Shown here in pieces: positions 1 through 64,000 of a DNA stretch of 64,000 bases. The position numbers were made by a program, and so were the translations under genes. Source of the DNA: an uncultured Rikenellaceae bacterium (GTDB lineage Bacteria > Bacteroidota > Bacteroidia > Bacteroidales > Rikenellaceae). Location of the stretch: positions 124,001-188,000 of the forward strand of contig CAMLTW010000001.1 in assembly GCA_946486375.1 (NCBI GenBank). Reading direction: 5' to 3'. How positions within the stretch are numbered: position 1 is the first letter of the stretch; every line of letters begins with the position of its first letter. The notes beneath the pieces were generated by a model that worked only from the letters and a program-made list of their open reading frames with translations, ran no database searches and was not told where the DNA came from.

Positions 1-2936
1 CGGCCCAGCAGCGGCGAATCACCGGAACGGTGAGCGATGCGAGGGGTCCGTTGGCCGGGGTGGCGGTTACGGTCAAGGGCACCACTCAGGGAACGACCAC
101 GGACGGGGCCGGAAAGTATGCCATTTCCGCTTCGGCGGAAAGCATCCTGGAATTTTCCTTTATCGGCTACGTCGGGCAGGAAGTCACGGTCGGGTCCCGG
201 CAGGTGGTGGACGTTACGCTGGAGGAAGATGCCACGGACATCGACGAAGTGGTGGTGATCGGTTACGGTACGGTCAAAAAACGGGACTTGACCGGTTCCG
301 TGTCTTCCATCAAGGAGGATGTGATTCTGGCCATTCCGACCGGCAACGTCATGCAGGCATTGCAGGGACGAGTGACCGGTTTGGACATGCATGAAAACGA
401 CAAGGGCGAACTGAAGCTCGTCATGCGCGGACACCGTTCCATCAACGGTACGAATGATCCGCTGATCATTATCGACGGCGTGCAGGGCGGAAGCTACTCC
501 GATATCAACCCGGCCGACGTCGCTTCGATCGACATTCTGAAAGATGCATCGTCTACCGCGATCTACGGTTCGCAGGGGGCCAACGGGGTGATCATCATCA
601 CTACGAAGGCTCCGGATAAGGGGAAAATGACGGTGAATTACAACGCTTATGCCGGATGGACCATGTGGGCGGATCAGAACGATCGTCGTGTCGGCGAGTC
701 CTGGATCGCTCCGCGGCGGATAGCCGCCCAGAATGCCGGACAGTGGCAATCTGCGGCGGACGATGCGGCTCTGTTCGGGAGCAACGAGGCTTATCAGGCG
801 TTTATGAACAACGACTGGACCGACTATCGCGAACTGATCAGCCGGAAACCGTTCATGCAGAATCATACGTTGTCCATTTCGGGAGGGACGGAAACGGTCA
901 ACGCGCGTTTTACCGCCGGCTGGGAAGAATCGCAAACCAAAAGAAAAGGCGGTTCGTCCGACAAGTTCAACCTGCGCGCCGAAATCAACTCGAAAGTCAA
1001 TTCCTGGTTGAGCGCAGGGGTCAACATGCGGTTGGGACACAATTACAGCAAAGAATCTCCGTATCAGTCGGACGGCGGTTGGCAGTTGGGACATCCCTAC
1101 GATGAGAACGGGGATTTGATTATCTATCCCGTCGGCGAGTCCGGTTATGTCAATCCCTTGCTGGATGCTTATTATTCCAACATGAAGGTCAAGAAGGAGT
1201 ATTCGACCCGGATTTCCGCTACCGGCTATGTCGATGTCAAACCGGTGAAAGGACTCAACATTCGTTCCCAGTTCAATACGAATCTTTCCATGACCACGAC
1301 CGGTTCCTACACGGACAAGAACTCTTCGGGGCAGATCGCCGACAATCATGAAAGCAGCTCCAGTATGGAAATCGTTCCGAAACGGTATATCGAATGGAAC
1401 AACATCGTCACTTATGAGAAGAAGTTGGGCGACCATAGTTTCGGGATAACGGCCCTGACCGCTTACACCAAATCGATAAATGAAAAACTCACCGGTTCGG
1501 GTAAAGACCAGCTGGTCAATTCCAATCTGTGGCATGCTTTGGGCGGAACCAAGACGCAGGTGGTCGGTTCGGAATATGTGCAATCCCAGATGTTTTCCTA
1601 TGCGGCCCGTGTCAACTATTCGTATAAGGATCGTTATTTGTTCACCGCTTCGTGGCGCCGGGACGGTGCTTCCAGACTTTCGAAAGGACACAAGTGGGCC
1701 TCTTTCCCTTCGGCCGCATTGGCATGGCGTGTCAGCGAAGAAAACTTCATGTCGGGACAGACGTGGCTGGATAATCTGAAACTTCGTATCTCTTATGGGG
1801 TGACCGGTAATTCGGGTATCAAGGAATACGGAACCCAGAGCGGTGTGGTAAGTTCCAGCACGGGGCTCGCTTTGCAGGATAAACCGCTGTTGCATTACGA
1901 TTTCGCCAATTCCATCGGTAATACCGAAACGAAATGGGAGACTTCGGAAAACTTCGATGTCGGGGTCGACTTCTCAATCTTCAACGGTCGACTGGACGCA
2001 ACGATCGACTTCTACAACACCAATACGAAAGACCTGCTCCTGGCGCGGAAACTCCCGACCTCCGCAGGGGCCGACGGTAACTTTACGATCATGCAGAATA
2101 TCGGCCGTACCAATAACAAAGGAGTCGAAGTCACGCTGAGCGGTTACCCGATTCGCAAGAAGAATTTCTCCTGGAGAGCGACCTTTACATTCTCCCGCAA
2201 CGTGGAAAAAATCAAGGAACTGGTCGATGGAAACGATATCGTGCTCGACGGCACCGACAAGGAAACCAAGACGTTGATGATCGGTCATCCGATTACTTCC
2301 TACAATACGTATCAGTATCAGGGAATTTGGAGAACGGATGAAGCTGCCGAAGCCGCCAAGTATTTCACGACTTCTGCTAAAACCACCAGTTTCAAACCGG
2401 GGGACTACAAGATACTCGACCGGAACGGCGACTTTATCATCGACATGGACCATGACTATGACTACATCGGCTCTTCCACGCCCGACTGGTTCGCCGGGTT
2501 CGACCATACGTTCCAGTACAAGAACTTCGATTTGAACATTTACTTCTATTTCCGGTGGGGACAATACGGCAGTAATCCGGGAGCCAACCTCGATCCGGCG
2601 ACCGGTGGCGGTTATACCCTTTACGACAAATGGTTCTGGGCGGCCGGCACCAATGAAAACGCCAAACTTCCTCCGCTGGATGCCGGCAAGAAGCATTTCG
2701 ATTATCAGGGCTATCAATCCGTCTGGTATTGCGACAGGTCTTATTTCAAGATCAAGAACGTTTCGCTGGGGTACACCCTGCCGAAATCCGTACTGTCGAG
2801 AGCCGGCATCAAAAACCTCAGACTGTATGTTTCGGCGGCGAATCCGCTGTACTTCTCCAAGAGCAGCTGGCTGGAAGGTATCGATCCCGAAGGTTCGCTG
2901 AGGAACTATATTTTCGGCGTTGAGTTTTCATTTTAA
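1..2936 (+). CDS. SusC/RagA-family TonB-dependent outer-membrane transporter (5' truncated by window)
   Basis: This protein imports oligosaccharides across the outer membrane together with its SusD partner, using TonB energy. The frame is already open at base 3 and reads QQRRITGTVSD before the first possible start (GTG at 30), so the true start and signal peptide lie outside the window. About 977 residues are visible. In order they are a carboxypeptidase-D-like beta-sandwich (about 1-80), a plug starting at VVVIGYGTVKKRDLTGSV with the hallmark DPLIIIDG and DASSTAIYGSQGANGVI motifs (about 80-210), and a long beta-barrel ending in FGVEFSF, a typical barrel-closing C-terminal aromatic. susD follows after 20 bp. 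The family call is very secure. The ligand is unknown; nearby enzymes suggest a fucose-containing glycan. Confidence 0.97.
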   Translation, partial: AQQRRITGTVSDARGPLAGVAVTVKGTTQGTTTDGAGKYAISASAESILEFSFIGYVGQEVTVGSRQVVDVTLEEDATDIDEVVVIGYGTVKKRDLTGSVSSIKEDVILAIPTGNVMQALQGRVTGLDMHENDKGELKLVMRGHRSINGTNDPLIIIDGVQGGSYSDINPADVASIDILKDASSTAIYGSQGANGVIIITTKAPDKGKMTVNYNAYAGWTMWADQNDRRVGESWIAPRRIAAQNAGQWQSAADDAALFGSNEAYQAFMNNDWTDYRELISRKPFMQNHTLSISGGTETVNARFTAGWEESQTKRKGGSSDKFNLRAEINSKVNSWLSAGVNMRLGHNYSKESPYQSDGGWQLGHPYDENGDLIIYPVGESGYVNPLLDAYYSNMKVKKEYSTRISATGYVDVKPVKGLNIRSQFNTNLSMTTTGSYTDKNSSGQIADNHESSSSMEIVPKRYIEWNNIVTYEKKLGDHSFGITALTAYTKSINEKLTGSGKDQLVNSNLWHALGGTKTQVVGSEYVQSQMFSYAARVNYSYKDRYLFTASWRRDGASRLSKGHKWASFPSAALAWRVSEENFMSGQTWLDNLKLRISYGVTGNSGIKEYGTQSGVVSSSTGLALQDKPLLHYDFANSIGNTETKWETSENFDVGVDFSIFNGRLDATIDFYNTNTKDLLLARKLPTSAGADGNFTIMQNIGRTNNKGVEVTLSGYPIRKKNFSWRATFTFSRNVEKIKELVDGNDIVLDGTDKETKTLMIGHPITSYNTYQYQGIWRTDEAAEAAKYFTTSAKTTSFKPGDYKILDRNGDFIIDMDHDYDYIGSSTPDWFAGFDHTFQYKNFDLNIYFYFRWGQYGSNPGANLDPATGGGYTLYDKWFWAAGTNENAKLPPLDAGKKHFDYQGYQSVWYCDRSYFKIKNVSLGYTLPKSVLSRAGIKNLRLYVSAANPLYFSKSSWLEGIDPEGSLRNYIFGVEFSF

Positions 2937-2956
2937 CCAAGGAAAAAATTAAAGCG

Positions 2957-4813
2957 ATGAAAAGGATTAAAAATATATTCATCTCGGGTGCGGCGCTCCT
3001 TGCCGCGGCTTTCGGGATACAGTCCTGCGACCTGGAAGAGTACAATCCCGCCGGAGCGACCGTGGATGTACTGCTTTCCACCCCGGACGGCGTGGCTGCT
3101 TTCGTCAATCGTCTGTATTACAATTATCCCTGGAAGTATTTCGGGCGCGAAGACCCCGTTTTGTACCTGGAAAGCAGTACGGACATCTGGGTGCCGCGCG
3201 GCGGCAGTGCCAATACCTATGGCCAGAACATGACCATGTATAAGAACATGACTTCGGGCGTCGGACAATTCGCAACGGTCTGGAACCGTCAATACGATAA
3301 CATCAACCGTACGAATGCCATCATCAACCGGATCGGCGACGTCGAATACATTTCCCAGGATGAGAAGAATTTTCATGAAGGGCAGGCCCGCTGGTTCCGC
3401 GCCTACGCCTACTGGTGGCTCTGCGAATTTTTCGGCGATGTCGAACTGAGACTCGAAGAAACGAAAACCGCTGTTTTCGAGGCTTACCGCACGAAAGCCG
3501 AAGTGATTTACGATCAGGTGATCCTGCCCGATCTCCGGCTGGCCTGCAAGCAACTTCCCGTTACTCCGCTCGACGGTTATTATGGTCGTCACACCAGAAA
3601 AGCGGCGTACGGTATGTTGGCTCGCTGCGCCCTGACCCGCGCCAGTTATTGCGCCACCGAAGCCGAAGCCAAACCGTTCTATCAGGAGGCTTACGATGCG
3701 GCTACGTATGTCATCAACAATAAGGAAGAGTTGAACATCGAGCTGTACGATACGTATGACGAAGTATGGCAGGCCAAGAACAACAAGACGAACACGGAGT
3801 TTCTGGCCGTCGTGACCCATTCGTCCAATTCGACCTACAATGCTCAAAAGAAGAATCCGAATCGGCTGTTCATGTATTTTTCTCCCAAACTGCAATCGCA
3901 TATGGGCATCTCTGCCAGCTCGGACAACTGGGAATATTATAAGGAACAGGGAAACAGCAGCGCGGCTCAAATGCCCACCCGTTTCTTCCTGGGGTTGTTC
4001 GAAGAGGGGGATTTGCGTTATGACATTCTCTTTCAGGAAAAATTCTATGCGCCTACCGATCAGGATTACAGCTATGACTGGGCTTCTTCGTCCACGGCTG
4101 AAACCGACAGAAGTTTCTTCGGCAAGGATCTGGATGCGATTAAGGCCGCTAACGGTGGAAAGACCACTCTGGAACCGGGCGATCTGGTTTACTGGTTCCC
4201 GAGAACTGCCGTCAGCGAAGAGGTGGAAAAATCTTCGCTGACCGCTATCGTGGATATCGATAAGCGGTACAACGCCGACGGCAGCGTTCGCACGGCAGAG
4301 GAAAACGGCAACGCCTGGCTGACCCAGTGCATGCCTCGTTTCAAAAAATTCCGGATCTCGGACACTCCGACTCCGGGAGACGAGGATGTGATTCTTTGCA
4401 CCAATGCCAACAGCAACGTCGGGTATGCGGACGTATGCATCATGCGGTTCGCCGAAATGCAGTTGATCGCTGCCGAAGCCGCCATGTATCTGGGTACCGA
4501 CAACAAGGGTGCGGACTTTATCAATCAGTTGCGTAAACGCATCATCAAGCCGGGGTATGAAGCCGCCATGACGGTTACGGCTGCCGACATGGATATCGAC
4601 TTCATCCTGGATGAACGGGCCCGGGAGCTTTGCGGCGAATGGTTGCGCTGGTTCGACCTGCATCGTACCCATAAACTGATCGAGCGCGTTAGATTGCATA
4701 ATCCGGAAGCCGGGGAAAATATACAGGATCATCACATCTTGCGTCCGATTCCCGAAGCGTTCCTCAGTACGCTGATGAACCGGGATCAATTCGGTCAGAA
4801 CAAAGGGTATTAG
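2957..4813 (+). CDS. SusD/RagB-family glycan-binding outer-membrane lipoprotein
   Basis: This surface lipoprotein caps the SusC barrel and captures glycan. The 618 residues start MKRIKNIFISGAALLAAAFG and reach a lipobox at IQSC, so Cys24 should be lipidated. The family's conserved C-terminal signature is present as DERARELCGEWLRWFDL, followed by the usual closing segment with RPIPEAFL and N-rich QFGQNKGY. Length is normal to slightly long for the family. It sits 20 bp behind susC and is surely co-transcribed with it. A strong 12-bp inverted repeat lies 58 bp after the stop, before the beta-helix gene. Which sugar it binds cannot be read from sequence, because binding residues are not conserved in this family. 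Confidence 0.97.
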   Translation: MKRIKNIFISGAALLAAAFGIQSCDLEEYNPAGATVDVLLSTPDGVAAFVNRLYYNYPWKYFGREDPVLYLESSTDIWVPRGGSANTYGQNMTMYKNMTSGVGQFATVWNRQYDNINRTNAIINRIGDVEYISQDEKNFHEGQARWFRAYAYWWLCEFFGDVELRLEETKTAVFEAYRTKAEVIYDQVILPDLRLACKQLPVTPLDGYYGRHTRKAAYGMLARCALTRASYCATEAEAKPFYQEAYDAATYVINNKEELNIELYDTYDEVWQAKNNKTNTEFLAVVTHSSNSTYNAQKKNPNRLFMYFSPKLQSHMGISASSDNWEYYKEQGNSSAAQMPTRFFLGLFEEGDLRYDILFQEKFYAPTDQDYSYDWASSSTAETDRSFFGKDLDAIKAANGGKTTLEPGDLVYWFPRTAVSEEVEKSSLTAIVDIDKRYNADGSVRTAEENGNAWLTQCMPRFKKFRISDTPTPGDEDVILCTNANSNVGYADVCIMRFAEMQLIAAEAAMYLGTDNKGADFINQLRKRIIKPGYEAAMTVTAADMDIDFILDERARELCGEWLRWFDLHRTHKLIERVRLHNPEAGENIQDHHILRPIPEAFLSTLMNRDQFGQNKGY

Positions 4814-4870
4814 GATTCGGAACCGAGCGTATTCGGAAGCGTCCGAATATTCCCGGAAGTGAAATGGAAC

Positions 4871-4907
4871 GGATGCGGAGCGGGAAAGTTTTTTACGCTC
4901 CGCATCC
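4871..4907 (+). repeat. Perfect 12-bp stem-loop between susD and the beta-helix gene
   Basis: GGATGCGGAGCG (4871-4882) and CGCTCCGCATCC (4896-4907) pair perfectly around a 13-base loop. A second, smaller repeat, ATTCGGA-N4-TCCGAAT, lies at 4831-4848. No T-run follows the large stem, so a simple intrinsic terminator is doubtful. An mRNA stability or processing element after susCD is the alternative. Confidence 0.6.
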
Positions 4908-4997
4908 TTATTCGTGGAAAATTTCGGGTAGCTTTCCGTGGCCGGAACCCGGAGGGAGCTCCGAAATTCCGAAATCGGAATATTCGGGGAAACGTTT

Positions 4998-5030
4998 TTG
5001 TTTTATTTCGATTTATTTTTCGTATATTCG
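4998..5030 (+). promoter_or_regulatory. Probable Bacteroidetes-type promoter for the beta-helix gene
   Basis: TTG at 4998-5000 is followed after 22 bases by TATATTCG at 5023-5030, one mismatch from the TAnnTTTG -7 consensus. Transcription would start near 5037, giving a leader of about 66 bases. Confidence 0.42.
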
Positions 5031-5102
5031 TATTCCATACCGGAAATGTCGCCGTGTTTCGATCGGCGACGGAAGGTGACTGTGAACGCAAACATTCGAT
5101 CC

Positions 5103-7076
5103 ATGAGAAAAGTGAAACACATTGCTGCATTGGCCTGCGCGCTTCTTTTAACGGGGGCCGCGGCTCAGGCGCAGAAGACGATTTACGTATCGCCCGACGC
5201 GCCCAAAAACGGAAAGGGGACGCTTGAAGCTCCGTACGGTTCCATCGAAGAGGCTCAGGCGGCTGTCAGGAAGCTGAATAAAAAGATGACGGGGGATATC
5301 ACGGTGTATCTTCGGGGCGGCACCTACACGCTTGCTTCTCCCCTTCTTTTCAAAGAGGAAGATTCGGGGATGAACGGGTTCCGTGTCGTTTACAAGGCTT
5401 ATGAAAACGAAAAACCGATCGTCAGCGGAGGGCATGCGATTACCGGTTGGGAACCTACCGCCCACAAGCACATTTATAGCGCTCCGTTCGAAAGCGGTGA
5501 AAAACTCCGCGCCCTTTTCGTCAACGGCAAACGGGCGCGCATGGCCGGGATGGGAGCTCCTATCCGGGGACAGGGCAGCTGGGGACGGATCGAAGTGACC
5601 GGAGACGAACCCTGGGCGTACGGCAGCGGCAACGTTGTGGAAGGCATTAAGTTCTTGCTGAAGGATCTGCCGCTCCTTTCCAACCCGGAAGACGTGGAAC
5701 TGATCCAGAAAAACGTATGGAACGAAAAGATACTGGGCGCTTCGGCGGTCGAAAGAATCGATCGGGATACGCTGGTCATTCGGCTCCAGCAGCCTTACGG
5801 AGCCATTCTGACGTCGCTGGCATGGGCCGGAAGAACCAACTACAACAAGGATTTCATCATCCGGAATGCGTTCGAATTGCTCGACAGTCCGGGCGAGTTC
5901 TATTTCGACCGGAAGAAAGGGCGCCTTTATTATTATGCGGGCGACGAAGACATGTCCCGTGCCGAGGTGATTGCGCCCGTCAGCAAGGGATTGATCCGGA
6001 TTTATGGTTCAGGGGTGGATTCCCGTGCGGGGAACCTGGCTTTCGAAGGGATTACTTTTTCGCACGATGCGTGGGGGTTGATGGAAATCGAGGATTCCTA
6101 CGGTTTCGGCGGGATTCAAAGTCTCGGACTGGCGATCAAATACATTCCGGGCGGCAACTGGCATCCCACCAAGTACAACAGCACCGATGTGCCTCCGGGA
6201 AGCATCGACGTGAAGAATGCGCAGAACGTTTCCTTTGTCCGCAACCGGTTCGAGCAGCTGAATTCAGCGACTGCCGTCAGCTACGTGAATGACGTAGTCG
6301 GCTCCGAGGTTACCGGCAATTTCTTCAACGATCTGCTGGGAAATGCGGTCTGTGTAGGGCATCCGCAGCATTACGAAATCGGCGACGGCGATATTTACGG
6401 CCCCGGTGTCGAGGGGGTATGCAAGGACATTCGGATTACCAACAATTACATCCGGAACGTTTCGCTCGATTTCCGCATGGTGGAAGCGATCATGGCGTTC
6501 TTCGTGGAGCATGTCAATTTCGATTACAACGACATTTCGGGTACCCCTTACGGTGCCATTGCCTGCGGGTGGTGGTGGGCCAATGCGGGCATTCCGCCGT
6601 CCACGGTCGCCAAAGACAATACCATCAGCTACAACCGCATCGGCAATACGCATATCGTTCTGCATGACGGCGGTATGATTTACACGCTGGGAAAACAGCC
6701 CAACTCGACGATCAAGGGCAACTATCTTTTCAACGGGCCGAGGTGCATCTATCCGGACGACGGTTCGGCTTACTTCACCGTTACCGATAACGTGGTCAAC
6801 AGCCTGCACCGGTTATGGCTGCACATCGCTTCCGACCGGTGTCACGACATCGTGATCGATCACAATTTCGTGAAGGACAACGGGACGATCAACAACGGCG
6901 TGAATACGCCCCTGACCAATACGATCAATTTCCGCAACCGTCCGTTCGACGACGAAGCCAAAGGGATCATGGAGAAGGCAGGCATTCAGGAACCGTACAA
7001 AGACATCATCCCGGCACGGGAACCCGAACGGATCGACATTTATCCCTGGGTGGAAAAGGAACCCTGGATCAACTGA
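5103..7076 (+). CDS. Secreted right-handed parallel beta-helix protein, GH141-like
   Basis: The ATG at 5103 was chosen because it opens a clear signal peptide (MRKVKHIAALACALLLTGAA, cleavage near AQAQ) although the frame is open further upstream. The 657-residue protein begins TIYVSPDAPKNGKGTLEAPY and then shows VYLRGGTYTL, EDSGMNGF and PIVSGGHAITGW. This N-terminal pattern matches, from memory, GH141 enzymes such as the pectin-degrading alpha-L-fucosidase BT1002. The rest is rich in short N/I/V-periodic strands such as VTDNVVNSLHRLWLHI, typical of a beta-helix. It is a paralogue of the protein at 18964-20844. It lies downstream of susCD, so it probably acts in the periplasm or at the surface on the imported glycan. 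The fold is secure; the GH141 assignment and reaction are inference, and a polysaccharide lyase or epimerase is possible. Confidence 0.85.
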   Translation: MRKVKHIAALACALLLTGAAAQAQKTIYVSPDAPKNGKGTLEAPYGSIEEAQAAVRKLNKKMTGDITVYLRGGTYTLASPLLFKEEDSGMNGFRVVYKAYENEKPIVSGGHAITGWEPTAHKHIYSAPFESGEKLRALFVNGKRARMAGMGAPIRGQGSWGRIEVTGDEPWAYGSGNVVEGIKFLLKDLPLLSNPEDVELIQKNVWNEKILGASAVERIDRDTLVIRLQQPYGAILTSLAWAGRTNYNKDFIIRNAFELLDSPGEFYFDRKKGRLYYYAGDEDMSRAEVIAPVSKGLIRIYGSGVDSRAGNLAFEGITFSHDAWGLMEIEDSYGFGGIQSLGLAIKYIPGGNWHPTKYNSTDVPPGSIDVKNAQNVSFVRNRFEQLNSATAVSYVNDVVGSEVTGNFFNDLLGNAVCVGHPQHYEIGDGDIYGPGVEGVCKDIRITNNYIRNVSLDFRMVEAIMAFFVEHVNFDYNDISGTPYGAIACGWWWANAGIPPSTVAKDNTISYNRIGNTHIVLHDGGMIYTLGKQPNSTIKGNYLFNGPRCIYPDDGSAYFTVTDNVVNSLHRLWLHIASDRCHDIVIDHNFVKDNGTINNGVNTPLTNTINFRNRPFDDEAKGIMEKAGIQEPYKDIIPAREPERIDIYPWVEKEPWIN

Positions 7077-7102
7077 TCCGGGCGTATCCCGAAAGCCATG
7101 CG

Positions 7103-7138
7103 AAAAGAGCAAATTCCTTTGGAATTTGCTCTTTTTTT
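7103..7138 (+). terminator. Rho-independent terminator, bidirectional
   Basis: GAGCAAATTCC-TTT-GGAATTTGCTC is followed by a run of seven T on the plus strand. The stem extends with A/T pairs, so the minus strand also ends in four T. It closes the plus-strand beta-helix gene and can also stop the convergent GH29 gene. Confidence 0.9.
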
Positions 7139-7249
7139 GGTTCCCGCCCTATGGGGAATTTCAGAAGCGTATTTTTTACGGCCCTAACCTTTATGGCGGT
7201 CAAAGCATGACCGACGTGCGTCCGTTGCCCGAAAAACATTCTGCACGGG

Positions 7250-8671
7250 TCATTCCAGATCAATCCGGACGGCCTGCGCCAGATCGGACGGAATCCGCGT
7301 TTTGGGCGGTATGGTGAACGTCAATCCGTCCGCCGTTTGCGTGAAGGTGCACGTATGCGGTTCCTTCAATCCGAGTACGGTCACGGATTTGATTTTCGAT
7401 CCGGTGTTTCCCCGCTTGAGCTGTTTCAGTTCCACCGTTGCACCCTGTCCCGGCCAATCGAGGAAAATCGCGTAGATCGTGTTGCCTTTCCGGGTGTAAT
7501 GTACTTTCTGATTTTCCGGAGTGTATTCGTAGGAAACGGAGAACGGGCGCGTTCCGTAGATGGATTCGCCGTAAGACCACAACCAGACTCCGACGTTGGC
7601 GACGATGTCTTTCTGATCCTGGGGGAACGTTCCGTCTGCCCGGGGCGACAGGTTCAGCAGGAACTGGCCGTTGTTGCTGACCGCTTCGATCAGCTTGTGG
7701 ACGATTTCCTTCGGGGTACGGAGAGCCATTCCTTCCACGTATCCCCACGAATAGTGGTATCCCGTTCCGATGGCGTAATCGCACAGCCAGGGGATGGGGT
7801 CGATCCGGTCGGGATTGCTCATTTCGTGATCCAGCATGCAGATGTCCCGCGGAAAATCCTTGTTTTTATAGGTGACGATCACATCCTGACCGCGCTCTTC
7901 GGCCGTGTTGAAATAGTGCGCCAGAAACTTCAGTTTGTACGGTTCCGGGATCTGATCCATCCACGCGTCGAAGTAGATGATGTCCGGACAGTACTTGTCG
8001 ACTACTTCGTTGCTTTTGTCCAGCCACATCCCCAGCCACTCGTCGTGAGGCATCTGGCATCCGTACATCTTTGCATATTTCGGATCGGCTGCTGCCCATT
8101 CGGGTTTCACCTTGACGTACGTGTAATTGTTTTCATGGTGAAGCGAGACGAAGAATTTCATGCCCTGTTTCCGGATGGCTTGAGCCAGTTCGCCGATCAC
8201 ATCCCGCCGGGGCCCCATGTTTTTGGCATTGAACGGGGTATGCCGGCTGTCCCACATGGAAAAGCCGTCATGGTGTTCCCCGACGGCTCCGGCGAAACGG
8301 GCGCCGCTTTTTTTGAACAGCATCGCCCACTCGTCCGGGTCGAAACGTTCGGCCCGGAACTGGGGGATGAAATCGTGATAACCGAACTCCGAAAGCGGGC
8401 CGTACAGAGCGACATGACGCCGATAGGTACCCATCTTGTCGTACCGATCGTCCTGATGCATGAAATAGTAGTATTGCTCGTTGTCGTAAGCGGGAACCGA
8501 ATAGACCCCCCAGTGACAGTAAATCCCGAATTTGGCGTCGCGCATCCATTCCGGGACGGGAACATGCTGCCGGAGCGATTCCCAGTCGGCTCCGTATTTC
8601 GTTTGTCCCGATGCATGTGCAGCCATGATCGCACAACAGGAAAAGAGCGCTGTTTTCAGATATTTAAACAT
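7250..8671 (-). CDS. Alpha-L-fucosidase, glycoside hydrolase family 29, secreted
   Basis: This enzyme removes terminal alpha-L-fucose by a retaining mechanism. The start at 8671 (MFKYLKTALFSCCAIM) gives a signal peptide ending near HASGQ. The frame runs open upstream to 8989, but that part is non-coding in character. The 473 residues show GH29 motifs: FGIYCHWGVYSVP (48-60), EHHDGFSMWDS (132-142) and CPDIIYFDAW, with Asp235 as candidate nucleophile. The C-terminal part has NNGQFLLNLSPRADGTFP and YGESIYGTRPF, the usual end of the barrel, before a beta-sandwich tail. It is the second gene after the propeller enzyme, with 152 bp between them holding a large hairpin. The family is certain. Linkage preference is not visible. 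Confidence 0.96.
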   Translation of the reverse strand: MFKYLKTALFSCCAIMAAHASGQTKYGADWESLRQHVPVPEWMRDAKFGIYCHWGVYSVPAYDNEQYYYFMHQDDRYDKMGTYRRHVALYGPLSEFGYHDFIPQFRAERFDPDEWAMLFKKSGARFAGAVGEHHDGFSMWDSRHTPFNAKNMGPRRDVIGELAQAIRKQGMKFFVSLHHENNYTYVKVKPEWAAADPKYAKMYGCQMPHDEWLGMWLDKSNEVVDKYCPDIIYFDAWMDQIPEPYKLKFLAHYFNTAEERGQDVIVTYKNKDFPRDICMLDHEMSNPDRIDPIPWLCDYAIGTGYHYSWGYVEGMALRTPKEIVHKLIEAVSNNGQFLLNLSPRADGTFPQDQKDIVANVGVWLWSYGESIYGTRPFSVSYEYTPENQKVHYTRKGNTIYAIFLDWPGQGATVELKQLKRGNTGSKIKSVTVLGLKEPHTCTFTQTADGLTFTIPPKTRIPSDLAQAVRIDLE

Positions 8672-8742
8672 GGATCGATGGTTTTTGAAAAATTGATTTT
8701 TTTCCGGAGGCAAGGTTCCGGTCACTTCTGCGTTCGAAAAAT

Positions 8743-8802
8743 GGTTCAAATGCGAATCGTCGATTCCGTTTGAAAACGGCGCCTTTTCTTCGCATTTGAA
8801 CC
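8743..8802 (-). repeat. Nested 14-bp inverted repeat between the two minus-strand PUL genes
   Basis: GGTTCAAATGCGAA (8743-8756) pairs perfectly with TTCGCATTTGAACC (8789-8802). Inside the loop, CCGTTT-GA-AAACGG forms a second hairpin. Read on the minus strand the outer stem is followed by ATTTTTC, so a leaky terminator is possible between the propeller gene and the fucosidase. Confidence 0.65.
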
Positions 8803-8823
8803 GTGTGTTTTCCGATTCCGGGC

Positions 8824-10506
8824 CTATAAACCGGCTGCGATTTCGTCGAGCGCTTCCCGGTTCAGCTTGACCTGCACCATGCCCATCGGATGGTACCGCC
8901 GTTCGTTGTTGATGGCCGCATAAACGATCGTGTAAACGTCGTCTCCTTCCGGAATGAGGCACAACGGCGTACGCATCGTGTTCCACCATTTCTTCACTTT
9001 CACGTCGATCGGAATGTAGCGGGCCCTCGTCCAGTTATAGCCGTCCTTGGAAAGCGTATAGGCGATGTGGTTCGGCAGTTTGAGCCATTCCGGGCCGCCG
9101 TCGAATACGGCGATATAGAGTCCGTTCGGCAAACGGGATACGATCGGATTTTCCACGAACCAAGGATGGATGGACACCAGAGGGTTGACGGTGGTATCGA
9201 GGCGCGTCCACGGGCCTTCGAGCTTCTCCGATTTGGCCAGTCCGACGAACCATCCGCGGGTGCTCTTGTAAGGGTAGCCGCCTTTTACGAACGGATAGGC
9301 GCCGCTGATGAACGCAAGCCAGCCGTCCTCTACCTGATAGGGATGGAACGACGCCACTCCCTGACGGCCTTCCCACCACTGGGAATCCAGCCCCGGCTCG
9401 ATCACGATGCCCATGTCCTTGTACGGGCCGCCGATGCCCTCGATGCCTTCCACCGTCGATTCGCAGCGCCAGATCCGGCCGAAAGAGTGGTTCGGAGAAA
9501 TTTGTTTGTCGGTCGTATAGGCCAAGTAGTGGCCGTACCAACGATTGTTTTCCTTGCTGAAAGTCGGCATGTACGACCAGATGGCCGACCGACGGTCGTT
9601 CATCGGATTGTCTTCGTGAGAGATAGCATAGACTCCGGTCGCCTGCACGATGGTGGACTGGCGGGTCCAGTGGATCGCGTCGGTACTGGTCCAGTGTCCG
9701 ATGCGGGTTTTGACCCGGTCGTAGGAAGACGGTTTCCCCGCTTCCCCTGCGCGTTCCGTCGGGAACATGTGATAGACTCCGTTGATCTTCACGATACAGC
9801 CTCCCTCGAAGCCGCCCTGAATCCCCTCGGTGCCGGGCATGCCTTCCTCCACCACCGGTTCGTCCGGGCCGCCGATCACGGAGAACAACTCGGGGCCTTC
9901 GGCGAATCCGTCGATGTAAAATGCCTCGTATTTTTCCTGATCCGGCAGTTCCGCATTCCGGGCTGCCACACGCTGGCTTGCAGGCACCACACCCAATATC
10001 GCCGCCTGGAATCCGGGGTTCGCCGGAACCGTCATTTCCTGCTCTCCGGCACGGTATTGAACTTCATAGACGTCCATAGCCGGCAGTTCGGTTACGCTTA
10101 CCCCGTTTTCCAGAACAGGGGTCGATGCCGGCACCCCCTTATGAAAATCTATTTTGGTCAATAAACCGTCGCTCGCCTGTCCGGAAGGAGCGGCTATCCC
10201 TACCAGCACTTTGACCGGTCGGTTGAATTTCCATTTCAAATTCGCCGCTTTCAGGTTTCCCTGATCATCCGCCGGCAACCGGACTCCCGTCAGCCCGTCG
10301 ATTTCCGGAGCGATTTCCAGAATGCTGCGATAGTTTCCCGAAAAGGGATTCCCGTACCGTACGGTTTCGAATTGGCGGAAACCCGGGGAAACCACCGTAT
10401 AGTCCGCCGGCGTAAAGGCTCCGTTCCGCTTTGCGGGGGATGCCGCCCAGGTCAGGGTCGAAGCCATCCACGGGAGCAGCATGCATGTTAAAATCAGTCT
10501 CTTCAT
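8824..10506 (-). CDS. Putative secreted five-bladed beta-propeller glycoside hydrolase (GH43/GH117-like) with N-terminal accessory domain
   Basis: The 560-residue protein starts with a signal peptide (MKRLILTCMLLPWMASTLTW, cleavage near AA-SP). Residues about 35-170 form an accessory region with PVKVLVGI and ELPAMDVYEVQY that resembles the C-terminal module of the protein at 16138-18888. From about 210 onward there are propeller-like repeats: GGCIVKINGVYHMFPTE, WTSTDAIHWTRQ, WYGHYLAYTTD, GWLAFISGAYPF, IVSRLPNGLYIAVFDGG and AYTLSKDGYNWTRARYI. This is the pattern of clan GH-F-type or GH117/GH32-like enzymes. I cannot name the exact family or catalytic residues. A -7-like TATTTTTG lies at 10603-10596 on the minus strand, without a clear -33 box. 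It heads an operon with the GH29 gene. Confidence 0.75.
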   Translation of the reverse strand: MKRLILTCMLLPWMASTLTWAASPAKRNGAFTPADYTVVSPGFRQFETVRYGNPFSGNYRSILEIAPEIDGLTGVRLPADDQGNLKAANLKWKFNRPVKVLVGIAAPSGQASDGLLTKIDFHKGVPASTPVLENGVSVTELPAMDVYEVQYRAGEQEMTVPANPGFQAAILGVVPASQRVAARNAELPDQEKYEAFYIDGFAEGPELFSVIGGPDEPVVEEGMPGTEGIQGGFEGGCIVKINGVYHMFPTERAGEAGKPSSYDRVKTRIGHWTSTDAIHWTRQSTIVQATGVYAISHEDNPMNDRRSAIWSYMPTFSKENNRWYGHYLAYTTDKQISPNHSFGRIWRCESTVEGIEGIGGPYKDMGIVIEPGLDSQWWEGRQGVASFHPYQVEDGWLAFISGAYPFVKGGYPYKSTRGWFVGLAKSEKLEGPWTRLDTTVNPLVSIHPWFVENPIVSRLPNGLYIAVFDGGPEWLKLPNHIAYTLSKDGYNWTRARYIPIDVKVKKWWNTMRTPLCLIPEGDDVYTIVYAAINNERRYHPMGMVQVKLNREALDEIAAGL

Positions 10507-11035
10507 AAATGAAATATTAATTTACGTATTCAAAGTTCATGCTTTCGTTTCGGTGGCTGTTTCCTTTTGAATCGGTTTCCCCGAAACGGTTCCTACAAAA
10601 ATAAAAAAACTTATGGAATTTACTTTCCATTCCCGCTTTACTTTTGCGATTTGTGCCGGAATCGGTTCGCAAAATGCATGAAACCGAACTGTTTTCCGTA
10701 ATTATGCATTCCGGAGTTTACCGAGACGTTTTCCGACGCAGGATGGGGTAAGAGTCCGGCCTTTGTTTTCGGAAACGAAAAAGCTGTCCGTGCAGGCGGG
10801 ATTTCAGGAAATGAAAAGAACGTATTTTTCTCGTGTCGGGGAAGATGAAAAGGATTTTGGTTTAACGGATGGATAGTGAGTGAATTATGTGTGGATGATT
10901 GTGCCGTTACGGGAAATCGTCCCGTTCGGGAGAAAACAGGGTGCCTCCTGTCGATTTTGTGTTCCCGATAAAAAGTGTAATTTCGTCAGTTAAAAAGTCG
11001 GTTTTCGGTCGGAAAGCCGGGATGCATTGCGGGAA
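10507..11035. other. Divergent intergenic region, no gene seen
   Basis: This 529-bp stretch separates the propeller hydrolase (minus) from the PagL-like gene (plus). It carries -7-like elements for both directions: TATTTTTG on the minus strand at 10603-10596 and TACTTTTG on the plus strand at 10639-10646. Neither has a good TTG at the expected spacing. The plus-strand one would leave a leader of nearly 400 bases. No convincing ORF, tRNA or repeat was seen. Confidence 0.5.
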
Positions 11036-12382
11036 ATGAAAGGGAAGACTCGTTGCGGATGGATACTCGGCGCCGGAAAGCGGTTTTTCTGGACGGGGAT
11101 TTTTTGGGTTTCGGCCGTCGGACTGGCGGAGGCCAGGCCCGAAGGACTTCGGAACGCCGGTTCCGAAGCCTCGTCGGAAGCGGAATCTGTCGTTCGCAGC
11201 CGGACGGAGGCGCCCGATGAGAGGCGTCCGCGGAGGAAAGAACTGAGGGAAGGGGAGGATTCCGTGTTTCTGAATCCCCGGAACCGTTATCTGCACCGGC
11301 TTTCGTCGGGCGTGCGTTCGGGATACGTGGCCCCTTCCAACCGGTTTCTGGCCGGTGAGAATATTTATGCCCGGCCGCTGAACTGGTCGGGATCGGCTCA
11401 CCTGAAGTACAGTTTCCAGTCCAAACCGGGTACTTGGGAAGACCGGGTGTACGGTTCCGTGTATCAGGGGATCGGCGTCGGCTGCAACCATTTCCGGGAT
11501 CGGAAGGAAATCGGTCGCCCGTGGTCTTTTTATCTGTTGCAGGGCACCCGCATCTGTTCGATTTCCCCTTCGGTTGGGGTATTTTACGAATGGAACCTGG
11601 GGCTTTCGGCGGGTTGGGTTCCTTACGATCCGGAGGAAAATTCCTATAACATTTCCATCGGTTCGCGGGTGAACGCCTACCTGAACGTGGATTTTTTCCT
11701 GCGGTGGGCTTTGTCCCGCCGGCTTGATCTGGAGGCGGGAGTGGCGTTGACCCATTATTCCAACGGGAATACGCACATACCCAACACGGGGATCAACATG
11801 ATTTCCGGCAGTTTGGATCTGGTTTACAATTTCGGACGCACCGAACGGAAGTACAGACGTTCGCAGGACATCGTGGTGCGCCGTTATCCCCGGCATATGG
11901 CATACGAAGTGATGCTGTTCGGTTCCTGGAAACGGGGCGGGGTGGCGACACCGGATTTGTCTCAGGTCTTTCAGACCAAAAAATTCATGGTGGCGGGATT
12001 GTCCTTCGCTCCCCTGTATGCATTGAGTTACCGAATCAGGCTGGGAGCCGAGATGGACGTGGTTTACGATGCCAGTTGCGGCGTCGAATACGAAGCGGCC
12101 GGTTCGGAACTGGTCTACGCCGAACCGCCGGCGAACCGTCAGATACGGGTCGGGTTGGGGGGCCGGGTGGATTACGTGATGCCTTATTTTACGGTTTCGG
12201 CCTGCGTGGGATACGACGTTCTGCATGCGCAGGAGGACGACCGGGCGTTCTACCAGAGCCTGAACCTGAAACTGGACGTCGCGCGCGGCTTTTTCCTGAA
12301 CGTGGGTTACCGCCTGAAAAATTTCCATTCCCCGAATTTCCTGATGTTCGGAATCGGTCGGCGCTTCAACGCTTATCGGTAA
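11036..12382 (+). CDS. PagL-like outer-membrane lipid A 3-O-deacylase / acyloxyacyl hydrolase family protein
   Basis: The ATG at 11036 (MKGKTRCGWILGAGKRFFW) was chosen over a TTG nine bases upstream because it starts the hydrophobic export signal directly. The mature part begins with a charged linker rich in Arg and Glu (about 30-75). It then becomes a beta-barrel with alternating aromatic strands and the motif LTHYSNGNTHIPNTGIN, which carries the His-Ser pair and the NxGxN ending of the PagL family. Such enzymes trim an acyl chain from lipid A. The 448-residue length exceeds the roughly 170 residues of classical PagL because of extra barrel strands, as is usual in Bacteroidetes homologues. 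It interrupts the PUL on the opposite strand, so membership of the glycan pathway is doubtful. Family fairly sure; enzymatic activity inferred. Confidence 0.78.
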   Translation: MKGKTRCGWILGAGKRFFWTGIFWVSAVGLAEARPEGLRNAGSEASSEAESVVRSRTEAPDERRPRRKELREGEDSVFLNPRNRYLHRLSSGVRSGYVAPSNRFLAGENIYARPLNWSGSAHLKYSFQSKPGTWEDRVYGSVYQGIGVGCNHFRDRKEIGRPWSFYLLQGTRICSISPSVGVFYEWNLGLSAGWVPYDPEENSYNISIGSRVNAYLNVDFFLRWALSRRLDLEAGVALTHYSNGNTHIPNTGINMISGSLDLVYNFGRTERKYRRSQDIVVRRYPRHMAYEVMLFGSWKRGGVATPDLSQVFQTKKFMVAGLSFAPLYALSYRIRLGAEMDVVYDASCGVEYEAAGSELVYAEPPANRQIRVGLGGRVDYVMPYFTVSACVGYDVLHAQEDDRAFYQSLNLKLDVARGFFLNVGYRLKNFHSPNFLMFGIGRRFNAYR

Positions 12383-12466
12383 TTTTCTTTCGCTTCTTTT
12401 CGGTCGGATATTTTCTACCGGGGCGCTTCCGTGTTTTTCCCGCGTTTCCGTTGCTCGGATGCCTGC

Positions 12467-12502
12467 AAAAAAATACCTTCGCTCCCGCAGGGGCGAAGGT
12501 AT
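12467..12502 (-). terminator. Rho-independent terminator of the minus-strand PUL operon
   Basis: ATACCTTCGCTCC and GGGGCGAAGGTAT form a 13-bp stem with one G-T pair around a short loop. On the minus strand it is followed by a run of seven T. It lies just past the stop of the GH2 gene. On the plus strand it may also stop the PagL-like gene. Confidence 0.88.
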
Positions 12503-12537
12503 GGTAAACAGGGTTCGGTAACTCCCGAGTCCGACGG

Positions 12538-15500
12538 CTATTCGAATTCCATGCTTTCGAGTTCCAGGCCCGGCGTGTCGAGTACGGTCAACCGGATTTT
12601 ATAGAGTCCCGCGTTGATCATCGAGCCGGTGGAGGTACTGGTGATGCGCCATTTTTCCGGAGCAGGAGGAAAGTCGATTCGTTCGCTCCGCATGAGGACG
12701 CCGTTATTGGCGTTGACGAGTTCCAGACGCATCGGAATCGGTTTGTCCGAACGGTTCATGTAACGGAAGCGGATCAGGTAGGTGGCTGCCAGCCCCGGAT
12801 TCACTTCCCATTCGAGGGAGCTTCCCGGTGCGGTCAGCTTCACGAAATCGCCTTTGCGGAAGTTGCCCGTTTCGTGCGCTCCCGTGACGGCGGCTTCCTG
12901 CGCTCCCAGTTTTACCACCGGCCGCGCCGAAGGTTCTTCTCCCATGTTTGCGATGTAGGTGACCGCCACGTTGTCCACGGTTTTCGCGCCTTGTTCGGTC
13001 AGGGCGAAGGATTCTCCCTGAGCGTATCGCCGCGTAAAGACATCGAAAACTTCGTTCCGGCCGTTGACGACCGAATCCGGGCTTTTTTCCCAGCCTGCCA
13101 GTTCCTTCGGAAGGGAAACGCCCTGCCGTACGAAAAGATGCACGTCTGCACTGTCCCGGAGCCGGAAGGAAACCGGTTTCCGGTTTTCCCGCTTACCGCT
13201 GAACCATTCCGCTGCATAAAAGGAAGAAGGCAGCGAAGCGAATCCGACCGCTTCGTTTGTGTATTGCGGATCGCCCGTATCGAGCCAAAGATGCTTCTCC
13301 CAGCCTTTCCCCTTCAGGTTTTCCGTAAGGGTGGGGGAGGCCGGAGCCGGAGCGATGCCGCCGTTTCGGGAAGCGATGGCGATGGCCGACAGAACGGCCT
13401 GTCCGGAGGCGGTTTTCGGGAAGGAAATCTTCAGCACCCCGTCTTCGGCCCGTGCCGTCACCGTTTTTTTCACTGCGCCGTCGTGACCCGCTTCCCGCCA
13501 GATGTCGAGATTTTCCAGCACGGTGCTGTCGTTCACCGCCACGTCGAACAGTCGCCAGCCGGCGGCATCCATCCCGCCGCCCGTACCGTACCACGGCTCT
13601 GTGAAATAGAGTTCCACCCGGTACTCTCCGTCGGGCACCGGAAACTCCCAAGACAATTCCTGTGTTCCGTATCGGAAAGACCGGAACAATTCCCAGTCCG
13701 CCGTGTTCCGGATCGGATCGTGCGTTCGGCGTTGGCTGCCGAAATAGGGCGGAACGCCCGGAAAGTCGTCCGTCCACGACCGGGAGCCCCAGGTTCCCGG
13801 TTCCGTTCGCTGCCGGTCGGCCAGCCAGCGGGAACCGTTTCCATCGGTGTAATCGTTTCCTCCGCAGTTCACCCGGTACAGGTAGCGATACCCTTTTTCC
13901 GGCTGTGTCAGTCGACTTCCCCCTTCTTTCAGCCGGGCCAGTCCGGGCGCCTGCGGCAGGTGATGAAGCAGGATCAGGTCTTCGGCTGCCGGCTTCCCGT
14001 CCACGTAGCCCACGGCCCGAAGAACATTATAGCGGATGTCGGCATCGTTCCAGATAAAATGCGTTCCGATGCCTCCTTCTCGCCGGCGGCGTCCCAGCGA
14101 GGCCCCGTCCGCGTCGTTGAAAAGTTCCACTTCGTCGCAGTTGGAGAAAACCCGGATGCCGTCTTTTCGTCCCGGTTCCGTCCAGCGGTCGGGCCAGGTG
14201 TGGGAAACGATATAGACCATCGGTTCCGTTTCTTTCGGGGCGTAATTGGCCCGGAACATATAGAAAGCGTCCAGCGGTTCCCCCCACGGCGTGACGATTC
14301 CCTTGTAGTTGACCGGGCCTACCCGGTCGATGCTCCGCAAGCCCTCTCCGTTCTGGATGCGGCCCGGATTTTCATGGGAATTGAACAGCCAGTGGAACTG
14401 TCCCGCGATCTTGTCCCGGACCGATTCGGCCTGCCGCACTTTCATTTCCATCAGAAGCGTCATGCGGTCTTCGCTCTGGGGGCCGTTCTGCACGTAGTCC
14501 CCTTCCGTGTGCCAGTCGATGCTGCGCCAGGCGCCGTATTCCCCGTTGAGCAGCTGGGCAGTCATTTCCTCCGCATATTTGTCCGGGTTGCCGCCGTAGG
14601 TGCCCGACCAGTTCTGCACCACGTTCCAGTCGGTTCCGGTGCCGCCGTTGCAGGTGGTCACGAGTCGCTGGGAGGAAGTGGTCGGATCGAGTTCCCGGAT
14701 GATGTCGACGCATTCCCGTGCGTATTCTTCCGGCAGGGTGCTTTCGTTTTGCAGTCCCCACATGATGAGGGAGGGACTGTTCCTGCGCTCTTTCACGTAG
14801 TCCCGCAGCAACCGTTTGAAGTTTTCCCGGAATTGCGGGGTGTCGTACCAGATATGGGCCGACATCTGCGACCACCAGAGCATTCCCAGCTCGTCCCAAT
14901 ATTTGTTGTACAGCAGGTTGTGCGGTTGGTGAGCATCCCGAAAAGCGTTGAAGCCCGCCGCCCGCATCTGTTCCACCCGCGCTTCGATTTGTTCCGGCGT
15001 GAAGGCGTGGCTGTTTCCCATCAGGTGCTCGTATTCGCAGGTGCCGTTGATGAGCACGGGCTGTCCGTTGATCTTGAACTGATTGGAGCCGTCGTTCCGG
15101 TTCAGGTGCCAGCTTACCCACCGGATGCCGTAGGGCGTTTCCGTCCGGTCGAGCACTTTTCCGCCGTCCCGGATTTCGGTCACCACGGTATAAAGGTACG
15201 GTTCGTCCGGAGACCAGAGTTTTACATTCCGCAGGGCCGGAAGCTCCTGTCGGAGCGTCTCGGTTTCTCCCGGACGGAGCAGGACGGGATCGCTGCACAA
15301 GCCTGCTTGCCGTCCTGCACTGTCGAGAACGGTGGTCAGAACTTCGACCTCCTTCGCCCGTGCGCCGTAATTCCGGACTTCGGTCTCGAAATGCAACCCT
15401 GCGGAATCCGCCGAAATATCATTGCCGTTCCAAACGTGTACTCCGAAGGGCTCGATCCGGATCGGATCGGTTGCCGTCAGCGTGACGGGCCGAAAAATAC

Positions 15501-16047
15501 CCATCGGCTGGCTCCCTTCCGAAAAACCCCATTCCCCGGAACAGCCGCCGCATACCCACGGCAGATCGCTGATAAGCGCCGGATGGTCGGCCCGTACCGC
15601 CAGCGTGTTCGGTTCCCCGTAACGGACGGCATCCGTGATGTCGAGGGTGAAAGTCGTCCGTCCCCCGGCGTGTTTTCCGACCTCCCGGCCGTTCACCCAA
15701 ACCGTGGCGTAGGAACCGACGCCTTCGAAAAAGAGGAAAATTCGTTTGTCCCGTAGTGCCGGATCGACCGAGAATGTTTTCCGATACCAGGCGTAACCGT
15801 GCCGGTTTCCATGGCGAAGCTGTCGGAATCCTTCGTAGTTATCCCAGTTGTGGGGCACGTCGACCGCCAGCCATGCGGAATCGTCGTAACCGGATCGCTC
15901 GAATCCCGCGTAAGCCTGCGGATCGGTGTCATGGACAGCGGTGCGCCATCCTTCGTTCAAGGAAACGGATGTTCGGACGTTTCCGTTTTGTGCGGAAACC
16001 GATAAAGCCGCCAGCAACAGGGCGAAAAGAAAGAGATTTTTTTTCAT
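12538..16047 (-). CDS. Secreted glycoside hydrolase family 2 enzyme (beta-galactosidase/beta-glucuronidase type) with malectin-like domain
   Basis: The 1169 residues start with MKKNLFLFALLLAALSVSAQ, a signal peptide. The GH2 core follows: sugar-binding jelly roll (about 25-190, with DVPHNWDNYEG and GVGSYATVWVNG), an immunoglobulin-like domain (about 195-310) and a TIM barrel (about 315-620). In the barrel WGLQNE gives Glu435 as acid/base and NGEYGAW gives Glu503 as likely nucleophile. A further immunoglobulin-like domain (about 650-710) leads to a malectin-like domain (about 720-870, with GEYRVELYFTEPWYG and LENLDIW). The C-terminal 280 residues look like one or two carbohydrate-binding beta-sandwiches, ending RLTVLDTPGLELESMEF. 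It is the last gene of a three-gene minus operon. The exo-glycosidase class is secure; the sugar (galactose, galacturonate, glucuronate or other) is not. Confidence 0.93.
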   Translation of the reverse strand: MKKNLFLFALLLAALSVSAQNGNVRTSVSLNEGWRTAVHDTDPQAYAGFERSGYDDSAWLAVDVPHNWDNYEGFRQLRHGNRHGYAWYRKTFSVDPALRDKRIFLFFEGVGSYATVWVNGREVGKHAGGRTTFTLDITDAVRYGEPNTLAVRADHPALISDLPWVCGGCSGEWGFSEGSQPMGIFRPVTLTATDPIRIEPFGVHVWNGNDISADSAGLHFETEVRNYGARAKEVEVLTTVLDSAGRQAGLCSDPVLLRPGETETLRQELPALRNVKLWSPDEPYLYTVVTEIRDGGKVLDRTETPYGIRWVSWHLNRNDGSNQFKINGQPVLINGTCEYEHLMGNSHAFTPEQIEARVEQMRAAGFNAFRDAHQPHNLLYNKYWDELGMLWWSQMSAHIWYDTPQFRENFKRLLRDYVKERRNSPSLIMWGLQNESTLPEEYARECVDIIRELDPTTSSQRLVTTCNGGTGTDWNVVQNWSGTYGGNPDKYAEEMTAQLLNGEYGAWRSIDWHTEGDYVQNGPQSEDRMTLLMEMKVRQAESVRDKIAGQFHWLFNSHENPGRIQNGEGLRSIDRVGPVNYKGIVTPWGEPLDAFYMFRANYAPKETEPMVYIVSHTWPDRWTEPGRKDGIRVFSNCDEVELFNDADGASLGRRRREGGIGTHFIWNDADIRYNVLRAVGYVDGKPAAEDLILLHHLPQAPGLARLKEGGSRLTQPEKGYRYLYRVNCGGNDYTDGNGSRWLADRQRTEPGTWGSRSWTDDFPGVPPYFGSQRRTHDPIRNTADWELFRSFRYGTQELSWEFPVPDGEYRVELYFTEPWYGTGGGMDAAGWRLFDVAVNDSTVLENLDIWREAGHDGAVKKTVTARAEDGVLKISFPKTASGQAVLSAIAIASRNGGIAPAPASPTLTENLKGKGWEKHLWLDTGDPQYTNEAVGFASLPSSFYAAEWFSGKRENRKPVSFRLRDSADVHLFVRQGVSLPKELAGWEKSPDSVVNGRNEVFDVFTRRYAQGESFALTEQGAKTVDNVAVTYIANMGEEPSARPVVKLGAQEAAVTGAHETGNFRKGDFVKLTAPGSSLEWEVNPGLAATYLIRFRYMNRSDKPIPMRLELVNANNGVLMRSERIDFPPAPEKWRITSTSTGSMINAGLYKIRLTVLDTPGLELESMEFE

Positions 16048-16085
16048 GTTTTCGTATTTACCGTCGGGTACCGAATCGTAAACGA

Positions 16086-16121
16086 ACGAAATCCGGTCTT
16101 CGTATGCAGGCCGGATTTCGT
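16086..16121 (-). repeat. 11-bp intergenic hairpin between the GH67-like and GH2 genes
   Basis: ACGAAATCCGG (16086-16096) and CCGGATTTCGT (16111-16121) pair perfectly around 14 bases in the 90-bp gap between the two coding regions. No strong T-run follows on the minus strand, which fits mRNA processing or stability better than termination. Confidence 0.6.
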
Positions 16122-16137
16122 CCGCAGTATGTCGTTA

Positions 16138-18888
16138 TCAATAGAACAGCCAGTCCACGCTTTCCTTTTGGGTTCCGCTGGCCAGTCCCGCATCGCGCGG
16201 CGCGATCTTGTCCGTGCCGTCCGCAAAACCGAGTACCAGTGCCGTTCCCTTGCCGAGGTTCAGCGTGTTTTTACCCGGGCCGAACGAATAGGCGTGGATG
16301 TTGACCGCCGGCATTCCTTTTATTTCCACGGCATTGGCGATCTTGATTTCCGCCTGTCCGTATTCGTTCGCCGTGGCGTCGGTTTCGAGCACCGGCGCCC
16401 GCAGGAAGTCGTTCTTTTCGGAGGCGAAGTAACCCACCAGCACCTGTACCGGCTTGTCGCAGGTAAAGACGATTTGGGTTCCGTCGCGCCGCTGGTCGCT
16501 TGTCCGGGTCTTCACGGCTTTCAGGTTCGTCAGCTCCGGTGCGAAAGCGCCCATGACGTTCTGCCGGTCGGCAAAGACGGTCTGTCCCTCCTTCACCGGT
16601 ACCAGCGTGAGGCCGGACGTTTCGAATTTCACATCCGCCGGTCGCAACGGCTGCGGTTCTTTCGTTTCCTGTCCTCCCGCCGTTTTCAGGAAGTCGATGT
16701 TTTTCCGGAAGGTGGTCAGCTCGGCTTCATAAAGCGGCAGCAGCTCGGCCCACGTACTGTACCGGCCTCCGTCGCTGCCGATCGGAATCCGCCGTTGCCG
16801 GGTCAGCATGCTGTTGGCATAGTGATAGGTGTCTTTGGTCAGGTCGACCAGTTCGCGGTAGTAATCCAGGCTCTTATCGAGGTGGGCCGCTGCTTTTTCA
16901 AGGCTTCCGACGTTCCGGGAATAGTTGTATTCCAGCACCAGCATGGCCGCCTTCACCTTTTCGGCGAAATACCGGGCATAGGCATAATAGGCATGGGCGT
17001 CATTCTTCAGCCGCCCGAACTCTTCCTTGTTCCGGGTGACGTGCGGAGCCGCTTTTTCCATCGCTTCCACCGCTTTACGTCCGTGCTCTACCGCTTCGGC
17101 GATCAGTTGCGGCGGCGTTTCCCCCACGTGCGGCTGTTTGTTCCATTCCTTTTCCATGAATACCTGCAGCCGTTCTCCGACCGGCCCGCAGGAAGAGTGG
17201 AACCCTTCGTAGACCGTCCATTTGGCCGGATTCACGAGCTGGCTCATGAACATGCCCAGCAGCATGGTCTGCCGGTTCCCTTCGGTGATGCCGAACTTGC
17301 GCAGGAGTTTGGGCGAAATTTCCCCCATCTGATCGTAGCCGGCCATGATTTCCCGTCCGTATTCCGGTGAGCAGCCGTACTCGTCTCCCAGCCGGGCCGA
17401 CCAATAACGGCTTTCCTCTTCCTGATCCCGGTTGCATTTCCAGGCATAACGAGCCCAGGCTTCGTACCAGATCCAGTCCCGATCCATTTCCAGCAGCCGG
17501 GTGCTGTCCGCCAGCTTGTCCGCAGAATAGGGCCAGTCCCAGTAGGAGGCCTGCGGATACAGGTGCAGCCCGTTCGCCCCGTGCACGGTATGCATGGCCC
17601 GCATGGCCTTTTGCACGAAAGCCGGGGAACCCCATCTGAAGGGTTCCAGATTGGCCAGAATGTGTACGTTTTCGATGTGGATCGACCCCAGCGAACTCAG
17701 GTCGGTGTGGATTTTCGACCACGGGCCGCGCGGTTCGTAGGTCGTGAGCGATTCCCCGTTGTATTTGTGCATCGTGTAGAGGTTCTTGTAGATCGGCAGC
17801 GCCGCGTCCATCACCATCTGGCAGTTGGTGTCGTGCGCACGTACCAGAATCGGAGGTTCGTCCGTCCGCCCCAGCGCTTTCAACCCGTCTTTCACGCCGG
17901 GAATGATGGTCTCGGTAAAGAATTCCACGTCGTCTTCATAGGTGTCCATCGCTTCTCCCAGACAAACCAGCAGCCCCACGTTCGGATAATTTTCCACGAA
18001 GGCGGCGATGGATTTGCGCGTATAGTCGGAAATCAGAGGCGTGATCTGCCGGCTCCGTTCCTGCGTCCTCAGGCCGTAGTGTTCTGCGAAAGGCTTGGAA
18101 AGGATGATGTTGTAGAACATCTGGATCACGAAGATTCCCCGCTTGTCGGCTTCCTGCGTGAGGAAGGAAAACATTTCCTGGTTTTTTTGAAACGTCTCGT
18201 CGTCCACTTCCACGGCGAACGGATAGTCTTCCAGCTTCACCAGCGAGGCGAACGGATGCCCGTTCCAGAGGTAAACGGAGTTCATCCGGTTTTCCACGAG
18301 CATATCGAGGTATTTGACCCACAGTTCCTTGTCGTAGAACCACGGGAAGTTTTCAGGCGTATAGGGATACTCGTAAACGCCCCGGCCCGGCAGCCACGTG
18401 GTTTTCTGAAGGCCGATGCAGGAGCCGCGCAGCACCATTTCGGGCCGGTCGGTCATGTCGACCGAGTCGGGCAGGGCGCCGTTCGTTTTCAGCCGGTCTA
18501 TCAGTTCCATACAGCCGTACAGGGCGCCCGAAGCGTCGCCTCCGTTCACCACCAATACGTTTCCTGCCGACCGGAGGGTAAACCCTTCCTTGCCGGGATT
18601 CAGGAAGAACTCCATGCCCGTTTCTTTGGCGGCGGCACCGACCGCAGCGTCTTCACCGGCGCCGATGGCAATGACCTTTCCGGCGGTTCCCGGTGTGTAA
18701 TCGTGTGCCGCAGTCACCCGGTAGCCGTTCTGTTCGAGGGCCGTTTGCAGTTTTTCGGCCCCGAAAGCGATCCGGTTCGAAGCGTCCGGGGCGGTGACGA
18801 TCGTTACGTCACCTTTGCCGCCGGAACAGGCGGTTCCTCCTGCCAGCAGGAAGAAGAGCGCGGCGATTATCCAATGCAGTTTTTTCAT
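16138..18888 (-). CDS. Lipoprotein with GH67N/GH20b-like domain and TIM-barrel, putative glycoside hydrolase
   Basis: The 916-residue protein begins MKKLHWIIAALFFLLAGGTA with lipobox GTAC, so it should be a lipoprotein. Residues about 27-135 have the GH20b / alpha-glucuronidase N-terminal pattern (VTIVTAPDASNRIAFGAEKL, KEGFTLRSAGNVLVVNGGD, GALYGCMELIDRL). A TIM-barrel region follows (about 145-560), with VLRGSCIGLQKTTW, ENRMNSVYLWNGHPFASL and LLVCLGEAMDTY. A helical region (about 560-760) comes next, then a C-terminal beta-rich module (about 770-890) with KPVQVLVGYF and MPAVNIHAYSFGPG. This organisation resembles alpha-glucuronidase-like enzymes of families GH67 and GH115, but I cannot place it in a numbered family. 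It is the middle gene of the operon, 75 bp after the beta-helix gene. The fold is likely, the substrate unknown. Confidence 0.72.
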   Translation of the reverse strand: MKKLHWIIAALFFLLAGGTACSGGKGDVTIVTAPDASNRIAFGAEKLQTALEQNGYRVTAAHDYTPGTAGKVIAIGAGEDAAVGAAAKETGMEFFLNPGKEGFTLRSAGNVLVVNGGDASGALYGCMELIDRLKTNGALPDSVDMTDRPEMVLRGSCIGLQKTTWLPGRGVYEYPYTPENFPWFYDKELWVKYLDMLVENRMNSVYLWNGHPFASLVKLEDYPFAVEVDDETFQKNQEMFSFLTQEADKRGIFVIQMFYNIILSKPFAEHYGLRTQERSRQITPLISDYTRKSIAAFVENYPNVGLLVCLGEAMDTYEDDVEFFTETIIPGVKDGLKALGRTDEPPILVRAHDTNCQMVMDAALPIYKNLYTMHKYNGESLTTYEPRGPWSKIHTDLSSLGSIHIENVHILANLEPFRWGSPAFVQKAMRAMHTVHGANGLHLYPQASYWDWPYSADKLADSTRLLEMDRDWIWYEAWARYAWKCNRDQEEESRYWSARLGDEYGCSPEYGREIMAGYDQMGEISPKLLRKFGITEGNRQTMLLGMFMSQLVNPAKWTVYEGFHSSCGPVGERLQVFMEKEWNKQPHVGETPPQLIAEAVEHGRKAVEAMEKAAPHVTRNKEEFGRLKNDAHAYYAYARYFAEKVKAAMLVLEYNYSRNVGSLEKAAAHLDKSLDYYRELVDLTKDTYHYANSMLTRQRRIPIGSDGGRYSTWAELLPLYEAELTTFRKNIDFLKTAGGQETKEPQPLRPADVKFETSGLTLVPVKEGQTVFADRQNVMGAFAPELTNLKAVKTRTSDQRRDGTQIVFTCDKPVQVLVGYFASEKNDFLRAPVLETDATANEYGQAEIKIANAVEIKGMPAVNIHAYSFGPGKNTLNLGKGTALVLGFADGTDKIAPRDAGLASGTQKESVDWLFY

Positions 18889-18963
18889 GTCGTTGTGTTT
18901 TTGTCGTTCGGGTATGTTGAAATTATAACGTATTTACAGGTAGTTACGGTACTTTTTGTTGCT

Positions 18964-20844
18964 TTACTCCGTCAACAGATAGCGATACTCCTTTTCCAGC
19001 CCCGCAGCGTTCCTGATTTCGTCGGAAACCGTCGGGCCGTTGTTCTTCCAGGTGTTGCCGGGGCCGTTGGCATTGGCCAGGAACTTTTCCGCCGGACACC
19101 AGTTGTTCTCGATCCGCATGAAGGATGAACCTTCGTCCGTATAGTAATAGAACCAATGCTTCGGGTCGTGGACGTACGGCGGCGAGTAAATCGAGTCGGC
19201 CCGGTTTTCGACGATAGCCGTACCCGGTTGCGCCGAAAGGGTGTAGACCGCCGCCACATCGTACATGTGTTTGGCATAATGATGAATGTAGTTGGCCCGG
19301 ACGGTGTTGTTCCGCATGGCTCCCACCAGCTTCGTCCAGCCCCAGCCGAGACTGATTCCCGTGTAGGGCAGCTCCCGCAGTTCGTTGTGTTCGATCGTCA
19401 GTTCCCGGACGCAGCCGGCCAGAATCCCCACGCTGCCCCAGTCCTCGTTGCCGCATTCGGTGATGAGGTTGTTGGAGATCAGTCCGTTCCGGCTCACTTC
19501 CCGTAGATCGGACGGGTCGTATTTCAGGTGCGACTCGAAAGCCTGATCCGAAACCTTTCCGTACTGGATGGCGTTTCCGGAGATATCCCGGAAAAGGCAT
19601 CCCCGGATGATGTCGTTTTCGGTTCCGTGCAAAAAGTCGAGTCCCGCACCGCCCAGATGCTCGAAGCGGCACTTCTCGAAAGAAACGTTTTGCGTCCAGG
19701 CGACCGTAACCGCCGCCGCCGGGCGTCCGTGCCAGCCCTGATTTTCCAGTCCCCGTTTTTCGGGGGTGCCTGGACGTTTCAGTTTATAGGCGTCGATCAG
19801 ATACATGCCGGCCTGCAAGGGAACATGTCCCTGCTGCGACGGCCGCATCCAGGTCGTGTATTCGAACGACAGCCCTTCCACCGTCACGTGCTTTACGGGC
19901 CGGTCGATCGTTCCTTCGACGTTCATCAGGGTTTCCAACGCCGGAACCGTCGCTTCCGCCCGGTTCATGTCTTCTCCGGGACGCGGATAATAATAGACGT
20001 CCTGCGTCCGGTAGTCGTAAAACCATTCTCCCGGCTCGTCCAGCAGACACAAGGCATTGGACAGATAGAAGGGGGAGTTGCCTGTGGAAGTTCCGATGAC
20101 GGGCGTGGGCCACGGATGCTCGAACTGGATGCGGCTTTCCGGCTCGTGGAACGTAACCCGGGCGCTGTCTCCCCGGACTTCGATGTTTTTGATCCGCAGA
20201 TGGGCGATAGCCCACATCTGGTGAATGGTGAATTCCATAGGCGAAGGATTGCCCGTTGCGGGCCATGCCGCAGGAGTCGGAATCCAGATTTCCCGCTTTT
20301 GCTTGTCCCAGGAAAGGATGCGGTTCATCCGGTCGGGGGCGTTGTCCCGCGCCCGTACCGCTTTTTTTCCATTCACCCACAACTGACGAAAGTCGAACGG
20401 CCGTCCGGAAAGCAGGGGAGCTTTGGCTACCCATACTTTCCCTTGCGCCGCTTTCGGCAGTCCGGCGATTTTCCCTCCGGCTTTCCGCCATCCCGTGACC
20501 GGGACGCCTCCGCTCAACCGGGGCCGTTCGCCGTCGGCATTCCGGATGACGGTGGGAGACTCCGGCGTACCCGAATCTTCCGCCCGGACGAAAACCGGTT
20601 CCCAAAGTCGATATTCGCCTCCCCGGACAAAAATATAAACTCCGTCGGCCACCGACGGATCCTGAAGCCGTCGCAGTTCGCGTCCCTGACGCAGGGCGGC
20701 ATGGATGGTTTGTTTCGGGGCTTCCCGTGTTCCGGGCGCCGTGTCGGAACCTTCCGGCGAAACCCAGATTTCAACGGCATTCGCTCCGGAGAAGCTCCAG
20801 GCTCCGGCAAGAGTCAGCAGGACGGTGAAAAATTTACGTTTCAT
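18964..20844 (-). CDS. Secreted right-handed parallel beta-helix protein, GH141-like (paralogue of 5103-7076)
   Basis: The chosen start at 20844 (MKRKFFTVLLTLAGAWSF) gives a standard signal peptide with cleavage near GANA. An ATG four codons upstream (20856) is equally possible. The frame stays open to 21096, but that extension lacks coding character. The 626 residues open with EIWVSPEGSDTAPGTREAPK, then VYIFVRGGEYRLWEPVFVRA, EDSGTPESPTV and PRLSGGVPVTGW. This is the same signature as the plus-strand paralogue and, from memory, as GH141 enzymes. Beta-helix repeats follow, for example FEKCRFEHLGGAGLDFL and TEN-type turns (GTENDIIRGCLFRDISGN). It is the first gene of the three-gene minus operon. 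A pectic alpha-L-fucosidase or xylosidase-like role is plausible but unproved. Confidence 0.83.
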   Translation of the reverse strand: MKRKFFTVLLTLAGAWSFSGANAVEIWVSPEGSDTAPGTREAPKQTIHAALRQGRELRRLQDPSVADGVYIFVRGGEYRLWEPVFVRAEDSGTPESPTVIRNADGERPRLSGGVPVTGWRKAGGKIAGLPKAAQGKVWVAKAPLLSGRPFDFRQLWVNGKKAVRARDNAPDRMNRILSWDKQKREIWIPTPAAWPATGNPSPMEFTIHQMWAIAHLRIKNIEVRGDSARVTFHEPESRIQFEHPWPTPVIGTSTGNSPFYLSNALCLLDEPGEWFYDYRTQDVYYYPRPGEDMNRAEATVPALETLMNVEGTIDRPVKHVTVEGLSFEYTTWMRPSQQGHVPLQAGMYLIDAYKLKRPGTPEKRGLENQGWHGRPAAAVTVAWTQNVSFEKCRFEHLGGAGLDFLHGTENDIIRGCLFRDISGNAIQYGKVSDQAFESHLKYDPSDLREVSRNGLISNNLITECGNEDWGSVGILAGCVRELTIEHNELRELPYTGISLGWGWTKLVGAMRNNTVRANYIHHYAKHMYDVAAVYTLSAQPGTAIVENRADSIYSPPYVHDPKHWFYYYTDEGSSFMRIENNWCPAEKFLANANGPGNTWKNNGPTVSDEIRNAAGLEKEYRYLLTE

Positions 20845-21404
20845 GGCGTTATTCATCGTTTGTCGGTTGACGGCTGCGCCTTTTACCGGAGAACGGATTC
20901 TGTTCCGCAACCGTTTTTTCGGCCGACCGGTTTCCTCTCCTGAACCGGAGGGGAGAACCGCCTCATTCTCGTTTCCCCTGTCGGCGGAAGACGTACGCTG
21001 CATCCGGATGTGGTTGCAAAAACAAGCGGTGACATGCGCCGTTACACAACGGTGGGCCCGTCCGCCGACATCGAGTCCGAATGCGGATGCCGACATCCTG
21101 GTTTATAACGGTTATCTTCCTGCATGTGTTCGCAAACACAACCGTGCTAAAGATATTGAAATTTTCTGATACCAGAAAAAATTCTTTGCGTTTTATTGCC
21201 GTTTTGTGTTCGGGCGTTTTGTTTTCCGAACATGAAGAAAAAGGAAACGAATTTTCCGGGCGTTTTCCGGAAAGAGAAAAACGCTTGGGGAAGGGAAAAT
21301 AAAAAAGCCCGGAAGGGCTTTCATTTCGGGCTTGTTTGCCGATTCTGTTTTTCCGGATCCGGGGCCGATAAACCGGTCGCAAACCGTCCCGGAAAAAAGC
21401 GCCA
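20845..21404. promoter_or_regulatory. Long upstream region of the minus PUL operon, with two inverted repeats
   Basis: This 560-bp gap lies between the beta-helix gene and the Lrp-type regulator, both read on the minus strand. It holds two compact palindromes: TGTGTT-N4-AACACA at 21125-21140 and TTTTCTG-ATAC-CAGAAAA at 21162-21179. Between them, on the minus strand, TATCTTTA at about 21156-21149 resembles a -7 box. No convincing gene was seen. A regulated promoter with operator sites is a reasonable reading; the regulator is not identified. Confidence 0.4.
21297..21321 (-). terminator. Rho-independent terminator of the Lrp-type gene
   Basis: On the minus strand AAAGCCC-TTCC-GGGCTTT is followed by TTTATTTT. 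It lies about 85 bp past the regulator's stop codon. Confidence 0.8.
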
Positions 21405-21884
21405 TCAGATATCCATCACTTCATCGTCGATATTCACTTCCCGTTCGAAGGCCTTGAACAGCGACATGTAGGTTTCTGTTTGGGAAATTCCTTTGATTTT
21501 CAGGATGTTGTCGAAGATGGTGTGCATCAGGTGTTCGTTGTCGAAACAATGGATTTTGATGAGGATGTTGTATTTGCCGGTAATGAAATGGCATTCCACC
21601 ACTTCCGGGATTTCCTTCAGTGCCTCCACCGCCACGAAATGCAGGCTGGGGTCGGATATCTGGATGCCGATGAAGGCGCACAACGTATAACCCAGCGCCT
21701 GTGGATCCACTTCCAGCCTCGACCCGGAAATGATCCCGGCTTCCTCCAGTTTCTTGACGCGCTGATAAATGGCCGCTCCAGAAATGCCGCACTCCCGTGC
21801 GATTTCCAGGAAGGGCATCCGGGCGTTTTTGATCAGGTGAGAGAGGATTTTTTTGTCGATTGCGTCGATGGGAAACTTTGCCAT
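21405..21884 (-). CDS. Lrp/AsnC-family transcriptional regulator
   Basis: The start at 21884 (MAKFPIDAIDKKILSHLIKN) aligns with the family; the frame is open 16 codons further but without a better start. The 159 residues show a winged helix-turn-helix (about 5-65, DAIDKKILSHL ... ISGAAIYQRVKKLEEAGII) and a RAM/ligand-binding alpha-beta domain (about 70-150, with GYTLCAFIGIQ and VVECHFITGKYNILIKI). Such proteins sense amino acids and control their metabolism as octamers. A -7-like TACTTTTG lies at 21927-21920 on the minus strand and overlaps the palindrome CTAC-AAAA-GTAG; GTAG...CTAC also occurs at 21903-21920. Autoregulation is therefore possible. Target genes are unknown. Confidence 0.93.
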   Translation of the reverse strand: MAKFPIDAIDKKILSHLIKNARMPFLEIARECGISGAAIYQRVKKLEEAGIISGSRLEVDPQALGYTLCAFIGIQISDPSLHFVAVEALKEIPEVVECHFITGKYNILIKIHCFDNEHLMHTIFDNILKIKGISQTETYMSLFKAFEREVNIDDEVMDI

Positions 21885-22059
21885 GTCTTTGTCTCGGTCT
21901 ATGTAGTTACAATATGCTACAAAAGTAGGCATTAATTTTAAGAAACCCGTGTCTCCGGGATGAAAAGATTACGATTTTTAACGTAATGTGTCGGGAAAAG
22001 CAAGCCCGGAAGCGGACCGTCAGCAGAAACAGGGACTGATCCGGTCGAAAAAGACTTTT

Positions 22060-22671
22060 TCAGAGGGTATAAGCCAGGCAGTAATGATGAAGCAGGAAAT
22101 AACCGATCCGGATTTCTTCCCGTTCCCGCAACCGCACGCGTATGTGTTCGTCGTGGGTAATGTCCGTGATCCGGATGTCACGCTGAAAGTCCAGCCCCGG
22201 AATGCCGGCGTATTTGTAGGCTGCTTCCTTCACGCACCAGGACAGGGGCAAGAACAAACCCTCCGGGAGTTGCTCCCGAAAAACTTCTTCGGCATCCGAT
22301 ACCGTCCGTCGGGCGACCCGGCTGAAATCCCTCCGCATGTCTTCGATGTCGATTCCGCAGGGTGTATGCGGGGAATAATATAAGGTCACATAGGGGGCGC
22401 TGTGCGAAACGCTGATGTGTCCGGAATGGTTCAGCAGCCGGGGTGCTCCCGTGAGGTGATAACCGGCCGTAATCCCTTCTCCCAGAAAGTGCCGTATCAT
22501 CCCGTGCCACGCGAGCCATTCCTTCCGACGTTTTTCACCGCTCAGTTCCCGGAAATACAGCGTTTCTTCCGGCGACAGGACGAGGGCGTTTCGCAGAACT
22601 TCCGTCGTTTCCGTCGTTTCCCAGACGGCGATGAATCCATGGGGCGTTTCCCTTCTTTCCAGCAACGGCAT
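22060..22671 (-). CDS. 4'-phosphopantetheinyl transferase superfamily protein (Sfp-like)
   Basis: It transfers 4'-phosphopantetheine from CoA to a carrier-protein serine. The 203-residue length fits a Sfp-type enzyme, and the two hallmark motifs are present: CGIDIEDMR (GxDxE, Mg-binding) and WCVKEAAYK (WxxKEAxxK). An HISVSHS motif before them binds the pantetheine-CoA. It starts one base after the gldE stop codon, so the two are translationally coupled. This pairing with gldE is common in Bacteroidetes. The carrier protein it serves is not in this window; fatty-acid ACP is the likely client unless a separate AcpS exists. Confidence 0.93.
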   Translation of the reverse strand: MPLLERRETPHGFIAVWETTETTEVLRNALVLSPEETLYFRELSGEKRRKEWLAWHGMIRHFLGEGITAGYHLTGAPRLLNHSGHISVSHSAPYVTLYYSPHTPCGIDIEDMRRDFSRVARRTVSDAEEVFREQLPEGLFLPLSWCVKEAAYKYAGIPGLDFQRDIRITDITHDEHIRVRLREREEIRIGYFLLHHYCLAYTL

Positions 22672-22672
22672 A

Positions 22673-23995
22673 TCAGGATGGAGAATGATGGTGTTGCAGG
22701 GCCGACCTGTCGATATGAACCCGTACCCGGCTGATGCGTCTTCCTTCGGTCGATTCCACTGTCAGCCGGACCGGGCCGATGCGGAGCGTATCCCCCTCTT
22801 TCAGAAAATCGCCTCGTACTTCCAGCATCAGGCCGGCTACGCTTTCGGCTTCTCCTTTCACGTCGTCGAAGGTTTTTTCATCGAGTCCGACGATTTTCAG
22901 GAAATCCAGCAGGTGGGTTTTCCCTTCGAAAATATAGGTATCGGGGTCGATGCGCGTGTAGTCCGAACGGTTGACGTCCGACTCGTCGGAGATCTCCCCG
23001 ACGATTTCTTCCAGAATATCTTCCAGCGAGACGATCCCCAGCGTGGAACCGTATTCGTCCACCACGATGGCGATGTGTATCTTGCTGGTCTGGAACTCGG
23101 TGAACAGGTCGTTGATCTTTTTGTGACCCGGTACGAAATAGGGCTGCCTGCACAGTTTCTGCCAATCGAAGTCGGGGCCCGCATCCAGATACGGAAGCAG
23201 GTCTTTGACGTACAGGATTCCCGTGATGTCATCCAGGTCTTCCCGGTAAACCGGAATCCGGGAGAATCCCGATTCCATGACGATACGGCAAACCGCGGGG
23301 AAATCCGTCCGATAGTCCAGCGCCACGATGTCGATGCGCGGACGCATGATGTCTTCCACCTCCGTATTGATGTAACTGACGATGCCCGAAAGGATTTTCT
23401 TTTCCTCTACGGTCTGGTCGGAAGTGATTTCGATGGCATTGGTCAACTCGTCCATCGAGATGTTGCCTTTGCGGACGGCAACCCTCCGGTTGACGGTGTT
23501 TCCCGTATGGATCAGGATGTAGGCGAACGGATGCAGCGCTTTTTTCAGAAACAACAACGGTCTCGAAACGAGTTTGGTCACTCCGGGAGCGTTATAGGCG
23601 GCATACACTTTGGGCATGATCTCTCCGAACAGCAAAAGCACGAATGTGACCACGATCACTTTGACCACGAATTCGACGATGTGAGAGTTGAAGCCGACCA
23701 CGCCGTCGATGACGGAGTTGGAAACGATGACAGCGCAGATGTTGACCAGGTTGTTGACGATCAGGATGGTCGCTAACAGATAGTCCTGATCCCCCAGCAG
23801 CTTCAGGGCCGCAGCGGCCTGCCGTGAACCGCTGTTTTTCAGCTTGTTCACGTTTTTCGGCGAGAGCGAAAAGAACGCGGTTTCCGAAGCCGATACCGAA
23901 GCGGAAAGGAACAGCAATACGGCCAGAATGGCCAGTTGGAGGGCTGTGGAAGAAGTAAGGTGGTGAAATACAATACTTTGTGTCGAGTCGTCCAA
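22673..23995 (-). CDS. gldE: GldE-type CNNM/CBS-domain/CorC-HlyC membrane protein
   Basis: The 440 residues contain an N-terminal CNNM (DUF21) transmembrane region (about 15-180; LQLAILAVLLFLSASVSASE, LLATILIVNNLVNICAV, IVVTFVLLLFGEIMPKVYA), two CBS domains (about 200-330; MRPRIDIVALDYR, SKIHIAIVVDEYGSTLGIVS) and a CorC/HlyC C-terminal domain (about 345-430). The family is linked to Mg/Co efflux; the Bacteroidetes branch is named GldE from gliding genetics. The only start that fits is TTG at 23995; no ATG is available before the first membrane segment. A good promoter places the transcript start about 19 bases upstream. Gliding is not implied, because gldE is kept in non-gliding gut species. 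Confidence 0.9.
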   Translation of the reverse strand: MDDSTQSIVFHHLTSSTALQLAILAVLLFLSASVSASETAFFSLSPKNVNKLKNSGSRQAAAALKLLGDQDYLLATILIVNNLVNICAVIVSNSVIDGVVGFNSHIVEFVVKVIVVTFVLLLFGEIMPKVYAAYNAPGVTKLVSRPLLFLKKALHPFAYILIHTGNTVNRRVAVRKGNISMDELTNAIEITSDQTVEEKKILSGIVSYINTEVEDIMRPRIDIVALDYRTDFPAVCRIVMESGFSRIPVYREDLDDITGILYVKDLLPYLDAGPDFDWQKLCRQPYFVPGHKKINDLFTEFQTSKIHIAIVVDEYGSTLGIVSLEDILEEIVGEISDESDVNRSDYTRIDPDTYIFEGKTHLLDFLKIVGLDEKTFDDVKGEAESVAGLMLEVRGDFLKEGDTLRIGPVRLTVESTEGRRISRVRVHIDRSALQHHHSPS

Positions 23996-24020
23996 TGTGG
24001 CAACAGGATTGGTTACAAGG

Positions 24021-24052
24021 CAAATTTAAATAATAATTATCGATAAGTGCAA
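24021..24052 (-). promoter_or_regulatory. Bacteroidetes-type promoter of gldE
   Basis: On the minus strand TTG (24052-24050) is followed after 21 bases by TAAATTTG (24028-24021), a full match to TTG-N19-21-TAnnTTTG. The start of transcription would be near 24014, about 19 bases before the TTG start codon. Confidence 0.65.
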
Positions 24053-24109
24053 ATGCATCCGACGGACATTTACGGAAGCCGGGAGTCTCTGCCTGCTGAA
24101 AACAGCGAA

Positions 24110-24136
24110 CCGGAGCGGAAAGTATCTCCGCTCCGG
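24110..24136 (-). terminator. Possible terminator after the GIN-domain gene
   Basis: CCGGAGCGGA and TCCGCTCCGG make a 10-bp perfect stem with a 7-base loop, 43 bp past the stop at 24179. The T-run that should follow on the minus strand is poor (TTCGCTGTTTTC). Confidence 0.45.
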
Positions 24137-24178
24137 CCGAAGGAAGAACAAAGTTCCTCTTAAACGCTCCGAAAAGGG

Positions 24179-24859
24179 TCAGCGGCTGAATTGCTCCACG
24201 GTCCCCATCATTTTTTCGGTTACCTTCAGAATTTCGGGATCGCCCTTGTAGTAAACCACTCCGTTGCTGCCGGCGTGGGCATCCAACTTTTCCGTTCCCC
24301 AGACGAACGCTTCGGCTCCCATCTGCGCCGTGACGGTAGCGGTACGGGCTTCCAGGTTCCGGGCGTCCACCTTGGCTTTCGACATAGCCCGGACGGTCAG
24401 GTAAAGGGTGGTTCCCTCCAGCATCAACGCGGAATTTCCTTCCGCGGAAACCGTCAGGTCTTTGGTGTCGAAGGCGCCCTGTATGGTCGCTCCTCCGGCC
24501 GAGCTGAGCGAAAAGAGACTTTCCGTAATGACGCTGTCGAGGCGTACGTTCGCCCCCGAGGCTTCCACGGCACGCAGGTTCCGATAGTAAATCCGGACTT
24601 CTCCGGAGCTTTCCTTTTGCGTGGAAGGTTTGAGGCGTATGTTGAGCTTTTCCTCTTTGATCGACCAGTCGATTTTGCTCAGGTCGCTGTTGATCAGTTT
24701 GATTTCGATCGCATTATGATCCGAAGGAGAAAGCACGACGCTCAGTTTGCCGGTCAGCGCCACACGGTGGAAATCGGGCAGGTTCTCGGATTTGATGTCC
24801 TGACCCCGTAAGGCCGGATGGAGGCAGAGCAGGGACAGGATCGCAAGGACTCTTTTCAT
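24179..24859 (-). CDS. Exported head GIN domain (DUF2807) protein
   Basis: The 226 residues start with a signal peptide (MKRVLAILSLLCLHPALRGQ). The rest is a DUF2807 single-stranded beta-helix: FHRVALTGKLSVVLS at the start, then LRAVEASGANVRLDSV, FSLSSAGGATIQGAFD and LTVSAEGNSALMLEG, with the typical S/A-G-A-x turns. The function of this widespread Bacteroidetes family is not known; it is often called a putative adhesin. A -7-like TATTTTTG is at 24906-24899 on the minus strand without a clear -33 box. No functional partner is evident among neighbours. Confidence 0.9.
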   Translation of the reverse strand: MKRVLAILSLLCLHPALRGQDIKSENLPDFHRVALTGKLSVVLSPSDHNAIEIKLINSDLSKIDWSIKEEKLNIRLKPSTQKESSGEVRIYYRNLRAVEASGANVRLDSVITESLFSLSSAGGATIQGAFDTKDLTVSAEGNSALMLEGTTLYLTVRAMSKAKVDARNLEARTATVTAQMGAEAFVWGTEKLDAHAGSNGVVYYKGDPEILKVTEKMMGTVEQFSR

Positions 24860-25247
24860 GCATTCAGTTTTAGTGGAACGACTCCGAAAATGTATTTACA
24901 AAAATAACAAAAATGCCCGGAAACCCATGCATGCCGGTGGTGAAAAATCCTTCCGGGGGATTTCCGGCCCGTGAATTGCAAAGCAGAGGTAACTTGTGCT
25001 TTTAGTACGGACACAGCCGGATGCGAAACCATGGAAAATCAGCGACGAGGCAATCCGAAAGCCGGAAAACAGGAGGCGGAAATTTTCGCCGGAGAAGGAC
25101 GGAAGCGGCCTGCCATGCCTTTTTTATGTCCTCCGGTTCCCTCCGGCCGGGGCCGGGAAGGTTGCTTCCTTTGGCACTTATTTTGCGATAACCATCCGAG
25201 TAGAACAAAATTTTAAAAAGGATTTCGTTAAACTAAATTTTTGTGTT

Positions 25248-25814
25248 ATGAAAAGATTTTTACTTCTTACTGCCATCCTTTCGGTATTTGCACTGAGCGG
25301 ACACGCACAGCGGTTCGGATTCGGGGTAAAAGCCGGTTCGTACTTTTCGAGTACGCCGGATGTTCCGGGTACCAAACAACGGATCGGAGTCGTTGCCGGC
25401 CTTTTCGCCGACTACATGATCACCAGCACCCTTTCGGTGGAAACCGGTTTCAACTACACCCAGAGAGGCTGGAATCAGGACACCCAAAACGGCAAGCTCA
25501 AAACCCGTCTGGATTACATTTACATGCCGGTTATGTTCAAGTTCTTCATGACCAGCGGGCTGAACGTTCAGCTGGGGGCGCAGTTCGGTTATCTGGCCAA
25601 CGGTAAGACGGTTTATCAGGGATCGGATACCAAGATCAACCACCTGATGAACAAATACGATGTCGATTTCGTAGCCGGTCTGGCTTATGAATTCGATTTC
25701 GGGCTGATCGTCGAAGGCCGTTACATGATCGGTCTGGTCGACGTGATGAATCAGACGGGGGCTGCCAAAACCCGGATCAACGGGCTGCAGGCTACGCTGG
25801 GCTGGAGATTCTGA
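25248..25814 (+). CDS. PorT-like outer-membrane beta-barrel protein (PF13568 type)
   Basis: The frame is open from 24996, but the signal peptide starts at 25248 (MKRFLLLTAILSVFALSGHA), so that ATG is chosen. The 188-residue product is a small barrel: FGFGVKAGSYFS, IGVVAGLFADYMITSTLSVE, TGFNYTQRGW, YIYMPVMFKFFM, VQLGAQFGYLANGKT, DVDFVAGLAYEFDFGLIVEG and a C-terminal LQATLGWRF. This is the outer_membrane beta-barrel family common in Bacteroidetes. No specific role can be assigned. A strong terminator follows 27 bp after the stop, so it is a monocistronic unit. Confidence 0.9.
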   Translation: MKRFLLLTAILSVFALSGHAQRFGFGVKAGSYFSSTPDVPGTKQRIGVVAGLFADYMITSTLSVETGFNYTQRGWNQDTQNGKLKTRLDYIYMPVMFKFFMTSGLNVQLGAQFGYLANGKTVYQGSDTKINHLMNKYDVDFVAGLAYEFDFGLIVEGRYMIGLVDVMNQTGAAKTRINGLQATLGWRF

Positions 25815-25840
25815 TGGATTCGAGAAAAACATCATAAGGA

Positions 25841-25868
25841 AGGTGCCTGCATTGCAGACACCTTTTTT
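25841..25868 (+). terminator. Rho-independent terminator of the PorT-like gene
   Basis: GGTG-C-CTGC-ATT-GCAG-A-CACC forms a stem with one mismatch and is followed by six T on the plus strand. Confidence 0.85.
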
Positions 25869-26419
25869 GTTTCTTCCCGTGACAGAACGAAGAGGCGAGG
25901 AAAAAGGCTTCCGCCGTTGCGGAAACAGATCGAAGCCGCTTATCCCCAAAGGCATGGGAATAAGGATGATTTGCGACACTGCCCGCTCAGTTCGAAATAA
26001 ACGGGGAAACGCCTGCTGTCGGTCGAAGGCCAGAGGAACGGATCGGCGACGATTCCCGGCTTAAGGGCGGAAAAGAGGGATCCGGAAGTAACGCTGTCTG
26101 GGTGCAGGATCGGTTGATCAGGACACGAAACGGGTAGCCGTATCCGGAAAATCCGTCGATCGGAACCGAAGGTCGTTCGGGCGTGAGAAGTAAGATTCAA
26201 AAGAAGATTTTGCATACGGCGGGTTCCGAATCCGTATTCCACTCCTTTCCGGTTTCCGGCTTCAATCGTGCCGGTCGTGGTTTCTTTCGGCGCTGAACAT
26301 GTTTCGCGGATCAATATGTCGGAAGGAATAACCGAGTTGGTCGGAAGGTGAACGGGAGGGTTCGCAGGCGTTTTTTCTGCCCCGCTATGAAAAGAACGGG
26401 ATATATAATGTCCTGCCAT
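25869..26419. other. Gene-poor stretch, nothing recognised
   Basis: About 550 bp between two terminators carries no convincing gene. A 159-codon open frame on the minus strand (25940-26419) starts directly inside the T-run of the upstream terminator, has no ribosome-binding sequence and no recognisable motif. A decayed gene remnant is possible. No tRNA-like fold or repeat was seen. Confidence 0.5.
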
Positions 26420-26455
26420 AAAAAAGAGGTTTCTTCATTTTGTGAAGAAACCTCC
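26419..26455 (-). terminator. Rho-independent terminator of the gyrA-TPR unit
   Basis: GAGGTTTCTTCA and TGAAGAAACCTC form a perfect 12-bp stem with a 5-base loop, followed on the minus strand by six T. It lies about 60 bp past the TPR gene. Confidence 0.93.
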
Positions 26456-26512
26456 CTTTGTTTCCGGCCCTTTCCGGTTCCGGCTATCGTTCATTCATCC
26501 GAATGAAACGTA

Positions 26513-27814
26513 TTACATGGTCTGCAAAATCTGGTTGAACTTTTCATAATTCTGCATCATTTCCGGACTTTCGTCCCGGAAACGGAAATACAGGCTCTTG
26601 AGCAGTTCCACCGTCGTCCGTTCTTTCGGATTCAGTTCGTAGGCTTTGAGCAGGTAAGGCATCGACTCCTTGTAAAGCGTATTGATTTCCGCCAACTTGG
26701 CATCGTATTCCGCCTGCTTCGAAACCGGAATGTCGCTCAACTCTTTGGCCAGCGCTTCACCGTGCCGCACATACGTAATCCCCAGATTGAAGAAAGAACT
26801 GAAGTCTTTCGGATTCAGTTCCGAAGCCTTTTTGAATTCTTCCGCGGCTTTCTCGAAGTTCCCCAGTTTGTCGTAGATCATTCCCAGGCCGAAGTGGAAC
26901 ACGAAGTTGTTCGGGTCCTTGTTCAGGGCTTCCTGCACCATCGGAATCATCTGGCTGGCATCCTGCCCCGTAGTGGTGTAATGCAGGATCAGGCTTTCGA
27001 TCAGTTTCGAGTTGGCCGGGTATTTCTGGATGCCCGTCTTCAGAGCGTTTTCGGCTCCCTGCTGATCCTTTTTCCCGTTGTAGGCATGGTATTGGAGGAA
27101 ATAAAGCTCTCCGTCGTTTTCATAGCCCAGTTTCTGCGCCGCATCGAGGTATTTCAACGCCGGATCGAAATCTTCCGCCAGGATCGAAACGTAACCGGCA
27201 TTGTATGCGCTCAACGTGTCCGGTTCGTTGACCAGCGGATTGACCGAGAAGTCGTACGCCTTTGCAAAGGCATGGGCGGCCGTCTTGTAGTCTCCGCCGG
27301 TAAAGGCGATGTCCCCTTCCTGCTTGTACGTGTCGATCAGTTTCTGAATGGACGGTTTTACCTTGCCGGCGGTTTTCGGATCGAGTTCGGCCGCTTTGAC
27401 GTACGAATCGAAAGCCACATCCAGCCCGTTGTCCACCGCTTTGGTTTTCTGTTTCCAGAAAGTGACCTGTGTCTGTCCTTCCGGAATGTAAAGATCGTAA
27501 TTGTCGTAAACCAGCACCGTGTAGTTGGCTCCGTTCACTTCTTCGGTCTTCTTTTCCAAAGGCTTGCCGCACAGCAACAGGGCATCCTGTTCCGTCATCC
27601 CCTTGTAAATGCCGTTGGTGGGAGCGATGGCTGCCTGATAATAGGCATCCCCGCGATTGACCCACGTGGCGGCTTTGGTGCTCCGTTTCGGATTTTGGGC
27701 TGCTGCATCGGCTGCTTCCACCTTTTTCTTTACGCCTTCCGCATCGTACTTGATCTGGGCGGAGAGGGCCGTAACGGCCAGAAGCGCAACGCAAAGCATC
27801 GATAATTTTTTCAT
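26513..27814 (-). CDS. Exported tetratricopeptide-repeat protein
   Basis: The 433-residue protein has a signal peptide (MKKLSMLCVALLAVTALSAQ). After it come helical pairs with TPR spacing: WVNRGDAYYQAAIAP, AYNAGYVSILAEDFDPALKY, FVFHFGLGMIYDKLGNFEKA and SSFFNLGITYVRHGEAL. TPR proteins scaffold protein contacts; here the place is the periplasm or the outer membrane's inner face. It lies 79 bp after gyrA on the same strand, without a clear promoter between, and the pair shares a terminator. From memory, a TPR gene after gyrA is a recurrent Bacteroidetes arrangement. No enzyme motif is visible, and its partner is unknown. Confidence 0.92.
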   Translation of the reverse strand: MKKLSMLCVALLAVTALSAQIKYDAEGVKKKVEAADAAAQNPKRSTKAATWVNRGDAYYQAAIAPTNGIYKGMTEQDALLLCGKPLEKKTEEVNGANYTVLVYDNYDLYIPEGQTQVTFWKQKTKAVDNGLDVAFDSYVKAAELDPKTAGKVKPSIQKLIDTYKQEGDIAFTGGDYKTAAHAFAKAYDFSVNPLVNEPDTLSAYNAGYVSILAEDFDPALKYLDAAQKLGYENDGELYFLQYHAYNGKKDQQGAENALKTGIQKYPANSKLIESLILHYTTTGQDASQMIPMVQEALNKDPNNFVFHFGLGMIYDKLGNFEKAAEEFKKASELNPKDFSSFFNLGITYVRHGEALAKELSDIPVSKQAEYDAKLAEINTLYKESMPYLLKAYELNPKERTTVELLKSLYFRFRDESPEMMQNYEKFNQILQTM

Positions 27815-27893
27815 AACTATCCGTTTTTAATGTTTTGTTTTTGTTTTCCTGTATGCTGTCGGTTGGTATCTGAAATTCTTACTGACTCTTTGT

Positions 27894-30449
27894 TCAGGCT
27901 TCCTGTTGCGGATTCCCATCCTCCGCTGCTCCCGTTTCCGTCGTTCCGCTTTCCTGCGTTTCGGCTGCGGAGCCGTCCGGTGTCGGAGGCACTTCTTCTT
28001 CCTCGTCCGATTTGGGAATGGCCGTTACGGAAGCGATGGCGTCGTTGCCCCGCAGGTTGATCACTTTCACGCCCTGGGTCGCCCGGCCCGTAACCCGGAT
28101 ATCGCCGACCGGAATCCGGATGGTCAGGCCCGATTTGTTGATGATCATCAGATCGTTGTCGTCCGTGACGGTTTGGATGGCGATCAGCTTGCCGGTTTTT
28201 TCCGTCACCTGCAGCGTCTTGACTCCCTTGCCGCCCCGGTTGGTGATGCGATAGTCGTCCAGGTCCGTCCGCTTGCCGTAACCCTTCTCGGAAACTACCA
28301 GTATATCCGCCTTTTGTTCCGGTTCTACACATACCATGCCGACCACTTCATCCCCTTCCTCGATGGAGATGCCCCGGACACCCGCGCCCGTCCTTCCGAT
28401 GGGCCGTACGTGCGATTCGTTGAACCGGATGGCTTTCCCTTCGCGGGCCGCCAGGAGCACTTCGCTCCGGCCGCTGGTCAGCTTGGCTTCGATCAGCTCG
28501 TCGCCTTCCCGGATGGTGATGGCGTTGACCCCGTTCGCCCGCGGTCTGGAATAGGCTTCCAGCGCGGTCTTCTTGACCACTCCGCTGCGGGTGCACATGA
28601 TGATATAGTTGTTTTCCACGTATTCCCGGTCGTCCAGCCTCCGCACGTTGATGTAGGCACGTACCTTGTCGTCCGGCTCGATCTGGATGACGTTCTGGAT
28701 GGCCCGTCCTTTGGAGGCCCGCGATCCTTCCGGAATGTCGTATACCTTCAGCCAGTAGCACCGCCCCTTTTCCGTGAAGAAAAGCATGGTGTTGTGCATG
28801 GTGGTGACGTAGATATGCTCGATGAAATCTTCGTCCCGGGTGGCCGAACCCTTCATGCCGACGCCTCCGCGGTTCTGGGTGCGGTATTCGGTCAGCGGAG
28901 TCCGCTTGATGTATCCCATGTGCGAGATGGTGATGACCATTTCATCGTCCGCATAGAAATCTTCCGGGTTGAACTCCTCTGCGCTGAACACCACTTCCGT
29001 GCGGCGCTGGTCTCCGTACTTTTCCTTGATTTCCAGCATTTCGTCCTTCAGCACCTTCCGTTGCAGCGTTTCGTCGGTCAGCAATCGGCGCAGGTAGTCG
29101 ATCAGCTTGCACAGCTCGTCGTATTCGGCTTTGATCTTGTCCCGTTCCAGACCGGTCAGCGCCCGCAGCCGCATGTCGATGATGGCTCCCGCCTGGGCCT
29201 CGCTCAGTCCGAACTTTTCCATCAGAGCCGTTTTGGCCGCATCCGGATTGATCGACGAGCGGATGATCCGGATGATTTCGTCGATGTGATCCAGCGCGAT
29301 CAGCAGCCCTTCCAGAATGTGCGCCCGTTTTTCCGCCTGCGACAGATCGTATCGTGCCCGCCGTACCACCACTTCGTGGCGGTGCTTGACGAAATGATGA
29401 ATCAGGTCTTTCAGGTTCAGCAGTACGGGGCGGCCGTCCACCAGGGCGATGTTGTTCACCGGGAAAGACGACTGAAGCTGCGTGTACTTGAACAGGTTGT
29501 TCAGCACCACGCTGGCCACCGCATCATGCTTGAGGATGATGACGATCCGCATTCCGTTCCGGTCGGATTCGTCGTTGATGTAGGAAATCCCTTCGATTTT
29601 CTTGTCGTTGATCAGGTCGGCGATCTTCTTGATCATCTCGGCCTTGTTGACCATATAGGGAATCTCCGTCACCACGATGCATTCCCGGCCGCTCGGCGTG
29701 TGTTCGATTTCCGTCTTGGAACGGATGACTACCCGTCCCCGTCCCGTTTCGAACGCTTCGCGCACTCCTTCGTAACCGTAAATGATCCCCCCCGTAGGAA
29801 AGTCCGGGGCCTTGATGAAGTGAAGCAGTTCTCCGACGGTGATTTCCGGATTGTCTATATAGGCGCAGATGGCGTCCACCGTTTCCGACAGGTTATGAGG
29901 CGGCATGTTGGTCGCCATCCCCACGGCGATCCCGGAAGTTCCGTTCACCAGCAACAGAGGAATCCGCGAGGGAAGCACCGCCGGTTCGGGAATCGTGTCG
30001 TCGAAGTTCATGGTGAAATCCACCGTTTCCTTGTCGATGTCGGCCATGGCCTCTTCGGCCAGCCGCCGGAGCCGGGCTTCGGTGTAACGCATGGCGGCGG
30101 GGCTGTCCCCGTCCACCGAGCCGAAGTTCCCCTGTCCGTCCACCAGCGGGTACCGCATCGACCATTCCTGGGCCATGCGCACCATGGCGTCGTAAACCGA
30201 CAAGTCTCCGTGGGGATGGAATTTCCCCAGCACTTCCCCCACGATCCTGGCCGATTTACGGTAGGGTTTGTCCGAGTAGATGTTGAGTTCGTGATACATT
30301 CCGTAAAGAATACGCCGGTGGACGGGTTTCAGACCGTCCCTGACGTCGGGCAATGCACGCGAAACGATAACCGACATCGAATAATCGATGTAGGATTTCT
30401 TCATCTCCTCCTCGATGTTGATCTTTATGATTTTCTCTCCTTCTCCCAT
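27894..30449 (-). CDS. gyrA: DNA gyrase subunit A
   Basis: It is the breakage-reunion subunit of gyrase, which introduces negative supercoils with GyrB. The start at 30449 ([20 protein letters not shown]) gives 851 residues; the frame is open further but that part is non-coding. The catalytic Tyr122 lies in [10 protein letters not shown]. The winged-helix/tower region is followed by six-fold beta-pinwheel repeats ([50 protein letters not shown]) and an acidic, low-complexity tail. The quinolone-resistance region reads [13 protein letters not shown]: residue 83 is Leu (TTG at 30203-30201) where susceptible Bacteroidetes have Ser. A -7-like TATATTTG lies at 30554-30547 on the minus strand, about 100 bases before the start codon. 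The TPR gene follows 79 bp later. Confidence 0.97.
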
Positions 30450-30612
30450 TACAACTGTAACTGTCTCTGTTCTATAAATTAAAAGTCCGCTAAAATAGAG
30501 AAAATCTCCCGGATTTACAAGTTCCGGAACCTCTCTTTTAAGTATGCAAATATACGCAAAAAAAACGGAAATATCATGTTTTCCGGCCCGGAAACGGAAA
30601 ATAGGACGACTT

Positions 30613-30643
30613 TTGCGATTCCCGCTTTTAATCCGTAATTTTG
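30613..30643 (+). promoter_or_regulatory. Bacteroidetes-type promoter of the M20 amidohydrolase
   Basis: TTG (30613-30615), 20 bases, TAATTTTG (30636-30643): a complete match to the housekeeping consensus. Transcription would start near 30650, about 38 bases before the start codon. It faces the gyrA promoter. Confidence 0.65.
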
Positions 30644-30687
30644 AAGCACGACCCGTGGAAACGACAGGGTTCCGTCGGGACACGATC

Positions 30688-31887
30688 ATGGAAAAGAGCA
30701 TGGAGAAAGAATGGTTGTACGAGACGGCCGGAACGGTGCTCGGCGAGGCGATCGGTTTGCGCCGGGAACTGCACCGTCGTCCGGAGTTGTCTTTCCGGGA
30801 AAGGGAAACGGCGGAACGGATCGCCCGGATGCTGGACGGGGCCGGTATTCCCTACCGCCGGGTGGCCGGAACGGGATTGCTGGCCCGGGTGGAGGGGATG
30901 GCGGAAGGGGATGCCTGCGTGGTGTTGCGGGCCGACATCGACGCCCTGCCGGTTATGGAGGAGACGGGGCTGGAATATGCGTCGGAGAATCCGGGTGTCA
31001 TGCACGCCTGCGGCCATGACATCCATGCCGCCTGCCTGATGGGGACGCTTCTGGGGCTGCAAAGGAACCGGGACCGGTTCGGCGGGGCGGTGCTGGGACT
31101 GTTTCAGCCGGGAGAGGAAACCCATCCGGGAGGCGCTTCGCTGGTGCTCAGGGAAGGCGTGCTGGACGGACTCTATCCCGTGGCCGTTATCGGGCAGCAC
31201 GTGGCTCCGGAACTGCCGACGGGGACGTTCGGTTTCCGGTCGGGCATGTACATGGCTTCGGGAGACGAGATACACATTACGCTTCGGGGCACGGGCGGAC
31301 ACGGCGGCCTGCCCCATACGCTGACCGATCCGGTGCTGGCTGCGGCCCAGTTGATCGTCTCGTTGCAGCAGGTGGTGAGCCGGTTCGTCCCGGCGGAAAT
31401 CCCGGCCGTCTTATCGTTCGGAAAGATCGTGGCCGACGGTGCGACCAACGTGATCCCTGCGGAAGTCTATCTGGCCGGGACGCTCCGGATGATGAGCGAG
31501 CAGTGGCGGGCGAAAGCCAAAAAACGCATCCGGGAAATCGCGGAAGGGGTCGCCGCCGCTTATGGAGTGACGGCCGAAGTGGATATCCGGGACGGTTATC
31601 CGAACGTGGTGAACGATGCCGAAGTGACCGAACGGGTGAAACGGGTAGCGGAAGTTCTGGTCGGCAGGGAGCGGGTTTCGGAGCTCGGTCTGCGGATGAC
31701 GGCGGAAGATTTCGGGTTTTACACGCAGCGTTTTCGGTCGGTTTTTTACCGGCTCGGCGTCGGTTTTCCGGACGGGAGGAAGACGGGAGGGCTTCATACC
31801 TCCACTTTCGTAGCCGATGAAGAGGCGATGGTACACGGTATTGCCTTGATGACGGGAGCCGCGCTGGAATGTTTGAGAAACGGGTGA
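30688..31887 (+). CDS. M20-family amidohydrolase (N-acyl-amino-acid/hippurate hydrolase type)
   Basis: This cytoplasmic metalloenzyme cleaves N-acyl amino acids; the family also includes indole-acetyl-amino-acid hydrolases. The start at 30688 ([15 protein letters not shown]) follows a good promoter by about 45 bases; the ATG at 30700 is an alternative. The 399 residues carry the M20D signatures: [34 protein letters not shown] (His and Asp metal ligands), [11 protein letters not shown] (catalytic and metal Glu) and the dimerisation domain beginning [16 protein letters not shown] final MTAEDFGFY and GLHTSTF match the C-terminal active-site elements. The substrate cannot be told from sequence. 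It stands alone between gyrA and mnmA. Confidence 0.93.
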
Positions 31888-31986
31888 CGCGTTTCGATAT
31901 AGAGGAACGGTTGCCTGTTTCCTCGGCTATCCGCGATGTATAGCAGGATTTTTTTTAGGAAAGTCTTGTCTTACAGGTGAGAAATG

Positions 31987-33036
31987 TTATGAAGCCGAGG
32001 CGATCCAGCCGCCTCCTACGATTCGATCGCCGATGCGGAAAAGCGCGGGCTGCCCCGGTGCGGGAGCGAAAGCCGGTTCCGGAAGGAGCACCTCCAGCCG
32101 GTTTCCTGCAAGCGCCCGAACCCGACAGTATCCGTGCGGATTGAGCCCGACGCCCCGGATGCGGACTTCTAGGGCCGTGCTGCCGAAAAACTCTTCTGGG
32201 CAAACGATTCGAGTCTCTTTCAGCACGAGCCGATCCATATACAGGTCGGCGCGGCTTCCCGCGATCAGACGGTTGTGTAGGGGATCGACGGAAATTACGT
32301 GATGGTTTCCCGGTACGTCGAGGGTCAGCCCCCGTTTTTGCCCGATGGTATAGAACGGATAGCCCGTGTGAGTTCCCAGTCGTTTCCCGTATTTGTTCTG
32401 TATTTCCCCGTTTGCGAAGCGGCCGGACTCCGGAAAACGGGAAAGGAGGAAGTCTGCGTAGCTTCGTCCTTTCAGAAAGCAAACGCCCATGCTTTCGGGA
32501 CGTGCCGCCAGGTTTTCGAATCCCGCTGCGGCCATCAAGCTGCGGACTTCGGATTTTCGGAGGGCGCCCAGCGGGAAGACGGCCTTTTGCAGTACCTCCT
32601 GTCCCAGATCCCAAAGGTAATATGACTGGTCTTTAACCGGATCGGCACCCGCCGTAAGGTAAAAAAGATCGTCGCAAACCGTGATGCGTGCATAATGTCC
32701 GGTGGCTATGCCCGCATATCCTCCCTCCCGGGCCTGTGCCAGCAGGGTCTTCCATTTGACGAGGGAATTGCAGCGGGTGCAGGGCGCCGGCGTTTCGCCT
32801 TTCAGGTAACTTTCCGCAAAATAACCGATCACCTCCCGTCGGAACGTTTCACGAAGGTCGACGGTCAGCAAAGGAATGCGCAGTCTGTCGGCGACCTCCG
32901 CCGCTTCCCGTACCGAACCCGCGTCTTCCGTCAGCCGGAACGTGATTCCCGTAACGTCGTGCCCGTCCCTTTTCAGCAAATACGCGGCTGCGGCGCTGTC
33001 GAGCCCTCCGCTGAGCGCTACCAGTATTTTTCCCAT
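31987..33036 (-). CDS. mnmA: tRNA-specific 2-thiouridylase MnmA
   Basis: It thiolates the wobble uridine of tRNA for Lys, Glu and Gln, taking sulfur from a persulfide carrier. The 349 residues begin MGKILVALSGGLDSAAAAY, which has the PP-loop ATP-binding motif. The first catalytic Cys is in PAPCTRCNSLVKW and the second in PESMGVCFLKG. The tRNA-binding region includes TGHYARIT and KDQSYYLWDLG, and YTIGQKRGL is also conserved. The C-terminal beta-barrel contains CRVRALAGNRLEVLL. Length is normal for the shorter Bacteroidetes version. The terminator of the upstream DUF3276 gene sits just before its start, so it must have its own promoter, which I could not recognise. Confidence 0.94.
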   Translation of the reverse strand: MGKILVALSGGLDSAAAAYLLKRDGHDVTGITFRLTEDAGSVREAAEVADRLRIPLLTVDLRETFRREVIGYFAESYLKGETPAPCTRCNSLVKWKTLLAQAREGGYAGIATGHYARITVCDDLFYLTAGADPVKDQSYYLWDLGQEVLQKAVFPLGALRKSEVRSLMAAAGFENLAARPESMGVCFLKGRSYADFLLSRFPESGRFANGEIQNKYGKRLGTHTGYPFYTIGQKRGLTLDVPGNHHVISVDPLHNRLIAGSRADLYMDRLVLKETRIVCPEEFFGSTALEVRIRGVGLNPHGYCRVRALAGNRLEVLLPEPAFAPAPGQPALFRIGDRIVGGGWIASAS

Positions 33037-33044
33037 CCGATCAT

Positions 33045-33070
33045 GAAAAAACCGGCTTCCGGCCGGTTTT
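33045..33070 (-). terminator. Rho-independent terminator of the DUF3276 gene
   Basis: On the minus strand AAAACCGGC-CGGAA-GCCGGTTTT is followed by further T residues, about 83 bp past the stop and just before the mnmA start. Confidence 0.85.
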
Positions 33071-33152
33071 CATACGATTTGTTTTGGTTACGGTTCCTTC
33101 CCCGTCCTTTCGGAAGAGCCTGCCTGTAATAGAAGGGGAGGATAAAACAGTC

Positions 33153-33527
33153 TTAAAGTTTCTCGAATTCCTCATCAACGGAAGTAATTGTCGTTTCACT
33201 CCCTTCCACTTCGGCATCGTCGCCCGAAGCGGCCAGGTTTTCGAAAAATTCCGGCTTGCTCTGCTTGACGAAATTCACCACTTCTTCCAGTCCGTCCGCG
33301 AATTTTGCAAAGTCTTCTTTGTAAAGGTATATCTTATGCTTGTCGAAAAAGAAACTGCCGTCCTTGCCCTGTTTCTTCCGGCTTTCGGTGATGGTCAGGT
33401 AATAATCGTCGTTCCGCGTAGCTTTCACATCGAAGAAGTAGGTGCGTCTTCCGGCTCTGACCGCTTTCGAATAGACCTCTTCTCCGCCCTCGGCGTCAAT
33501 CTCTTTTCTGACATCAAATGTATTCAT
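33153..33527 (-). CDS. DUF3276 (PUR-domain) nucleic-acid-binding protein
   Basis: The 124 residues carry the PUR-alpha-like repeat of DUF3276: EEVYSKAVRAGRRTYFFDVK, followed by DYYLTITESRKK and IYLYKEDFAKFADGLEEVVN. A Glu-rich C-terminal tail follows. Bacteroidetes and Borrelia PUR proteins bind single-stranded nucleic acids, sometimes as repressors; what this one binds is not known. It is a monocistronic unit with its own promoter at 33615-33643 and its own terminator. The initiator context is plain, and the length is typical. Confidence 0.93.
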   Translation of the reverse strand: MNTFDVRKEIDAEGGEEVYSKAVRAGRRTYFFDVKATRNDDYYLTITESRKKQGKDGSFFFDKHKIYLYKEDFAKFADGLEEVVNFVKQSKPEFFENLAASGDDAEVEGSETTITSVDEEFEKL

Positions 33528-33614
33528 GTCCTGAACGTTTTAGTTAAGAATCCTTTTCACTGAATTATCCGTACACTCCGACCCGGTCGTCCGCCGGGAA
33601 CGGCTACACAGGTT

Positions 33615-33643
33615 CAAAGATACAAAAAAATGGAAACTAACAA
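33615..33643 (-). promoter_or_regulatory. Promoter of the DUF3276 gene
   Basis: On the minus strand TTG (33643-33641), 18 bases, TATCTTTG (33622-33615). The -7 box is perfect, the spacing one base shorter than usual. The leader would be about 80 bases. Confidence 0.55.
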
Positions 33644-33685
33644 ATTTCGTGTCCTACAAATTCTTGCATTTCGCGGAAAATTCTT

Positions 33686-35254
33686 TCAGGCGGAAATCCC
33701 GGTATCGTACTTTTCCCAGTTCTTCAAAACTTCCCGGGCTTTTCGGAAGGTTTCGTCCGCTTCTTCGTTGATGATCCGGTAGTATTCGCTCATGCCCCAC
33801 AGTTTTTGGGCGATGAGGGCTTTGAGTTGCAGCCGGATGATGTTTTCCGATTTCCGCCAGTCCGCTTCGTCGTATGCGACGCCTTTTTTAGCAGCCAGTT
33901 CGATCAGTCCCCGCGTCATGGCGTCGTCCACCGTGAATCCCCGGTTAAAGGCGGCGAAGTCCGGAAAGGCGGCTTCCAGCCGTTTGCGGTTCTTGTCGAT
34001 ATAATCGATGGCATACTCATTCACGATGCCTTGCCGACCAAGTTTTCCCCAATAGTCGGAATAATAGGAAGTGTCCCGTTTGACCGGGATGTCGGGCGTA
34101 ATGCCTCCTCCGCCGTATACCGTGCGCCGGCTTTTCAAAGTTTTGTATTTCAGGGAATCCGGCAGAGCGGCCACCGAGTCCGACGTGAAACGGCTGGTAA
34201 AGTCCGCATAGTAACGGTCGCTGTTCCCCTTTTCGTAGGGGCGCTGGATGACGCGTCCCGAAGGGGTGTGGTAGCGGGCGACGGTGATCCGTACGGCGGA
34301 ACCGTCGATCAGGGGAAACTGCCGTTGTACCAAACCCTTGCCGAAAGTGCGGCGTCCGATCACCAATCCCCGGTCCCAGTCTTGTACGGCACCGGCTACG
34401 ATTTCGCTGGCCGAGGCGGAAAATTCGTCTACCAGCACGATCAGTTTCCCTTTGGGGAAAGTGGGCTGGTTCTGTGCCCTGAGCTGTTCGGAGGGCATCA
34501 CTCTCCCTTCGGTCGATACCACGATCGCCCCTTTGTCCAGGAAGTTGTTGCTGACCAGCACCGCCTGTTCGAGGTACCCTCCGCCGTTGCCGCGCAGGTC
34601 GAGAATCAGGGCGTCGAACGGCCAGAGCTTGCTCATGGCTTCCTGCAATTCTTTATTCGTGGTTGCGGCGAAACGGTTGATTTTGACGTAGGCCGTCCCG
34701 TCGTCCGTCTTGTAGGCCGCATCGACCGTGGTGATGGGAATCTTGTCGCGGACGATGCGGAAGTTCAGTTTCCCCGGTACGCCGTGCCGGACGACTTCCA
34801 CGTCGATCGCCGTTCCTTTCGGGCCGCGCAGGATTTTGGGTACCTGCAACTGCTTGATCCCGACGATGCTGCTGTCGTTCACCGCCACGATGCGGTCGTT
34901 AGGCAGCAGCCCGACCTTTTCGGAGGGGCCTCCCGGAATGGTGTTCACCACGATGACCGAGTCGTTCAGCACGTTGAATTCGATGCCGATCCCCTCGAAA
35001 TTGGCATTGAAACTTTCTTTCACTTCCTTCATCTCTTCCGCCGACACGTAGGCCGAATGCGGGTCGAGCTGCGAGAGCATTTCCCGGATGGTTTCCTCCA
35101 CCACTTCTCCCGTGTCGAGCGTATCCACATAGGTTCCGGTCAGGTAGCGGACGAACTGGTTCAGTTTTTCCATGTTCCGGAAATCTTCCCGGTTCTGGGC
35201 GGCGACGGCGAATCCGTACCAAAGTAAAGCTGTGAATATGACGATTCTTTTCAT
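33686..35254 (-). CDS. S41-family carboxy-terminal processing protease with PDZ domain
   Basis: This periplasmic serine protease trims or degrades proteins from the C-terminus. The 522 residues have a signal peptide (MKRIVIFTALLWYGFAVAAQ), an N-terminal helical bundle with LSQLDPHSAYVSAEEM, a PDZ domain (about 85-175; GIGIEFNVLND, IPGGPSEKVGLLPNDRIVAV) and the S41 core (AYVKINRFAATTNKE, LILDLRGNGGGYLEQAV). The catalytic Ser is in EFSASASEIVAGA and the catalytic Lys in RRTFGKGLVQ. A C-terminal extension of about 150 residues is normal for the Bacteroidetes branch. It lies 57 bp after nhaD on the same strand, so the two may be co-transcribed. Confidence 0.95.
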   Translation of the reverse strand: MKRIVIFTALLWYGFAVAAQNREDFRNMEKLNQFVRYLTGTYVDTLDTGEVVEETIREMLSQLDPHSAYVSAEEMKEVKESFNANFEGIGIEFNVLNDSVIVVNTIPGGPSEKVGLLPNDRIVAVNDSSIVGIKQLQVPKILRGPKGTAIDVEVVRHGVPGKLNFRIVRDKIPITTVDAAYKTDDGTAYVKINRFAATTNKELQEAMSKLWPFDALILDLRGNGGGYLEQAVLVSNNFLDKGAIVVSTEGRVMPSEQLRAQNQPTFPKGKLIVLVDEFSASASEIVAGAVQDWDRGLVIGRRTFGKGLVQRQFPLIDGSAVRITVARYHTPSGRVIQRPYEKGNSDRYYADFTSRFTSDSVAALPDSLKYKTLKSRRTVYGGGGITPDIPVKRDTSYYSDYWGKLGRQGIVNEYAIDYIDKNRKRLEAAFPDFAAFNRGFTVDDAMTRGLIELAAKKGVAYDEADWRKSENIIRLQLKALIAQKLWGMSEYYRIINEEADETFRKAREVLKNWEKYDTGISA

Positions 35255-35311
35255 GGTCGTGTTTTCCTTGTTTTTAACAAAATGCCTGCCGGTTACGGAA
35301 AAAGAGCCGGA

Positions 35312-36733
35312 TTACAGCAGCAGATCCTGGAGAATGTACACGATGATGCCGGCCGCATAGCCTGCCAATGCCATCAGAGTAATGTTTTTGGCGTACCAGA
35401 GGAAGTTGATTTTTTCCAGTCCCATGACGACCACGCCGGCGGCGGAGCCGATGATGAGCAGGCTTCCCCCCACGCCCGCGCAGTAAGCCAGCAGTTGCCA
35501 GAAAGCGCCGTCCTGCATGAACGCCTGAGCATAGGCCGGATCGCTCGCCGCTGCGACGGTGGCCGGATCGGCGATGGGATACATGCCGATGGCTCCCGCT
35601 ACCAGCGGCACGTTGTCCACGATAGAGGAAACCACGCCGATCACCGTGTTGATCACATAAACGTTATGCACTTTCTCATCGAGGAACCGGGCGAAGGTGG
35701 AAAGGATGCCCGCGCTCTGGAGGGCGGCCACCGCCAGCAGGATACCCAGGAAGAAAAGGATCGTGGGCATGTCGATGTGTTTCATGACCTTGGAGACGCG
35801 GCATTTGATCGATTCCTCGATGTCTCCGATGTTCTGGTACATGATTTCGGTGTAGATCCACATGATGCCGAGCGCCAGCAGAATTCCCATGAACGGCGGC
35901 AGGTGGGTAAAGGTTTTGAATACCGGGATAAAGATCAGACAGGCCACCCCGATGATAAGGATCGAAAGCCGTTCGGCCTTGCTCATCACCTGGGTGATGG
36001 GGGGCTTTTCGTCCTTGTATCCCGGAGCGCGGACGATTCCGTGCAGCAGCCGTTGCCCGAGCAGGACGGGAATCACTACCGAGGCCAGACAGGGGAGGAT
36101 GAGCCTGACGATGGTCGGAGTGGCGGTGATGTTCCCGCCGATCCAGAGCATGATGGTGGTCACGTCTCCGATGGGCGACCAGGCTCCGCCGCTGTTGGCG
36201 GCGATGACGATCAGGCTGCCGAACAGCCATCGTTCCTTGTAGTTGGCGATGATTTTCCGCAGCAGCATGATCATCACGATGGATGTGGTGAGGTTGTCGA
36301 GCACCGCCGACATGAAAAAGGTAATGAAGGATATGAGCCACAACAGCTTGTGCTTGTTGCGGGAGTGAATGCGGCTCGTGATGAAGTCGAATCCGCCGTG
36401 GGCGTCGATCAGCTCCACGATGGTCATGGCACCCATCAGGAACAGCAGAATTTCGGCGATGTCGCCCAAGTGTGCGATAATCTGGTGATCCACCACGAAT
36501 CGGACGTATTGTTCATGCAGCGGCAGCGAGGAAAGATAGGATGAAGTTCCGATGAAATTCTGGAATTCCGTCTGGCTGACCGCCGGAATGAGCTGCGGGG
36601 CGGCAAAAATGTAAATTACCCACAGGAGGCCGCCCGTAAGCAGAGCGATCCCCGATTTGTTGATTTTGAGCGGATGTTCGAGCGCGATTCCCACATAGCC
36701 CAAAACGAAGACGATAATCATCAGTGCCGTCAT
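35312..36733 (-). CDS. nhaD: NhaD-type sodium:proton antiporter
   Basis: The 473-residue inner-membrane protein exports Na+ in exchange for protons. It has about 12 hydrophobic segments (MTALMIIVFVLGYVGIAL, ILLFLMGAMTIVELIDAHGG, HKLLWLISFITFFMSAVLDN, ILFFLGILLAVAALQ). The ion-transporter superfamily hallmarks VLDNLTTSIVM and IVDNVPLVAGAIGMYP are both present, and SGGAWSPIGDVTTIMLW is characteristic of NhaD. A -7-like TATCTTTG lies at 36774-36767 on the minus strand, about 35 bases before the start. Its neighbour downstream is the S41 protease. Confidence 0.93.
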   Translation of the reverse strand: MTALMIIVFVLGYVGIALEHPLKINKSGIALLTGGLLWVIYIFAAPQLIPAVSQTEFQNFIGTSSYLSSLPLHEQYVRFVVDHQIIAHLGDIAEILLFLMGAMTIVELIDAHGGFDFITSRIHSRNKHKLLWLISFITFFMSAVLDNLTTSIVMIMLLRKIIANYKERWLFGSLIVIAANSGGAWSPIGDVTTIMLWIGGNITATPTIVRLILPCLASVVIPVLLGQRLLHGIVRAPGYKDEKPPITQVMSKAERLSILIIGVACLIFIPVFKTFTHLPPFMGILLALGIMWIYTEIMYQNIGDIEESIKCRVSKVMKHIDMPTILFFLGILLAVAALQSAGILSTFARFLDEKVHNVYVINTVIGVVSSIVDNVPLVAGAIGMYPIADPATVAAASDPAYAQAFMQDGAFWQLLAYCAGVGGSLLIIGSAAGVVVMGLEKINFLWYAKNITLMALAGYAAGIIVYILQDLLL

Positions 36734-36884
36734 ATAACGAATCTTTATTTTAGGTTAAGAAAGAAGCAAAGATATTAAAATTCGGGGAACGGTCATGCTT
36801 CGACCGAAAAAGCCGCCCCGATCCGGGACGACTGGCGAAGCAGAACGGGCAGGATCCGGATCGGCAGGAAGAACGCGTTTCCCT

Positions 36885-37075
36885 TGCGTCATGCTGAACC
36901 GAGCAGGCGGAAACCTGCGAACTCACTGACCGCAGCCCGCAGTCATTCTGCAGGAATGGTGCGGATTGAACGGAGGGAAGTAGCATTAGCAACGTTAGTT
37001 GCGACGCGAGGATCTTCTTGCCAACCGGATGAGCTTCCCACGTCGAATCCTTCGGATTCTCCTCGGAATGACGCA
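36885..37075. repeat. Repeat unit 1: 191-bp element with TGCGTCAT ... ATGACGCA ends
   Basis: The element begins TGCGTCATGCTGAACCGAGC and ends CTCCTCGGAATGACGCA, so its ends are inverted copies (TGCGTCAT/ATGACGCA). Inside are CTCACTGACCGCAGCCCGC and GGAATGGTGCGGA, which recur in the cluster at 59004-59490. No coding content is visible. It looks like a REP/MITE-type intergenic element. Confidence 0.75.
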
Positions 37076-37165
37076 GGGGCGTATGGTTAGAAATGGCAGG
37101 GGACAATTGGACTGACGCAAAAGCGGTATGATATCCCATAATGGCTAAAAGTTCCTGGTTCCGTC

Positions 37166-37257
37166 GCGTCATGCTGAGCGGAGCCGCAGGCGGAGCGTGA
37201 GCATCTCTGTGCAAATCAGATAAGATTGCCGCATCGCTACGCTCCTTGCAATGACGC
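37166..37257. repeat. Repeat unit 2: 92-bp element with GCGTCAT ... ATGACGC ends
   Basis: It starts GCGTCATGCTGAGCGGAGCC and ends GCTCCTTGCAATGACGC. The middle, with GCAAATCAGATAAGATTGCC and GCATCGCTACGCTCC, is of the 'TCATTGCGAGGAGC' type found repeated between genes in many bacterial genomes. Confidence 0.72.
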
Positions 37258-37301
37258 GGGGGCGTAACGGATTCGGATCGGATGGAAGTTCTCGTTTCCC
37301 T

Positions 37302-37410
37302 TGCGTCATGCTGAACCGAGCAGGCAGAAGCCTGCGCACTCACCGACCACGGGCTCCAGTCTGTGAGGCTCAGTATACCTTCGGTGTTCCTCGGTTCCGC
37401 TCCGAAGAGG
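37302..37410. repeat. Repeat unit 3: degraded copy lacking a clear right end
   Basis: TGCGTCATGCTGAACCGAGC (37302 on) repeats the left end of unit 1, including the flank CGTTTCCCT before it. The following CTCACCGACC and GGCTCCAGTC resemble the inner part of unit 1. No ATGACGC right end is found; the right boundary is approximate. Confidence 0.6.
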
Positions 37411-37439
37411 GAAACATGTTGTGGTTCAAAGATTATGCG

Positions 37440-38228
37440 TCAGCCCCAAACATCTTGAATATCAATATAACCAACTTCATCATTGCCTATGCGTTGTCTG
37501 CGAATATTCGTTATGCTCCGACCTTCTAAATAGCCCGAAGCATTGGGCTTAATTTGGAGATATTCTTTTATTCTTTGCCGCGATAATGATACCGGGCAAT
37601 TGAAGAAATCAACAGCTTTCCATTCAGAATTTTTCTTTCCCAATAGGAAAATCCGCCTTCCTCTTGCTGCCGTAACTTCATGTACTTCGAAAAGTGCATC
37701 GTACTCTGCTTTCACGCTTGTGCCGCTCGCTCCCCATTTTCCGTTTTCCTTATACAAAAAACTTCCGGAACCGAGCATGAAAATATCCTCATACGGCCCT
37801 TTGACTTCCCAGCCGTGATACAGGATTCCGAAATAAACGCCTTTTTCAGTTGTGAAACGGTAGTACTCATACTCGTCTTGAAGAACGGTTTTTGTAATTC
37901 CCCATCCCAGAAATTCGTACCCGAGAAGAGGTTCTTGGAAAATTTTCTTCCCGATTCCGTCAATCGCCCATTTTTTGGTTCCGATTGTCGCAATATATAA
38001 ATCTTCATACCTTTCGTCATGTGAAATGTTATCATACATAAACATTTCGTTGGGCACTTTCTTATCTCCGTAGGGAAAATAAGGATAAACGGGGAACGCC
38101 AATTTTTCCTGACCGCGAATTTTCTTAACCAGAACACATTGATTTTCGCTTATCGGGCGCTGCTCGATGCGGCCGCATGCAGCCACCGCCAAGACAAGAG
38201 CCGGGAGAATGAGTGTTGAGAGTTTCAT
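37440..38228 (-). CDS. Hypothetical lipoprotein with WG-like repeat
   Basis: The start at 38228 (MKLSTLILPALVLAVAACGR) yields a lipoprotein signal with lipobox VAAC; an ATG nine codons upstream would place a polar tail before it. The 262 residues contain FLYKENGKWG and TKKWAIDGIGKKI, like WG-repeat (KWG) proteins, and GPYEDIFMLGSGS. It resembles the next upstream gene (38283-39203), with which it shares the GPY...SFL[YF]K..GKWG block, so the two are paralogues in tandem, separated by 54 bp. The sequence is clearly richer in A+T than its neighbours. No enzyme or partner is recognisable; a surface or periplasmic role is inferred from the lipobox only. Confidence 0.72.
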   Translation of the reverse strand: MKLSTLILPALVLAVAACGRIEQRPISENQCVLVKKIRGQEKLAFPVYPYFPYGDKKVPNEMFMYDNISHDERYEDLYIATIGTKKWAIDGIGKKIFQEPLLGYEFLGWGITKTVLQDEYEYYRFTTEKGVYFGILYHGWEVKGPYEDIFMLGSGSFLYKENGKWGASGTSVKAEYDALFEVHEVTAARGRRIFLLGKKNSEWKAVDFFNCPVSLSRQRIKEYLQIKPNASGYLEGRSITNIRRQRIGNDEVGYIDIQDVWG

Positions 38229-38282
38229 ATTTCTGCATTTATCGTTGTTGTTCAAGGCATACCCATTGGATCGCGGAATCCG

Positions 38283-39203
38283 CTAAAGTTCTTTTCCTTT
38301 AGCCGTAACCTGCAAACCGACGCCGAAAATGGCGTAGTTAGGCGAGGATAACAGATCTATGTTCAACAGCCCGATGGTAGCGTTGCCTGTGAAGGAACAT
38401 TTGGTGCCGAGCGGCGCGTATTTTTTGTCGGGATCCAGTTCCCTTGTGGTAAGTGCCAGAAAAGAGCGGACATAATCGTCCGTAACATCCGTATGGCCTG
38501 CGGTTCTCATGCAATCCAACATGGCGGTATGGGTCGTGCCGTTGAAGTCGTACATGATGCGCCTCGGATCGCCCAGATAATCCAGTACCGACCATTCGCC
38601 ATTGCGCTGCACCAGGTAAAACGAACAGAAAATATTCAGGCGAACCTCGATAACATTGTCATACACGGCCTCCGTTCGTTTTACATAATCTATGTGGGCT
38701 TCGTCCATAAGACTATTCTCTTTCAGATAGGCCGTCTTAATTCCCCATTTTCCGCCGGATTTGAACAAGAAACTGTTTCCATTCCGCCTGTACTCCGTAT
38801 AAGGGCCGTTCTCCTTTCCATACCGCTCGAGAGGTACGACCCCGGCATCCGTGACTGCATAGAGACAATCGTTTGCATCCCTGCGGATCTCGGTAAAACA
38901 ACGTCCTTCGCCGAGAGCGAACTCTTTAAACAACGGTTTGAACAAAAACTTCGTTCCGTCACTGTAAGTACAGCAATCGTAACCAAGCAGCGAATCCTGA
39001 CTGATCCTGCTCAATTCGAACCCCACCAAATACTTTTTATCCAACACGTTGTTATCGTAAATAGCCCACTTGCCGGTAAGCCGGTTCTGATGGTATTCGA
39101 TTTCCGTGAAAGGAACCGGATCCTTTCTTACACAGGAAACGATGGCCAGACAAAAAGGCAGTGCCCACAAAAAAGGAAGTCCGTTTTTCATTGTGCATTT
39201 CAT
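38283..39203 (-). CDS. Hypothetical lipoprotein, paralogue of 37440-38228
   Basis: The 306-residue product starts MKCTMKNGLPFLWALPFCLA with lipobox IVSC; the ATG four codons later is an alternative start. It carries LTGKWAIYDN, GPYTEYRRNGNSFLFKSGGK and KWGIKTAYL, matching the WG-like block of its paralogue, and NGEWSVLDYLGDPRRIMYD further on. The last 60 residues (SFTGNATIGLLNIDLLSSPN) have no counterpart in the paralogue. Lower GC than the flanks and a repeat cluster downstream suggest horizontal acquisition. Function unknown. Confidence 0.72.
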   Translation of the reverse strand: MKCTMKNGLPFLWALPFCLAIVSCVRKDPVPFTEIEYHQNRLTGKWAIYDNNVLDKKYLVGFELSRISQDSLLGYDCCTYSDGTKFLFKPLFKEFALGEGRCFTEIRRDANDCLYAVTDAGVVPLERYGKENGPYTEYRRNGNSFLFKSGGKWGIKTAYLKENSLMDEAHIDYVKRTEAVYDNVIEVRLNIFCSFYLVQRNGEWSVLDYLGDPRRIMYDFNGTTHTAMLDCMRTAGHTDVTDDYVRSFLALTTRELDPDKKYAPLGTKCSFTGNATIGLLNIDLLSSPNYAIFGVGLQVTAKGKEL

Positions 39204-39522
39204 AATTATTATAAATTAAGCTGGTATATTAACGTATACGATTGGGATCAATAAGGCTATAAATATAAGAAACGTATCCGAAAAGGGCAACCTGCATCTT
39301 CTTTTTACTGAATCAAAAAGACACAAACGTGCCTTTTCCCTTTTTGGAAGTTGTCGATGCGTATTTTCTTTCGAATACCATTTCTGATTTTTAGAGTTTT
39401 CTCCTTACTACTTGTTGTCTTTGGAAAATAACCTATTAATCGGAGTGTTATGTGTCGTGACAAAAATTGAGTCATCTTACTGCGGTAATAAGGTAGTGGA
39501 ATTGTCGTAAGGTGATTTTAGG

Positions 39523-39551
39523 AAACCTGCTACGCGGGGTTCGTTTTTTTT
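39523..39551 (+). terminator. Orphan plus-strand terminator-like hairpin
   Basis: AACC-T-GC-TAC-GC-GG-GGTT forms an imperfect stem followed by CG and eight T. No plus-strand gene lies upstream, because the flanking genes are all read on the minus strand. Confidence 0.5.
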
Positions 39552-39826
39552 CAGCACTTTGTATGTTTACGCGATAAGGCAGTGACTACAATCGAGACAA
39601 TCAGGAAGGAACATGGTGGCCGCCCACGTCCCAAAGTTTCTTTTCCTCACTTTCATTTCACAGTCCGAGCTTTTCGGCCGGTCGTTACCTGACGGAATTT
39701 TCGAACGGACACAACGATATTATTCTCACTCACAGAGCAGCGCTGCACGCCCGCGCTTTTTTCAAGAGACATGATTCACTGGGGCGTTCTTCTTTCCATA
39801 TTGCTCCGCAACGCTAAAAATGCTCC

Positions 39827-39862
39827 AAAAAACCGGAGGGGCGATAGCTCCTCCGGTTTTTC
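39827..39862 (-). terminator. Rho-independent terminator of the epimerase-like gene
   Basis: AAAACCGGAGG and CCTCCGGTTTT pair perfectly (11 bp) around a 10-base loop; on the minus strand two further T follow the four in the stem. It lies about 47 bp past the stop. Confidence 0.85.
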
Positions 39863-39908
39863 CGTTCTCGCGACGGTTCCGAGCTATGGAAGGCTCAAAA
39901 CAGCCGCT

Positions 39909-40907
39909 TTATTTGACGTAGATTTTGCTGACGGCGCTCCACGATTTTCCGGGAGCGACAGTCTGGAATCCCGTAACTTCGGCTGGAAGTTTGAGATTGG
40001 GAGCGTTGATGGCCCACGTCTGCGGTTCCGGGCAGGCCCAGTCGACCGTTCCTCCGTTGTTCCAGAAAGTCCAATGCTTGAACTCGTCGTCCACTTCATA
40101 GTAGACGCTGATCCCTTTGGCCGTGTCGGTAATGACGGCGCCGTTGTACGCCTTGCCGTCCACTTCGATCTTTTCGGCCGTCAGGGGCCATTCGATCCCT
40201 TTCCCGGTAGGCTTCAGCGTGCCGTTGCGCAGCGCCAGTTCTTCTTCGCCCAGCGGCAGCAATTTTCCGGTGGGAAGCGTACGGTCGTTGATTTCCCACT
40301 TTTCGCCCACCGACATCCGGATCCGGTAGTCGTCCGCTTTTCCGCCTTCCGCGAACGGAACCATGATCGGCGTGTGGTATCCTACGCCCAGCGGCATTTC
40401 GGAATCGCTGAGGTTGGTGAAGGCGACTTTGTGTTCCAGTCCTTCCGCCGACAGCTTGAAATGCATTCGGCATTCGAATTCATGCGGGAAGTTCACGAAA
40501 ATTTCGTCGTTGATCCGGTTGGAGAAGAAGGCCGCTTCCACTTCCACCGCATCCTGACCGATCTTCGTCCGGGTAACTACGAATTTCTGCGATTTGATGA
40601 TACCGTGGTGATAGTTGTTCTGGTTGGGAATGGTGATCGGAAACTGGTAAGTTTTCCCGTTGTGCGTGTATTTCCCGTCCTCGATGCGGTTGGGCGGAAA
40701 GAGCAGCGGCAGTCCGAACAGCTGCGGGCGGGAGGCGAAAGTCTCCAGGTCTTCTTCCTGCGGCGTGCGCAGGATGTTCACTCCCTTTTCCCGGTTGACC
40801 AGTTTGACCACGTTCGCACCCATGGACGGGATCATCAGGGCTTCGTAACCGCCCGCTTCCATTTCCACGGCTTCGAAACCCAGCCATGTCGTCTTTTTGA
40901 TTTTCAT
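39909..40907 (-). CDS. Aldose 1-epimerase (galactose mutarotase-like) family protein
   Basis: The family interconverts alpha and beta anomers of hexoses. The 332 residues start MKIKKTTWLGFEAVEMEAGG with no signal peptide, so it is cytoplasmic. The super-sandwich fold is indicated by MIPSMGANVVKLVN, LFGLPLLFPPNRIEDGKYTH, NNYHHGIIKSQKF (catalytic His candidate) and GVGYHTPIMVPF. A Glu in CPEPQTWAINAPN matches the second catalytic region. The branch is that of the divergent Bacteroidetes 'aldose epimerase' proteins, so the sugar is uncertain. A -7-like TACATTTG lies at 40949-40942 on the minus strand. Confidence 0.88.
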   Translation of the reverse strand: MKIKKTTWLGFEAVEMEAGGYEALMIPSMGANVVKLVNREKGVNILRTPQEEDLETFASRPQLFGLPLLFPPNRIEDGKYTHNGKTYQFPITIPNQNNYHHGIIKSQKFVVTRTKIGQDAVEVEAAFFSNRINDEIFVNFPHEFECRMHFKLSAEGLEHKVAFTNLSDSEMPLGVGYHTPIMVPFAEGGKADDYRIRMSVGEKWEINDRTLPTGKLLPLGEEELALRNGTLKPTGKGIEWPLTAEKIEVDGKAYNGAVITDTAKGISVYYEVDDEFKHWTFWNNGGTVDWACPEPQTWAINAPNLKLPAEVTGFQTVAPGKSWSAVSKIYVK

Positions 40908-41087
40908 CGGCTATAATTGTTTAGGTGTTTTGCATTCCGTTCAAATGTAAGATTTTTTTCGGAAAACAGGCAGTCGGAAGGGAATTATTTCCGAATCCGG
41001 CAGGCGGCAGCCGGCGGAAAGTTTACCGGAAGGATGGTTCCGCCCTGGAGCGGAATCGGGAATGGTACATATGAAAGGAAGTCGGAA

Positions 41088-42554
41088 TCACCTGCCGACG
41101 ATCCTTGGCAGTTCCCGTTTCCGGGCCGCTTCGACCCATTCGGCAGGCAGAAGGCGCCATGTCGTATCCGTTTCCGGTGCCATGCTGTCCCGGCGCTCCA
41201 GCCATTCCCGCAGCAGGAGCCGATAATCCGTTTCGAAAACCCCTTCGACGCGTTCCGGCAGGATTTCGGGCGGAATCTTACTTCCCCGCACGAGCGATCC
41301 CGCCCGCAGGCGGCTTTCCGGAACCGCTGCCCGGTAACGGCTTTTCGGATCGAATTCCCGTCCTCCCTTCAGGGAGTCGACCCGCACTCGATGTCCGTAG
41401 GGACGGTTCAGGCTTATCGTGTAGTAAAGGCCGTCCGCCGAATCCAGCCGGTAGTGTCCGGCGGGAAAACGGACGGTTCCGTCCGGACTGTAGGTGAGCC
41501 GCAGCAGATCGCTTTCCGCATGGAGCATCCGATGGTACAGTTGCCCCGTGGTGTATTCGAGGTAGTTCCGGATTTCTGCGCCCGTCAATTCCACGATCGC
41601 CAGCCGCTCGTCGTACCGGAACCTCCGCAGCAGTTCGGCGAAAGTGAAGGGGCCTGCCGGGATCGAGTCGTCGTACCGGGGCGGAGCGAAAAAAGAAATG
41701 TCCGCACCCGTGACTTCCCGTTGAAACCGATGGAACAGGGAGGCGTAAGCGGAAGGCCCGAACCGGCTTTCGGCGGCGGAAAGCGGAGCGGTGAACCGGG
41801 TCAGCAGCCGATGGCACCAGGCCCGGACGGCCTTTTCTGTCTCCGCGAAACGGTTCATGCAGGCCGTGTCCGGAGAAAAACGCGTGATGTCCACCGTCTT
41901 TACCGTAAACGACCCGGAAAGGGAGAAGTCGGCCACTCCGATCCGGTCTCCTCCGGCACCGGGATTCAATACGGTCAGAGTGTCTCCCCGGAAATTGAGA
42001 ATGCGAAAAGCGTCCCCTTCCGGCCCTGACGGAAAGGCGGTCACTGCCAGCTGAATGCCGGGAGTATGAAGCACGGCGTCCAGCGTCGTCCGGGGATCGG
42101 GAAACAGTCCGGTCAGTATGTCGGAAGGATGCTTTTCCCGGAAGGCGGCTACGGTTGCCCGGTTGATCGCCGGATCGTTTCCCAACTCCACGAAACCTAT
42201 GGAAAGCGACCCGAACCGGAGTACGGTCGCCGTGTCGTATTTCAGAAAATCCCGGATCCGTCCGGTCAGGTCTTCCGGATAGAGCCGGCAGGGGAGAGCG
42301 GGGTTTTCTCCGCAATTGATCAGGGCGAATTTTCCGGCTGGAGCATATGCCCGGTGCGCCCGGATGTACGAAGCGGCATACGGAAGCGAACCGCGCATCC
42401 ATCGGCCCGTCAGCGGGTCGCGCGGGAAAAGATGCTGTTGGTATCCGACCGTGAACACGATTCGTACCGGAACGGTATCGGGCGGCGTTTCGCCGCGGGC
42501 CGTCGTCCGTCCGAAAAGAGTCAGTCCTGCCAGGATGATCGCCGCTGCCTTCAT
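41088..42554 (-). CDS. 5'-nucleotidase/UshA-family exported protein with degenerate metallophosphatase domain
   Basis: The 488 residues begin with a signal peptide (MKAAAIILAGLTLFGRTTAR). The C-terminal half (about 250-430) is a typical 5'-nucleotidase C domain: TFAELLRRFRYDERLAIVEL, TGAEIRNYLEYT and SADGLYYTISLNRPYG. The N-terminal half has the position of a metallophosphoesterase domain but has lost its metal-binding motifs. The expected TND-HG reads TVGYQQH, the expected DxGD box reads INCGENP, and no GNHE motif is seen. It is therefore probably not a metallophosphatase. The gene stands alone, divergent from plsC. The C-domain call is secure; the function is unknown. Confidence 0.82.
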   Translation of the reverse strand: MKAAAIILAGLTLFGRTTARGETPPDTVPVRIVFTVGYQQHLFPRDPLTGRWMRGSLPYAASYIRAHRAYAPAGKFALINCGENPALPCRLYPEDLTGRIRDFLKYDTATVLRFGSLSIGFVELGNDPAINRATVAAFREKHPSDILTGLFPDPRTTLDAVLHTPGIQLAVTAFPSGPEGDAFRILNFRGDTLTVLNPGAGGDRIGVADFSLSGSFTVKTVDITRFSPDTACMNRFAETEKAVRAWCHRLLTRFTAPLSAAESRFGPSAYASLFHRFQREVTGADISFFAPPRYDDSIPAGPFTFAELLRRFRYDERLAIVELTGAEIRNYLEYTTGQLYHRMLHAESDLLRLTYSPDGTVRFPAGHYRLDSADGLYYTISLNRPYGHRVRVDSLKGGREFDPKSRYRAAVPESRLRAGSLVRGSKIPPEILPERVEGVFETDYRLLLREWLERRDSMAPETDTTWRLLPAEWVEAARKRELPRIVGR

Positions 42555-42658
42555 GATTCAAAGTTAAAAATTTTTTTGAACAAAGTTGAAAATTTGAACT
42601 CGACGGCAAGGAAATTTAAAAAATAAGTGCTAAATTTGCCCGTTAAAAGTGGATTCGT

Positions 42659-43447
42659 ATGCTGTTTTCGGTTGTCTACTATCTCCTGCTTATCCTTTTC
42701 CTGATCGTTTTCGCCGTCTTCATTTCGGTGGTATGGCTGCTGACCGTGTGGTGGGAGCCGAAACGGCGGATTATCGCGCGTACGACCTATTGGCATGCGG
42801 CGGGAGTTTTCGTCCTGTGTCCCCGGTGGCGGGTGAAGATCGAGGGGAAAGAGCATTTGGAAAAGGGAAAGAATTATGTGATCGTGAGCAACCATCAGGC
42901 GTTCTATGACATTCCGTTGCTTCACATGCTGAAGTTCAACGCCCGGTGGGTGGCCAAACGGGAGCTGTTGAGATTCCCTTTCGTGGGGCATGCGATGCTG
43001 ATTCACGGGGACATCCTATTGAAGCGCGGGGATGCAGCCAGCGCGAAGGCGATGTTCACCAAGGCGAAGCGGGAACTGGAACGGGGCGTGTCGATCGTGA
43101 TCTTTCCGGAAGGGACGCGGACGAAGACGGGACGGATGGGGCGGTTCAAGGAAGGTGCTTTTCTGCTGGCCCGTCAGACCGGAGCGGAAATTCTTCCGGT
43201 TGTCATCGAAGGTACGGGATCAGCTTTCCGGGACGGCTGGAAACCGTTGTGTCCCCATACGTTCCGTATCCGGGTGCTTCCGGCCATAGACCGGGAGACG
43301 GTGCGGAATACTTCGCCTCGGGAAATGGCGGTGCGGGTACACGACCGGATACTGGAGGAACACCGGAAAATGCGTCCCGATCTGTACGACGGCACGGAAG
43401 ATGCCGGAACGGTGCGGGAAAAAGACGATGCGGAACGACGAAAGTAA
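42659..43447 (+). CDS. plsC: 1-acyl-sn-glycerol-3-phosphate acyltransferase (PlsC family)
   Basis: It makes phosphatidic acid by acylating lysophosphatidic acid. The 262-residue protein has an N-terminal membrane segment (MLFSVVYYLLLILFLIVFAV) and the acyltransferase blocks: IVSNHQAFYDIPLLH (block I, HX4D), KRELLRFPFVGHAML (block II), IVIFPEGTRTKTGRMGRFKE (block III) and ILPVVIEGT (block IV). A -7-like TAAATTTG at 42631-42638 lies just ahead of the start, without a clear -33 box. It is followed after 34 bp by parE, so it probably heads the plsC-parE-parC-aroK unit. Substrate chain length is unknown, and glycolipid acyltransferases share these motifs. Confidence 0.92.
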   Translation: MLFSVVYYLLLILFLIVFAVFISVVWLLTVWWEPKRRIIARTTYWHAAGVFVLCPRWRVKIEGKEHLEKGKNYVIVSNHQAFYDIPLLHMLKFNARWVAKRELLRFPFVGHAMLIHGDILLKRGDAASAKAMFTKAKRELERGVSIVIFPEGTRTKTGRMGRFKEGAFLLARQTGAEILPVVIEGTGSAFRDGWKPLCPHTFRIRVLPAIDRETVRNTSPREMAVRVHDRILEEHRKMRPDLYDGTEDAGTVREKDDAERRK

Positions 43448-43481
43448 TGAACTTGAAAGACAAAAAAGACGAAAATAAGGA

Positions 43482-45452
43482 ATGAGTGCAGCGGCAGACA
43501 TCAATTACGGCGAGGAGCATATCCGGACACTGGACTGGAAGGAGCACATCCGGCGGCGTCCGGGGATGTATATAGGCAAACTGGGAGACGGCACTTCCGC
43601 GGACGATGGTATTTATATCCTGATCAAGGAGGTGCTCGACAACTCGGTGGACGAATTCATGATGGGTTTCGGAAAGGTCATCGACGTACGCATCGACGTG
43701 GAGGAGCGGAAAGTGACCGTCCGGGATTACGGACGGGGGATTCCACTGGCGAAACTGTCGGACGTGGCGTCCAGGATGAATACGGGGGCCAAGTACGATT
43801 CCAAGGCGTTCAAGAAATCCGTAGGGTTGAACGGCGTGGGGATCAAGGCGGTCAATGCGCTGTCCTCATCGTTCGTCATCCGCAGCGTCCGGGACGGTGA
43901 GGCCCGCACGGTGAGTTTCGCCGCCGGAGAAGAGACTTCCGATGTGATGGAGAGCGGCGTGGCGGACAAGAACGGTACGGAGGTGACCTTCGTGGCCGAC
44001 GAGTCGATTTTCGGCTCTTACGATTACAACCTCGAATACGTCGAGACGATGATCCGGAATTACTGTTACCTCAATGCGGGGATGCAGCTCCGGCTGAATG
44101 GTCAGACGTTCGTTTCCAAAAACGGGTTGCTCGACCTGTTGAACGAAAACCTGGGGGAAGAACCGCTTTATCCGCCGATTCATTTGAGGGGCGAGGACAT
44201 CGAGGTGGCCATCACCCACGGTACGGGGTATAACGAAACCTATTTCTCTTTCGTGAACGGGCAGCATACCACACAGGGCGGGACGCATCAGGCGGCGTTC
44301 CGGGAAGCGGTGGTGAAGACCGTTCGGGAATTTTACCGGCGGGATTTCGAGGCTTCCGATATCCGGACGTCGATCATCGCCGCCGTCAGCATCAAAGTCG
44401 AGGAGCCCCTTTTCGAATCCCAGACCAAGACGAAACTCGGTTCGAAGGACATGGGGCCGGAAGGTCCGACCATCCGGCAGTTCGTGGTGGATTTTCTGAA
44501 GGAACAGCTCGACAACTACCTGCACAAGAACGGGGAAACGGCCGACATCCTGCTCAAGAAGATACAGGAGGCGGAAAAGGAACGGAAAGCGATTTCCGGA
44601 ATCCAGAAGAAGGCCCGCGAAATGGCCAAGAAGGTGAGCCTGCACAACCGGAAGCTGAGGGACTGTCGCGTTCACTACAACGACGAGAAGAATCCCCGAC
44701 GGGAGGAATCCATGATCTTCATCACCGAAGGGGACTCGGCCAGCGGTTCGATCACCAAATCGCGCGACGTGAATACGCAGGCGGTGTTCTCCCTGCGCGG
44801 GAAGCCCCTGAACACCTACGGGCTGACGAAAAAGGTGATTTACGAAAACGAGGAATTCAACCTGCTGCAGGCCGCGCTGAATATCGAGGAAGACATGGAG
44901 AACCTGCGGTACAACAAGGTGATTATCGCGACCGATGCCGACGTGGACGGGATGCACATCCGGCTGCTGATGATTACCTTTTTCCTGCAGTTCTTTCCGG
45001 AAATGATCCGGCAGGGACACCTCTTCATTTTGCAGACCCCGCTGTTCCGGGTGCGGAACAAGAAACAGACGGTTTACTGTTATACGGAAGCCGAACGGCA
45101 GCAGGCGATCGCTTCGCTGGGAGCCAATCCGGAGATTACGCGGTTCAAGGGGCTGGGCGAAATTTCCCCCGACGAGTTCCGGGAGTTCATCAATGAAAAC
45201 ATCCGGCTGGAAAAGGTGCGGATGACCAAGGAGGATCCGGTTCACGACCTGCTGGAATTCTACATGGGGAAGAATACGCCCGAGCGACAGGATTTCATCA
45301 TCGACAACCTGAAAATCGAGGCGGATATCGTGGAAGAACTCGAACGGTTGCAACAGGCGCTGGATGCCGCCGGAGGCCTTTCGGGAAAGAAGAAAGGGAA
45401 ATCGGTGGCGGCCCGGGTCGAAGGAGGCGAAGAACGGTCGGTGGCGGAATGA
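43482..45452 (+). CDS. parE: Topoisomerase IV subunit B
   Basis: It is the ATPase subunit of topoisomerase IV, which decatenates sister chromosomes with ParC. The 656 residues show the GHKL ATPase ([34 protein letters not shown]), the transducer domain ([20 protein letters not shown]) and the TOPRIM domain ([16 protein letters not shown] with its catalytic Glu, and [13 protein letters not shown] with the DxD pair). GyrB-like proteins carry a longer insertion in TOPRIM; the short form and the adjacent parC fix it as ParE. It lies 34 bp after plsC and 80 bp before parC. Confidence 0.95.
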
Positions 45453-45532
45453 ATGTCTTCGGCAGGCGCAGGAAAATCGAAGGCCGGGAACGGAAATCCC
45501 GGAAGATAGTTTAAGGAAGACGAACGAAAGAA

Positions 45533-48385
45533 ATGAGCGATAAAAAAAACAGGAACAACGAAGAAAATGCGGAGAACCGTCTCCCGGAAGAAATTTCGGA
45601 AGGGGAGCCGGTGACGGAGGCGACCGGTGAAGGGACTGCAGGGGATGAAACGGACGATGCCGCGCTTCCGGCGCGGAGCGGAAAATTCACCCGACTGACG
45701 GACGACGACGGTCCCGTGACCCGTCACAAGCTGACGGGAATGTACAAGGACTGGTTTCTGGATTATGCGTCGTACGTAATCCTGGAACGGGCGGTTCCCC
45801 ATGTGGAAGACGGCCTGAAACCGGTGCAGCGGCGGATTCTCCATGCCATGAAACGGATGGACGACGGACGTTTCAACAAGGTGGCCAACATCATCGGGAG
45901 CACGATGCAGTACCATCCCCACGGGGACGCTTCCATCGGAGACGCGCTGGTGCAGCTGGGGCAGAAGGATTTGTTGCTGGATTGTCAGGGAAACTGGGGC
46001 AACATCCTGACGGGAGACAGCTCGGCGGCGCCCCGGTACATCGAATCCCGCCTGTCGAAATTCGCGCTGGACGTGGTGTTCAATCCCAAGACGACGGAAT
46101 GGATGCTCTCTTACGACGGACGGAACCAGGAACCGGTGACGCTGCCGGTGAAGTTCCCGTTGCTGCTGGCGCAGGGGGTGGAAGGAATCGCCGTCGGACT
46201 GGCGTCGAAAATCCTGCCGCACAATTTCATCGAGCTGGTGGATGCGGCGATCGCCTACCTGAAAGGGAAGGATTTCGAGCTGTATCCCGATTTCCCGACC
46301 GGCGGTCTGGCCGATTGCAGCCGTTATAACGACGGCCTGCGCGGCGGCGCGGTGAAGGTGCGGGCGCGTATCCACAAGATAGACCGGAAGACGCTGGCGA
46401 TCACCGAAATTCCCTACGGGAAAACCACCACGCTGATCATCGACTCCATCATCAAGGCCAACGACAAGGGGAAAATCAAGATCCGGAAGGTGGACGACAA
46501 CACGGCGGCCAACGTGGAAATTCTGGTGCATCTGGCCAACGACGTGTCGGCGGACAAGACTATCGACGCGCTCTACGCTTTCACCGACTGCGAGGTGTCC
46601 ATTTCCCCGAATGCCTGCGTGATCGAGGATGACAAGCCCCGGTTCATCGGCGTGAAGGAAATCCTGCGGCAGAGCGTGGATCATACCAAATACCTGCTGG
46701 GTCGGGAACTGGAAATCCGGCTGGCCGAGCTGCGGGAAGAATGGCACATGTCGAGCCTGGAACGGATATTCATCGAAAACCGGATTTACAACGACATCGA
46801 AAGCTGTACGACCTGGGAGGCGGTGCTCAAAACCATCGACAGGGGGCTGGAACCTTTCAAACCGTTGCTGAAACGAACGGTAACGCGGGAAGACATCGTG
46901 AAACTGACCGAAATCCGGATCAAGCGGATTTCCAGGTACGATTCTTTCCGGGCGGACGAACTCATCCGGGGAATCGAAAAGGAAATGGCTCAGGTCGAAA
47001 AGAACCTGGCCTCGCTGGTGAAATACACCATCGCCTATTACGAGCGGATCAAAACCAAATACGGAAAGGGACGGGAGCGGAAAACAGAGCTGCGCGGATT
47101 CGATACCATCGAAGCCACGAAAGTGGTAGTGGCCAATGCCAAACTCTATGTAGACCGGGCGGAAGGATTTTTCGGGATCGGGAATGCCATGAAAAAGGAC
47201 GAATTCGTCTGCGACTGTTCGGATATCGACGATGTCATCGTCTTCAACCGGAGCGGGAAATACATCATCACGAAGGTGTCGGAGAAAGCGTTTTTCAGCA
47301 AGGACATCATCCACATCGGGGTGTTCAAGAAGAACGACGACCGGACGATCTATAACGTGATTTACCGCGACGGCAAGAACGGCCCCGTCATGATGAAGCG
47401 ATGCCCCATCAAGGGAATCACCCGCGACCGGGAATACGACATGACCAAGGGAACGCCCGGGTCGCAGATCCTTTACATGAGCGTGAACCCCAACGGGGAG
47501 GCCGAAGTGCTGAAGGTGTATTTCAAGCCCCGGCCCCGGCTCAAGCGGCTCATCGCCGATCTGGATTTCAGCGAGCTGGCCATCAAGGGGCGCCAGTCGC
47601 AGGGGAATCTTTTCTCCCGCTACGGGATTCACAAGATCGTGCTCAAGGAAAAAGGGACTTCCACGCTCGGAGGCCAGCAGATCTGGTACGACGAGGATAT
47701 CCGCCGACTGAACGACGACGGACGGGGCCTGCCGCTGGGCGAGTTTTCGGGAAGCGACAAACTGATCGTGGTGACCAGAAAGGGCGGATACTATACGGCC
47801 GGGTATGACCTGGGCCAGCATTTCCCGGAAGACACGCTTTTCGTGGAACGGTACGATCCCCGGAAGGTCTATTCGGTCACCTATTACGATGCCGGGCAGG
47901 GGTATTTCTACGTAAAGCGCTTTACGGCGGAGGAAAGCGAAAAGATGCAGGCTTTCGTGGACGAGGAGAATCCGGGCTCCTACCTGGCGGAAATCACACG
48001 TGACGCTTATCCCCGTTTGCAGGTGACGTTCGGGGGCGCCCATGCCATGCGGCCGGAAGAGGTGATCGACGTGGAAGAATTCATCGGGGTAAAGAGTCAC
48101 CGCGCCAAAGGGAAACGGGTTACGACATACGTGGTGGACAAACTGAAGTTCATCGAACCGTTGCGGAAAGAGCCGGAAGGCGGAGAGGGGGATGGAGGCG
48201 ATGAACCCGATGACGGGTCGGTGACGGATAACGAAGGGAGAGGGGTTGGAACCTCCGGGGACGCTGCGGGTCAGGCGACTGATGCGGGGAAAATTTCCCG
48301 GCAGCGACCTTCGTCCGGAAAAACCGAGGGCGAAGACAAGCCGATTTTCGAGGACGACTCGGACGTACAGATGGCGCTGTTTTAG
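45533..48385 (+). CDS. parC: Topoisomerase IV subunit A
   Basis: It is the DNA-cleaving subunit of topoisomerase IV, partner of the adjacent parE. The 950 residues begin with an acidic, Glu/Asp-rich extension of about 60 residues. The breakage-reunion domain follows: DYASYVILERAVPHVEDGLK, YHPHGDASIGDALVQLGQ and catalytic Tyr169 in SSAAPRYIESRL. The quinolone region matches the usual Bacteroidetes ParC sequence, so no resistance change is apparent. A coiled tower and a beta-pinwheel-like C-terminal domain follow (GRQSQGNLFSRYGIHKIV). The last 90 residues are a charged Gly/Asp/Glu tail. aroK starts 42 bp after the stop. Confidence 0.95.
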   Translation: MSDKKNRNNEENAENRLPEEISEGEPVTEATGEGTAGDETDDAALPARSGKFTRLTDDDGPVTRHKLTGMYKDWFLDYASYVILERAVPHVEDGLKPVQRRILHAMKRMDDGRFNKVANIIGSTMQYHPHGDASIGDALVQLGQKDLLLDCQGNWGNILTGDSSAAPRYIESRLSKFALDVVFNPKTTEWMLSYDGRNQEPVTLPVKFPLLLAQGVEGIAVGLASKILPHNFIELVDAAIAYLKGKDFELYPDFPTGGLADCSRYNDGLRGGAVKVRARIHKIDRKTLAITEIPYGKTTTLIIDSIIKANDKGKIKIRKVDDNTAANVEILVHLANDVSADKTIDALYAFTDCEVSISPNACVIEDDKPRFIGVKEILRQSVDHTKYLLGRELEIRLAELREEWHMSSLERIFIENRIYNDIESCTTWEAVLKTIDRGLEPFKPLLKRTVTREDIVKLTEIRIKRISRYDSFRADELIRGIEKEMAQVEKNLASLVKYTIAYYERIKTKYGKGRERKTELRGFDTIEATKVVVANAKLYVDRAEGFFGIGNAMKKDEFVCDCSDIDDVIVFNRSGKYIITKVSEKAFFSKDIIHIGVFKKNDDRTIYNVIYRDGKNGPVMMKRCPIKGITRDREYDMTKGTPGSQILYMSVNPNGEAEVLKVYFKPRPRLKRLIADLDFSELAIKGRQSQGNLFSRYGIHKIVLKEKGTSTLGGQQIWYDEDIRRLNDDGRGLPLGEFSGSDKLIVVTRKGGYYTAGYDLGQHFPEDTLFVERYDPRKVYSVTYYDAGQGYFYVKRFTAEESEKMQAFVDEENPGSYLAEITRDAYPRLQVTFGGAHAMRPEEVIDVEEFIGVKSHRAKGKRVTTYVVDKLKFIEPLRKEPEGGEGDGGDEPDDGSVTDNEGRGVGTSGDAAGQATDAGKISRQRPSSGKTEGEDKPIFEDDSDVQMALF

Positions 48386-48427
48386 CCCGGGGACGGCAGA
48401 ACAGATGATGTAAAGAATGCGGACGGG

Positions 48428-48952
48428 ATGAAAATTTTTCTGGTCGGATACATGGGGTGCGGAAAGACGACGCTCGGACGGCCGTTGGCAAGGCGGTTGG
48501 GGATGCGGTTCGTCGATATGGACGGCTATCTGGTGGACAGGTGCGGCCGTACCATTCCGGAGATTTTCGAGAGCGAGGGAGAGACCGGATTCCGGGAACG
48601 GGAACGGGAAGTATTGGACGAATTGATGGAAATGGAAGGGGATGCCGTGATTTCGACCGGGGGGGGGGCACCCTGTTTTTTCGATAACATGGCCCGGATG
48701 AATGCCTGCGGGACGACCGTCTATTTGCGCGTATCTCCCGAAGGGCTGGCGGCCCGGCTCCGGGACGGGCGGGACAAACGGCCTTTGCTGCGGGGAAAGG
48801 ACGACGTTCAGTTGCTGGCTCACATCCGGGAAACGCTGAGGGAAAGGGAGGTTTTCTACGGGCAGGCGCGGATGGCGGTGGACTGCGACGGATTCGGGGA
48901 TGCGGAAATCGTGAGCCGGTTGGCCGAACGGCTGGCCGGTGATGGGAAATAA
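48428..48952 (+). CDS. aroK: Shikimate kinase
   Basis: It phosphorylates shikimate at the 3-OH with ATP, in chorismate and aromatic amino-acid synthesis. The 174 residues carry the Walker A motif GYMGCGKTTLGRPLA, the shikimate-binding FVDMDGYLVDR, a conserved FREREREVLDELM and the STGGGAPCF motif. The lid is near KRPLLRGKDDVQLL. The last gene of the plsC-parE-parC-aroK block, it is closed by a strong terminator. A run of ten G (48659-48668) encodes the TGGG part of the motif. Confidence 0.95.
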   Translation: MKIFLVGYMGCGKTTLGRPLARRLGMRFVDMDGYLVDRCGRTIPEIFESEGETGFREREREVLDELMEMEGDAVISTGGGAPCFFDNMARMNACGTTVYLRVSPEGLAARLRDGRDKRPLLRGKDDVQLLAHIRETLREREVFYGQARMAVDCDGFGDAEIVSRLAERLAGDGK

Positions 48953-48973
48953 GATTCGGGCTATTCGGATATA

Positions 48974-49012
48974 AAAATAGGCGGCCTGCCGGTAACGGGG
49001 CCGCCTATTTTG
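48974..49012. terminator. Bidirectional rho-independent terminator
   Basis: AAAATAGGCGGCC and GGCCGCCTATTTT form a perfect 13-bp stem. Each arm gives T-rich tails on its own strand (TTTTG on plus, TTTTTAT on minus). It separates convergent aroK and the TIGR04076 gene. Confidence 0.92.
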
Positions 49013-49029
49013 TAGGATAAAGGAAGAGG

Positions 49030-49374
49030 TTACCGCACCGGCGTATAGTCGATGATCGATTCGTCCTCCGTCGCTTCCAGCTTGAAAATCACGGGCCGCA
49101 GTCCATCGTTGCAACTGCAGATGGCTACCCCCGGTTTCCGAATCCAGTCCCCGTAGTAGAAAGTACCCGCGTCTGCGCCGTGCGCCAGCGCGAACACGTA
49201 TTGGTAGATCGCTTTCCAGGCTTCGTCGCAGAACCCTTCCGGCTTGGCATAGTCCACATAAAGGATTTGCCCTTCCTTCATCATGGGACATGCCGTCAGC
49301 CCCGGAGCGCCGTACTCTTTGGCGAGTTCCCGATCCAGCGTGGTTTTCAGTACCGTAATCTTTACCTTTTTCAT
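49030..49374 (-). CDS. TIGR04076-family conserved protein
   Basis: The 114-residue protein reads MKKVKITVLKTTLDRELAKE and then CPMMKEGQILYVDYAKPEGF, AWKAIYQYVFALAHGAD, WIRKPGVAICSCNDGLRPVI and KLEATEDE. This is the pattern of the TIGR04076 family of small anaerobe proteins, which have no known function. The Cys positions (CPMM, CDEAW, CSCNDG) are typical and suggest a metal or redox role. No signal peptide is present. It is 118 bp from uxaA on the same strand and probably not in its operon, although read-through is possible. Confidence 0.85.
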   Translation of the reverse strand: MKKVKITVLKTTLDRELAKEYGAPGLTACPMMKEGQILYVDYAKPEGFCDEAWKAIYQYVFALAHGADAGTFYYGDWIRKPGVAICSCNDGLRPVIFKLEATEDESIIDYTPVR

Positions 49375-49492
49375 GGCGGGTTGAAGGATTCGTTTTCCCC
49401 GGAACTGCCTTTGTTCCGAGGGGAAAGGGGTGAAAACGGAGAACGGTACGGAAAGAATTTCGTATCTTTCCGTACCGTCTTTTCCGAAACTG

Positions 49493-50983
49493 TTAAAGGG
49501 TGACGCCCGTCTTGAAGATGGCGATTTCCCGGTAGTTGTTCTTTTCGTTGTTCACCCATTCGCCGCTGGCTACGCTGAGGATGTAGTCGATGAACCGTTC
49601 GCAGGTTTCCTCCATGCTCTCGTTCTGCACGATCACCCCGGCGTTGAAGTCGATCCATTTGGGCTTGTTTTCATACAGCGGCGTGTTGGTCGAAATCTTC
49701 ATCGTCGGCACGAACGTTCCGAACGGAGTTCCCCGACCCGTCGTGAAAAGCACGATCTGGCATCCCGCCGAAGCGAGCGCCGTGGCCGCCACCAAGTCGT
49801 TCCCCGGTGAGCTGAGCAGGTTCAGCCCTTTGGTTTTCAGCCGGTCGCCGTACATGAGCACGTCCTTCACCACAGCCTTGCCGCACTTTTGGGTGCAGCC
49901 GAGCGATTTTTCCTCCAGGGTGGAGATGCCTCCCGCCTTGTTTCCCGGCGACGGATTCTCATAGACGGGCTGTTTGTTGGCAATGAAGTAGTTCTTGAAA
50001 TCGTTGATCAGATGGACGGTCTTGTCGAAAATGGCTTCGTTTTCGCAGCGGTTCATCAGGATCGTTTCGGCTCCGAACATTTCCGGTACTTCGGTCAGGA
50101 TGGACGTTCCGCCGTTGGCGATCAGGAAATCGGAGAACACGCCCAGCAGCGGATTGGCCGTGATGCCCGAAAAACCGTCCGAACCGCCGCATTTCAGTCC
50201 TACCCGAAGCTCGGAGATCGGCACGTCTTCCCGTACGTCTTTCGACGCTTTTTCATAGATTTCGCGCAGGAGTTTCATCCCTTCCTCGTGCTCGTCGTGC
50301 ACTTTCTGCGTCACCATGAATTTCACCCGTTCCGGATCGTATTCGCCCAGGAATTCCCGGAAAGCGTCCGGCTGGTTGTTTTCGCAGCCCAGTCCCACGA
50401 CCAGCACGCCTCCGGCATTCGGATGCTTCACCAGATCGCGCAGGATTTTCCGGGTGTTTTCATGATCGTCCCCCAGTTGAGAGCAACCGTAGTTGTGCGG
50501 AAACGCCACGATGGCGTCCAGTCCTTCGCAGCCGGTTTCTTCCTGCAGGGCGGCGGCCAGCTCGTTCACCGTTCCGTTGACGCATCCCACGGTCGGAATG
50601 ATCCAGATTTCGTTCCGGATGCCCACTTCTCCGCTTTTGCGGCGATATCCCTTGAAGGTCAGGTTCCGCTTGGGCGCATCGGGATTTTCCAGTTTGGGCT
50701 CGTAGGTATAGTCCAGCAACCCTTCCAGATTGGTTTTGATGTTCTTTTCGTTCACCCAGCCCCCTTTGGAGATCGGATTGCGGGCATGGCCGATGGGATA
50801 GCCGTATTTGATGACGTTTTCCCCTTCGGCGAAATCCTGGAGGGCGAATTTGTGCCCTGCCGGAATTTCTTCCGTCAGCACGATTTCGGTTCCGTCTACC
50901 GGTACTTTTTCTCCTGCCGGAAGCGTCACGATGGCCACCGCCACATTGTCCGCAGGGTTTATTTTCAGAAATTTCGTTTCCAT
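49493..50983 (-). CDS. uxaA: Altronate dehydratase (UxaA family)
   Basis: It dehydrates D-altronate to 2-keto-3-deoxy-gluconate in galacturonate breakdown. The 496 residues have an N-terminal SAF domain (about 1-80; METKFLKINPADNVAVAIVT) and the large C-terminal catalytic domain (RNEIWIIPTVGCVNGTVNEL, FPHNYGCSQLGDDHENTRKI, GLKCGGSDGFSGITANPLLG, ASAGCQIVLFTTGRGTPFG). Conserved Cys and His residues bind iron in this family. It lies downstream of uxaB on the same strand after 201 bp that contain a hairpin (51041-51085). No own promoter was recognised, so it probably depends on the uxaB promoter. Confidence 0.96.
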   Translation of the reverse strand: METKFLKINPADNVAVAIVTLPAGEKVPVDGTEIVLTEEIPAGHKFALQDFAEGENVIKYGYPIGHARNPISKGGWVNEKNIKTNLEGLLDYTYEPKLENPDAPKRNLTFKGYRRKSGEVGIRNEIWIIPTVGCVNGTVNELAAALQEETGCEGLDAIVAFPHNYGCSQLGDDHENTRKILRDLVKHPNAGGVLVVGLGCENNQPDAFREFLGEYDPERVKFMVTQKVHDEHEEGMKLLREIYEKASKDVREDVPISELRVGLKCGGSDGFSGITANPLLGVFSDFLIANGGTSILTEVPEMFGAETILMNRCENEAIFDKTVHLINDFKNYFIANKQPVYENPSPGNKAGGISTLEEKSLGCTQKCGKAVVKDVLMYGDRLKTKGLNLLSSPGNDLVAATALASAGCQIVLFTTGRGTPFGTFVPTMKISTNTPLYENKPKWIDFNAGVIVQNESMEETCERFIDYILSVASGEWVNNEKNNYREIAIFKTGVTL

Positions 50984-51040
50984 GTTTCCGTTTTAAAAGG
51001 TTGTCCGTTTTCCGAACGCAGGCGTCCGGCTATTGATGAA

Positions 51041-51085
51041 ATTGCCGTGCCGTCCTTACGGAAAAATCCGGGGCAGCACGGCAAT
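51041..51085 (-). repeat. 10-bp inverted repeat between uxaB and uxaA
   Basis: ATTGCCGTGC (51041-51050) and GCACGGCAAT (51076-51085) pair perfectly around 25 bases that can fold further (TCCTTACGGA region). No long T-run follows on the minus strand. It could moderate expression of uxaA relative to uxaB or protect the mRNA. Confidence 0.55.
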
Positions 51086-51184
51086 CGGTCCGTTTCGCCG
51101 GCAATGAAGAAAAGAATGCGTCCGTCTCTTTGTTTAGTTAGACAAGGCCCTTCCTTCCTTTTCTCCGCGCCGGAAAAAGAGAGG

Positions 51185-52621
51185 TTACAGAATCGTCTTG
51201 ACCGTTTCGAGCATTCCCTTTTCCTGGATGGATTTCAGGTAGCCGGTCAATTTTTCGGTCAGGCCCGGAACGGCGTTGAGGTCTTCGCCCCAGATGAATT
51301 CGGCGCCCAGCACGCCTTTGGCCACGGTTTCCGGACATCCGGTCGCCCACAGTTCCTGGAGCAGCTTGATGATCGCCGGATCGTCGTTGGGCACGATTTC
51401 GTCGTTGCCCCGTTTGCCGCCTTTATAATAGGTGATGATTCCGGCCAGTCCCAGCACCAGTCCGGCAGGCAGTTCCCCTTTGCGCTGAAGGTAGATTTTC
51501 AGTCCGGGCAAGTCGCGGGTCTTGTATTTCGGGAACGAGTTGAGCATGATGCTCGTTACGAAATGCTTCACGAACGGGTTGCGGAAACGCTCCAATACGT
51601 CGTTGGCGAATTTCACCAGCTCGTCTTTCGGCAGGTCGAGGGTTTCGAGCAGTTCTTCGAACATCACCTTGTGAACGTATTTGCCGATCACGGGGTCTTC
51701 CACGCATTCTTTCACCGTATTGAGCCCCGACAGGTATCCCACGGGCGAGAGCACGGTGTGCGGCCCGTTGAGCAGCGTCACTTTCCGTTCATGATACGGC
51801 TTTTCGCTCGGCACGAACAGCACGTTGAGTCCCGCCTTGTCCGCCGGGAATTCCTTCGCCACCGATTCCGGGGCTTCGATCACCCACAGGTGGAAGATTT
51901 CACCCTTGACCACCATCTTGTCTTCCACGCCGATCCGTTTCAGGATTTCGTCGATGTTGTCTTTCGGATAGCCGGGTACGATCCGGTCTACCAGCGTACA
52001 GTAAACCCCGCAGGCCGTTTCGAACCACTTCCGGAAGTCGTCGCCGAGGTTCCACAGGTCGATGTACTGCTCGATGCATTTTTTCAGCTCCTTGCCGTTC
52101 AGGAAGATCAGTTCGCACGGAAGGATGATGAATCCTTTGTCCTGCGCTCCGTTGAAGGTTTTGTAACGGTGATACAGCAACTGGGTCAGCTTGCCCGGAT
52201 AGGATTTGGCCGGTTTGTCTTCGAGTTTGCAGGACGGATCGAAAGCGATTCCCGCTTCGGTCGTATTGGAAATCACGAAACGCATGTCGGGATTTTCGGC
52301 CAGTTTGAGGTATTCGTCGAACTGGGTATAAGGGTTCAGTCCCCGGCTGATGACGTCGATCATCTGGATGCTGTCCACTTCCTTTCCTCCGTCGATTCCC
52401 TGAAGGTTCACATGGTAGAGCCCGTCCTGCGCATTGAGCGTGTCCACCATTCCCTTTTCGATCGGCTGCACTACGACCACGCTGCTGTTGAAGTTCGCCT
52501 TCTGATCCATGTTATAGATGATCCAGTCCACGAAAGCGCGGAGGAAGTTTCCTTCGCCGAACTGGATGACGCGTTCGGGATAGGTTTTGGCTTGCACGTT
52601 CTTTCTGTTCAATGCGTTCAT
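51185..52621 (-). CDS. uxaB: Tagaturonate reductase (altronate oxidoreductase)
   Basis: It reduces D-tagaturonate to D-altronate with NADH, between UxaC and UxaA. The 478 residues start MNALNRKNVQAKTYPERVIQ, with the nucleotide-binding loop FGEGNFLRAFVDWI and GLYHVNLQGIDGG, as in mannitol/altronate dehydrogenases. Conserved active-site parts include LPCELIFLNG, VTLLNGPHTVLSPVGYLSGL and NPFVKHFVTSIMLNSFPKY, with the catalytic Lys of the latter region. It faces uxaC across a 285-bp divergent promoter region. Mannonate or mannitol oxidoreductases are related, but the uxaA and uxaC context supports UxaB. Confidence 0.95.
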   Translation of the reverse strand: MNALNRKNVQAKTYPERVIQFGEGNFLRAFVDWIIYNMDQKANFNSSVVVVQPIEKGMVDTLNAQDGLYHVNLQGIDGGKEVDSIQMIDVISRGLNPYTQFDEYLKLAENPDMRFVISNTTEAGIAFDPSCKLEDKPAKSYPGKLTQLLYHRYKTFNGAQDKGFIILPCELIFLNGKELKKCIEQYIDLWNLGDDFRKWFETACGVYCTLVDRIVPGYPKDNIDEILKRIGVEDKMVVKGEIFHLWVIEAPESVAKEFPADKAGLNVLFVPSEKPYHERKVTLLNGPHTVLSPVGYLSGLNTVKECVEDPVIGKYVHKVMFEELLETLDLPKDELVKFANDVLERFRNPFVKHFVTSIMLNSFPKYKTRDLPGLKIYLQRKGELPAGLVLGLAGIITYYKGGKRGNDEIVPNDDPAIIKLLQELWATGCPETVAKGVLGAEFIWGEDLNAVPGLTEKLTGYLKSIQEKGMLETVKTIL

Positions 52622-52682
52622 AGTTCAAGGTTTTATAGTTAATTGAATTTTGCCTGACTCTTCTCATCGGCCGAAGCGCTTA

Positions 52683-52713
52683 CAAAGTTTATGATTTTTT
52701 GCCGGATTTACAA
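52683..52713 (-). promoter_or_regulatory. Probable promoter of uxaB
   Basis: On the minus strand TTG (52713-52711), 19 bases, TAAACTTTG (52691-52683). The -7 box has one extra base compared with TAnnTTTG. Transcription would start near 52675, about 54 bases before uxaB. Confidence 0.45.
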
Positions 52714-52770
52714 CCCCCTGACGTAAATAGTTTCCGGAAAAAGGCGTTTCCGCTTTTTCCCGGAGGCGTA

Positions 52771-52801
52771 TTGCTTTTTATCATTTTAATCCGTAAGTTT
52801 G
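52771..52801 (+). promoter_or_regulatory. Bacteroidetes-type promoter of uxaC
   Basis: TTG (52771-52773), 20 bases, TAAGTTTG (52794-52801): a full match. Transcription would start near 52808, leaving a leader of about 100 bases with a purine-rich AGAAGAGAGA just before the ATG. Confidence 0.65.
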
Positions 52802-52906
52802 TAACGAGGGGAGTTTTTTCGTTCCGGGCTTTACCGGACGGGAGGACTTCGCCGTCGGGAGCGAGCTTATTATTTATTAACTAACCAATTAAAAAGAAGA
52901 GAGACG

Positions 52907-54310
52907 ATGAAAAATTTCATGGATGAAAATTTCATGCTGAACAGCGAGGAGGCTCAGGAGCTGTACCATAATCATGCGGCCAAGATGCCGATCATCGATT
53001 ACCATTGCCATCTGATTCCGAAGCAAATCGCCGAGAACCATCAGTTTACCGACCTGACCGAAGTGTGGCTCGGCGGCGACCACTATAAATGGCGGGCGAT
53101 GCGCGCCAACGGGGTGCCGGAAGAATACATCACCGGGAACAAGCCTTCCTACGAAAAATTCATGAAATGGGCTGAAACGGTGCCCTATACGATGCGTAAC
53201 CCGCTGTATCACTGGCTCCACTTGGAACTGCAGAAGATTTTCGGCGTGAACACCCTGCTGAAACCGGAAACCGCCAGGGAAATCTATGACGAATGTACCG
53301 CCAAGCTCCAGACCGAACAATACCGGGCGCAGGGACTGATGCGGATGTTCAACGTGGAAGTGGTCTGCACCACCGACGACCCGATCGACACCCTCGAATA
53401 CCACAAGCAGATTCAGGAAAAACCGTTCGGTACGAAGGTGCTTCCGACGTGGCGTCCCGACAAGGCGATGGCCATCGAAAATCCGGAAGCCTACAACGAT
53501 TACATCGCCAAGCTGGAAGCCGCTTCCAATGTGAGCATTTCCAGCTACGCCGACCTGTTGAAGGCTTTGAAGGTACGGCACGATTTCTTCGCTTCGATGG
53601 GCTGCCGCCTGTCCGATCATGGGCTCGAAACCTTCTATGCCGAAGATTATACGCCCGCCGAAATCGACGCGATTTTCGCCAAGGTGCGCAGCGGCAAGAA
53701 GCCGACGCAGGAGGAACTGCTCAAGTTCCGTTCGGCGATGCTGTTCGATTTCGCCGTGATGGATCACGAAAAGGATTGGACGCAGCAGTTCCACGTCGGC
53801 GCAATCCGCAACTGCAACACTAAAATGTTCCGGCAGCTGGGCCCCGACACGGGATACGATGCCATCCACGACCTGAAGATGGCGGCGGCCGGCAACAAGC
53901 TGCTCGACCGGCTGGCCACCAATAATACGCTGGCTAAAACCATCCTCTATAATCTGAATCCGGGGGACAACGAAGTGCTGATGACGATGGCCTACAATTT
54001 CAACGACGGTACCGTGGCCGGGAAGATGCAGTTCGGTTCGGGCTGGTGGTTCCTCGATCAGGAAGTGGGCATGACCAACCAGATGAACGCGCTGTCGGTG
54101 CTGGGTCTGCTGAGCCGTTTCGTGGGAATGCTGACCGACTCCCGGAGCTTCCTTTCCTATCCGCGGCACGAGTATTTCCGGCGTATTCTCTGCAACCTGC
54201 TGGGCGAAGATATCAAGAACGGAAAACTGCCGCGCAGCGAAATGGCTTTCATCGGTCAGATGGTGGAAGACATTTCCTACAACAATGCGAAGAATTACTT
54301 CAAGTTTTAA
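52907..54310 (+). CDS. uxaC: Uronate isomerase (glucuronate/galacturonate isomerase)
   Basis: It isomerises D-galacturonate to tagaturonate and D-glucuronate to fructuronate, the entry step of hexuronate use. The 467-residue length is normal. The amidohydrolase-fold metal motif IIDYHCHLIPKQIAEN is at the N-terminus (residues about 29-45). Family blocks follow: YKWRAMRANGVPEEYITG, VVCTTDDPIDTLEYH, SSYADLLKALKVRHDFF, FHVGAIRNCNTKMF and SGWWFLDQEVGMTNQMNA. The end LTDSRSFLSYPRHEYFRRIL is conserved. It is monocistronic, divergent from uxaB, with its own promoter and terminator. Confidence 0.96.
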   Translation: MKNFMDENFMLNSEEAQELYHNHAAKMPIIDYHCHLIPKQIAENHQFTDLTEVWLGGDHYKWRAMRANGVPEEYITGNKPSYEKFMKWAETVPYTMRNPLYHWLHLELQKIFGVNTLLKPETAREIYDECTAKLQTEQYRAQGLMRMFNVEVVCTTDDPIDTLEYHKQIQEKPFGTKVLPTWRPDKAMAIENPEAYNDYIAKLEAASNVSISSYADLLKALKVRHDFFASMGCRLSDHGLETFYAEDYTPAEIDAIFAKVRSGKKPTQEELLKFRSAMLFDFAVMDHEKDWTQQFHVGAIRNCNTKMFRQLGPDTGYDAIHDLKMAAAGNKLLDRLATNNTLAKTILYNLNPGDNEVLMTMAYNFNDGTVAGKMQFGSGWWFLDQEVGMTNQMNALSVLGLLSRFVGMLTDSRSFLSYPRHEYFRRILCNLLGEDIKNGKLPRSEMAFIGQMVEDISYNNAKNYFKF

Positions 54311-54342
54311 GGCAAGAATCGGCGCTTTTTGCGTCGTGATGG

Positions 54343-54372
54343 AAGCGGCCCGGATTTCCGGGCCGCTTTTTT
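54343..54372 (+). terminator. Rho-independent terminator of uxaC
   Basis: AAGCGGCCCGGA-TT-TCCGGGCCGCTT makes a perfect stem followed by four more T. It lies 33 bp after the stop. Confidence 0.92.
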
Positions 54373-54475
54373 CGGGAATAGAAGGGGGGATACGAAAGCG
54401 GCTGAAAGCCGTTTCGGAATTTCCGACGGCAGTCTTTTGCAGGAGGCCGCCTGCCGCGATACTGAAAAAGACATA

Positions 54476-54508
54476 AGAAAACCCCGGCTTCCTCGCGGAA
54501 ACCGGGGA
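54476..54508 (-). terminator. Rho-independent terminator of gcvP
   Basis: On the minus strand CCCCGGTTTCC-GCGA-GGAAGCCGGGG is followed by TTTTCTT. It lies about 25 bp past the gcvP stop codon. Confidence 0.88.
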
Positions 54509-54532
54509 GGGATTGCCAATTGCCCGTTTCGG

Positions 54533-57394
54533 TTAGCGGTAACTGTCCAGCGGAGCGCAGGTGCACACCAAATTCCGGTCGCCGTAGCCCGCGTCGATTT
54601 TCGTTACATGGGGCCAGAATTTGTTTTCCCGTACCCACGGCAGCGGATAGGCCGCCTTGTGTCGGGAATAAGGATGCGTCCAGCCGTCTTCCGTGGTCTC
54701 GTAAGCCGTGTGGGGAGCCATTTTCACCACATTGTCTTCCGGGTCGGCTTTCCCGTCCCGGATTTCTTCGCATTCGCGTTTGATTTCGGTCAGCGCTTCG
54801 ATGAAGCGGTCCAGCTCGGCTTTCGGTTCGCTTTCGGTGGGTTCCACCATCAGCGTTTCGTGTACCGGGAAAGAAAGGGTAGGGGCATGGAATCCGTAGT
54901 CCATCAGCCGTCGGGCGATGTCCGCGCATTCCACGCCGAATTCTTTCCGCAGGTGCTGCATGTCCACGATCATTTCATGTCCCACGCGGCCGGTTTCTCC
55001 CGTGTAGAGCACGTCGAATTCCTTCCGGATGGCCGAAGCCATGTAGTTGGCGTTCACCAGCGCCATTTCGGTCGCCCGGCGCAGACCGTTCGCTCCGAGC
55101 ATTTTGATGTATCCGTAGGTGATCGGCAGGATGGAGGCGCTCCCCCACGGAGCCGCCGAAACCGCCGTGATCCCTTCGCTGCCGCCCGTTGCGGCCAACG
55201 CATGAGTCGGAAGGAATTTCACCAGGTGCGCGGCCACGCCGACCGGCCCGACGCCCGGGCCGCCTCCCCCGTGCGGAATGGCGAACGTTTTGTGCAGGTT
55301 CAGGTGGCATACATCGGCGCCGATATAGCCCGGATTGGTCAGCCCCACCTGCGCATTCATGTTGGCGCCGTCCATATAGACCTGTCCGCCGTTGCGGTGG
55401 ACGGTGTTCACGATTTCCCGGATGCGGCTTTCGAACACCCCGTGCGTCGAGGGATAAGTCACCATCAGACAAGAAAGTTCGTCCCTGTACTGTTCCGCTT
55501 TTTTCCGCAGGTCGTCCACGTCGATGTTTCCCCGCTCGTCGCAGTCTACCACGACGACTTTCATTCCCGCCATCGCCGCCGAAGCCGGATTGGTGCCGTG
55601 GGCCGAAGCCGGAATCAGGGCCACGTTCCGATGACCCTGTCCCCGGCTCTGGTGGTAGGCCCGGATGACCATCAAACCCGTGTATTCCCCGGCGGCCCCG
55701 GAATTGGGTTGCAGGGTCACGGCGGCGAATCCCGTGATAATCGCCAGGTCGCGGCTGAGGCTTTCGATCAGTTCCGTGTATCCCGCAGTCTGCTCGCAGG
55801 GCACGAAAGGATGAATATTCGCGAATCCGTCCAGCGAAAGGGGAATCATCGTGACCGCCGGATTCAGTTTCATGGTGCACGATCCGAGCGAAATCATGCT
55901 GTCCGCCAACGAGATGTCCCGGCGTTCCAGCTTTTTGATGTAGCGCATCAGGTCGGTTTCGCTGTGGTATCGGTTGAAAACGCTTTCGGTCAGATAGGGC
56001 GTTTCCCGGCGCAGGGAAGCATCGAAGGAAATGCCTTCTTCGATCCGGATTTCAGGAGCCGGTTTCCCGGCGGCTTCGGCCAGCAGAGCGACGATAGCCT
56101 CCGTTTCTTGCACCGTCGTCACTTCGTCGAAACTCATCTGAACGGTTTCGTCGTTCGGATAGAAAAGGTTGATTTTCCGTTCTTCGGCCAGCTCCTGGAT
56201 TTTCGGGGCGTCCGCCTTGAGCCGTACCGTATCGAAAATATTCCGTGCCGACACTTCATACCCCAGTTTCCGTGCTGCTTCGGCTACCGCCGCCGCATGC
56301 GAATGGGCATGCAGCGCGATGCGACGGATGCCTTCCGGGCCGTGGTAGACGGCGAAGAATCCCGCCATCGAGGCCAGCAGCGCCTGCGCCGTGCAGATGT
56401 TGGACGTGGCCCGTTCGCGCTTGATGTGCTGTTCGCGGGTCTGGAGCGCCATGCGGAGGGCTTTGTTTCCCAGCCGGTCGACCGAAACGCCGATGATCCT
56501 TCCCGGCATGTTTCGCTTGTAGGCGTCCCGTGTGGCCAGATAAGCCGCATGCGGTCCGCCGTATCCCATCGGGATGCCGAACCGTTGCGTCGATCCCACC
56601 GCGATGTCCGCTCCCCATTCGCCCGGAGCTTTCAGCAGTGCCAGACTCAGCATGTCAGCGGCAGCGGTAACGAGCGCTCCCGCCGCGTGGGCTTTTTCCG
56701 CAAAAGCGGCGTAATCGCGGATTTCCCCGTTCGCAGCCGGATACTGGACGACGGCTCCGAACTCTCTGCCGGTGAATTCGTATGACGCGAAGTCGTCCGA
56801 GACGATTTCGATGCCGAAGGGTTCCGAGCGGGTCAGCAGTACGTCGAGCGTCTGCGGAAAAATGTTTTCATCCACGAACAGTACGTTCCGGTTCTCCTTC
56901 ACGGCTGCGCGGGAACGCTGGTTGAACATGAGGATCATGGCTTCCGCCGCCGCCGTCGCTTCGTCCAGCAGGGAGCAGTTGCTTACCTCCATGCCCGTCA
57001 GACCGGTCACCATCGTCTGAAAGTTCAGCAGGGCTTCGAGCCGTCCCTGCGAGATTTCCGCCTGATAGGGAGTGTAGGAAGTGTACCATGCCGGATTTTC
57101 GAATACGTTCCGGACGATGGCCGCCGGGGTAGCCGTGGGATAATAGCCCATGCCGATGAATGTCCGGTAAGGCCGGTTCTTCGCGGCCAGTTCCCGGATG
57201 TGGGCGGCGAATTCGTATTCGGTCATGCCTTCCGCGGGAAGGGCCAGCGGTTCCCCGAGCCGGATGTCGGCAGGGACGATCTGATCGATCAGTTCTTCCG
57301 TGCTGTTCACGCCGATCGTTTTCAGCATTTCCCGCAGGTCGTCCCCCTGAGCGGCGGTTCCCGTGTGGCGGTCGATGAATCTATCCTGAGCCAT
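54533..57394 (-). CDS. gcvP: Glycine dehydrogenase (decarboxylating), P-protein
   Basis: This PLP enzyme of the glycine cleavage system decarboxylates glycine and passes aminomethyl to the lipoyl H-protein. The single 953-residue chain is the full-length (fused) form, not the split GcvPA/GcvPB form. The N-terminal half contains RTFIGMGYYPTATPAAIVRN, NPAWYTSYTPYQAEISQGRL and SNCSLLDEATAAAEAM; the C-terminal half has SLGSCTMKLNPAVTMIP, PNSGAAGEYTGLMVIRAYH and LNLHKTFAIPHGGGGPG, whose Lys binds PLP. A -7-like TAAATTTG is at 57429-57422 on the minus strand. gcvT and gcvH are not in the window, so the system must be scattered. Confidence 0.97.
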   Translation of the reverse strand: MAQDRFIDRHTGTAAQGDDLREMLKTIGVNSTEELIDQIVPADIRLGEPLALPAEGMTEYEFAAHIRELAAKNRPYRTFIGMGYYPTATPAAIVRNVFENPAWYTSYTPYQAEISQGRLEALLNFQTMVTGLTGMEVSNCSLLDEATAAAEAMILMFNQRSRAAVKENRNVLFVDENIFPQTLDVLLTRSEPFGIEIVSDDFASYEFTGREFGAVVQYPAANGEIRDYAAFAEKAHAAGALVTAAADMLSLALLKAPGEWGADIAVGSTQRFGIPMGYGGPHAAYLATRDAYKRNMPGRIIGVSVDRLGNKALRMALQTREQHIKRERATSNICTAQALLASMAGFFAVYHGPEGIRRIALHAHSHAAAVAEAARKLGYEVSARNIFDTVRLKADAPKIQELAEERKINLFYPNDETVQMSFDEVTTVQETEAIVALLAEAAGKPAPEIRIEEGISFDASLRRETPYLTESVFNRYHSETDLMRYIKKLERRDISLADSMISLGSCTMKLNPAVTMIPLSLDGFANIHPFVPCEQTAGYTELIESLSRDLAIITGFAAVTLQPNSGAAGEYTGLMVIRAYHQSRGQGHRNVALIPASAHGTNPASAAMAGMKVVVVDCDERGNIDVDDLRKKAEQYRDELSCLMVTYPSTHGVFESRIREIVNTVHRNGGQVYMDGANMNAQVGLTNPGYIGADVCHLNLHKTFAIPHGGGGPGVGPVGVAAHLVKFLPTHALAATGGSEGITAVSAAPWGSASILPITYGYIKMLGANGLRRATEMALVNANYMASAIRKEFDVLYTGETGRVGHEMIVDMQHLRKEFGVECADIARRLMDYGFHAPTLSFPVHETLMVEPTESEPKAELDRFIEALTEIKRECEEIRDGKADPEDNVVKMAPHTAYETTEDGWTHPYSRHKAAYPLPWVRENKFWPHVTKIDAGYGDRNLVCTCAPLDSYR

Positions 57395-57576
57395 GTGTAT
57401 CGATTGTTTGTATTACGTGTGCAAATTTATTTTTATTTTCGGGATTTTGATGCCGAATTTATAGGAAATTCGGTAAAACAGGTATAAAAATGTAATGCCC
57501 TCCGCTCGGTGTATGGCAGGGGGATGTCCCGATCCGGAAACGTTCTCGGTAGGAAGGACACCGGCAACGGCATTCC

Positions 57577-57616
57577 GGAAAACGAAAGCGGCCCTGCCGG
57601 ATAAGGCAGGGCCGCA
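57577..57616 (-). terminator. Rho-independent terminator of pgk
   Basis: GCGGCCCTGCC and GGCAGGGCCGC pair perfectly (11 bp) around six bases. On the minus strand TTTCGTTTTCC follows. It begins about 30 bp past the stop. Confidence 0.82.
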
Positions 57617-57644
57617 GTACGCGAAATATAAAAAGGTTATCCGG

Positions 57645-58904
57645 TTACTTGCGGATGGCCGCAACGCCCGGCAATTCGATTCCTTCCATGTATTCCAGCA
57701 GGGCGCCGCCGCCCGTGGAAACGTAGCTGACCGCCTTCGCCAGTCCGAACTTGTTGATGCAGGCCACCGAGTCGCCGCCTCCGATCAGAGAGAAGGCGCC
57801 CTTGGTGGTCGCTTCCGCGATGGCTTCGGCCACGGCTTTGGAACCCTTGGCGAATTTGTCCATTTCGAACACGCCGACCGGGCCGTTCCACAGGATCGTT
57901 TTGGATTCGAGGATCACACGGGTGAATTCCTTTACGGCTTCCGGTCCGGCGTCGAGACCCATCCATCCGTCCGGAATGGCGTCGGAGGGACATACCTGCG
58001 TGTGGGCCTCTTCGCTGAATGCGTCTGCACATACGGTGTCTTTAGCCAGATATACGTTCACCCCCAGCTCTTTCGCTTTCTTCAGCACGTTGAGCGCCAC
58101 TTCGAACATGTCGGGTTCGCACAGCGAATTGCCGATTTTGCCTCCCTGCGCCGCTATGAAGGTATAGGTCATCCCGCCGCCGATGATGATGTTGTTTACC
58201 CGTTTGAGCAGGTTTTCGATGATGGTGATCTTGGAAGAAACCTTCGATCCACCGATGATAGCCGTGAAGGGTTTTTCCGGCGATTCCAGCACCTTGTCGA
58301 TGGCCTTGATTTCATTCTGCATGATGTAGCCGAACATCTTGTCGTTGGGGAAATATTCGGCGATCAGGGCCGTGGAGGCGTGTGCCCGGTGAGCCGTTCC
58401 GAAAGCGTCGTTGATATAGGCATCGGCGTAGGAGGCGAGTTTCTTGGTGAATTCCTTCTGGCTTTCCTTGAGGGCTTTCTTGGCCGCCTTCTTTTCCTCG
58501 TCGGTGGCGTCTTCCGCCAGTCCGCGGGGTTTCCCTTCCTCTTCCGGATAGAAGCGGAGGTTTTCCAGCAGGAGCACTGCGCCCGGTTTCAGTGCGGCGG
58601 CCTTTTCGGCGGCTTCCTGCCCCATGGCATCGTCGGCGAACTGGATTTTCAGGCCGAGGTCTTTTTCGACGGTCGGGATGATATGCTTCAGGGAGAATTT
58701 CGGATCGGGGTTTTTCTTCGGGCGTCCGAGGTGGGACATCAGGATCACGGCGCCTCCTTTTTCCAGCACTTTTTTAATCGTCGGAATGGCAGCCCGGATA
58801 CGGGTGTCGTCGGTCACTTCGAAGTTTTCGTTCAGGGGCACGTTGAAGTCCACCCGGATGATGGCCTTTTTCCCTGCGAAATCGTAATTGTCAATCGATT
58901 GCAT
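57645..58904 (-). CDS. pgk: Phosphoglycerate kinase
   Basis: It transfers phosphate from 1,3-bisphosphoglycerate to ADP in glycolysis. The 419 residues have the classical parts: [20 protein letters not shown] (PGK signature), [57 protein letters not shown] and [18 protein letters not shown], ending with [14 protein letters not shown] and [14 protein letters not shown]. It is a monocistronic unit with a strong promoter (58956-58986) and terminator. Confidence 0.98.
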
Positions 58905-58955
58905 GATGGTCGAGTTTTATGATTGTTGAATGTTTCCCCGCATAAAAATATCGTT

Positions 58956-58986
58956 CAAAGATATTGAATAAATTTTTTATAAACAA
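58956..58986 (-). promoter_or_regulatory. Bacteroidetes-type promoter of pgk
   Basis: On the minus strand TTG (58986-58984), 20 bases, TATCTTTG (58963-58956): a full match. Transcription would begin near 58949, about 45 bases before pgk. Confidence 0.7.
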
Positions 58987-59003
58987 CCTTTCCCTGCCCA
59001 TAG

Positions 59004-59490
59004 GGCAGGGAAAGCCTCATCAGCCGTAGCCCGCAGTCGTTCCATAGGAACGGTGCGGAAAAAGCGCAGGCTGATAACACCCGCATCAGGTTATGCACTA
59101 ACGATTTTGTCCGGGCGGCAAACGAGCTCACCGACCGAACCGAAGGCTGCATGCAGCCTGAGCCTCACTGACCGCAGCCCGCAGTCGTCGCGTAAGCGAT
59201 TGCGGATTAGGCAAAGAGAAGGAAACCGAGATCTGCGAAGCAGGACGAGCTCACCGACCGGAGTCCGTGGTCGTCATGTCAGTGACGGCACGGAAAAAAC
59301 GAACCGAGCAGGACCGAAGGCCATGCGAGCTCACCGACTGCAAGGAGGTAACTTTGGGAGGTAACATCCGCATCAGGTTATGCACTGATGGTACCGGTAG
59401 TTGGGCAGGGAAAGCCTCACTGACCGCAGCCCGCAGTGGTTCCATAGGAACGGTGCGGAAAAAGCGCAGGCCGATGACATCCGGAAAACG
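59004..59490. repeat. Cluster of short intergenic repeats between pgk and the AraC-type gene
   Basis: Two near-identical blocks, 59004-59075 and 59403-59480, both start GGGCAGGGAAAGCCTCA and share GTTCCATAGGAACGGTGCGG and AAAAAGCGCAGG. A second word, CCGCATCAGGTTATGCACT, occurs near 59082 and 59368. GAGCTCACCGAC recurs near 59126, 59248 and 59328, and CTCACTGACCGCAGCCCGC near 59164 and 59416. The last one also occurs at 36922. No gene is visible in this 590-bp gap (58905-59494). The order of the blocks is shuffled, as in REP-type clusters. Confidence 0.75.
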
Positions 59491-59494
59491 GGTT

Positions 59495-60388
59495 TCAGTT
59501 CGTCTGCCGGTATTGGCCGGGTGTCATGCCTTCGTATCGTTTGAAGAAGCGTACGAAATGTTGCGGATACTGGAAGCCTAATGCATACGCCACTTGAGAA
59601 ACGGATTTTTCGGGATCGAGCAGGCTCTCTTTCGCTGCACGGAGCATCTTCAGTTGGATGTATTCTTTCGCCGATCTGCCGGTTTCTTTTTTTACCAGAT
59701 CGCCGAAATAGTTGGGCGACAGGCAAATTTTGTCCGCGAAATACCTGACGGACGGTATGCCGTCGGTAGCGGCCAGCCCTGCGTCGAAATAGTCGTCGAT
59801 CAGTTTCTCGAACCGGGCCAGGGTATCGAGGTTCATGTCCTGCCGGGTTACGAACTGCCGTTCATAGAAACGCATGCAGTAATCCAGCATCAGCTCGATG
59901 TTGACACAGATCAACCCTTTGGTGTGCTTGTCGATGGGATGCAGCAACTCCCTCCGGATCGTGGTCAGACAGTTGTCTATAATTCTGCTTTCTTCGTCGG
60001 AAAGATGGAGGGCTTCGTTGGATTCATAGGAGAAAAACGTATACTGTCTGATCTTCTGTCCCAGAGACGTACCGCGGATGAAATCGGGATGAAAGAGCAC
60101 CCCCCGGCTTTTCGAGGGAGCGCCTTCGATTTTCGTATAGCCCACCGTTTGACCCGGAGCGATGCTGACCACCGTTTGAGCGTCGAAGTCGTACCGGGTT
60201 TTTCCGTAGTTTATGGTGCATCCTTTCGTCTCTTTGAGGAATACGGAATAGAAGCCCATGGTCATCCGATAGCTTCCCTGGCTCTCCGCGGTGTCGAAAT
60301 TGACGTATCCGACCAACGGGTGACGCGTCTCGAATCCCAGCAGCCTGTTGTATTGCTCGATGGTGTCTATTTTCAGAATTTCGTCCAT
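59495..60388 (-). CDS. AraC-family transcriptional regulator
   Basis: The 297 residues comprise an N-terminal cupin-like sensing region (about 1-170; VSIAPGQTVGYTKIEG, GVLFHPDFIRGT) and a C-terminal pair of helix-turn-helix motifs. The signature is clear: SVRYFADKICLSPNYFGDLV, KKETGRSAKEYIQLKML, SVSQVAYALGFQYPQHFVRF and FKRYEGMTPGQYRQ. It is divergent from the iron-type alcohol dehydrogenase, with 350 bp between them, so it most likely controls that gene in response to a small molecule. The ligand is unknown. Confidence 0.94.
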   Translation of the reverse strand: MDEILKIDTIEQYNRLLGFETRHPLVGYVNFDTAESQGSYRMTMGFYSVFLKETKGCTINYGKTRYDFDAQTVVSIAPGQTVGYTKIEGAPSKSRGVLFHPDFIRGTSLGQKIRQYTFFSYESNEALHLSDEESRIIDNCLTTIRRELLHPIDKHTKGLICVNIELMLDYCMRFYERQFVTRQDMNLDTLARFEKLIDDYFDAGLAATDGIPSVRYFADKICLSPNYFGDLVKKETGRSAKEYIQLKMLRAAKESLLDPEKSVSQVAYALGFQYPQHFVRFFKRYEGMTPGQYRQTN

Positions 60389-60738
60389 GACGTGTGCGGG
60401 TTTGTTTTACCTTGTTTCTTAGAGCAAAGAAAAGTTTTTTTTCCGGTAATCGCATCGGCGGGAATCCGAAAAGCCGTAAACGGGGTAACCTTTTCCGTAT
60501 TATGGGTAAAACGGTTGTCCGTCAGGGAAGTGGCGCAGTCGCTGAAACCGTAATTCAGGTAAGATTGTCCCGGATTTCGGTATAGGAGAGCCCTTTTGCA
60601 GGCCGTAGTTTTGCATCGTGGGAAAGGGTCGGTTCGGTTCGTGGCTAACGGACATTCCGGCGTTCCGTGAATGTAAATCTTAAAACACACCAGACAAGGA
60701 GACGAAGCGTCATTTCAAGCACTTAAAAAATAAAAACG
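60389..60738. promoter_or_regulatory. Divergent regulatory region between the AraC-type gene and the iron-type dehydrogenase
   Basis: The 350-bp gap carries TAGTTTTG at 60606-60613 on the plus strand, a perfect -7 box for the dehydrogenase, with no TTG at the usual distance; an activator-dependent promoter is plausible. On the minus strand TTTTCTTTG near 60434-60426 is a weaker -7 candidate. I saw no clear operator repeat and no gene. Confidence 0.45.
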
Positions 60739-61920
60739 ATGGACACACGAATGAATTTCGATTTCTTCAATCCCACCCGCATCCTGTTCGGCTCCGGCAT
60801 GTTGGATCGGTTGCACGAACAGAAGCTGCCCGGCAGGAAGGCCCTGTTGCTGATTTCCAACGGCAAGTCGACCCGGATGAACGGCTCGCTGGATCGCACC
60901 GTCGAACAGCTTCGCAAAGCGGGTGTCGAATATGCACTTTTCGCCGGGATCATGGAAAATCCCTACAAGGACGTTATCATGGAAGGGGCCGCTTTCGCCA
61001 GGGACAACGGCTGCGACTTCATCGTGGCGCTGGGCGGGGGAGCGGTTCTGGATTCTTCCGTGGCTATCGCTGCGATGGCGACCAATCCGGGCGATCTTTG
61101 GGACTATGTTTGCGGCGGTACGGGGAAAGGCCGTCCGCTTCGGAATCCCGGCCTTCCGATAGTGACCATCGCCACGACAGCGGGTACGGGTTCGGAAATC
61201 AATTGTTGGGGCGTTATATCGAATCCGGACACGAAAGAGAAAATCGGTTTCGGAGCCATCGAGCTGAATCCGGTGCTGGCCGTCGTAGATCCGGAATTGA
61301 TGAAGACCGTACCGCCCCGTTACACGGCCTTCCAGGGTTTCGACGCGCTTTTCCACAACACCGAAGTAATGATCAGCAACGGGGTGAATATTCTCAGCGA
61401 AACATTGGCCCTTTCCGCCATCGGGCATATCGCCGCATACCTGCCCCGGGCGGTAAAGGACGGCAACGATCTGGAGGCCCGCGAACACGTGGCTTACGGC
61501 AGCACGATAGCGGGGATTACGATGCAGCTTACCAGTACCACGGCCGAGCATTCGATGGAACACTCGATGAGCGCCTATCACCACAACCTGCCGCATGGTG
61601 CGGGGCTGATCCTGATTTCCAAAGCGTTTTACGAGTTCTTCATCGAACGTCGTGCCTGCGACGGCCAGTTCGTCAAAATGGCGAGGGCCATGGGGATAGC
61701 CGATGCCGACAAGCCGGAAGACTTCATCGCGGCGCTTGTCCGGTTGCAGAAAGAATGCGGCGTGGCGGACCTGAAGATGAGCGATTACGGGTTTACGCCG
61801 GAAGAGTCCATGACGCTGGCACGGGGAGCGCGGTCGATGCAGGGCGGACTGTTCGCAGCCAACCCGTGCGAGATGACCGATGAGGATTGCGCGGCGATTT
61901 TCGACAAATCGTATCGCTGA
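60739..61920 (+). CDS. Iron-containing (group III) alcohol dehydrogenase
   Basis: It oxidises an alcohol or reduces an aldehyde with NAD(P)H. The start at 60739 (MDTRMNFDFFNPTRILFGSG) fits the family, whose proteins open FxFxxPTxIxFG; the next ATG (60751) is an alternative. The 393 residues have the nucleotide motif FIVALGGGAVLDSSVAIA and TIATTAGTGSEIN. Metal ligands are the Asp and His of GFDALFHNTE and two His in TTAEHSMEHSM and NLPHGAGL. The protein resembles butanol/lactaldehyde-type dehydrogenases, and a link with fucose (propanediol) metabolism is only a possibility. The AraC-type gene is divergent. Confidence 0.93.
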   Translation: MDTRMNFDFFNPTRILFGSGMLDRLHEQKLPGRKALLLISNGKSTRMNGSLDRTVEQLRKAGVEYALFAGIMENPYKDVIMEGAAFARDNGCDFIVALGGGAVLDSSVAIAAMATNPGDLWDYVCGGTGKGRPLRNPGLPIVTIATTAGTGSEINCWGVISNPDTKEKIGFGAIELNPVLAVVDPELMKTVPPRYTAFQGFDALFHNTEVMISNGVNILSETLALSAIGHIAAYLPRAVKDGNDLEAREHVAYGSTIAGITMQLTSTTAEHSMEHSMSAYHHNLPHGAGLILISKAFYEFFIERRACDGQFVKMARAMGIADADKPEDFIAALVRLQKECGVADLKMSDYGFTPEESMTLARGARSMQGGLFAANPCEMTDEDCAAIFDKSYR

Positions 61921-61967
61921 CGGAAGGTGAGATTACTATTTTTCCCAATGCTTGCTTCAAGTTTTTA

Positions 61968-61996
61968 CGGAAGGCCGCACAGAGTGCGGCCTTCCG
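61968..61996. terminator. Perfect 13-bp hairpin between convergent dehydrogenase and transporter genes
   Basis: CGGAAGGCCGCAC-AGA-GTGCGGCCTTCCG is perfectly symmetric. On the minus strand TAAAAAC follows; on the plus strand there is no T-run. A strong but T-poor terminator is the likely reading. Confidence 0.6.
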
Positions 61997-62087
61997 ATGT
62001 GTTAGAAAAGGTGCCTGCCAGGTCTTGCTCCCGTTTCCCCGATAGTCGGCCGAGGAAATCGACGGAACGATCGGGTAGCGGACACCC

Positions 62088-63239
62088 TTACCGGAAGTTG
62101 TATCCGGACACTTCCGCCTTTTCCCGGCCAGTGTAAGGGTAAGACGAAAGCCGGAACGACGTTTTACCCAAGTCGTTTCCCGGTCCGGTTTCGAGGATCA
62201 CCGTGACGGATCGTTCCGGCTTTCCTTCCGTTTCCGAGGCGCTTCCCGACCAGACGATCGCCCCCAGACCGGCGATGAACAGCAGGAACATCAGAACCAG
62301 AAGCACGCTTACGTTTCGGGTGGCACCCCGGAACTCCTTCCACACCAACAGGCCCCACAACGCCGCTATCATAGGAGCTCCCTGTCCGAGTGCGTAGGAG
62401 ATGGCGGCTCCGGCCTTTCCGGCGGCGATATAGCTCAAAGCGGTTCCCAATCCCCAGATGACGCCGCCCAGCACGCCGGTCAGATGAGTGCGGAGGGTTC
62501 CCCGGAAGTAATCCCGGTAGGCGACCGGCGGCCCGTCGAAGGGATGCTTCATGGCCAGCGTGTTGAACAGAAAGTTGCTCAGGAAAATGCCCACGGAAAA
62601 AATGAAAAAGGCCGTATAGGGAGTAGCCATTCCCGGAGCCGGGGAAACGAAGTCGTTCAGGTCCATGGCCGCCGCGACGAAACGGTAGAAGAATGACATC
62701 AGGATACCTGCGGCTCCGGCCAGCAGGATGCCTTTACGCACATGCGTTCCTGCGCCCCGATGCATTTTCCCGGCGGCGATGCCGTTGAAAATGACCGCGA
62801 GAACGACCAGGGCCACGCCTGTAAACAGGATGACGGGATCGCCTTTCGGTTCGCCGAAGTAATTGACGAATACGCCCAGCACCAGCGCGATCCCGATGCC
62901 CAGCGGAAAGGCGACGGCCAGGCCGGCCAGCGCAATGGAAGCCGAAAGCAGGATGTTGGCCGCGTTGAAAACCACGCCGCCCAGAAAAGCGTTCAGCCAG
63001 TTGCGCGGGGCCAGTTGTCGCAGGTCGTCGAGGAAGCTCCGTCCCTGCGCTCCGAAACTGCCCAGCGTGAAGCCGAGCAGGACGGAGAACAGCAGGATGC
63101 CGATCACGTAGTCCCAATAGAAAAGTTCGTAGCGCCAGGTTTTGCCGGCCAGTTTCTGGGTGTTGCCCCACGATCCCCAGCACAGCATCGTGATGAAACA
63201 GAACAGGACGGCCAGCGGATAACTGTTGACGATAAACAT
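62088..63239 (-). CDS. GRP-family (ribose/glucose porter-like) sugar transporter
   Basis: The 383-residue inner-membrane protein has ten hydrophobic helices of the drug/metabolite-transporter type (LAVLFCFITMLCWGSWGNTQ, FYWDYVIGILLFSVLLGFTL, LAGLAVAFPLGIGIALVLGV, AGAAISYALGQGAPMIAALW, LLVLMFLLFIAGLGAIVW). GSWGNTQK near the N-terminus and EPKGDPVILFTGV resemble the glucose/ribose porter and rhamnose-transporter group. The ribokinase gene lies 18 bp upstream on the same strand, which supports pentose uptake. The final 50 residues form a polar cytoplasmic tail (SASETEGKPERSVT) not usual in the family. Substrate inferred from the neighbour. Confidence 0.85.
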   Translation of the reverse strand: MFIVNSYPLAVLFCFITMLCWGSWGNTQKLAGKTWRYELFYWDYVIGILLFSVLLGFTLGSFGAQGRSFLDDLRQLAPRNWLNAFLGGVVFNAANILLSASIALAGLAVAFPLGIGIALVLGVFVNYFGEPKGDPVILFTGVALVVLAVIFNGIAAGKMHRGAGTHVRKGILLAGAAGILMSFFYRFVAAAMDLNDFVSPAPGMATPYTAFFIFSVGIFLSNFLFNTLAMKHPFDGPPVAYRDYFRGTLRTHLTGVLGGVIWGLGTALSYIAAGKAGAAISYALGQGAPMIAALWGLLVWKEFRGATRNVSVLLVLMFLLFIAGLGAIVWSGSASETEGKPERSVTVILETGPGNDLGKTSFRLSSYPYTGREKAEVSGYNFR

Positions 63240-63257
63240 GATTCGGATTTTTTCTGG

Positions 63258-64000
63258 TTAAAGACTCGGTTGAAAATTTGGGGCGGGTTCGATCTCGTGC
63301 CGGTACGGGATGGCGGACTGGGCGCCCATGCGGGAGACGGTAAGGGCTGCGGCCCGGTTGGCCAGATTTACCGCTTCCGGGAGGCTTTTCCCTTCGCAAA
63401 GGGCTACGCACAACGCTCCGCAGAACGTATCTCCGGCCGCCGTCGTGTCCACTGCCTCGATTTCCGGCACGGGCATCAGGTGGCATTCGTTCCCTTCCCG
63501 GATGAACGCCCCGTCGGCACCCAGGGTCAGTACCACGGACGGCACTCCCATGCCGGAGATGATTTCCGCCGCTTTCCCGGCACTTTCCCAGTCGGTCACG
63601 GGAATGCCGGAAATCATTTCCGCTTCCGTGCGGTTGGGCACGAGCAGGTCGCAATTATGCAGCAGGATTTCGGACAGGGGAGCGGCCGGAGCCGGGTTCA
63701 GCACCACTTTGGTTCCGGCTTTGCGGGCCATTTCGGCGGCGTATTCCACGGTTTCCATCGGCACTTCCAGTTGCATCAGCAGGATACCGGCTTCCTCGAT
63801 GGCCTCGCGGGCCGCTTCCACATCGTCCGGGGAAAGGGTGGCGTTCGCACCGGGAGCCACGACGATGCTGTTTTCTCCCGTCGCATCTACCGTGATGAGC
63901 GCAACTCCCGACGGGTAACCCGGATCGACCGACATGCGGTCGGTGCGGATGCCTTCCTTCCAGTAGCCTTCCACGGCCTGCCGTCCGAACAGGTCGTCGC
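63258..64000 (-). CDS. rbsK: Ribokinase-like PfkB-family carbohydrate kinase (5' truncated by window)
   Basis: It phosphorylates a sugar, probably D-ribose, at the expense of ATP. The visible 247 residues begin DDLFGRQAVEGYWKEG, which is the conserved VGDDxFG region, so the N-terminus lies beyond the window; the GTG at 63974 is not the start. Ribokinase signatures include SGVALITVDATGENSIVV, GANATLSPDDVEAA, LVPNRTEAEMI and the catalytic VDTTAAGDTFCGALCVAL with its catalytic Asp. The transporter follows after 18 bp, forming an uptake-and-phosphorylation operon. Other PfkB sugars (for example deoxyribose or 2-keto-3-deoxygluconate) cannot be excluded. Confidence 0.9.
   Translation of the reverse strand, partial: DDLFGRQAVEGYWKEGIRTDRMSVDPGYPSGVALITVDATGENSIVVAPGANATLSPDDVEAAREAIEEAGILLMQLEVPMETVEYAAEMARKAGTKVVLNPAPAAPLSEILLHNCDLLVPNRTEAEMISGIPVTDWESAGKAAEIISGMGVPSVVLTLGADGAFIREGNECHLMPVPEIEAVDTTAAGDTFCGALCVALCEGKSLPEAVNLANRAAALTVSRMGAQSAIPYRHEIEPAPNFQPSL

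Follow-up and report, generated by a model that had tools for sequence, protein, structure and literature searches.

The stretch of DNA analysed here (64,000 nucleotides of an uncultured Rikenellaceae bacterium; the window) opens with a gene cluster in which every gene consists of a long open frame with database support. At its left end lie the genes of a SusC-like TonB-dependent transporter (3..2936, + strand; TIGR04056, 771 bits), the 5' end of which is truncated by the window edge, and of a SusD-like surface lipoprotein (2957..4813, +; Pfam SusD_RagB and SusD-like_3). Besides the predicted glycan-active enzymes described below, the cluster contains the gene of a PagL-like outer-membrane protein (11027..12382, +; Pfam PagL, 42.8 bits). 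Assignment of the cluster's genes revealed no sulfatase. Two PelZ-like pectate lyases, with 52-56% identity to the PL encoded in a Bacteroides theta-like rhamnogalacturonan II (RG-II) PUL, and a further susCD pair are located 0-10 kb upstream of the window. An initial annotation had described the locus as possessing one susCD pair and lacking pectin lyases; with these genes just outside, both statements are true inside the window only.

The protein encoded at 16138..18888 (-), which carries a lipoprotein-like signal, was initially labelled GH67-like. It is instead a member of GH138 (alpha-D-galacturonidase), scoring 1480.9 bits against NF049878 (curated cut-off 1300), while Pfam GH67N is matched only at E 0.016, below the cut-off of that model. 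The phmmer alignment with BPa0997 (6hzf; E 0) extends across residues 13-916, and Glu379 (YNGES motif) aligns with E361 of BPa0997, the Glu being kept. The gene at 12538..16047 (-) was recognised as encoding a GH2 protein with a malectin domain, a description that is incomplete, as the protein resembles the RG-II chain-A enzyme BT0996 (NF049877, 1563.7 bits against a cut-off of 1800, for an alignment covering positions 363-1398 of the 1400-position model). It shares 55% identity with BT0996 of the B. theta-like PUL and is predicted to be the beta-D-glucuronidase half of BT0996, not a bifunctional GH137-GH2 enzyme; the GH137 half was identified as a separate gene on contig C2 of the same genome. 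This survey of RG-II families in the genome covered homologues of GH138, GH141, GH137, GH2, GH95 and PL.

A member of the GH29 alpha-L-fucosidase family is encoded at 7250..8671 (-), as first annotated (Pfam Alpha_L_fucos, E 1.2e-86; 291.8 bits against a cut-off of 25.2). Its nearest solved relative is the exo-alpha-L-galactosidase BpGH29 (7ljj, E 4.4e-83), to which its similarity is moderate; the substrate of BpGH29 is reportedly algal galactan. A GH95 gene (C1:55819-58212), the product of which is 54% identical to a BT1010-like protein, is also present in the genome, so the GH29 enzyme is not necessarily the sole L-galactosidase and such a reading is not forced. The L-galactose that caps chain A is probably removed by GH29, or by this GH95 enzyme elsewhere in the genome.

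Two beta-helix proteins had been considered GH141-like, and both remain in GH141 when their family assignment is checked. GH141B (18964..20844, -) matches GH141_M with 224 bits and the structure of BT_1002 (5mqp) with E 7.2e-229; in a quick tree it clusters with BT1002 (SH-aLRT 97), and by these comparisons it is assigned as the orthologue of BT1002. GH141A (5103..7076, +), a divergent enzyme with a signal peptide, scores 32.9 bits against Pfam GH141_M (cut-off 27) and matches 5mqp with E 2.5e-46. Its identity to BT1002 is 26-30% and it forms a clade of its own, clade A (SH-aLRT 100, same quick tree). The catalytic residues Asp523 and Asp564 of BT1002 are both matched in all four GH141A sequences aligned.

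The propeller enzyme of the initial annotation, here called PROP (8824..10506, -), was borne out by profile matches and a domain model, and consists of an N-terminal beta-sandwich and a five-bladed beta-propeller. The beta-sandwich resembles the C-terminal domain of GH138 (NF049878 tail match). Searched alone, PROP of the window matched neither a Pfam family (E 0.1) nor a PDB entry (E 1); profile searches matched GH130 (9fj8, E 7.6e-8) and the C-terminus of BPa0997 (E 0.024), and six of the twelve members of the PROP alignment (A3) matched GH43 (best E 4.8e-7). A full-length AlphaFold model (pLDDT 57) was set aside, and the AF2 model of the propeller domain (pLDDT 66.3, pTM 0.73) was used cautiously. 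The modelled propeller gave a VIA Z of 23 to GH159 and GH137 structures and matched GH159, GH62 and GH130 equally well as GH137. Membership of GH137 or GH143 was not supported by profile comparison, the matches spanning only 36-38 columns at a probability of about 10%. For GH143, the N-terminal part of BT1020, hhalign gave 10% over 38 columns, and the structure 5mqr ranked 22nd in Foldseek (E 9.7e-7). The acidic residues E234, E251, D364, E379, E452 and D469 of PROP are invariant. No viral relative of PROP was found. PROP is accordingly modelled as a five-bladed-propeller protein of the GH43/GH130/GH137 type, outside known families by sequence.

GH141A and PROP form a couplet. Of 268 Rikenellaceae genomes, 13 contain full-length PROP, and exactly these 13 also contain GH141A and GH138; ten of the 13 belong to one genus, and the co-occurrence counts are uncorrected for phylogeny. 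Among PROP-bearing genomes traced via named loci, 8/8 contained GH138, including all six tested outside the family; the other two had already been counted in the 13. One draw of 149 Bacteroides genomes contained GH138 in 42 and PROP in three, all three GH138-positive. Five genomes of g186 encode a distant relative of PROP (43-46% identity, approximately 375 aa) and no GH138. The BT1002 type is missing in 14 of the 17 GH141A-positive genomes and in 3 of the 41 GH138 genomes that are GH141A-negative. The two genes of the couplet are not adjacent in one genome (G565), and no GH141A was found in two PROP genomes (G564 and G567); weak GH141 matches (28%) in the former, Phocaeicola sartorii, were rejected as GH141A on being placed outside clade A.

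The couplet adjoins an orthologue of BT1001 (64%) in a Tannerella locus (L014). In one genus (g185), all ten couplet loci have, after PROP, genes of a DapA-family aldolase, an SSS symporter, an Fe-ADH, PdxA and a DUF1537 kinase. Among the best NCBIfam matches of this cassette are a D-threonate kinase and a D-threonate-4-phosphate dehydrogenase, neither of which reaches its cut-off. Among the loci examined outside g185, no such putative D-threonate-type cassette was found near PROP. P. sartorii encodes a PROP-GH28 fusion, and a GH28 gene adjoins the couplet in L014, in a further locus (L022) and in six of the ten g185 loci.

It has been described that BT0996 of B. thetaiotaomicron acts on chain A of RG-II (PMC9843283) and that BT1002 releases 2-O-Me-Xyl-alpha1,3-Fuc from this chain (PMC10154630). 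Because GH138, a BT0996-type GH2 and a BT1002-type GH141 are found together, and because of these published roles, the cluster is very probably an RG-II chain-A locus accompanied by an RG-II-dedicated couplet. The less studied fucosylated glycan first proposed as a possible target thus gives way to chain A, given GH138 and the BT0996-type GH2, while the alternative then offered, a side-chain module, agrees with the presence of these two enzymes and the BT1002 orthologue. No report of RG-II use in Rikenellaceae was found in the open-licence literature searched, and the chain-A genes of this most complex pectin are here extended to that family. That the locus targets some other fucosylated glycan, be it algal fucan, mucin or xyloglucan, is very improbable: GH29 and GH141 are described as including fucan- and xyloglucan-active members (PMC12786026 and PMC11189522), but GH138 and the BT0996-type GH2 stand beside the BT1002 orthologue and the pectate lyases, and the cluster's assigned genes include no sulfatase.

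Family assignments, catalytic residues, co-occurrence and synteny suggest a model in which the substrates in this organism, the order of steps and the cell location are all predicted. The upstream pectate lyases would help to release RG-II oligosaccharides, to be imported by SusCD, and chain A would be trimmed by the BT0996-type GH2 (GlcA), GH141B (2-O-Me-Xyl-Fuc disaccharide) and GH138 (GalA), in addition to the removal of L-galactose considered above. The couplet would be a further RG-II enzyme pair, at best guess for the fucose branch of chain A, with GH141A as an alternative to BT1002 and PROP as a hydrolase cutting 2-O-Me-Xyl-alpha1,3-Fuc. According to PMC7939467, B. thetaiotaomicron cuts 21 of the 22 linkages of RG-II, the exception being 2-O-Me-Xyl-alpha1,3-Fuc, and the uncut disaccharide builds up in the medium. 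A narrow search of open-licence literature from 2018 on returned no 2-O-methyl-xylosidase of RG-II. As this linkage is left by B. thetaiotaomicron and the couplet tracks RG-II genes, the couplet is a candidate for it; that it acts specifically on 2-O-Me-Xyl-Fuc is a tentative proposal. Equally speculative is the fuller proposal that GH141A and PROP cleave 2-O-Me-Xyl-alpha1,3-Fuc, with PROP as founder of a propeller glycosidase family not yet described and GH141A as a GH141 subfamily of its own, such that some gut Bacteroidales would degrade RG-II fully while most Bacteroides leave the disaccharide.

Two other assignments of the couplet within RG-II were weighed. Since it heads a putative D-threonate-type catabolic operon in 10/10 genomes of one genus, a role related to Dha is a serious rival: the couplet may serve chain D, the side chain with Dha, or some other acid sugar attached to the backbone, with PROP debranching the galacturonan backbone beside an exo-GH28 and the freed sugar used via the aldolase, alcohol dehydrogenase, D-threonate kinase and PdxA. 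A D-threo four-carbon unit would be the expected remainder of Dha after retro-aldol cleavage, and the fused and neighbouring GH28 proteins also fit. The cassette is confined to g185 among the loci examined, however, and GH141A replaces a chain-A enzyme in both distribution and synteny. Moreover, a homologue of the GH143/GH142 protein BT1020 already occurs in the five g185 genomes with the flank examined, so that PROP as a simple replacement (a Dha hydrolase gained where GH143 was lost) is unlikely there. Overall, the Dha-related role is judged about as tentative as action on 2-O-Me-Xyl-Fuc. It is somewhat easier to envisage, if still short of probable, that the couplet is an RG-II pair for a linkage that is neither 2-O-Me-Xyl-Fuc nor Dha, such as an Araf decoration or a form of chain A or B peculiar to certain plants. 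Full-length PROP is strictly tied to GH138, its modelled fold is common to the arabinofuranosidases of GH43, GH62 and GH137, and RG-II structure is reported to vary between plants (PMC7939467); the distribution of GH141A, opposite to that of BT1002, favours the fucose branch instead.

The chain-A enzymes of the locus are of already known kinds, and its new element is the couplet of divergent GH141A and family-less PROP. As a small, conserved pair that accompanies RG-II genes, and that the majority of RG-II-degrading Bacteroides lack, it could make the last RG-II activity approachable with two proteins. GH141A belongs to the fold family of BT1002, to which GH141B is orthologous, and retains the catalytic Asp pair of that enzyme, but falls in a separate clade. 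Similarly, the propeller model of PROP superposes on the GH137 five-bladed-propeller beta-L-arabinofuranosidase of BT0996 (Z 23.4, rmsd 3.7, 301 residues), whereas PROP has no significant sequence or profile similarity to it and the same genome possesses its own GH137. Compared with the RG-II PUL of B. thetaiotaomicron (BT0983-BT1030 region), the Rikenellaceae bacterium shares orthologues of BT0996 (GH2 half), BT0997 (GH138) and BT1002 (GH141) as well as the same kind of PL. In contrast, its genes are scattered over several places, with GH137 apart on another contig, and its locus adds GH141A and PROP, both of which are absent from a B. theta-like genome (G624).

All nine features of the cluster (window 3-20844) were confirmed. 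The enzyme that the initial annotation had described as GH67-like (16138-18888, reverse strand) is a GH138 alpha-galacturonidase instead, scoring 1480.9 bits against a curated cut-off of 1300 and aligning over its full length with the solved GH138 BPa0997; going by the title of Labourel et al. 2019, the target of GH138 is reportedly the galacturonic acid of chain A, a side chain of rhamnogalacturonan-II (RG-II). The GH2-malectin protein (12538-16047, reverse strand) matches positions 363-1398 of the model of Bacteroides thetaiotaomicron BT0996, which form its GH2 half, and GH141B, the second beta-helix protein (18964-20844, reverse strand), is the orthologue of BT1002 (BT_1002 structure 5mqp, E 7e-229; quick tree). 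Because of these three identities, chain A of RG-II is identified as the target of the cluster. According to excerpts of the respective papers, BT0996 removes GlcA from chain A once BT1010 has taken off L-Gal (PMC9843283), and BT1002 frees 2-O-Me-Xyl-alpha1,3-Fuc from it (PMC10154630). A PagL-like outer-membrane protein (11027-12382) is encoded mid-cluster among the carbohydrate genes.

The window spans C1:124001-188000 of a 3.13 Mb genome. Immediately upstream of the window is a further susCD pair together with two PelZ-like pectate lyases, which share 52 and 56% identity with the PL gene from a B. thetaiotaomicron-like RG-II PUL. A GH95 protein on the same contig (C1:55819-58212) is 54% identical to a BT1010-like protein. 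Contig C2 encodes a stand-alone GH137, equivalent to the GH137 half of BT0996 (L013:9892-10995), near a GH127 protein with a weak match (480 bits, cut-off 950) to the aceric acid hydrolase model, and farther along (L012:1-17000) a susCD PUL with GH31, GH2 and a BNR/FGE-sulfatase-domain protein; the end of this contig is a candidate second RG-II region. A third GH141 paralogue, of C type (C6:85547-87340, L173), is 46% identical to BT_1002, and a similar paralogue is carried by many Bacteroides. The product of window 52907-54310 is presumably a glucuronate isomerase, UxaC-like judging by its N-terminal sequence, which suits uronic acid use.

Two proteins of the cluster form what is here termed the couplet: GH141A, a divergent GH141 (5103-7076, forward strand), and the propeller protein PROP (8824-10506, reverse strand). 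No Pfam family was assigned to PROP. A profile of PROP and its relatives matches a GH130 phosphorylase (E 7.6e-8), a GH32 inulinase (E 0.005) and the C-terminal domain of BPa0997 (E 0.024). Six of the twelve members of the PROP alignment match Pfam GH43, and these are probably the short relatives from genus g186 of the Rikenellaceae. An AlphaFold model of the propeller alone reached moderate confidence (pLDDT 66.3, pTM 0.73); its tied top structural matches are GH159 7zei (Z 23.4, rmsd 3.3, 277 residues), the GH137 of BT0996 (Z 23.4, rmsd 3.7, 301 residues), GH62 and GH130. From these structural and profile matches PROP is predicted to be a five-bladed-propeller glycosidase by fold, its sequence giving no family. 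At L025:3-1784, in a genome of the same order, a PROP-like propeller follows a Glyco_hydro_cc (GH128-like) catalytic domain; this domain was matched by one of the twelve alignment members, attributed to L025 from its N-terminal sequence.

Among 268 Rikenellaceae genomes, GH138 occurs in 13, GH141A in 13 and PROP in 18, the last comprising 13 full-length proteins (at least 61% identity) and five distant relatives (43-46%), all from g186, short (~375 aa) and from genomes without GH138 (L038-L042). GH138, GH141A and full-length PROP occupy one identical set of 13 genomes (Fisher p 2e-22 by genome and 1.4e-4 by genus, or 2e-18 and 7e-4 if the five genomes of g186 are included as PROP-positive, kinship being ignored throughout). 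PROP and GH141A are neighbours in 11 of the 13, the exceptions being the window, where the GH29 gene (7250-8671, reverse strand) lies between them, and G504, where they are on different contigs. In genus g185, PROP and GH138 either sit on separate contigs or have over 100 kb between them, and their co-occurrence there is therefore not caused by neighbourhood. A scan of named genomes gave nine PROP loci, two of which (L015 and L021) belong to the family genomes G501 and G504; GH141A is beside PROP in five (L014-L018), and GH138 was present in 8/8 PROP genomes reached from these loci (G501 and G504 included, that of L017 not). One draw of 149 Bacteroides genomes held GH138 in 42 and PROP in three, all within the GH138 set (p 0.021), and in a larger sample of 295 genomes from the order PROP was found only in the genome studied here, plus two partial 44% matches. 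These counts therefore make the couplet a companion of RG-II use, optional in Bacteroides and constant in the Rikenellaceae sampled.

GH141A shares merely 26-30% identity with BT1002 and keeps both of its catalytic Asp residues. A search with BT_1002 covered 58 genomes that hold GH138 (45 + 13). In the quick tree of the sequences obtained, GH141A of the couplet forms clade A (17 rows, SH-aLRT 100) and the BT1002 type forms clade B (15 rows, SH-aLRT 97), with second paralogues in a looser group, C. Of 17 genomes with A, three also have B (G501, G565 and the genome of the window) and 14 lack it (ten g185, G504, G560, G562 and G563); of the 41 without A, B is present in 38 and missing from three (G628, G708 and G713). 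This opposite distribution has a Fisher p of 4e-8, or 0.0014 if g185 counts as one, and some absences may reflect assembly gaps (G504 is 82% complete). In the g185 loci covered, the RG-II PUL retains homologues, roughly 59-75% identical, of BT0993, BT0996, BT0997, BT1001, BT1003 and BT1020 (the contig of G398 stopping short of the last two), and BT1002 is absent from its slot between BT1003 and BT1001. In Tannerella (L014), the BT1001 orthologue adjoins GH141A. The simplest reading is that GH141A is able to substitute for BT1002.

In B. thetaiotaomicron 21 of 22 RG-II linkages are cut, the exception being that of 2-O-Me-Xyl-alpha1,3-Fuc, which accumulates as a disaccharide (excerpt of PMC7939467). 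The couplet is a natural, if rather unlikely, candidate for cleaving it, because it tracks RG-II genes and is absent from G624, a genome with a GH141B at 99% identity to BT_1002, PROP is missing from 39 of 42 GH138-bearing Bacteroides, and GH141A mostly replaces BT1002. A role on Dha, the acid sugar of RG-II chain D, or on the backbone appears equally doubtful. At all ten g185 loci (L055-L064) PROP is followed downstream by a DapA-family aldolase, an SSS symporter, an Fe-ADH, PdxA and a DUF1537 kinase, as at L057:10197-16032, where the five genes lie directly behind PROP and the Fe-ADH is lactaldehyde-reductase-like; these loci also carry GH95 (7/10) and GH28 (6/10). Among the NCBIfam matches of this cassette, cut-offs were passed by the generic models for PdxA and SSS alone. 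The putative cassette may break down Dha or some other acid sugar, and it suits Dha better than 2-O-Me-Xyl-Fuc: retro-aldol cleavage would yield pyruvate plus a four-carbon aldehyde acid of D-threo configuration, which would pass through D-threonate and its 4-phosphate to dihydroxyacetone phosphate. However, g185 also encodes a homologue of the GH143/GH142 protein, seen in the five genomes whose flank was covered, so Dha release there does not depend on PROP. GH28 also adjoins PROP in L014 and L022, and in Phocaeicola sartorii (L019:9962-12721) one open frame joins a PROP-like N-terminal part to a GH28 galacturonidase. That the couplet acts on some other RG-II linkage is a fair way short of even odds, yet a real possibility.

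The couplet is the part of the locus that deserves a bench test. The cluster without it is an already known kind of system, rearranged.
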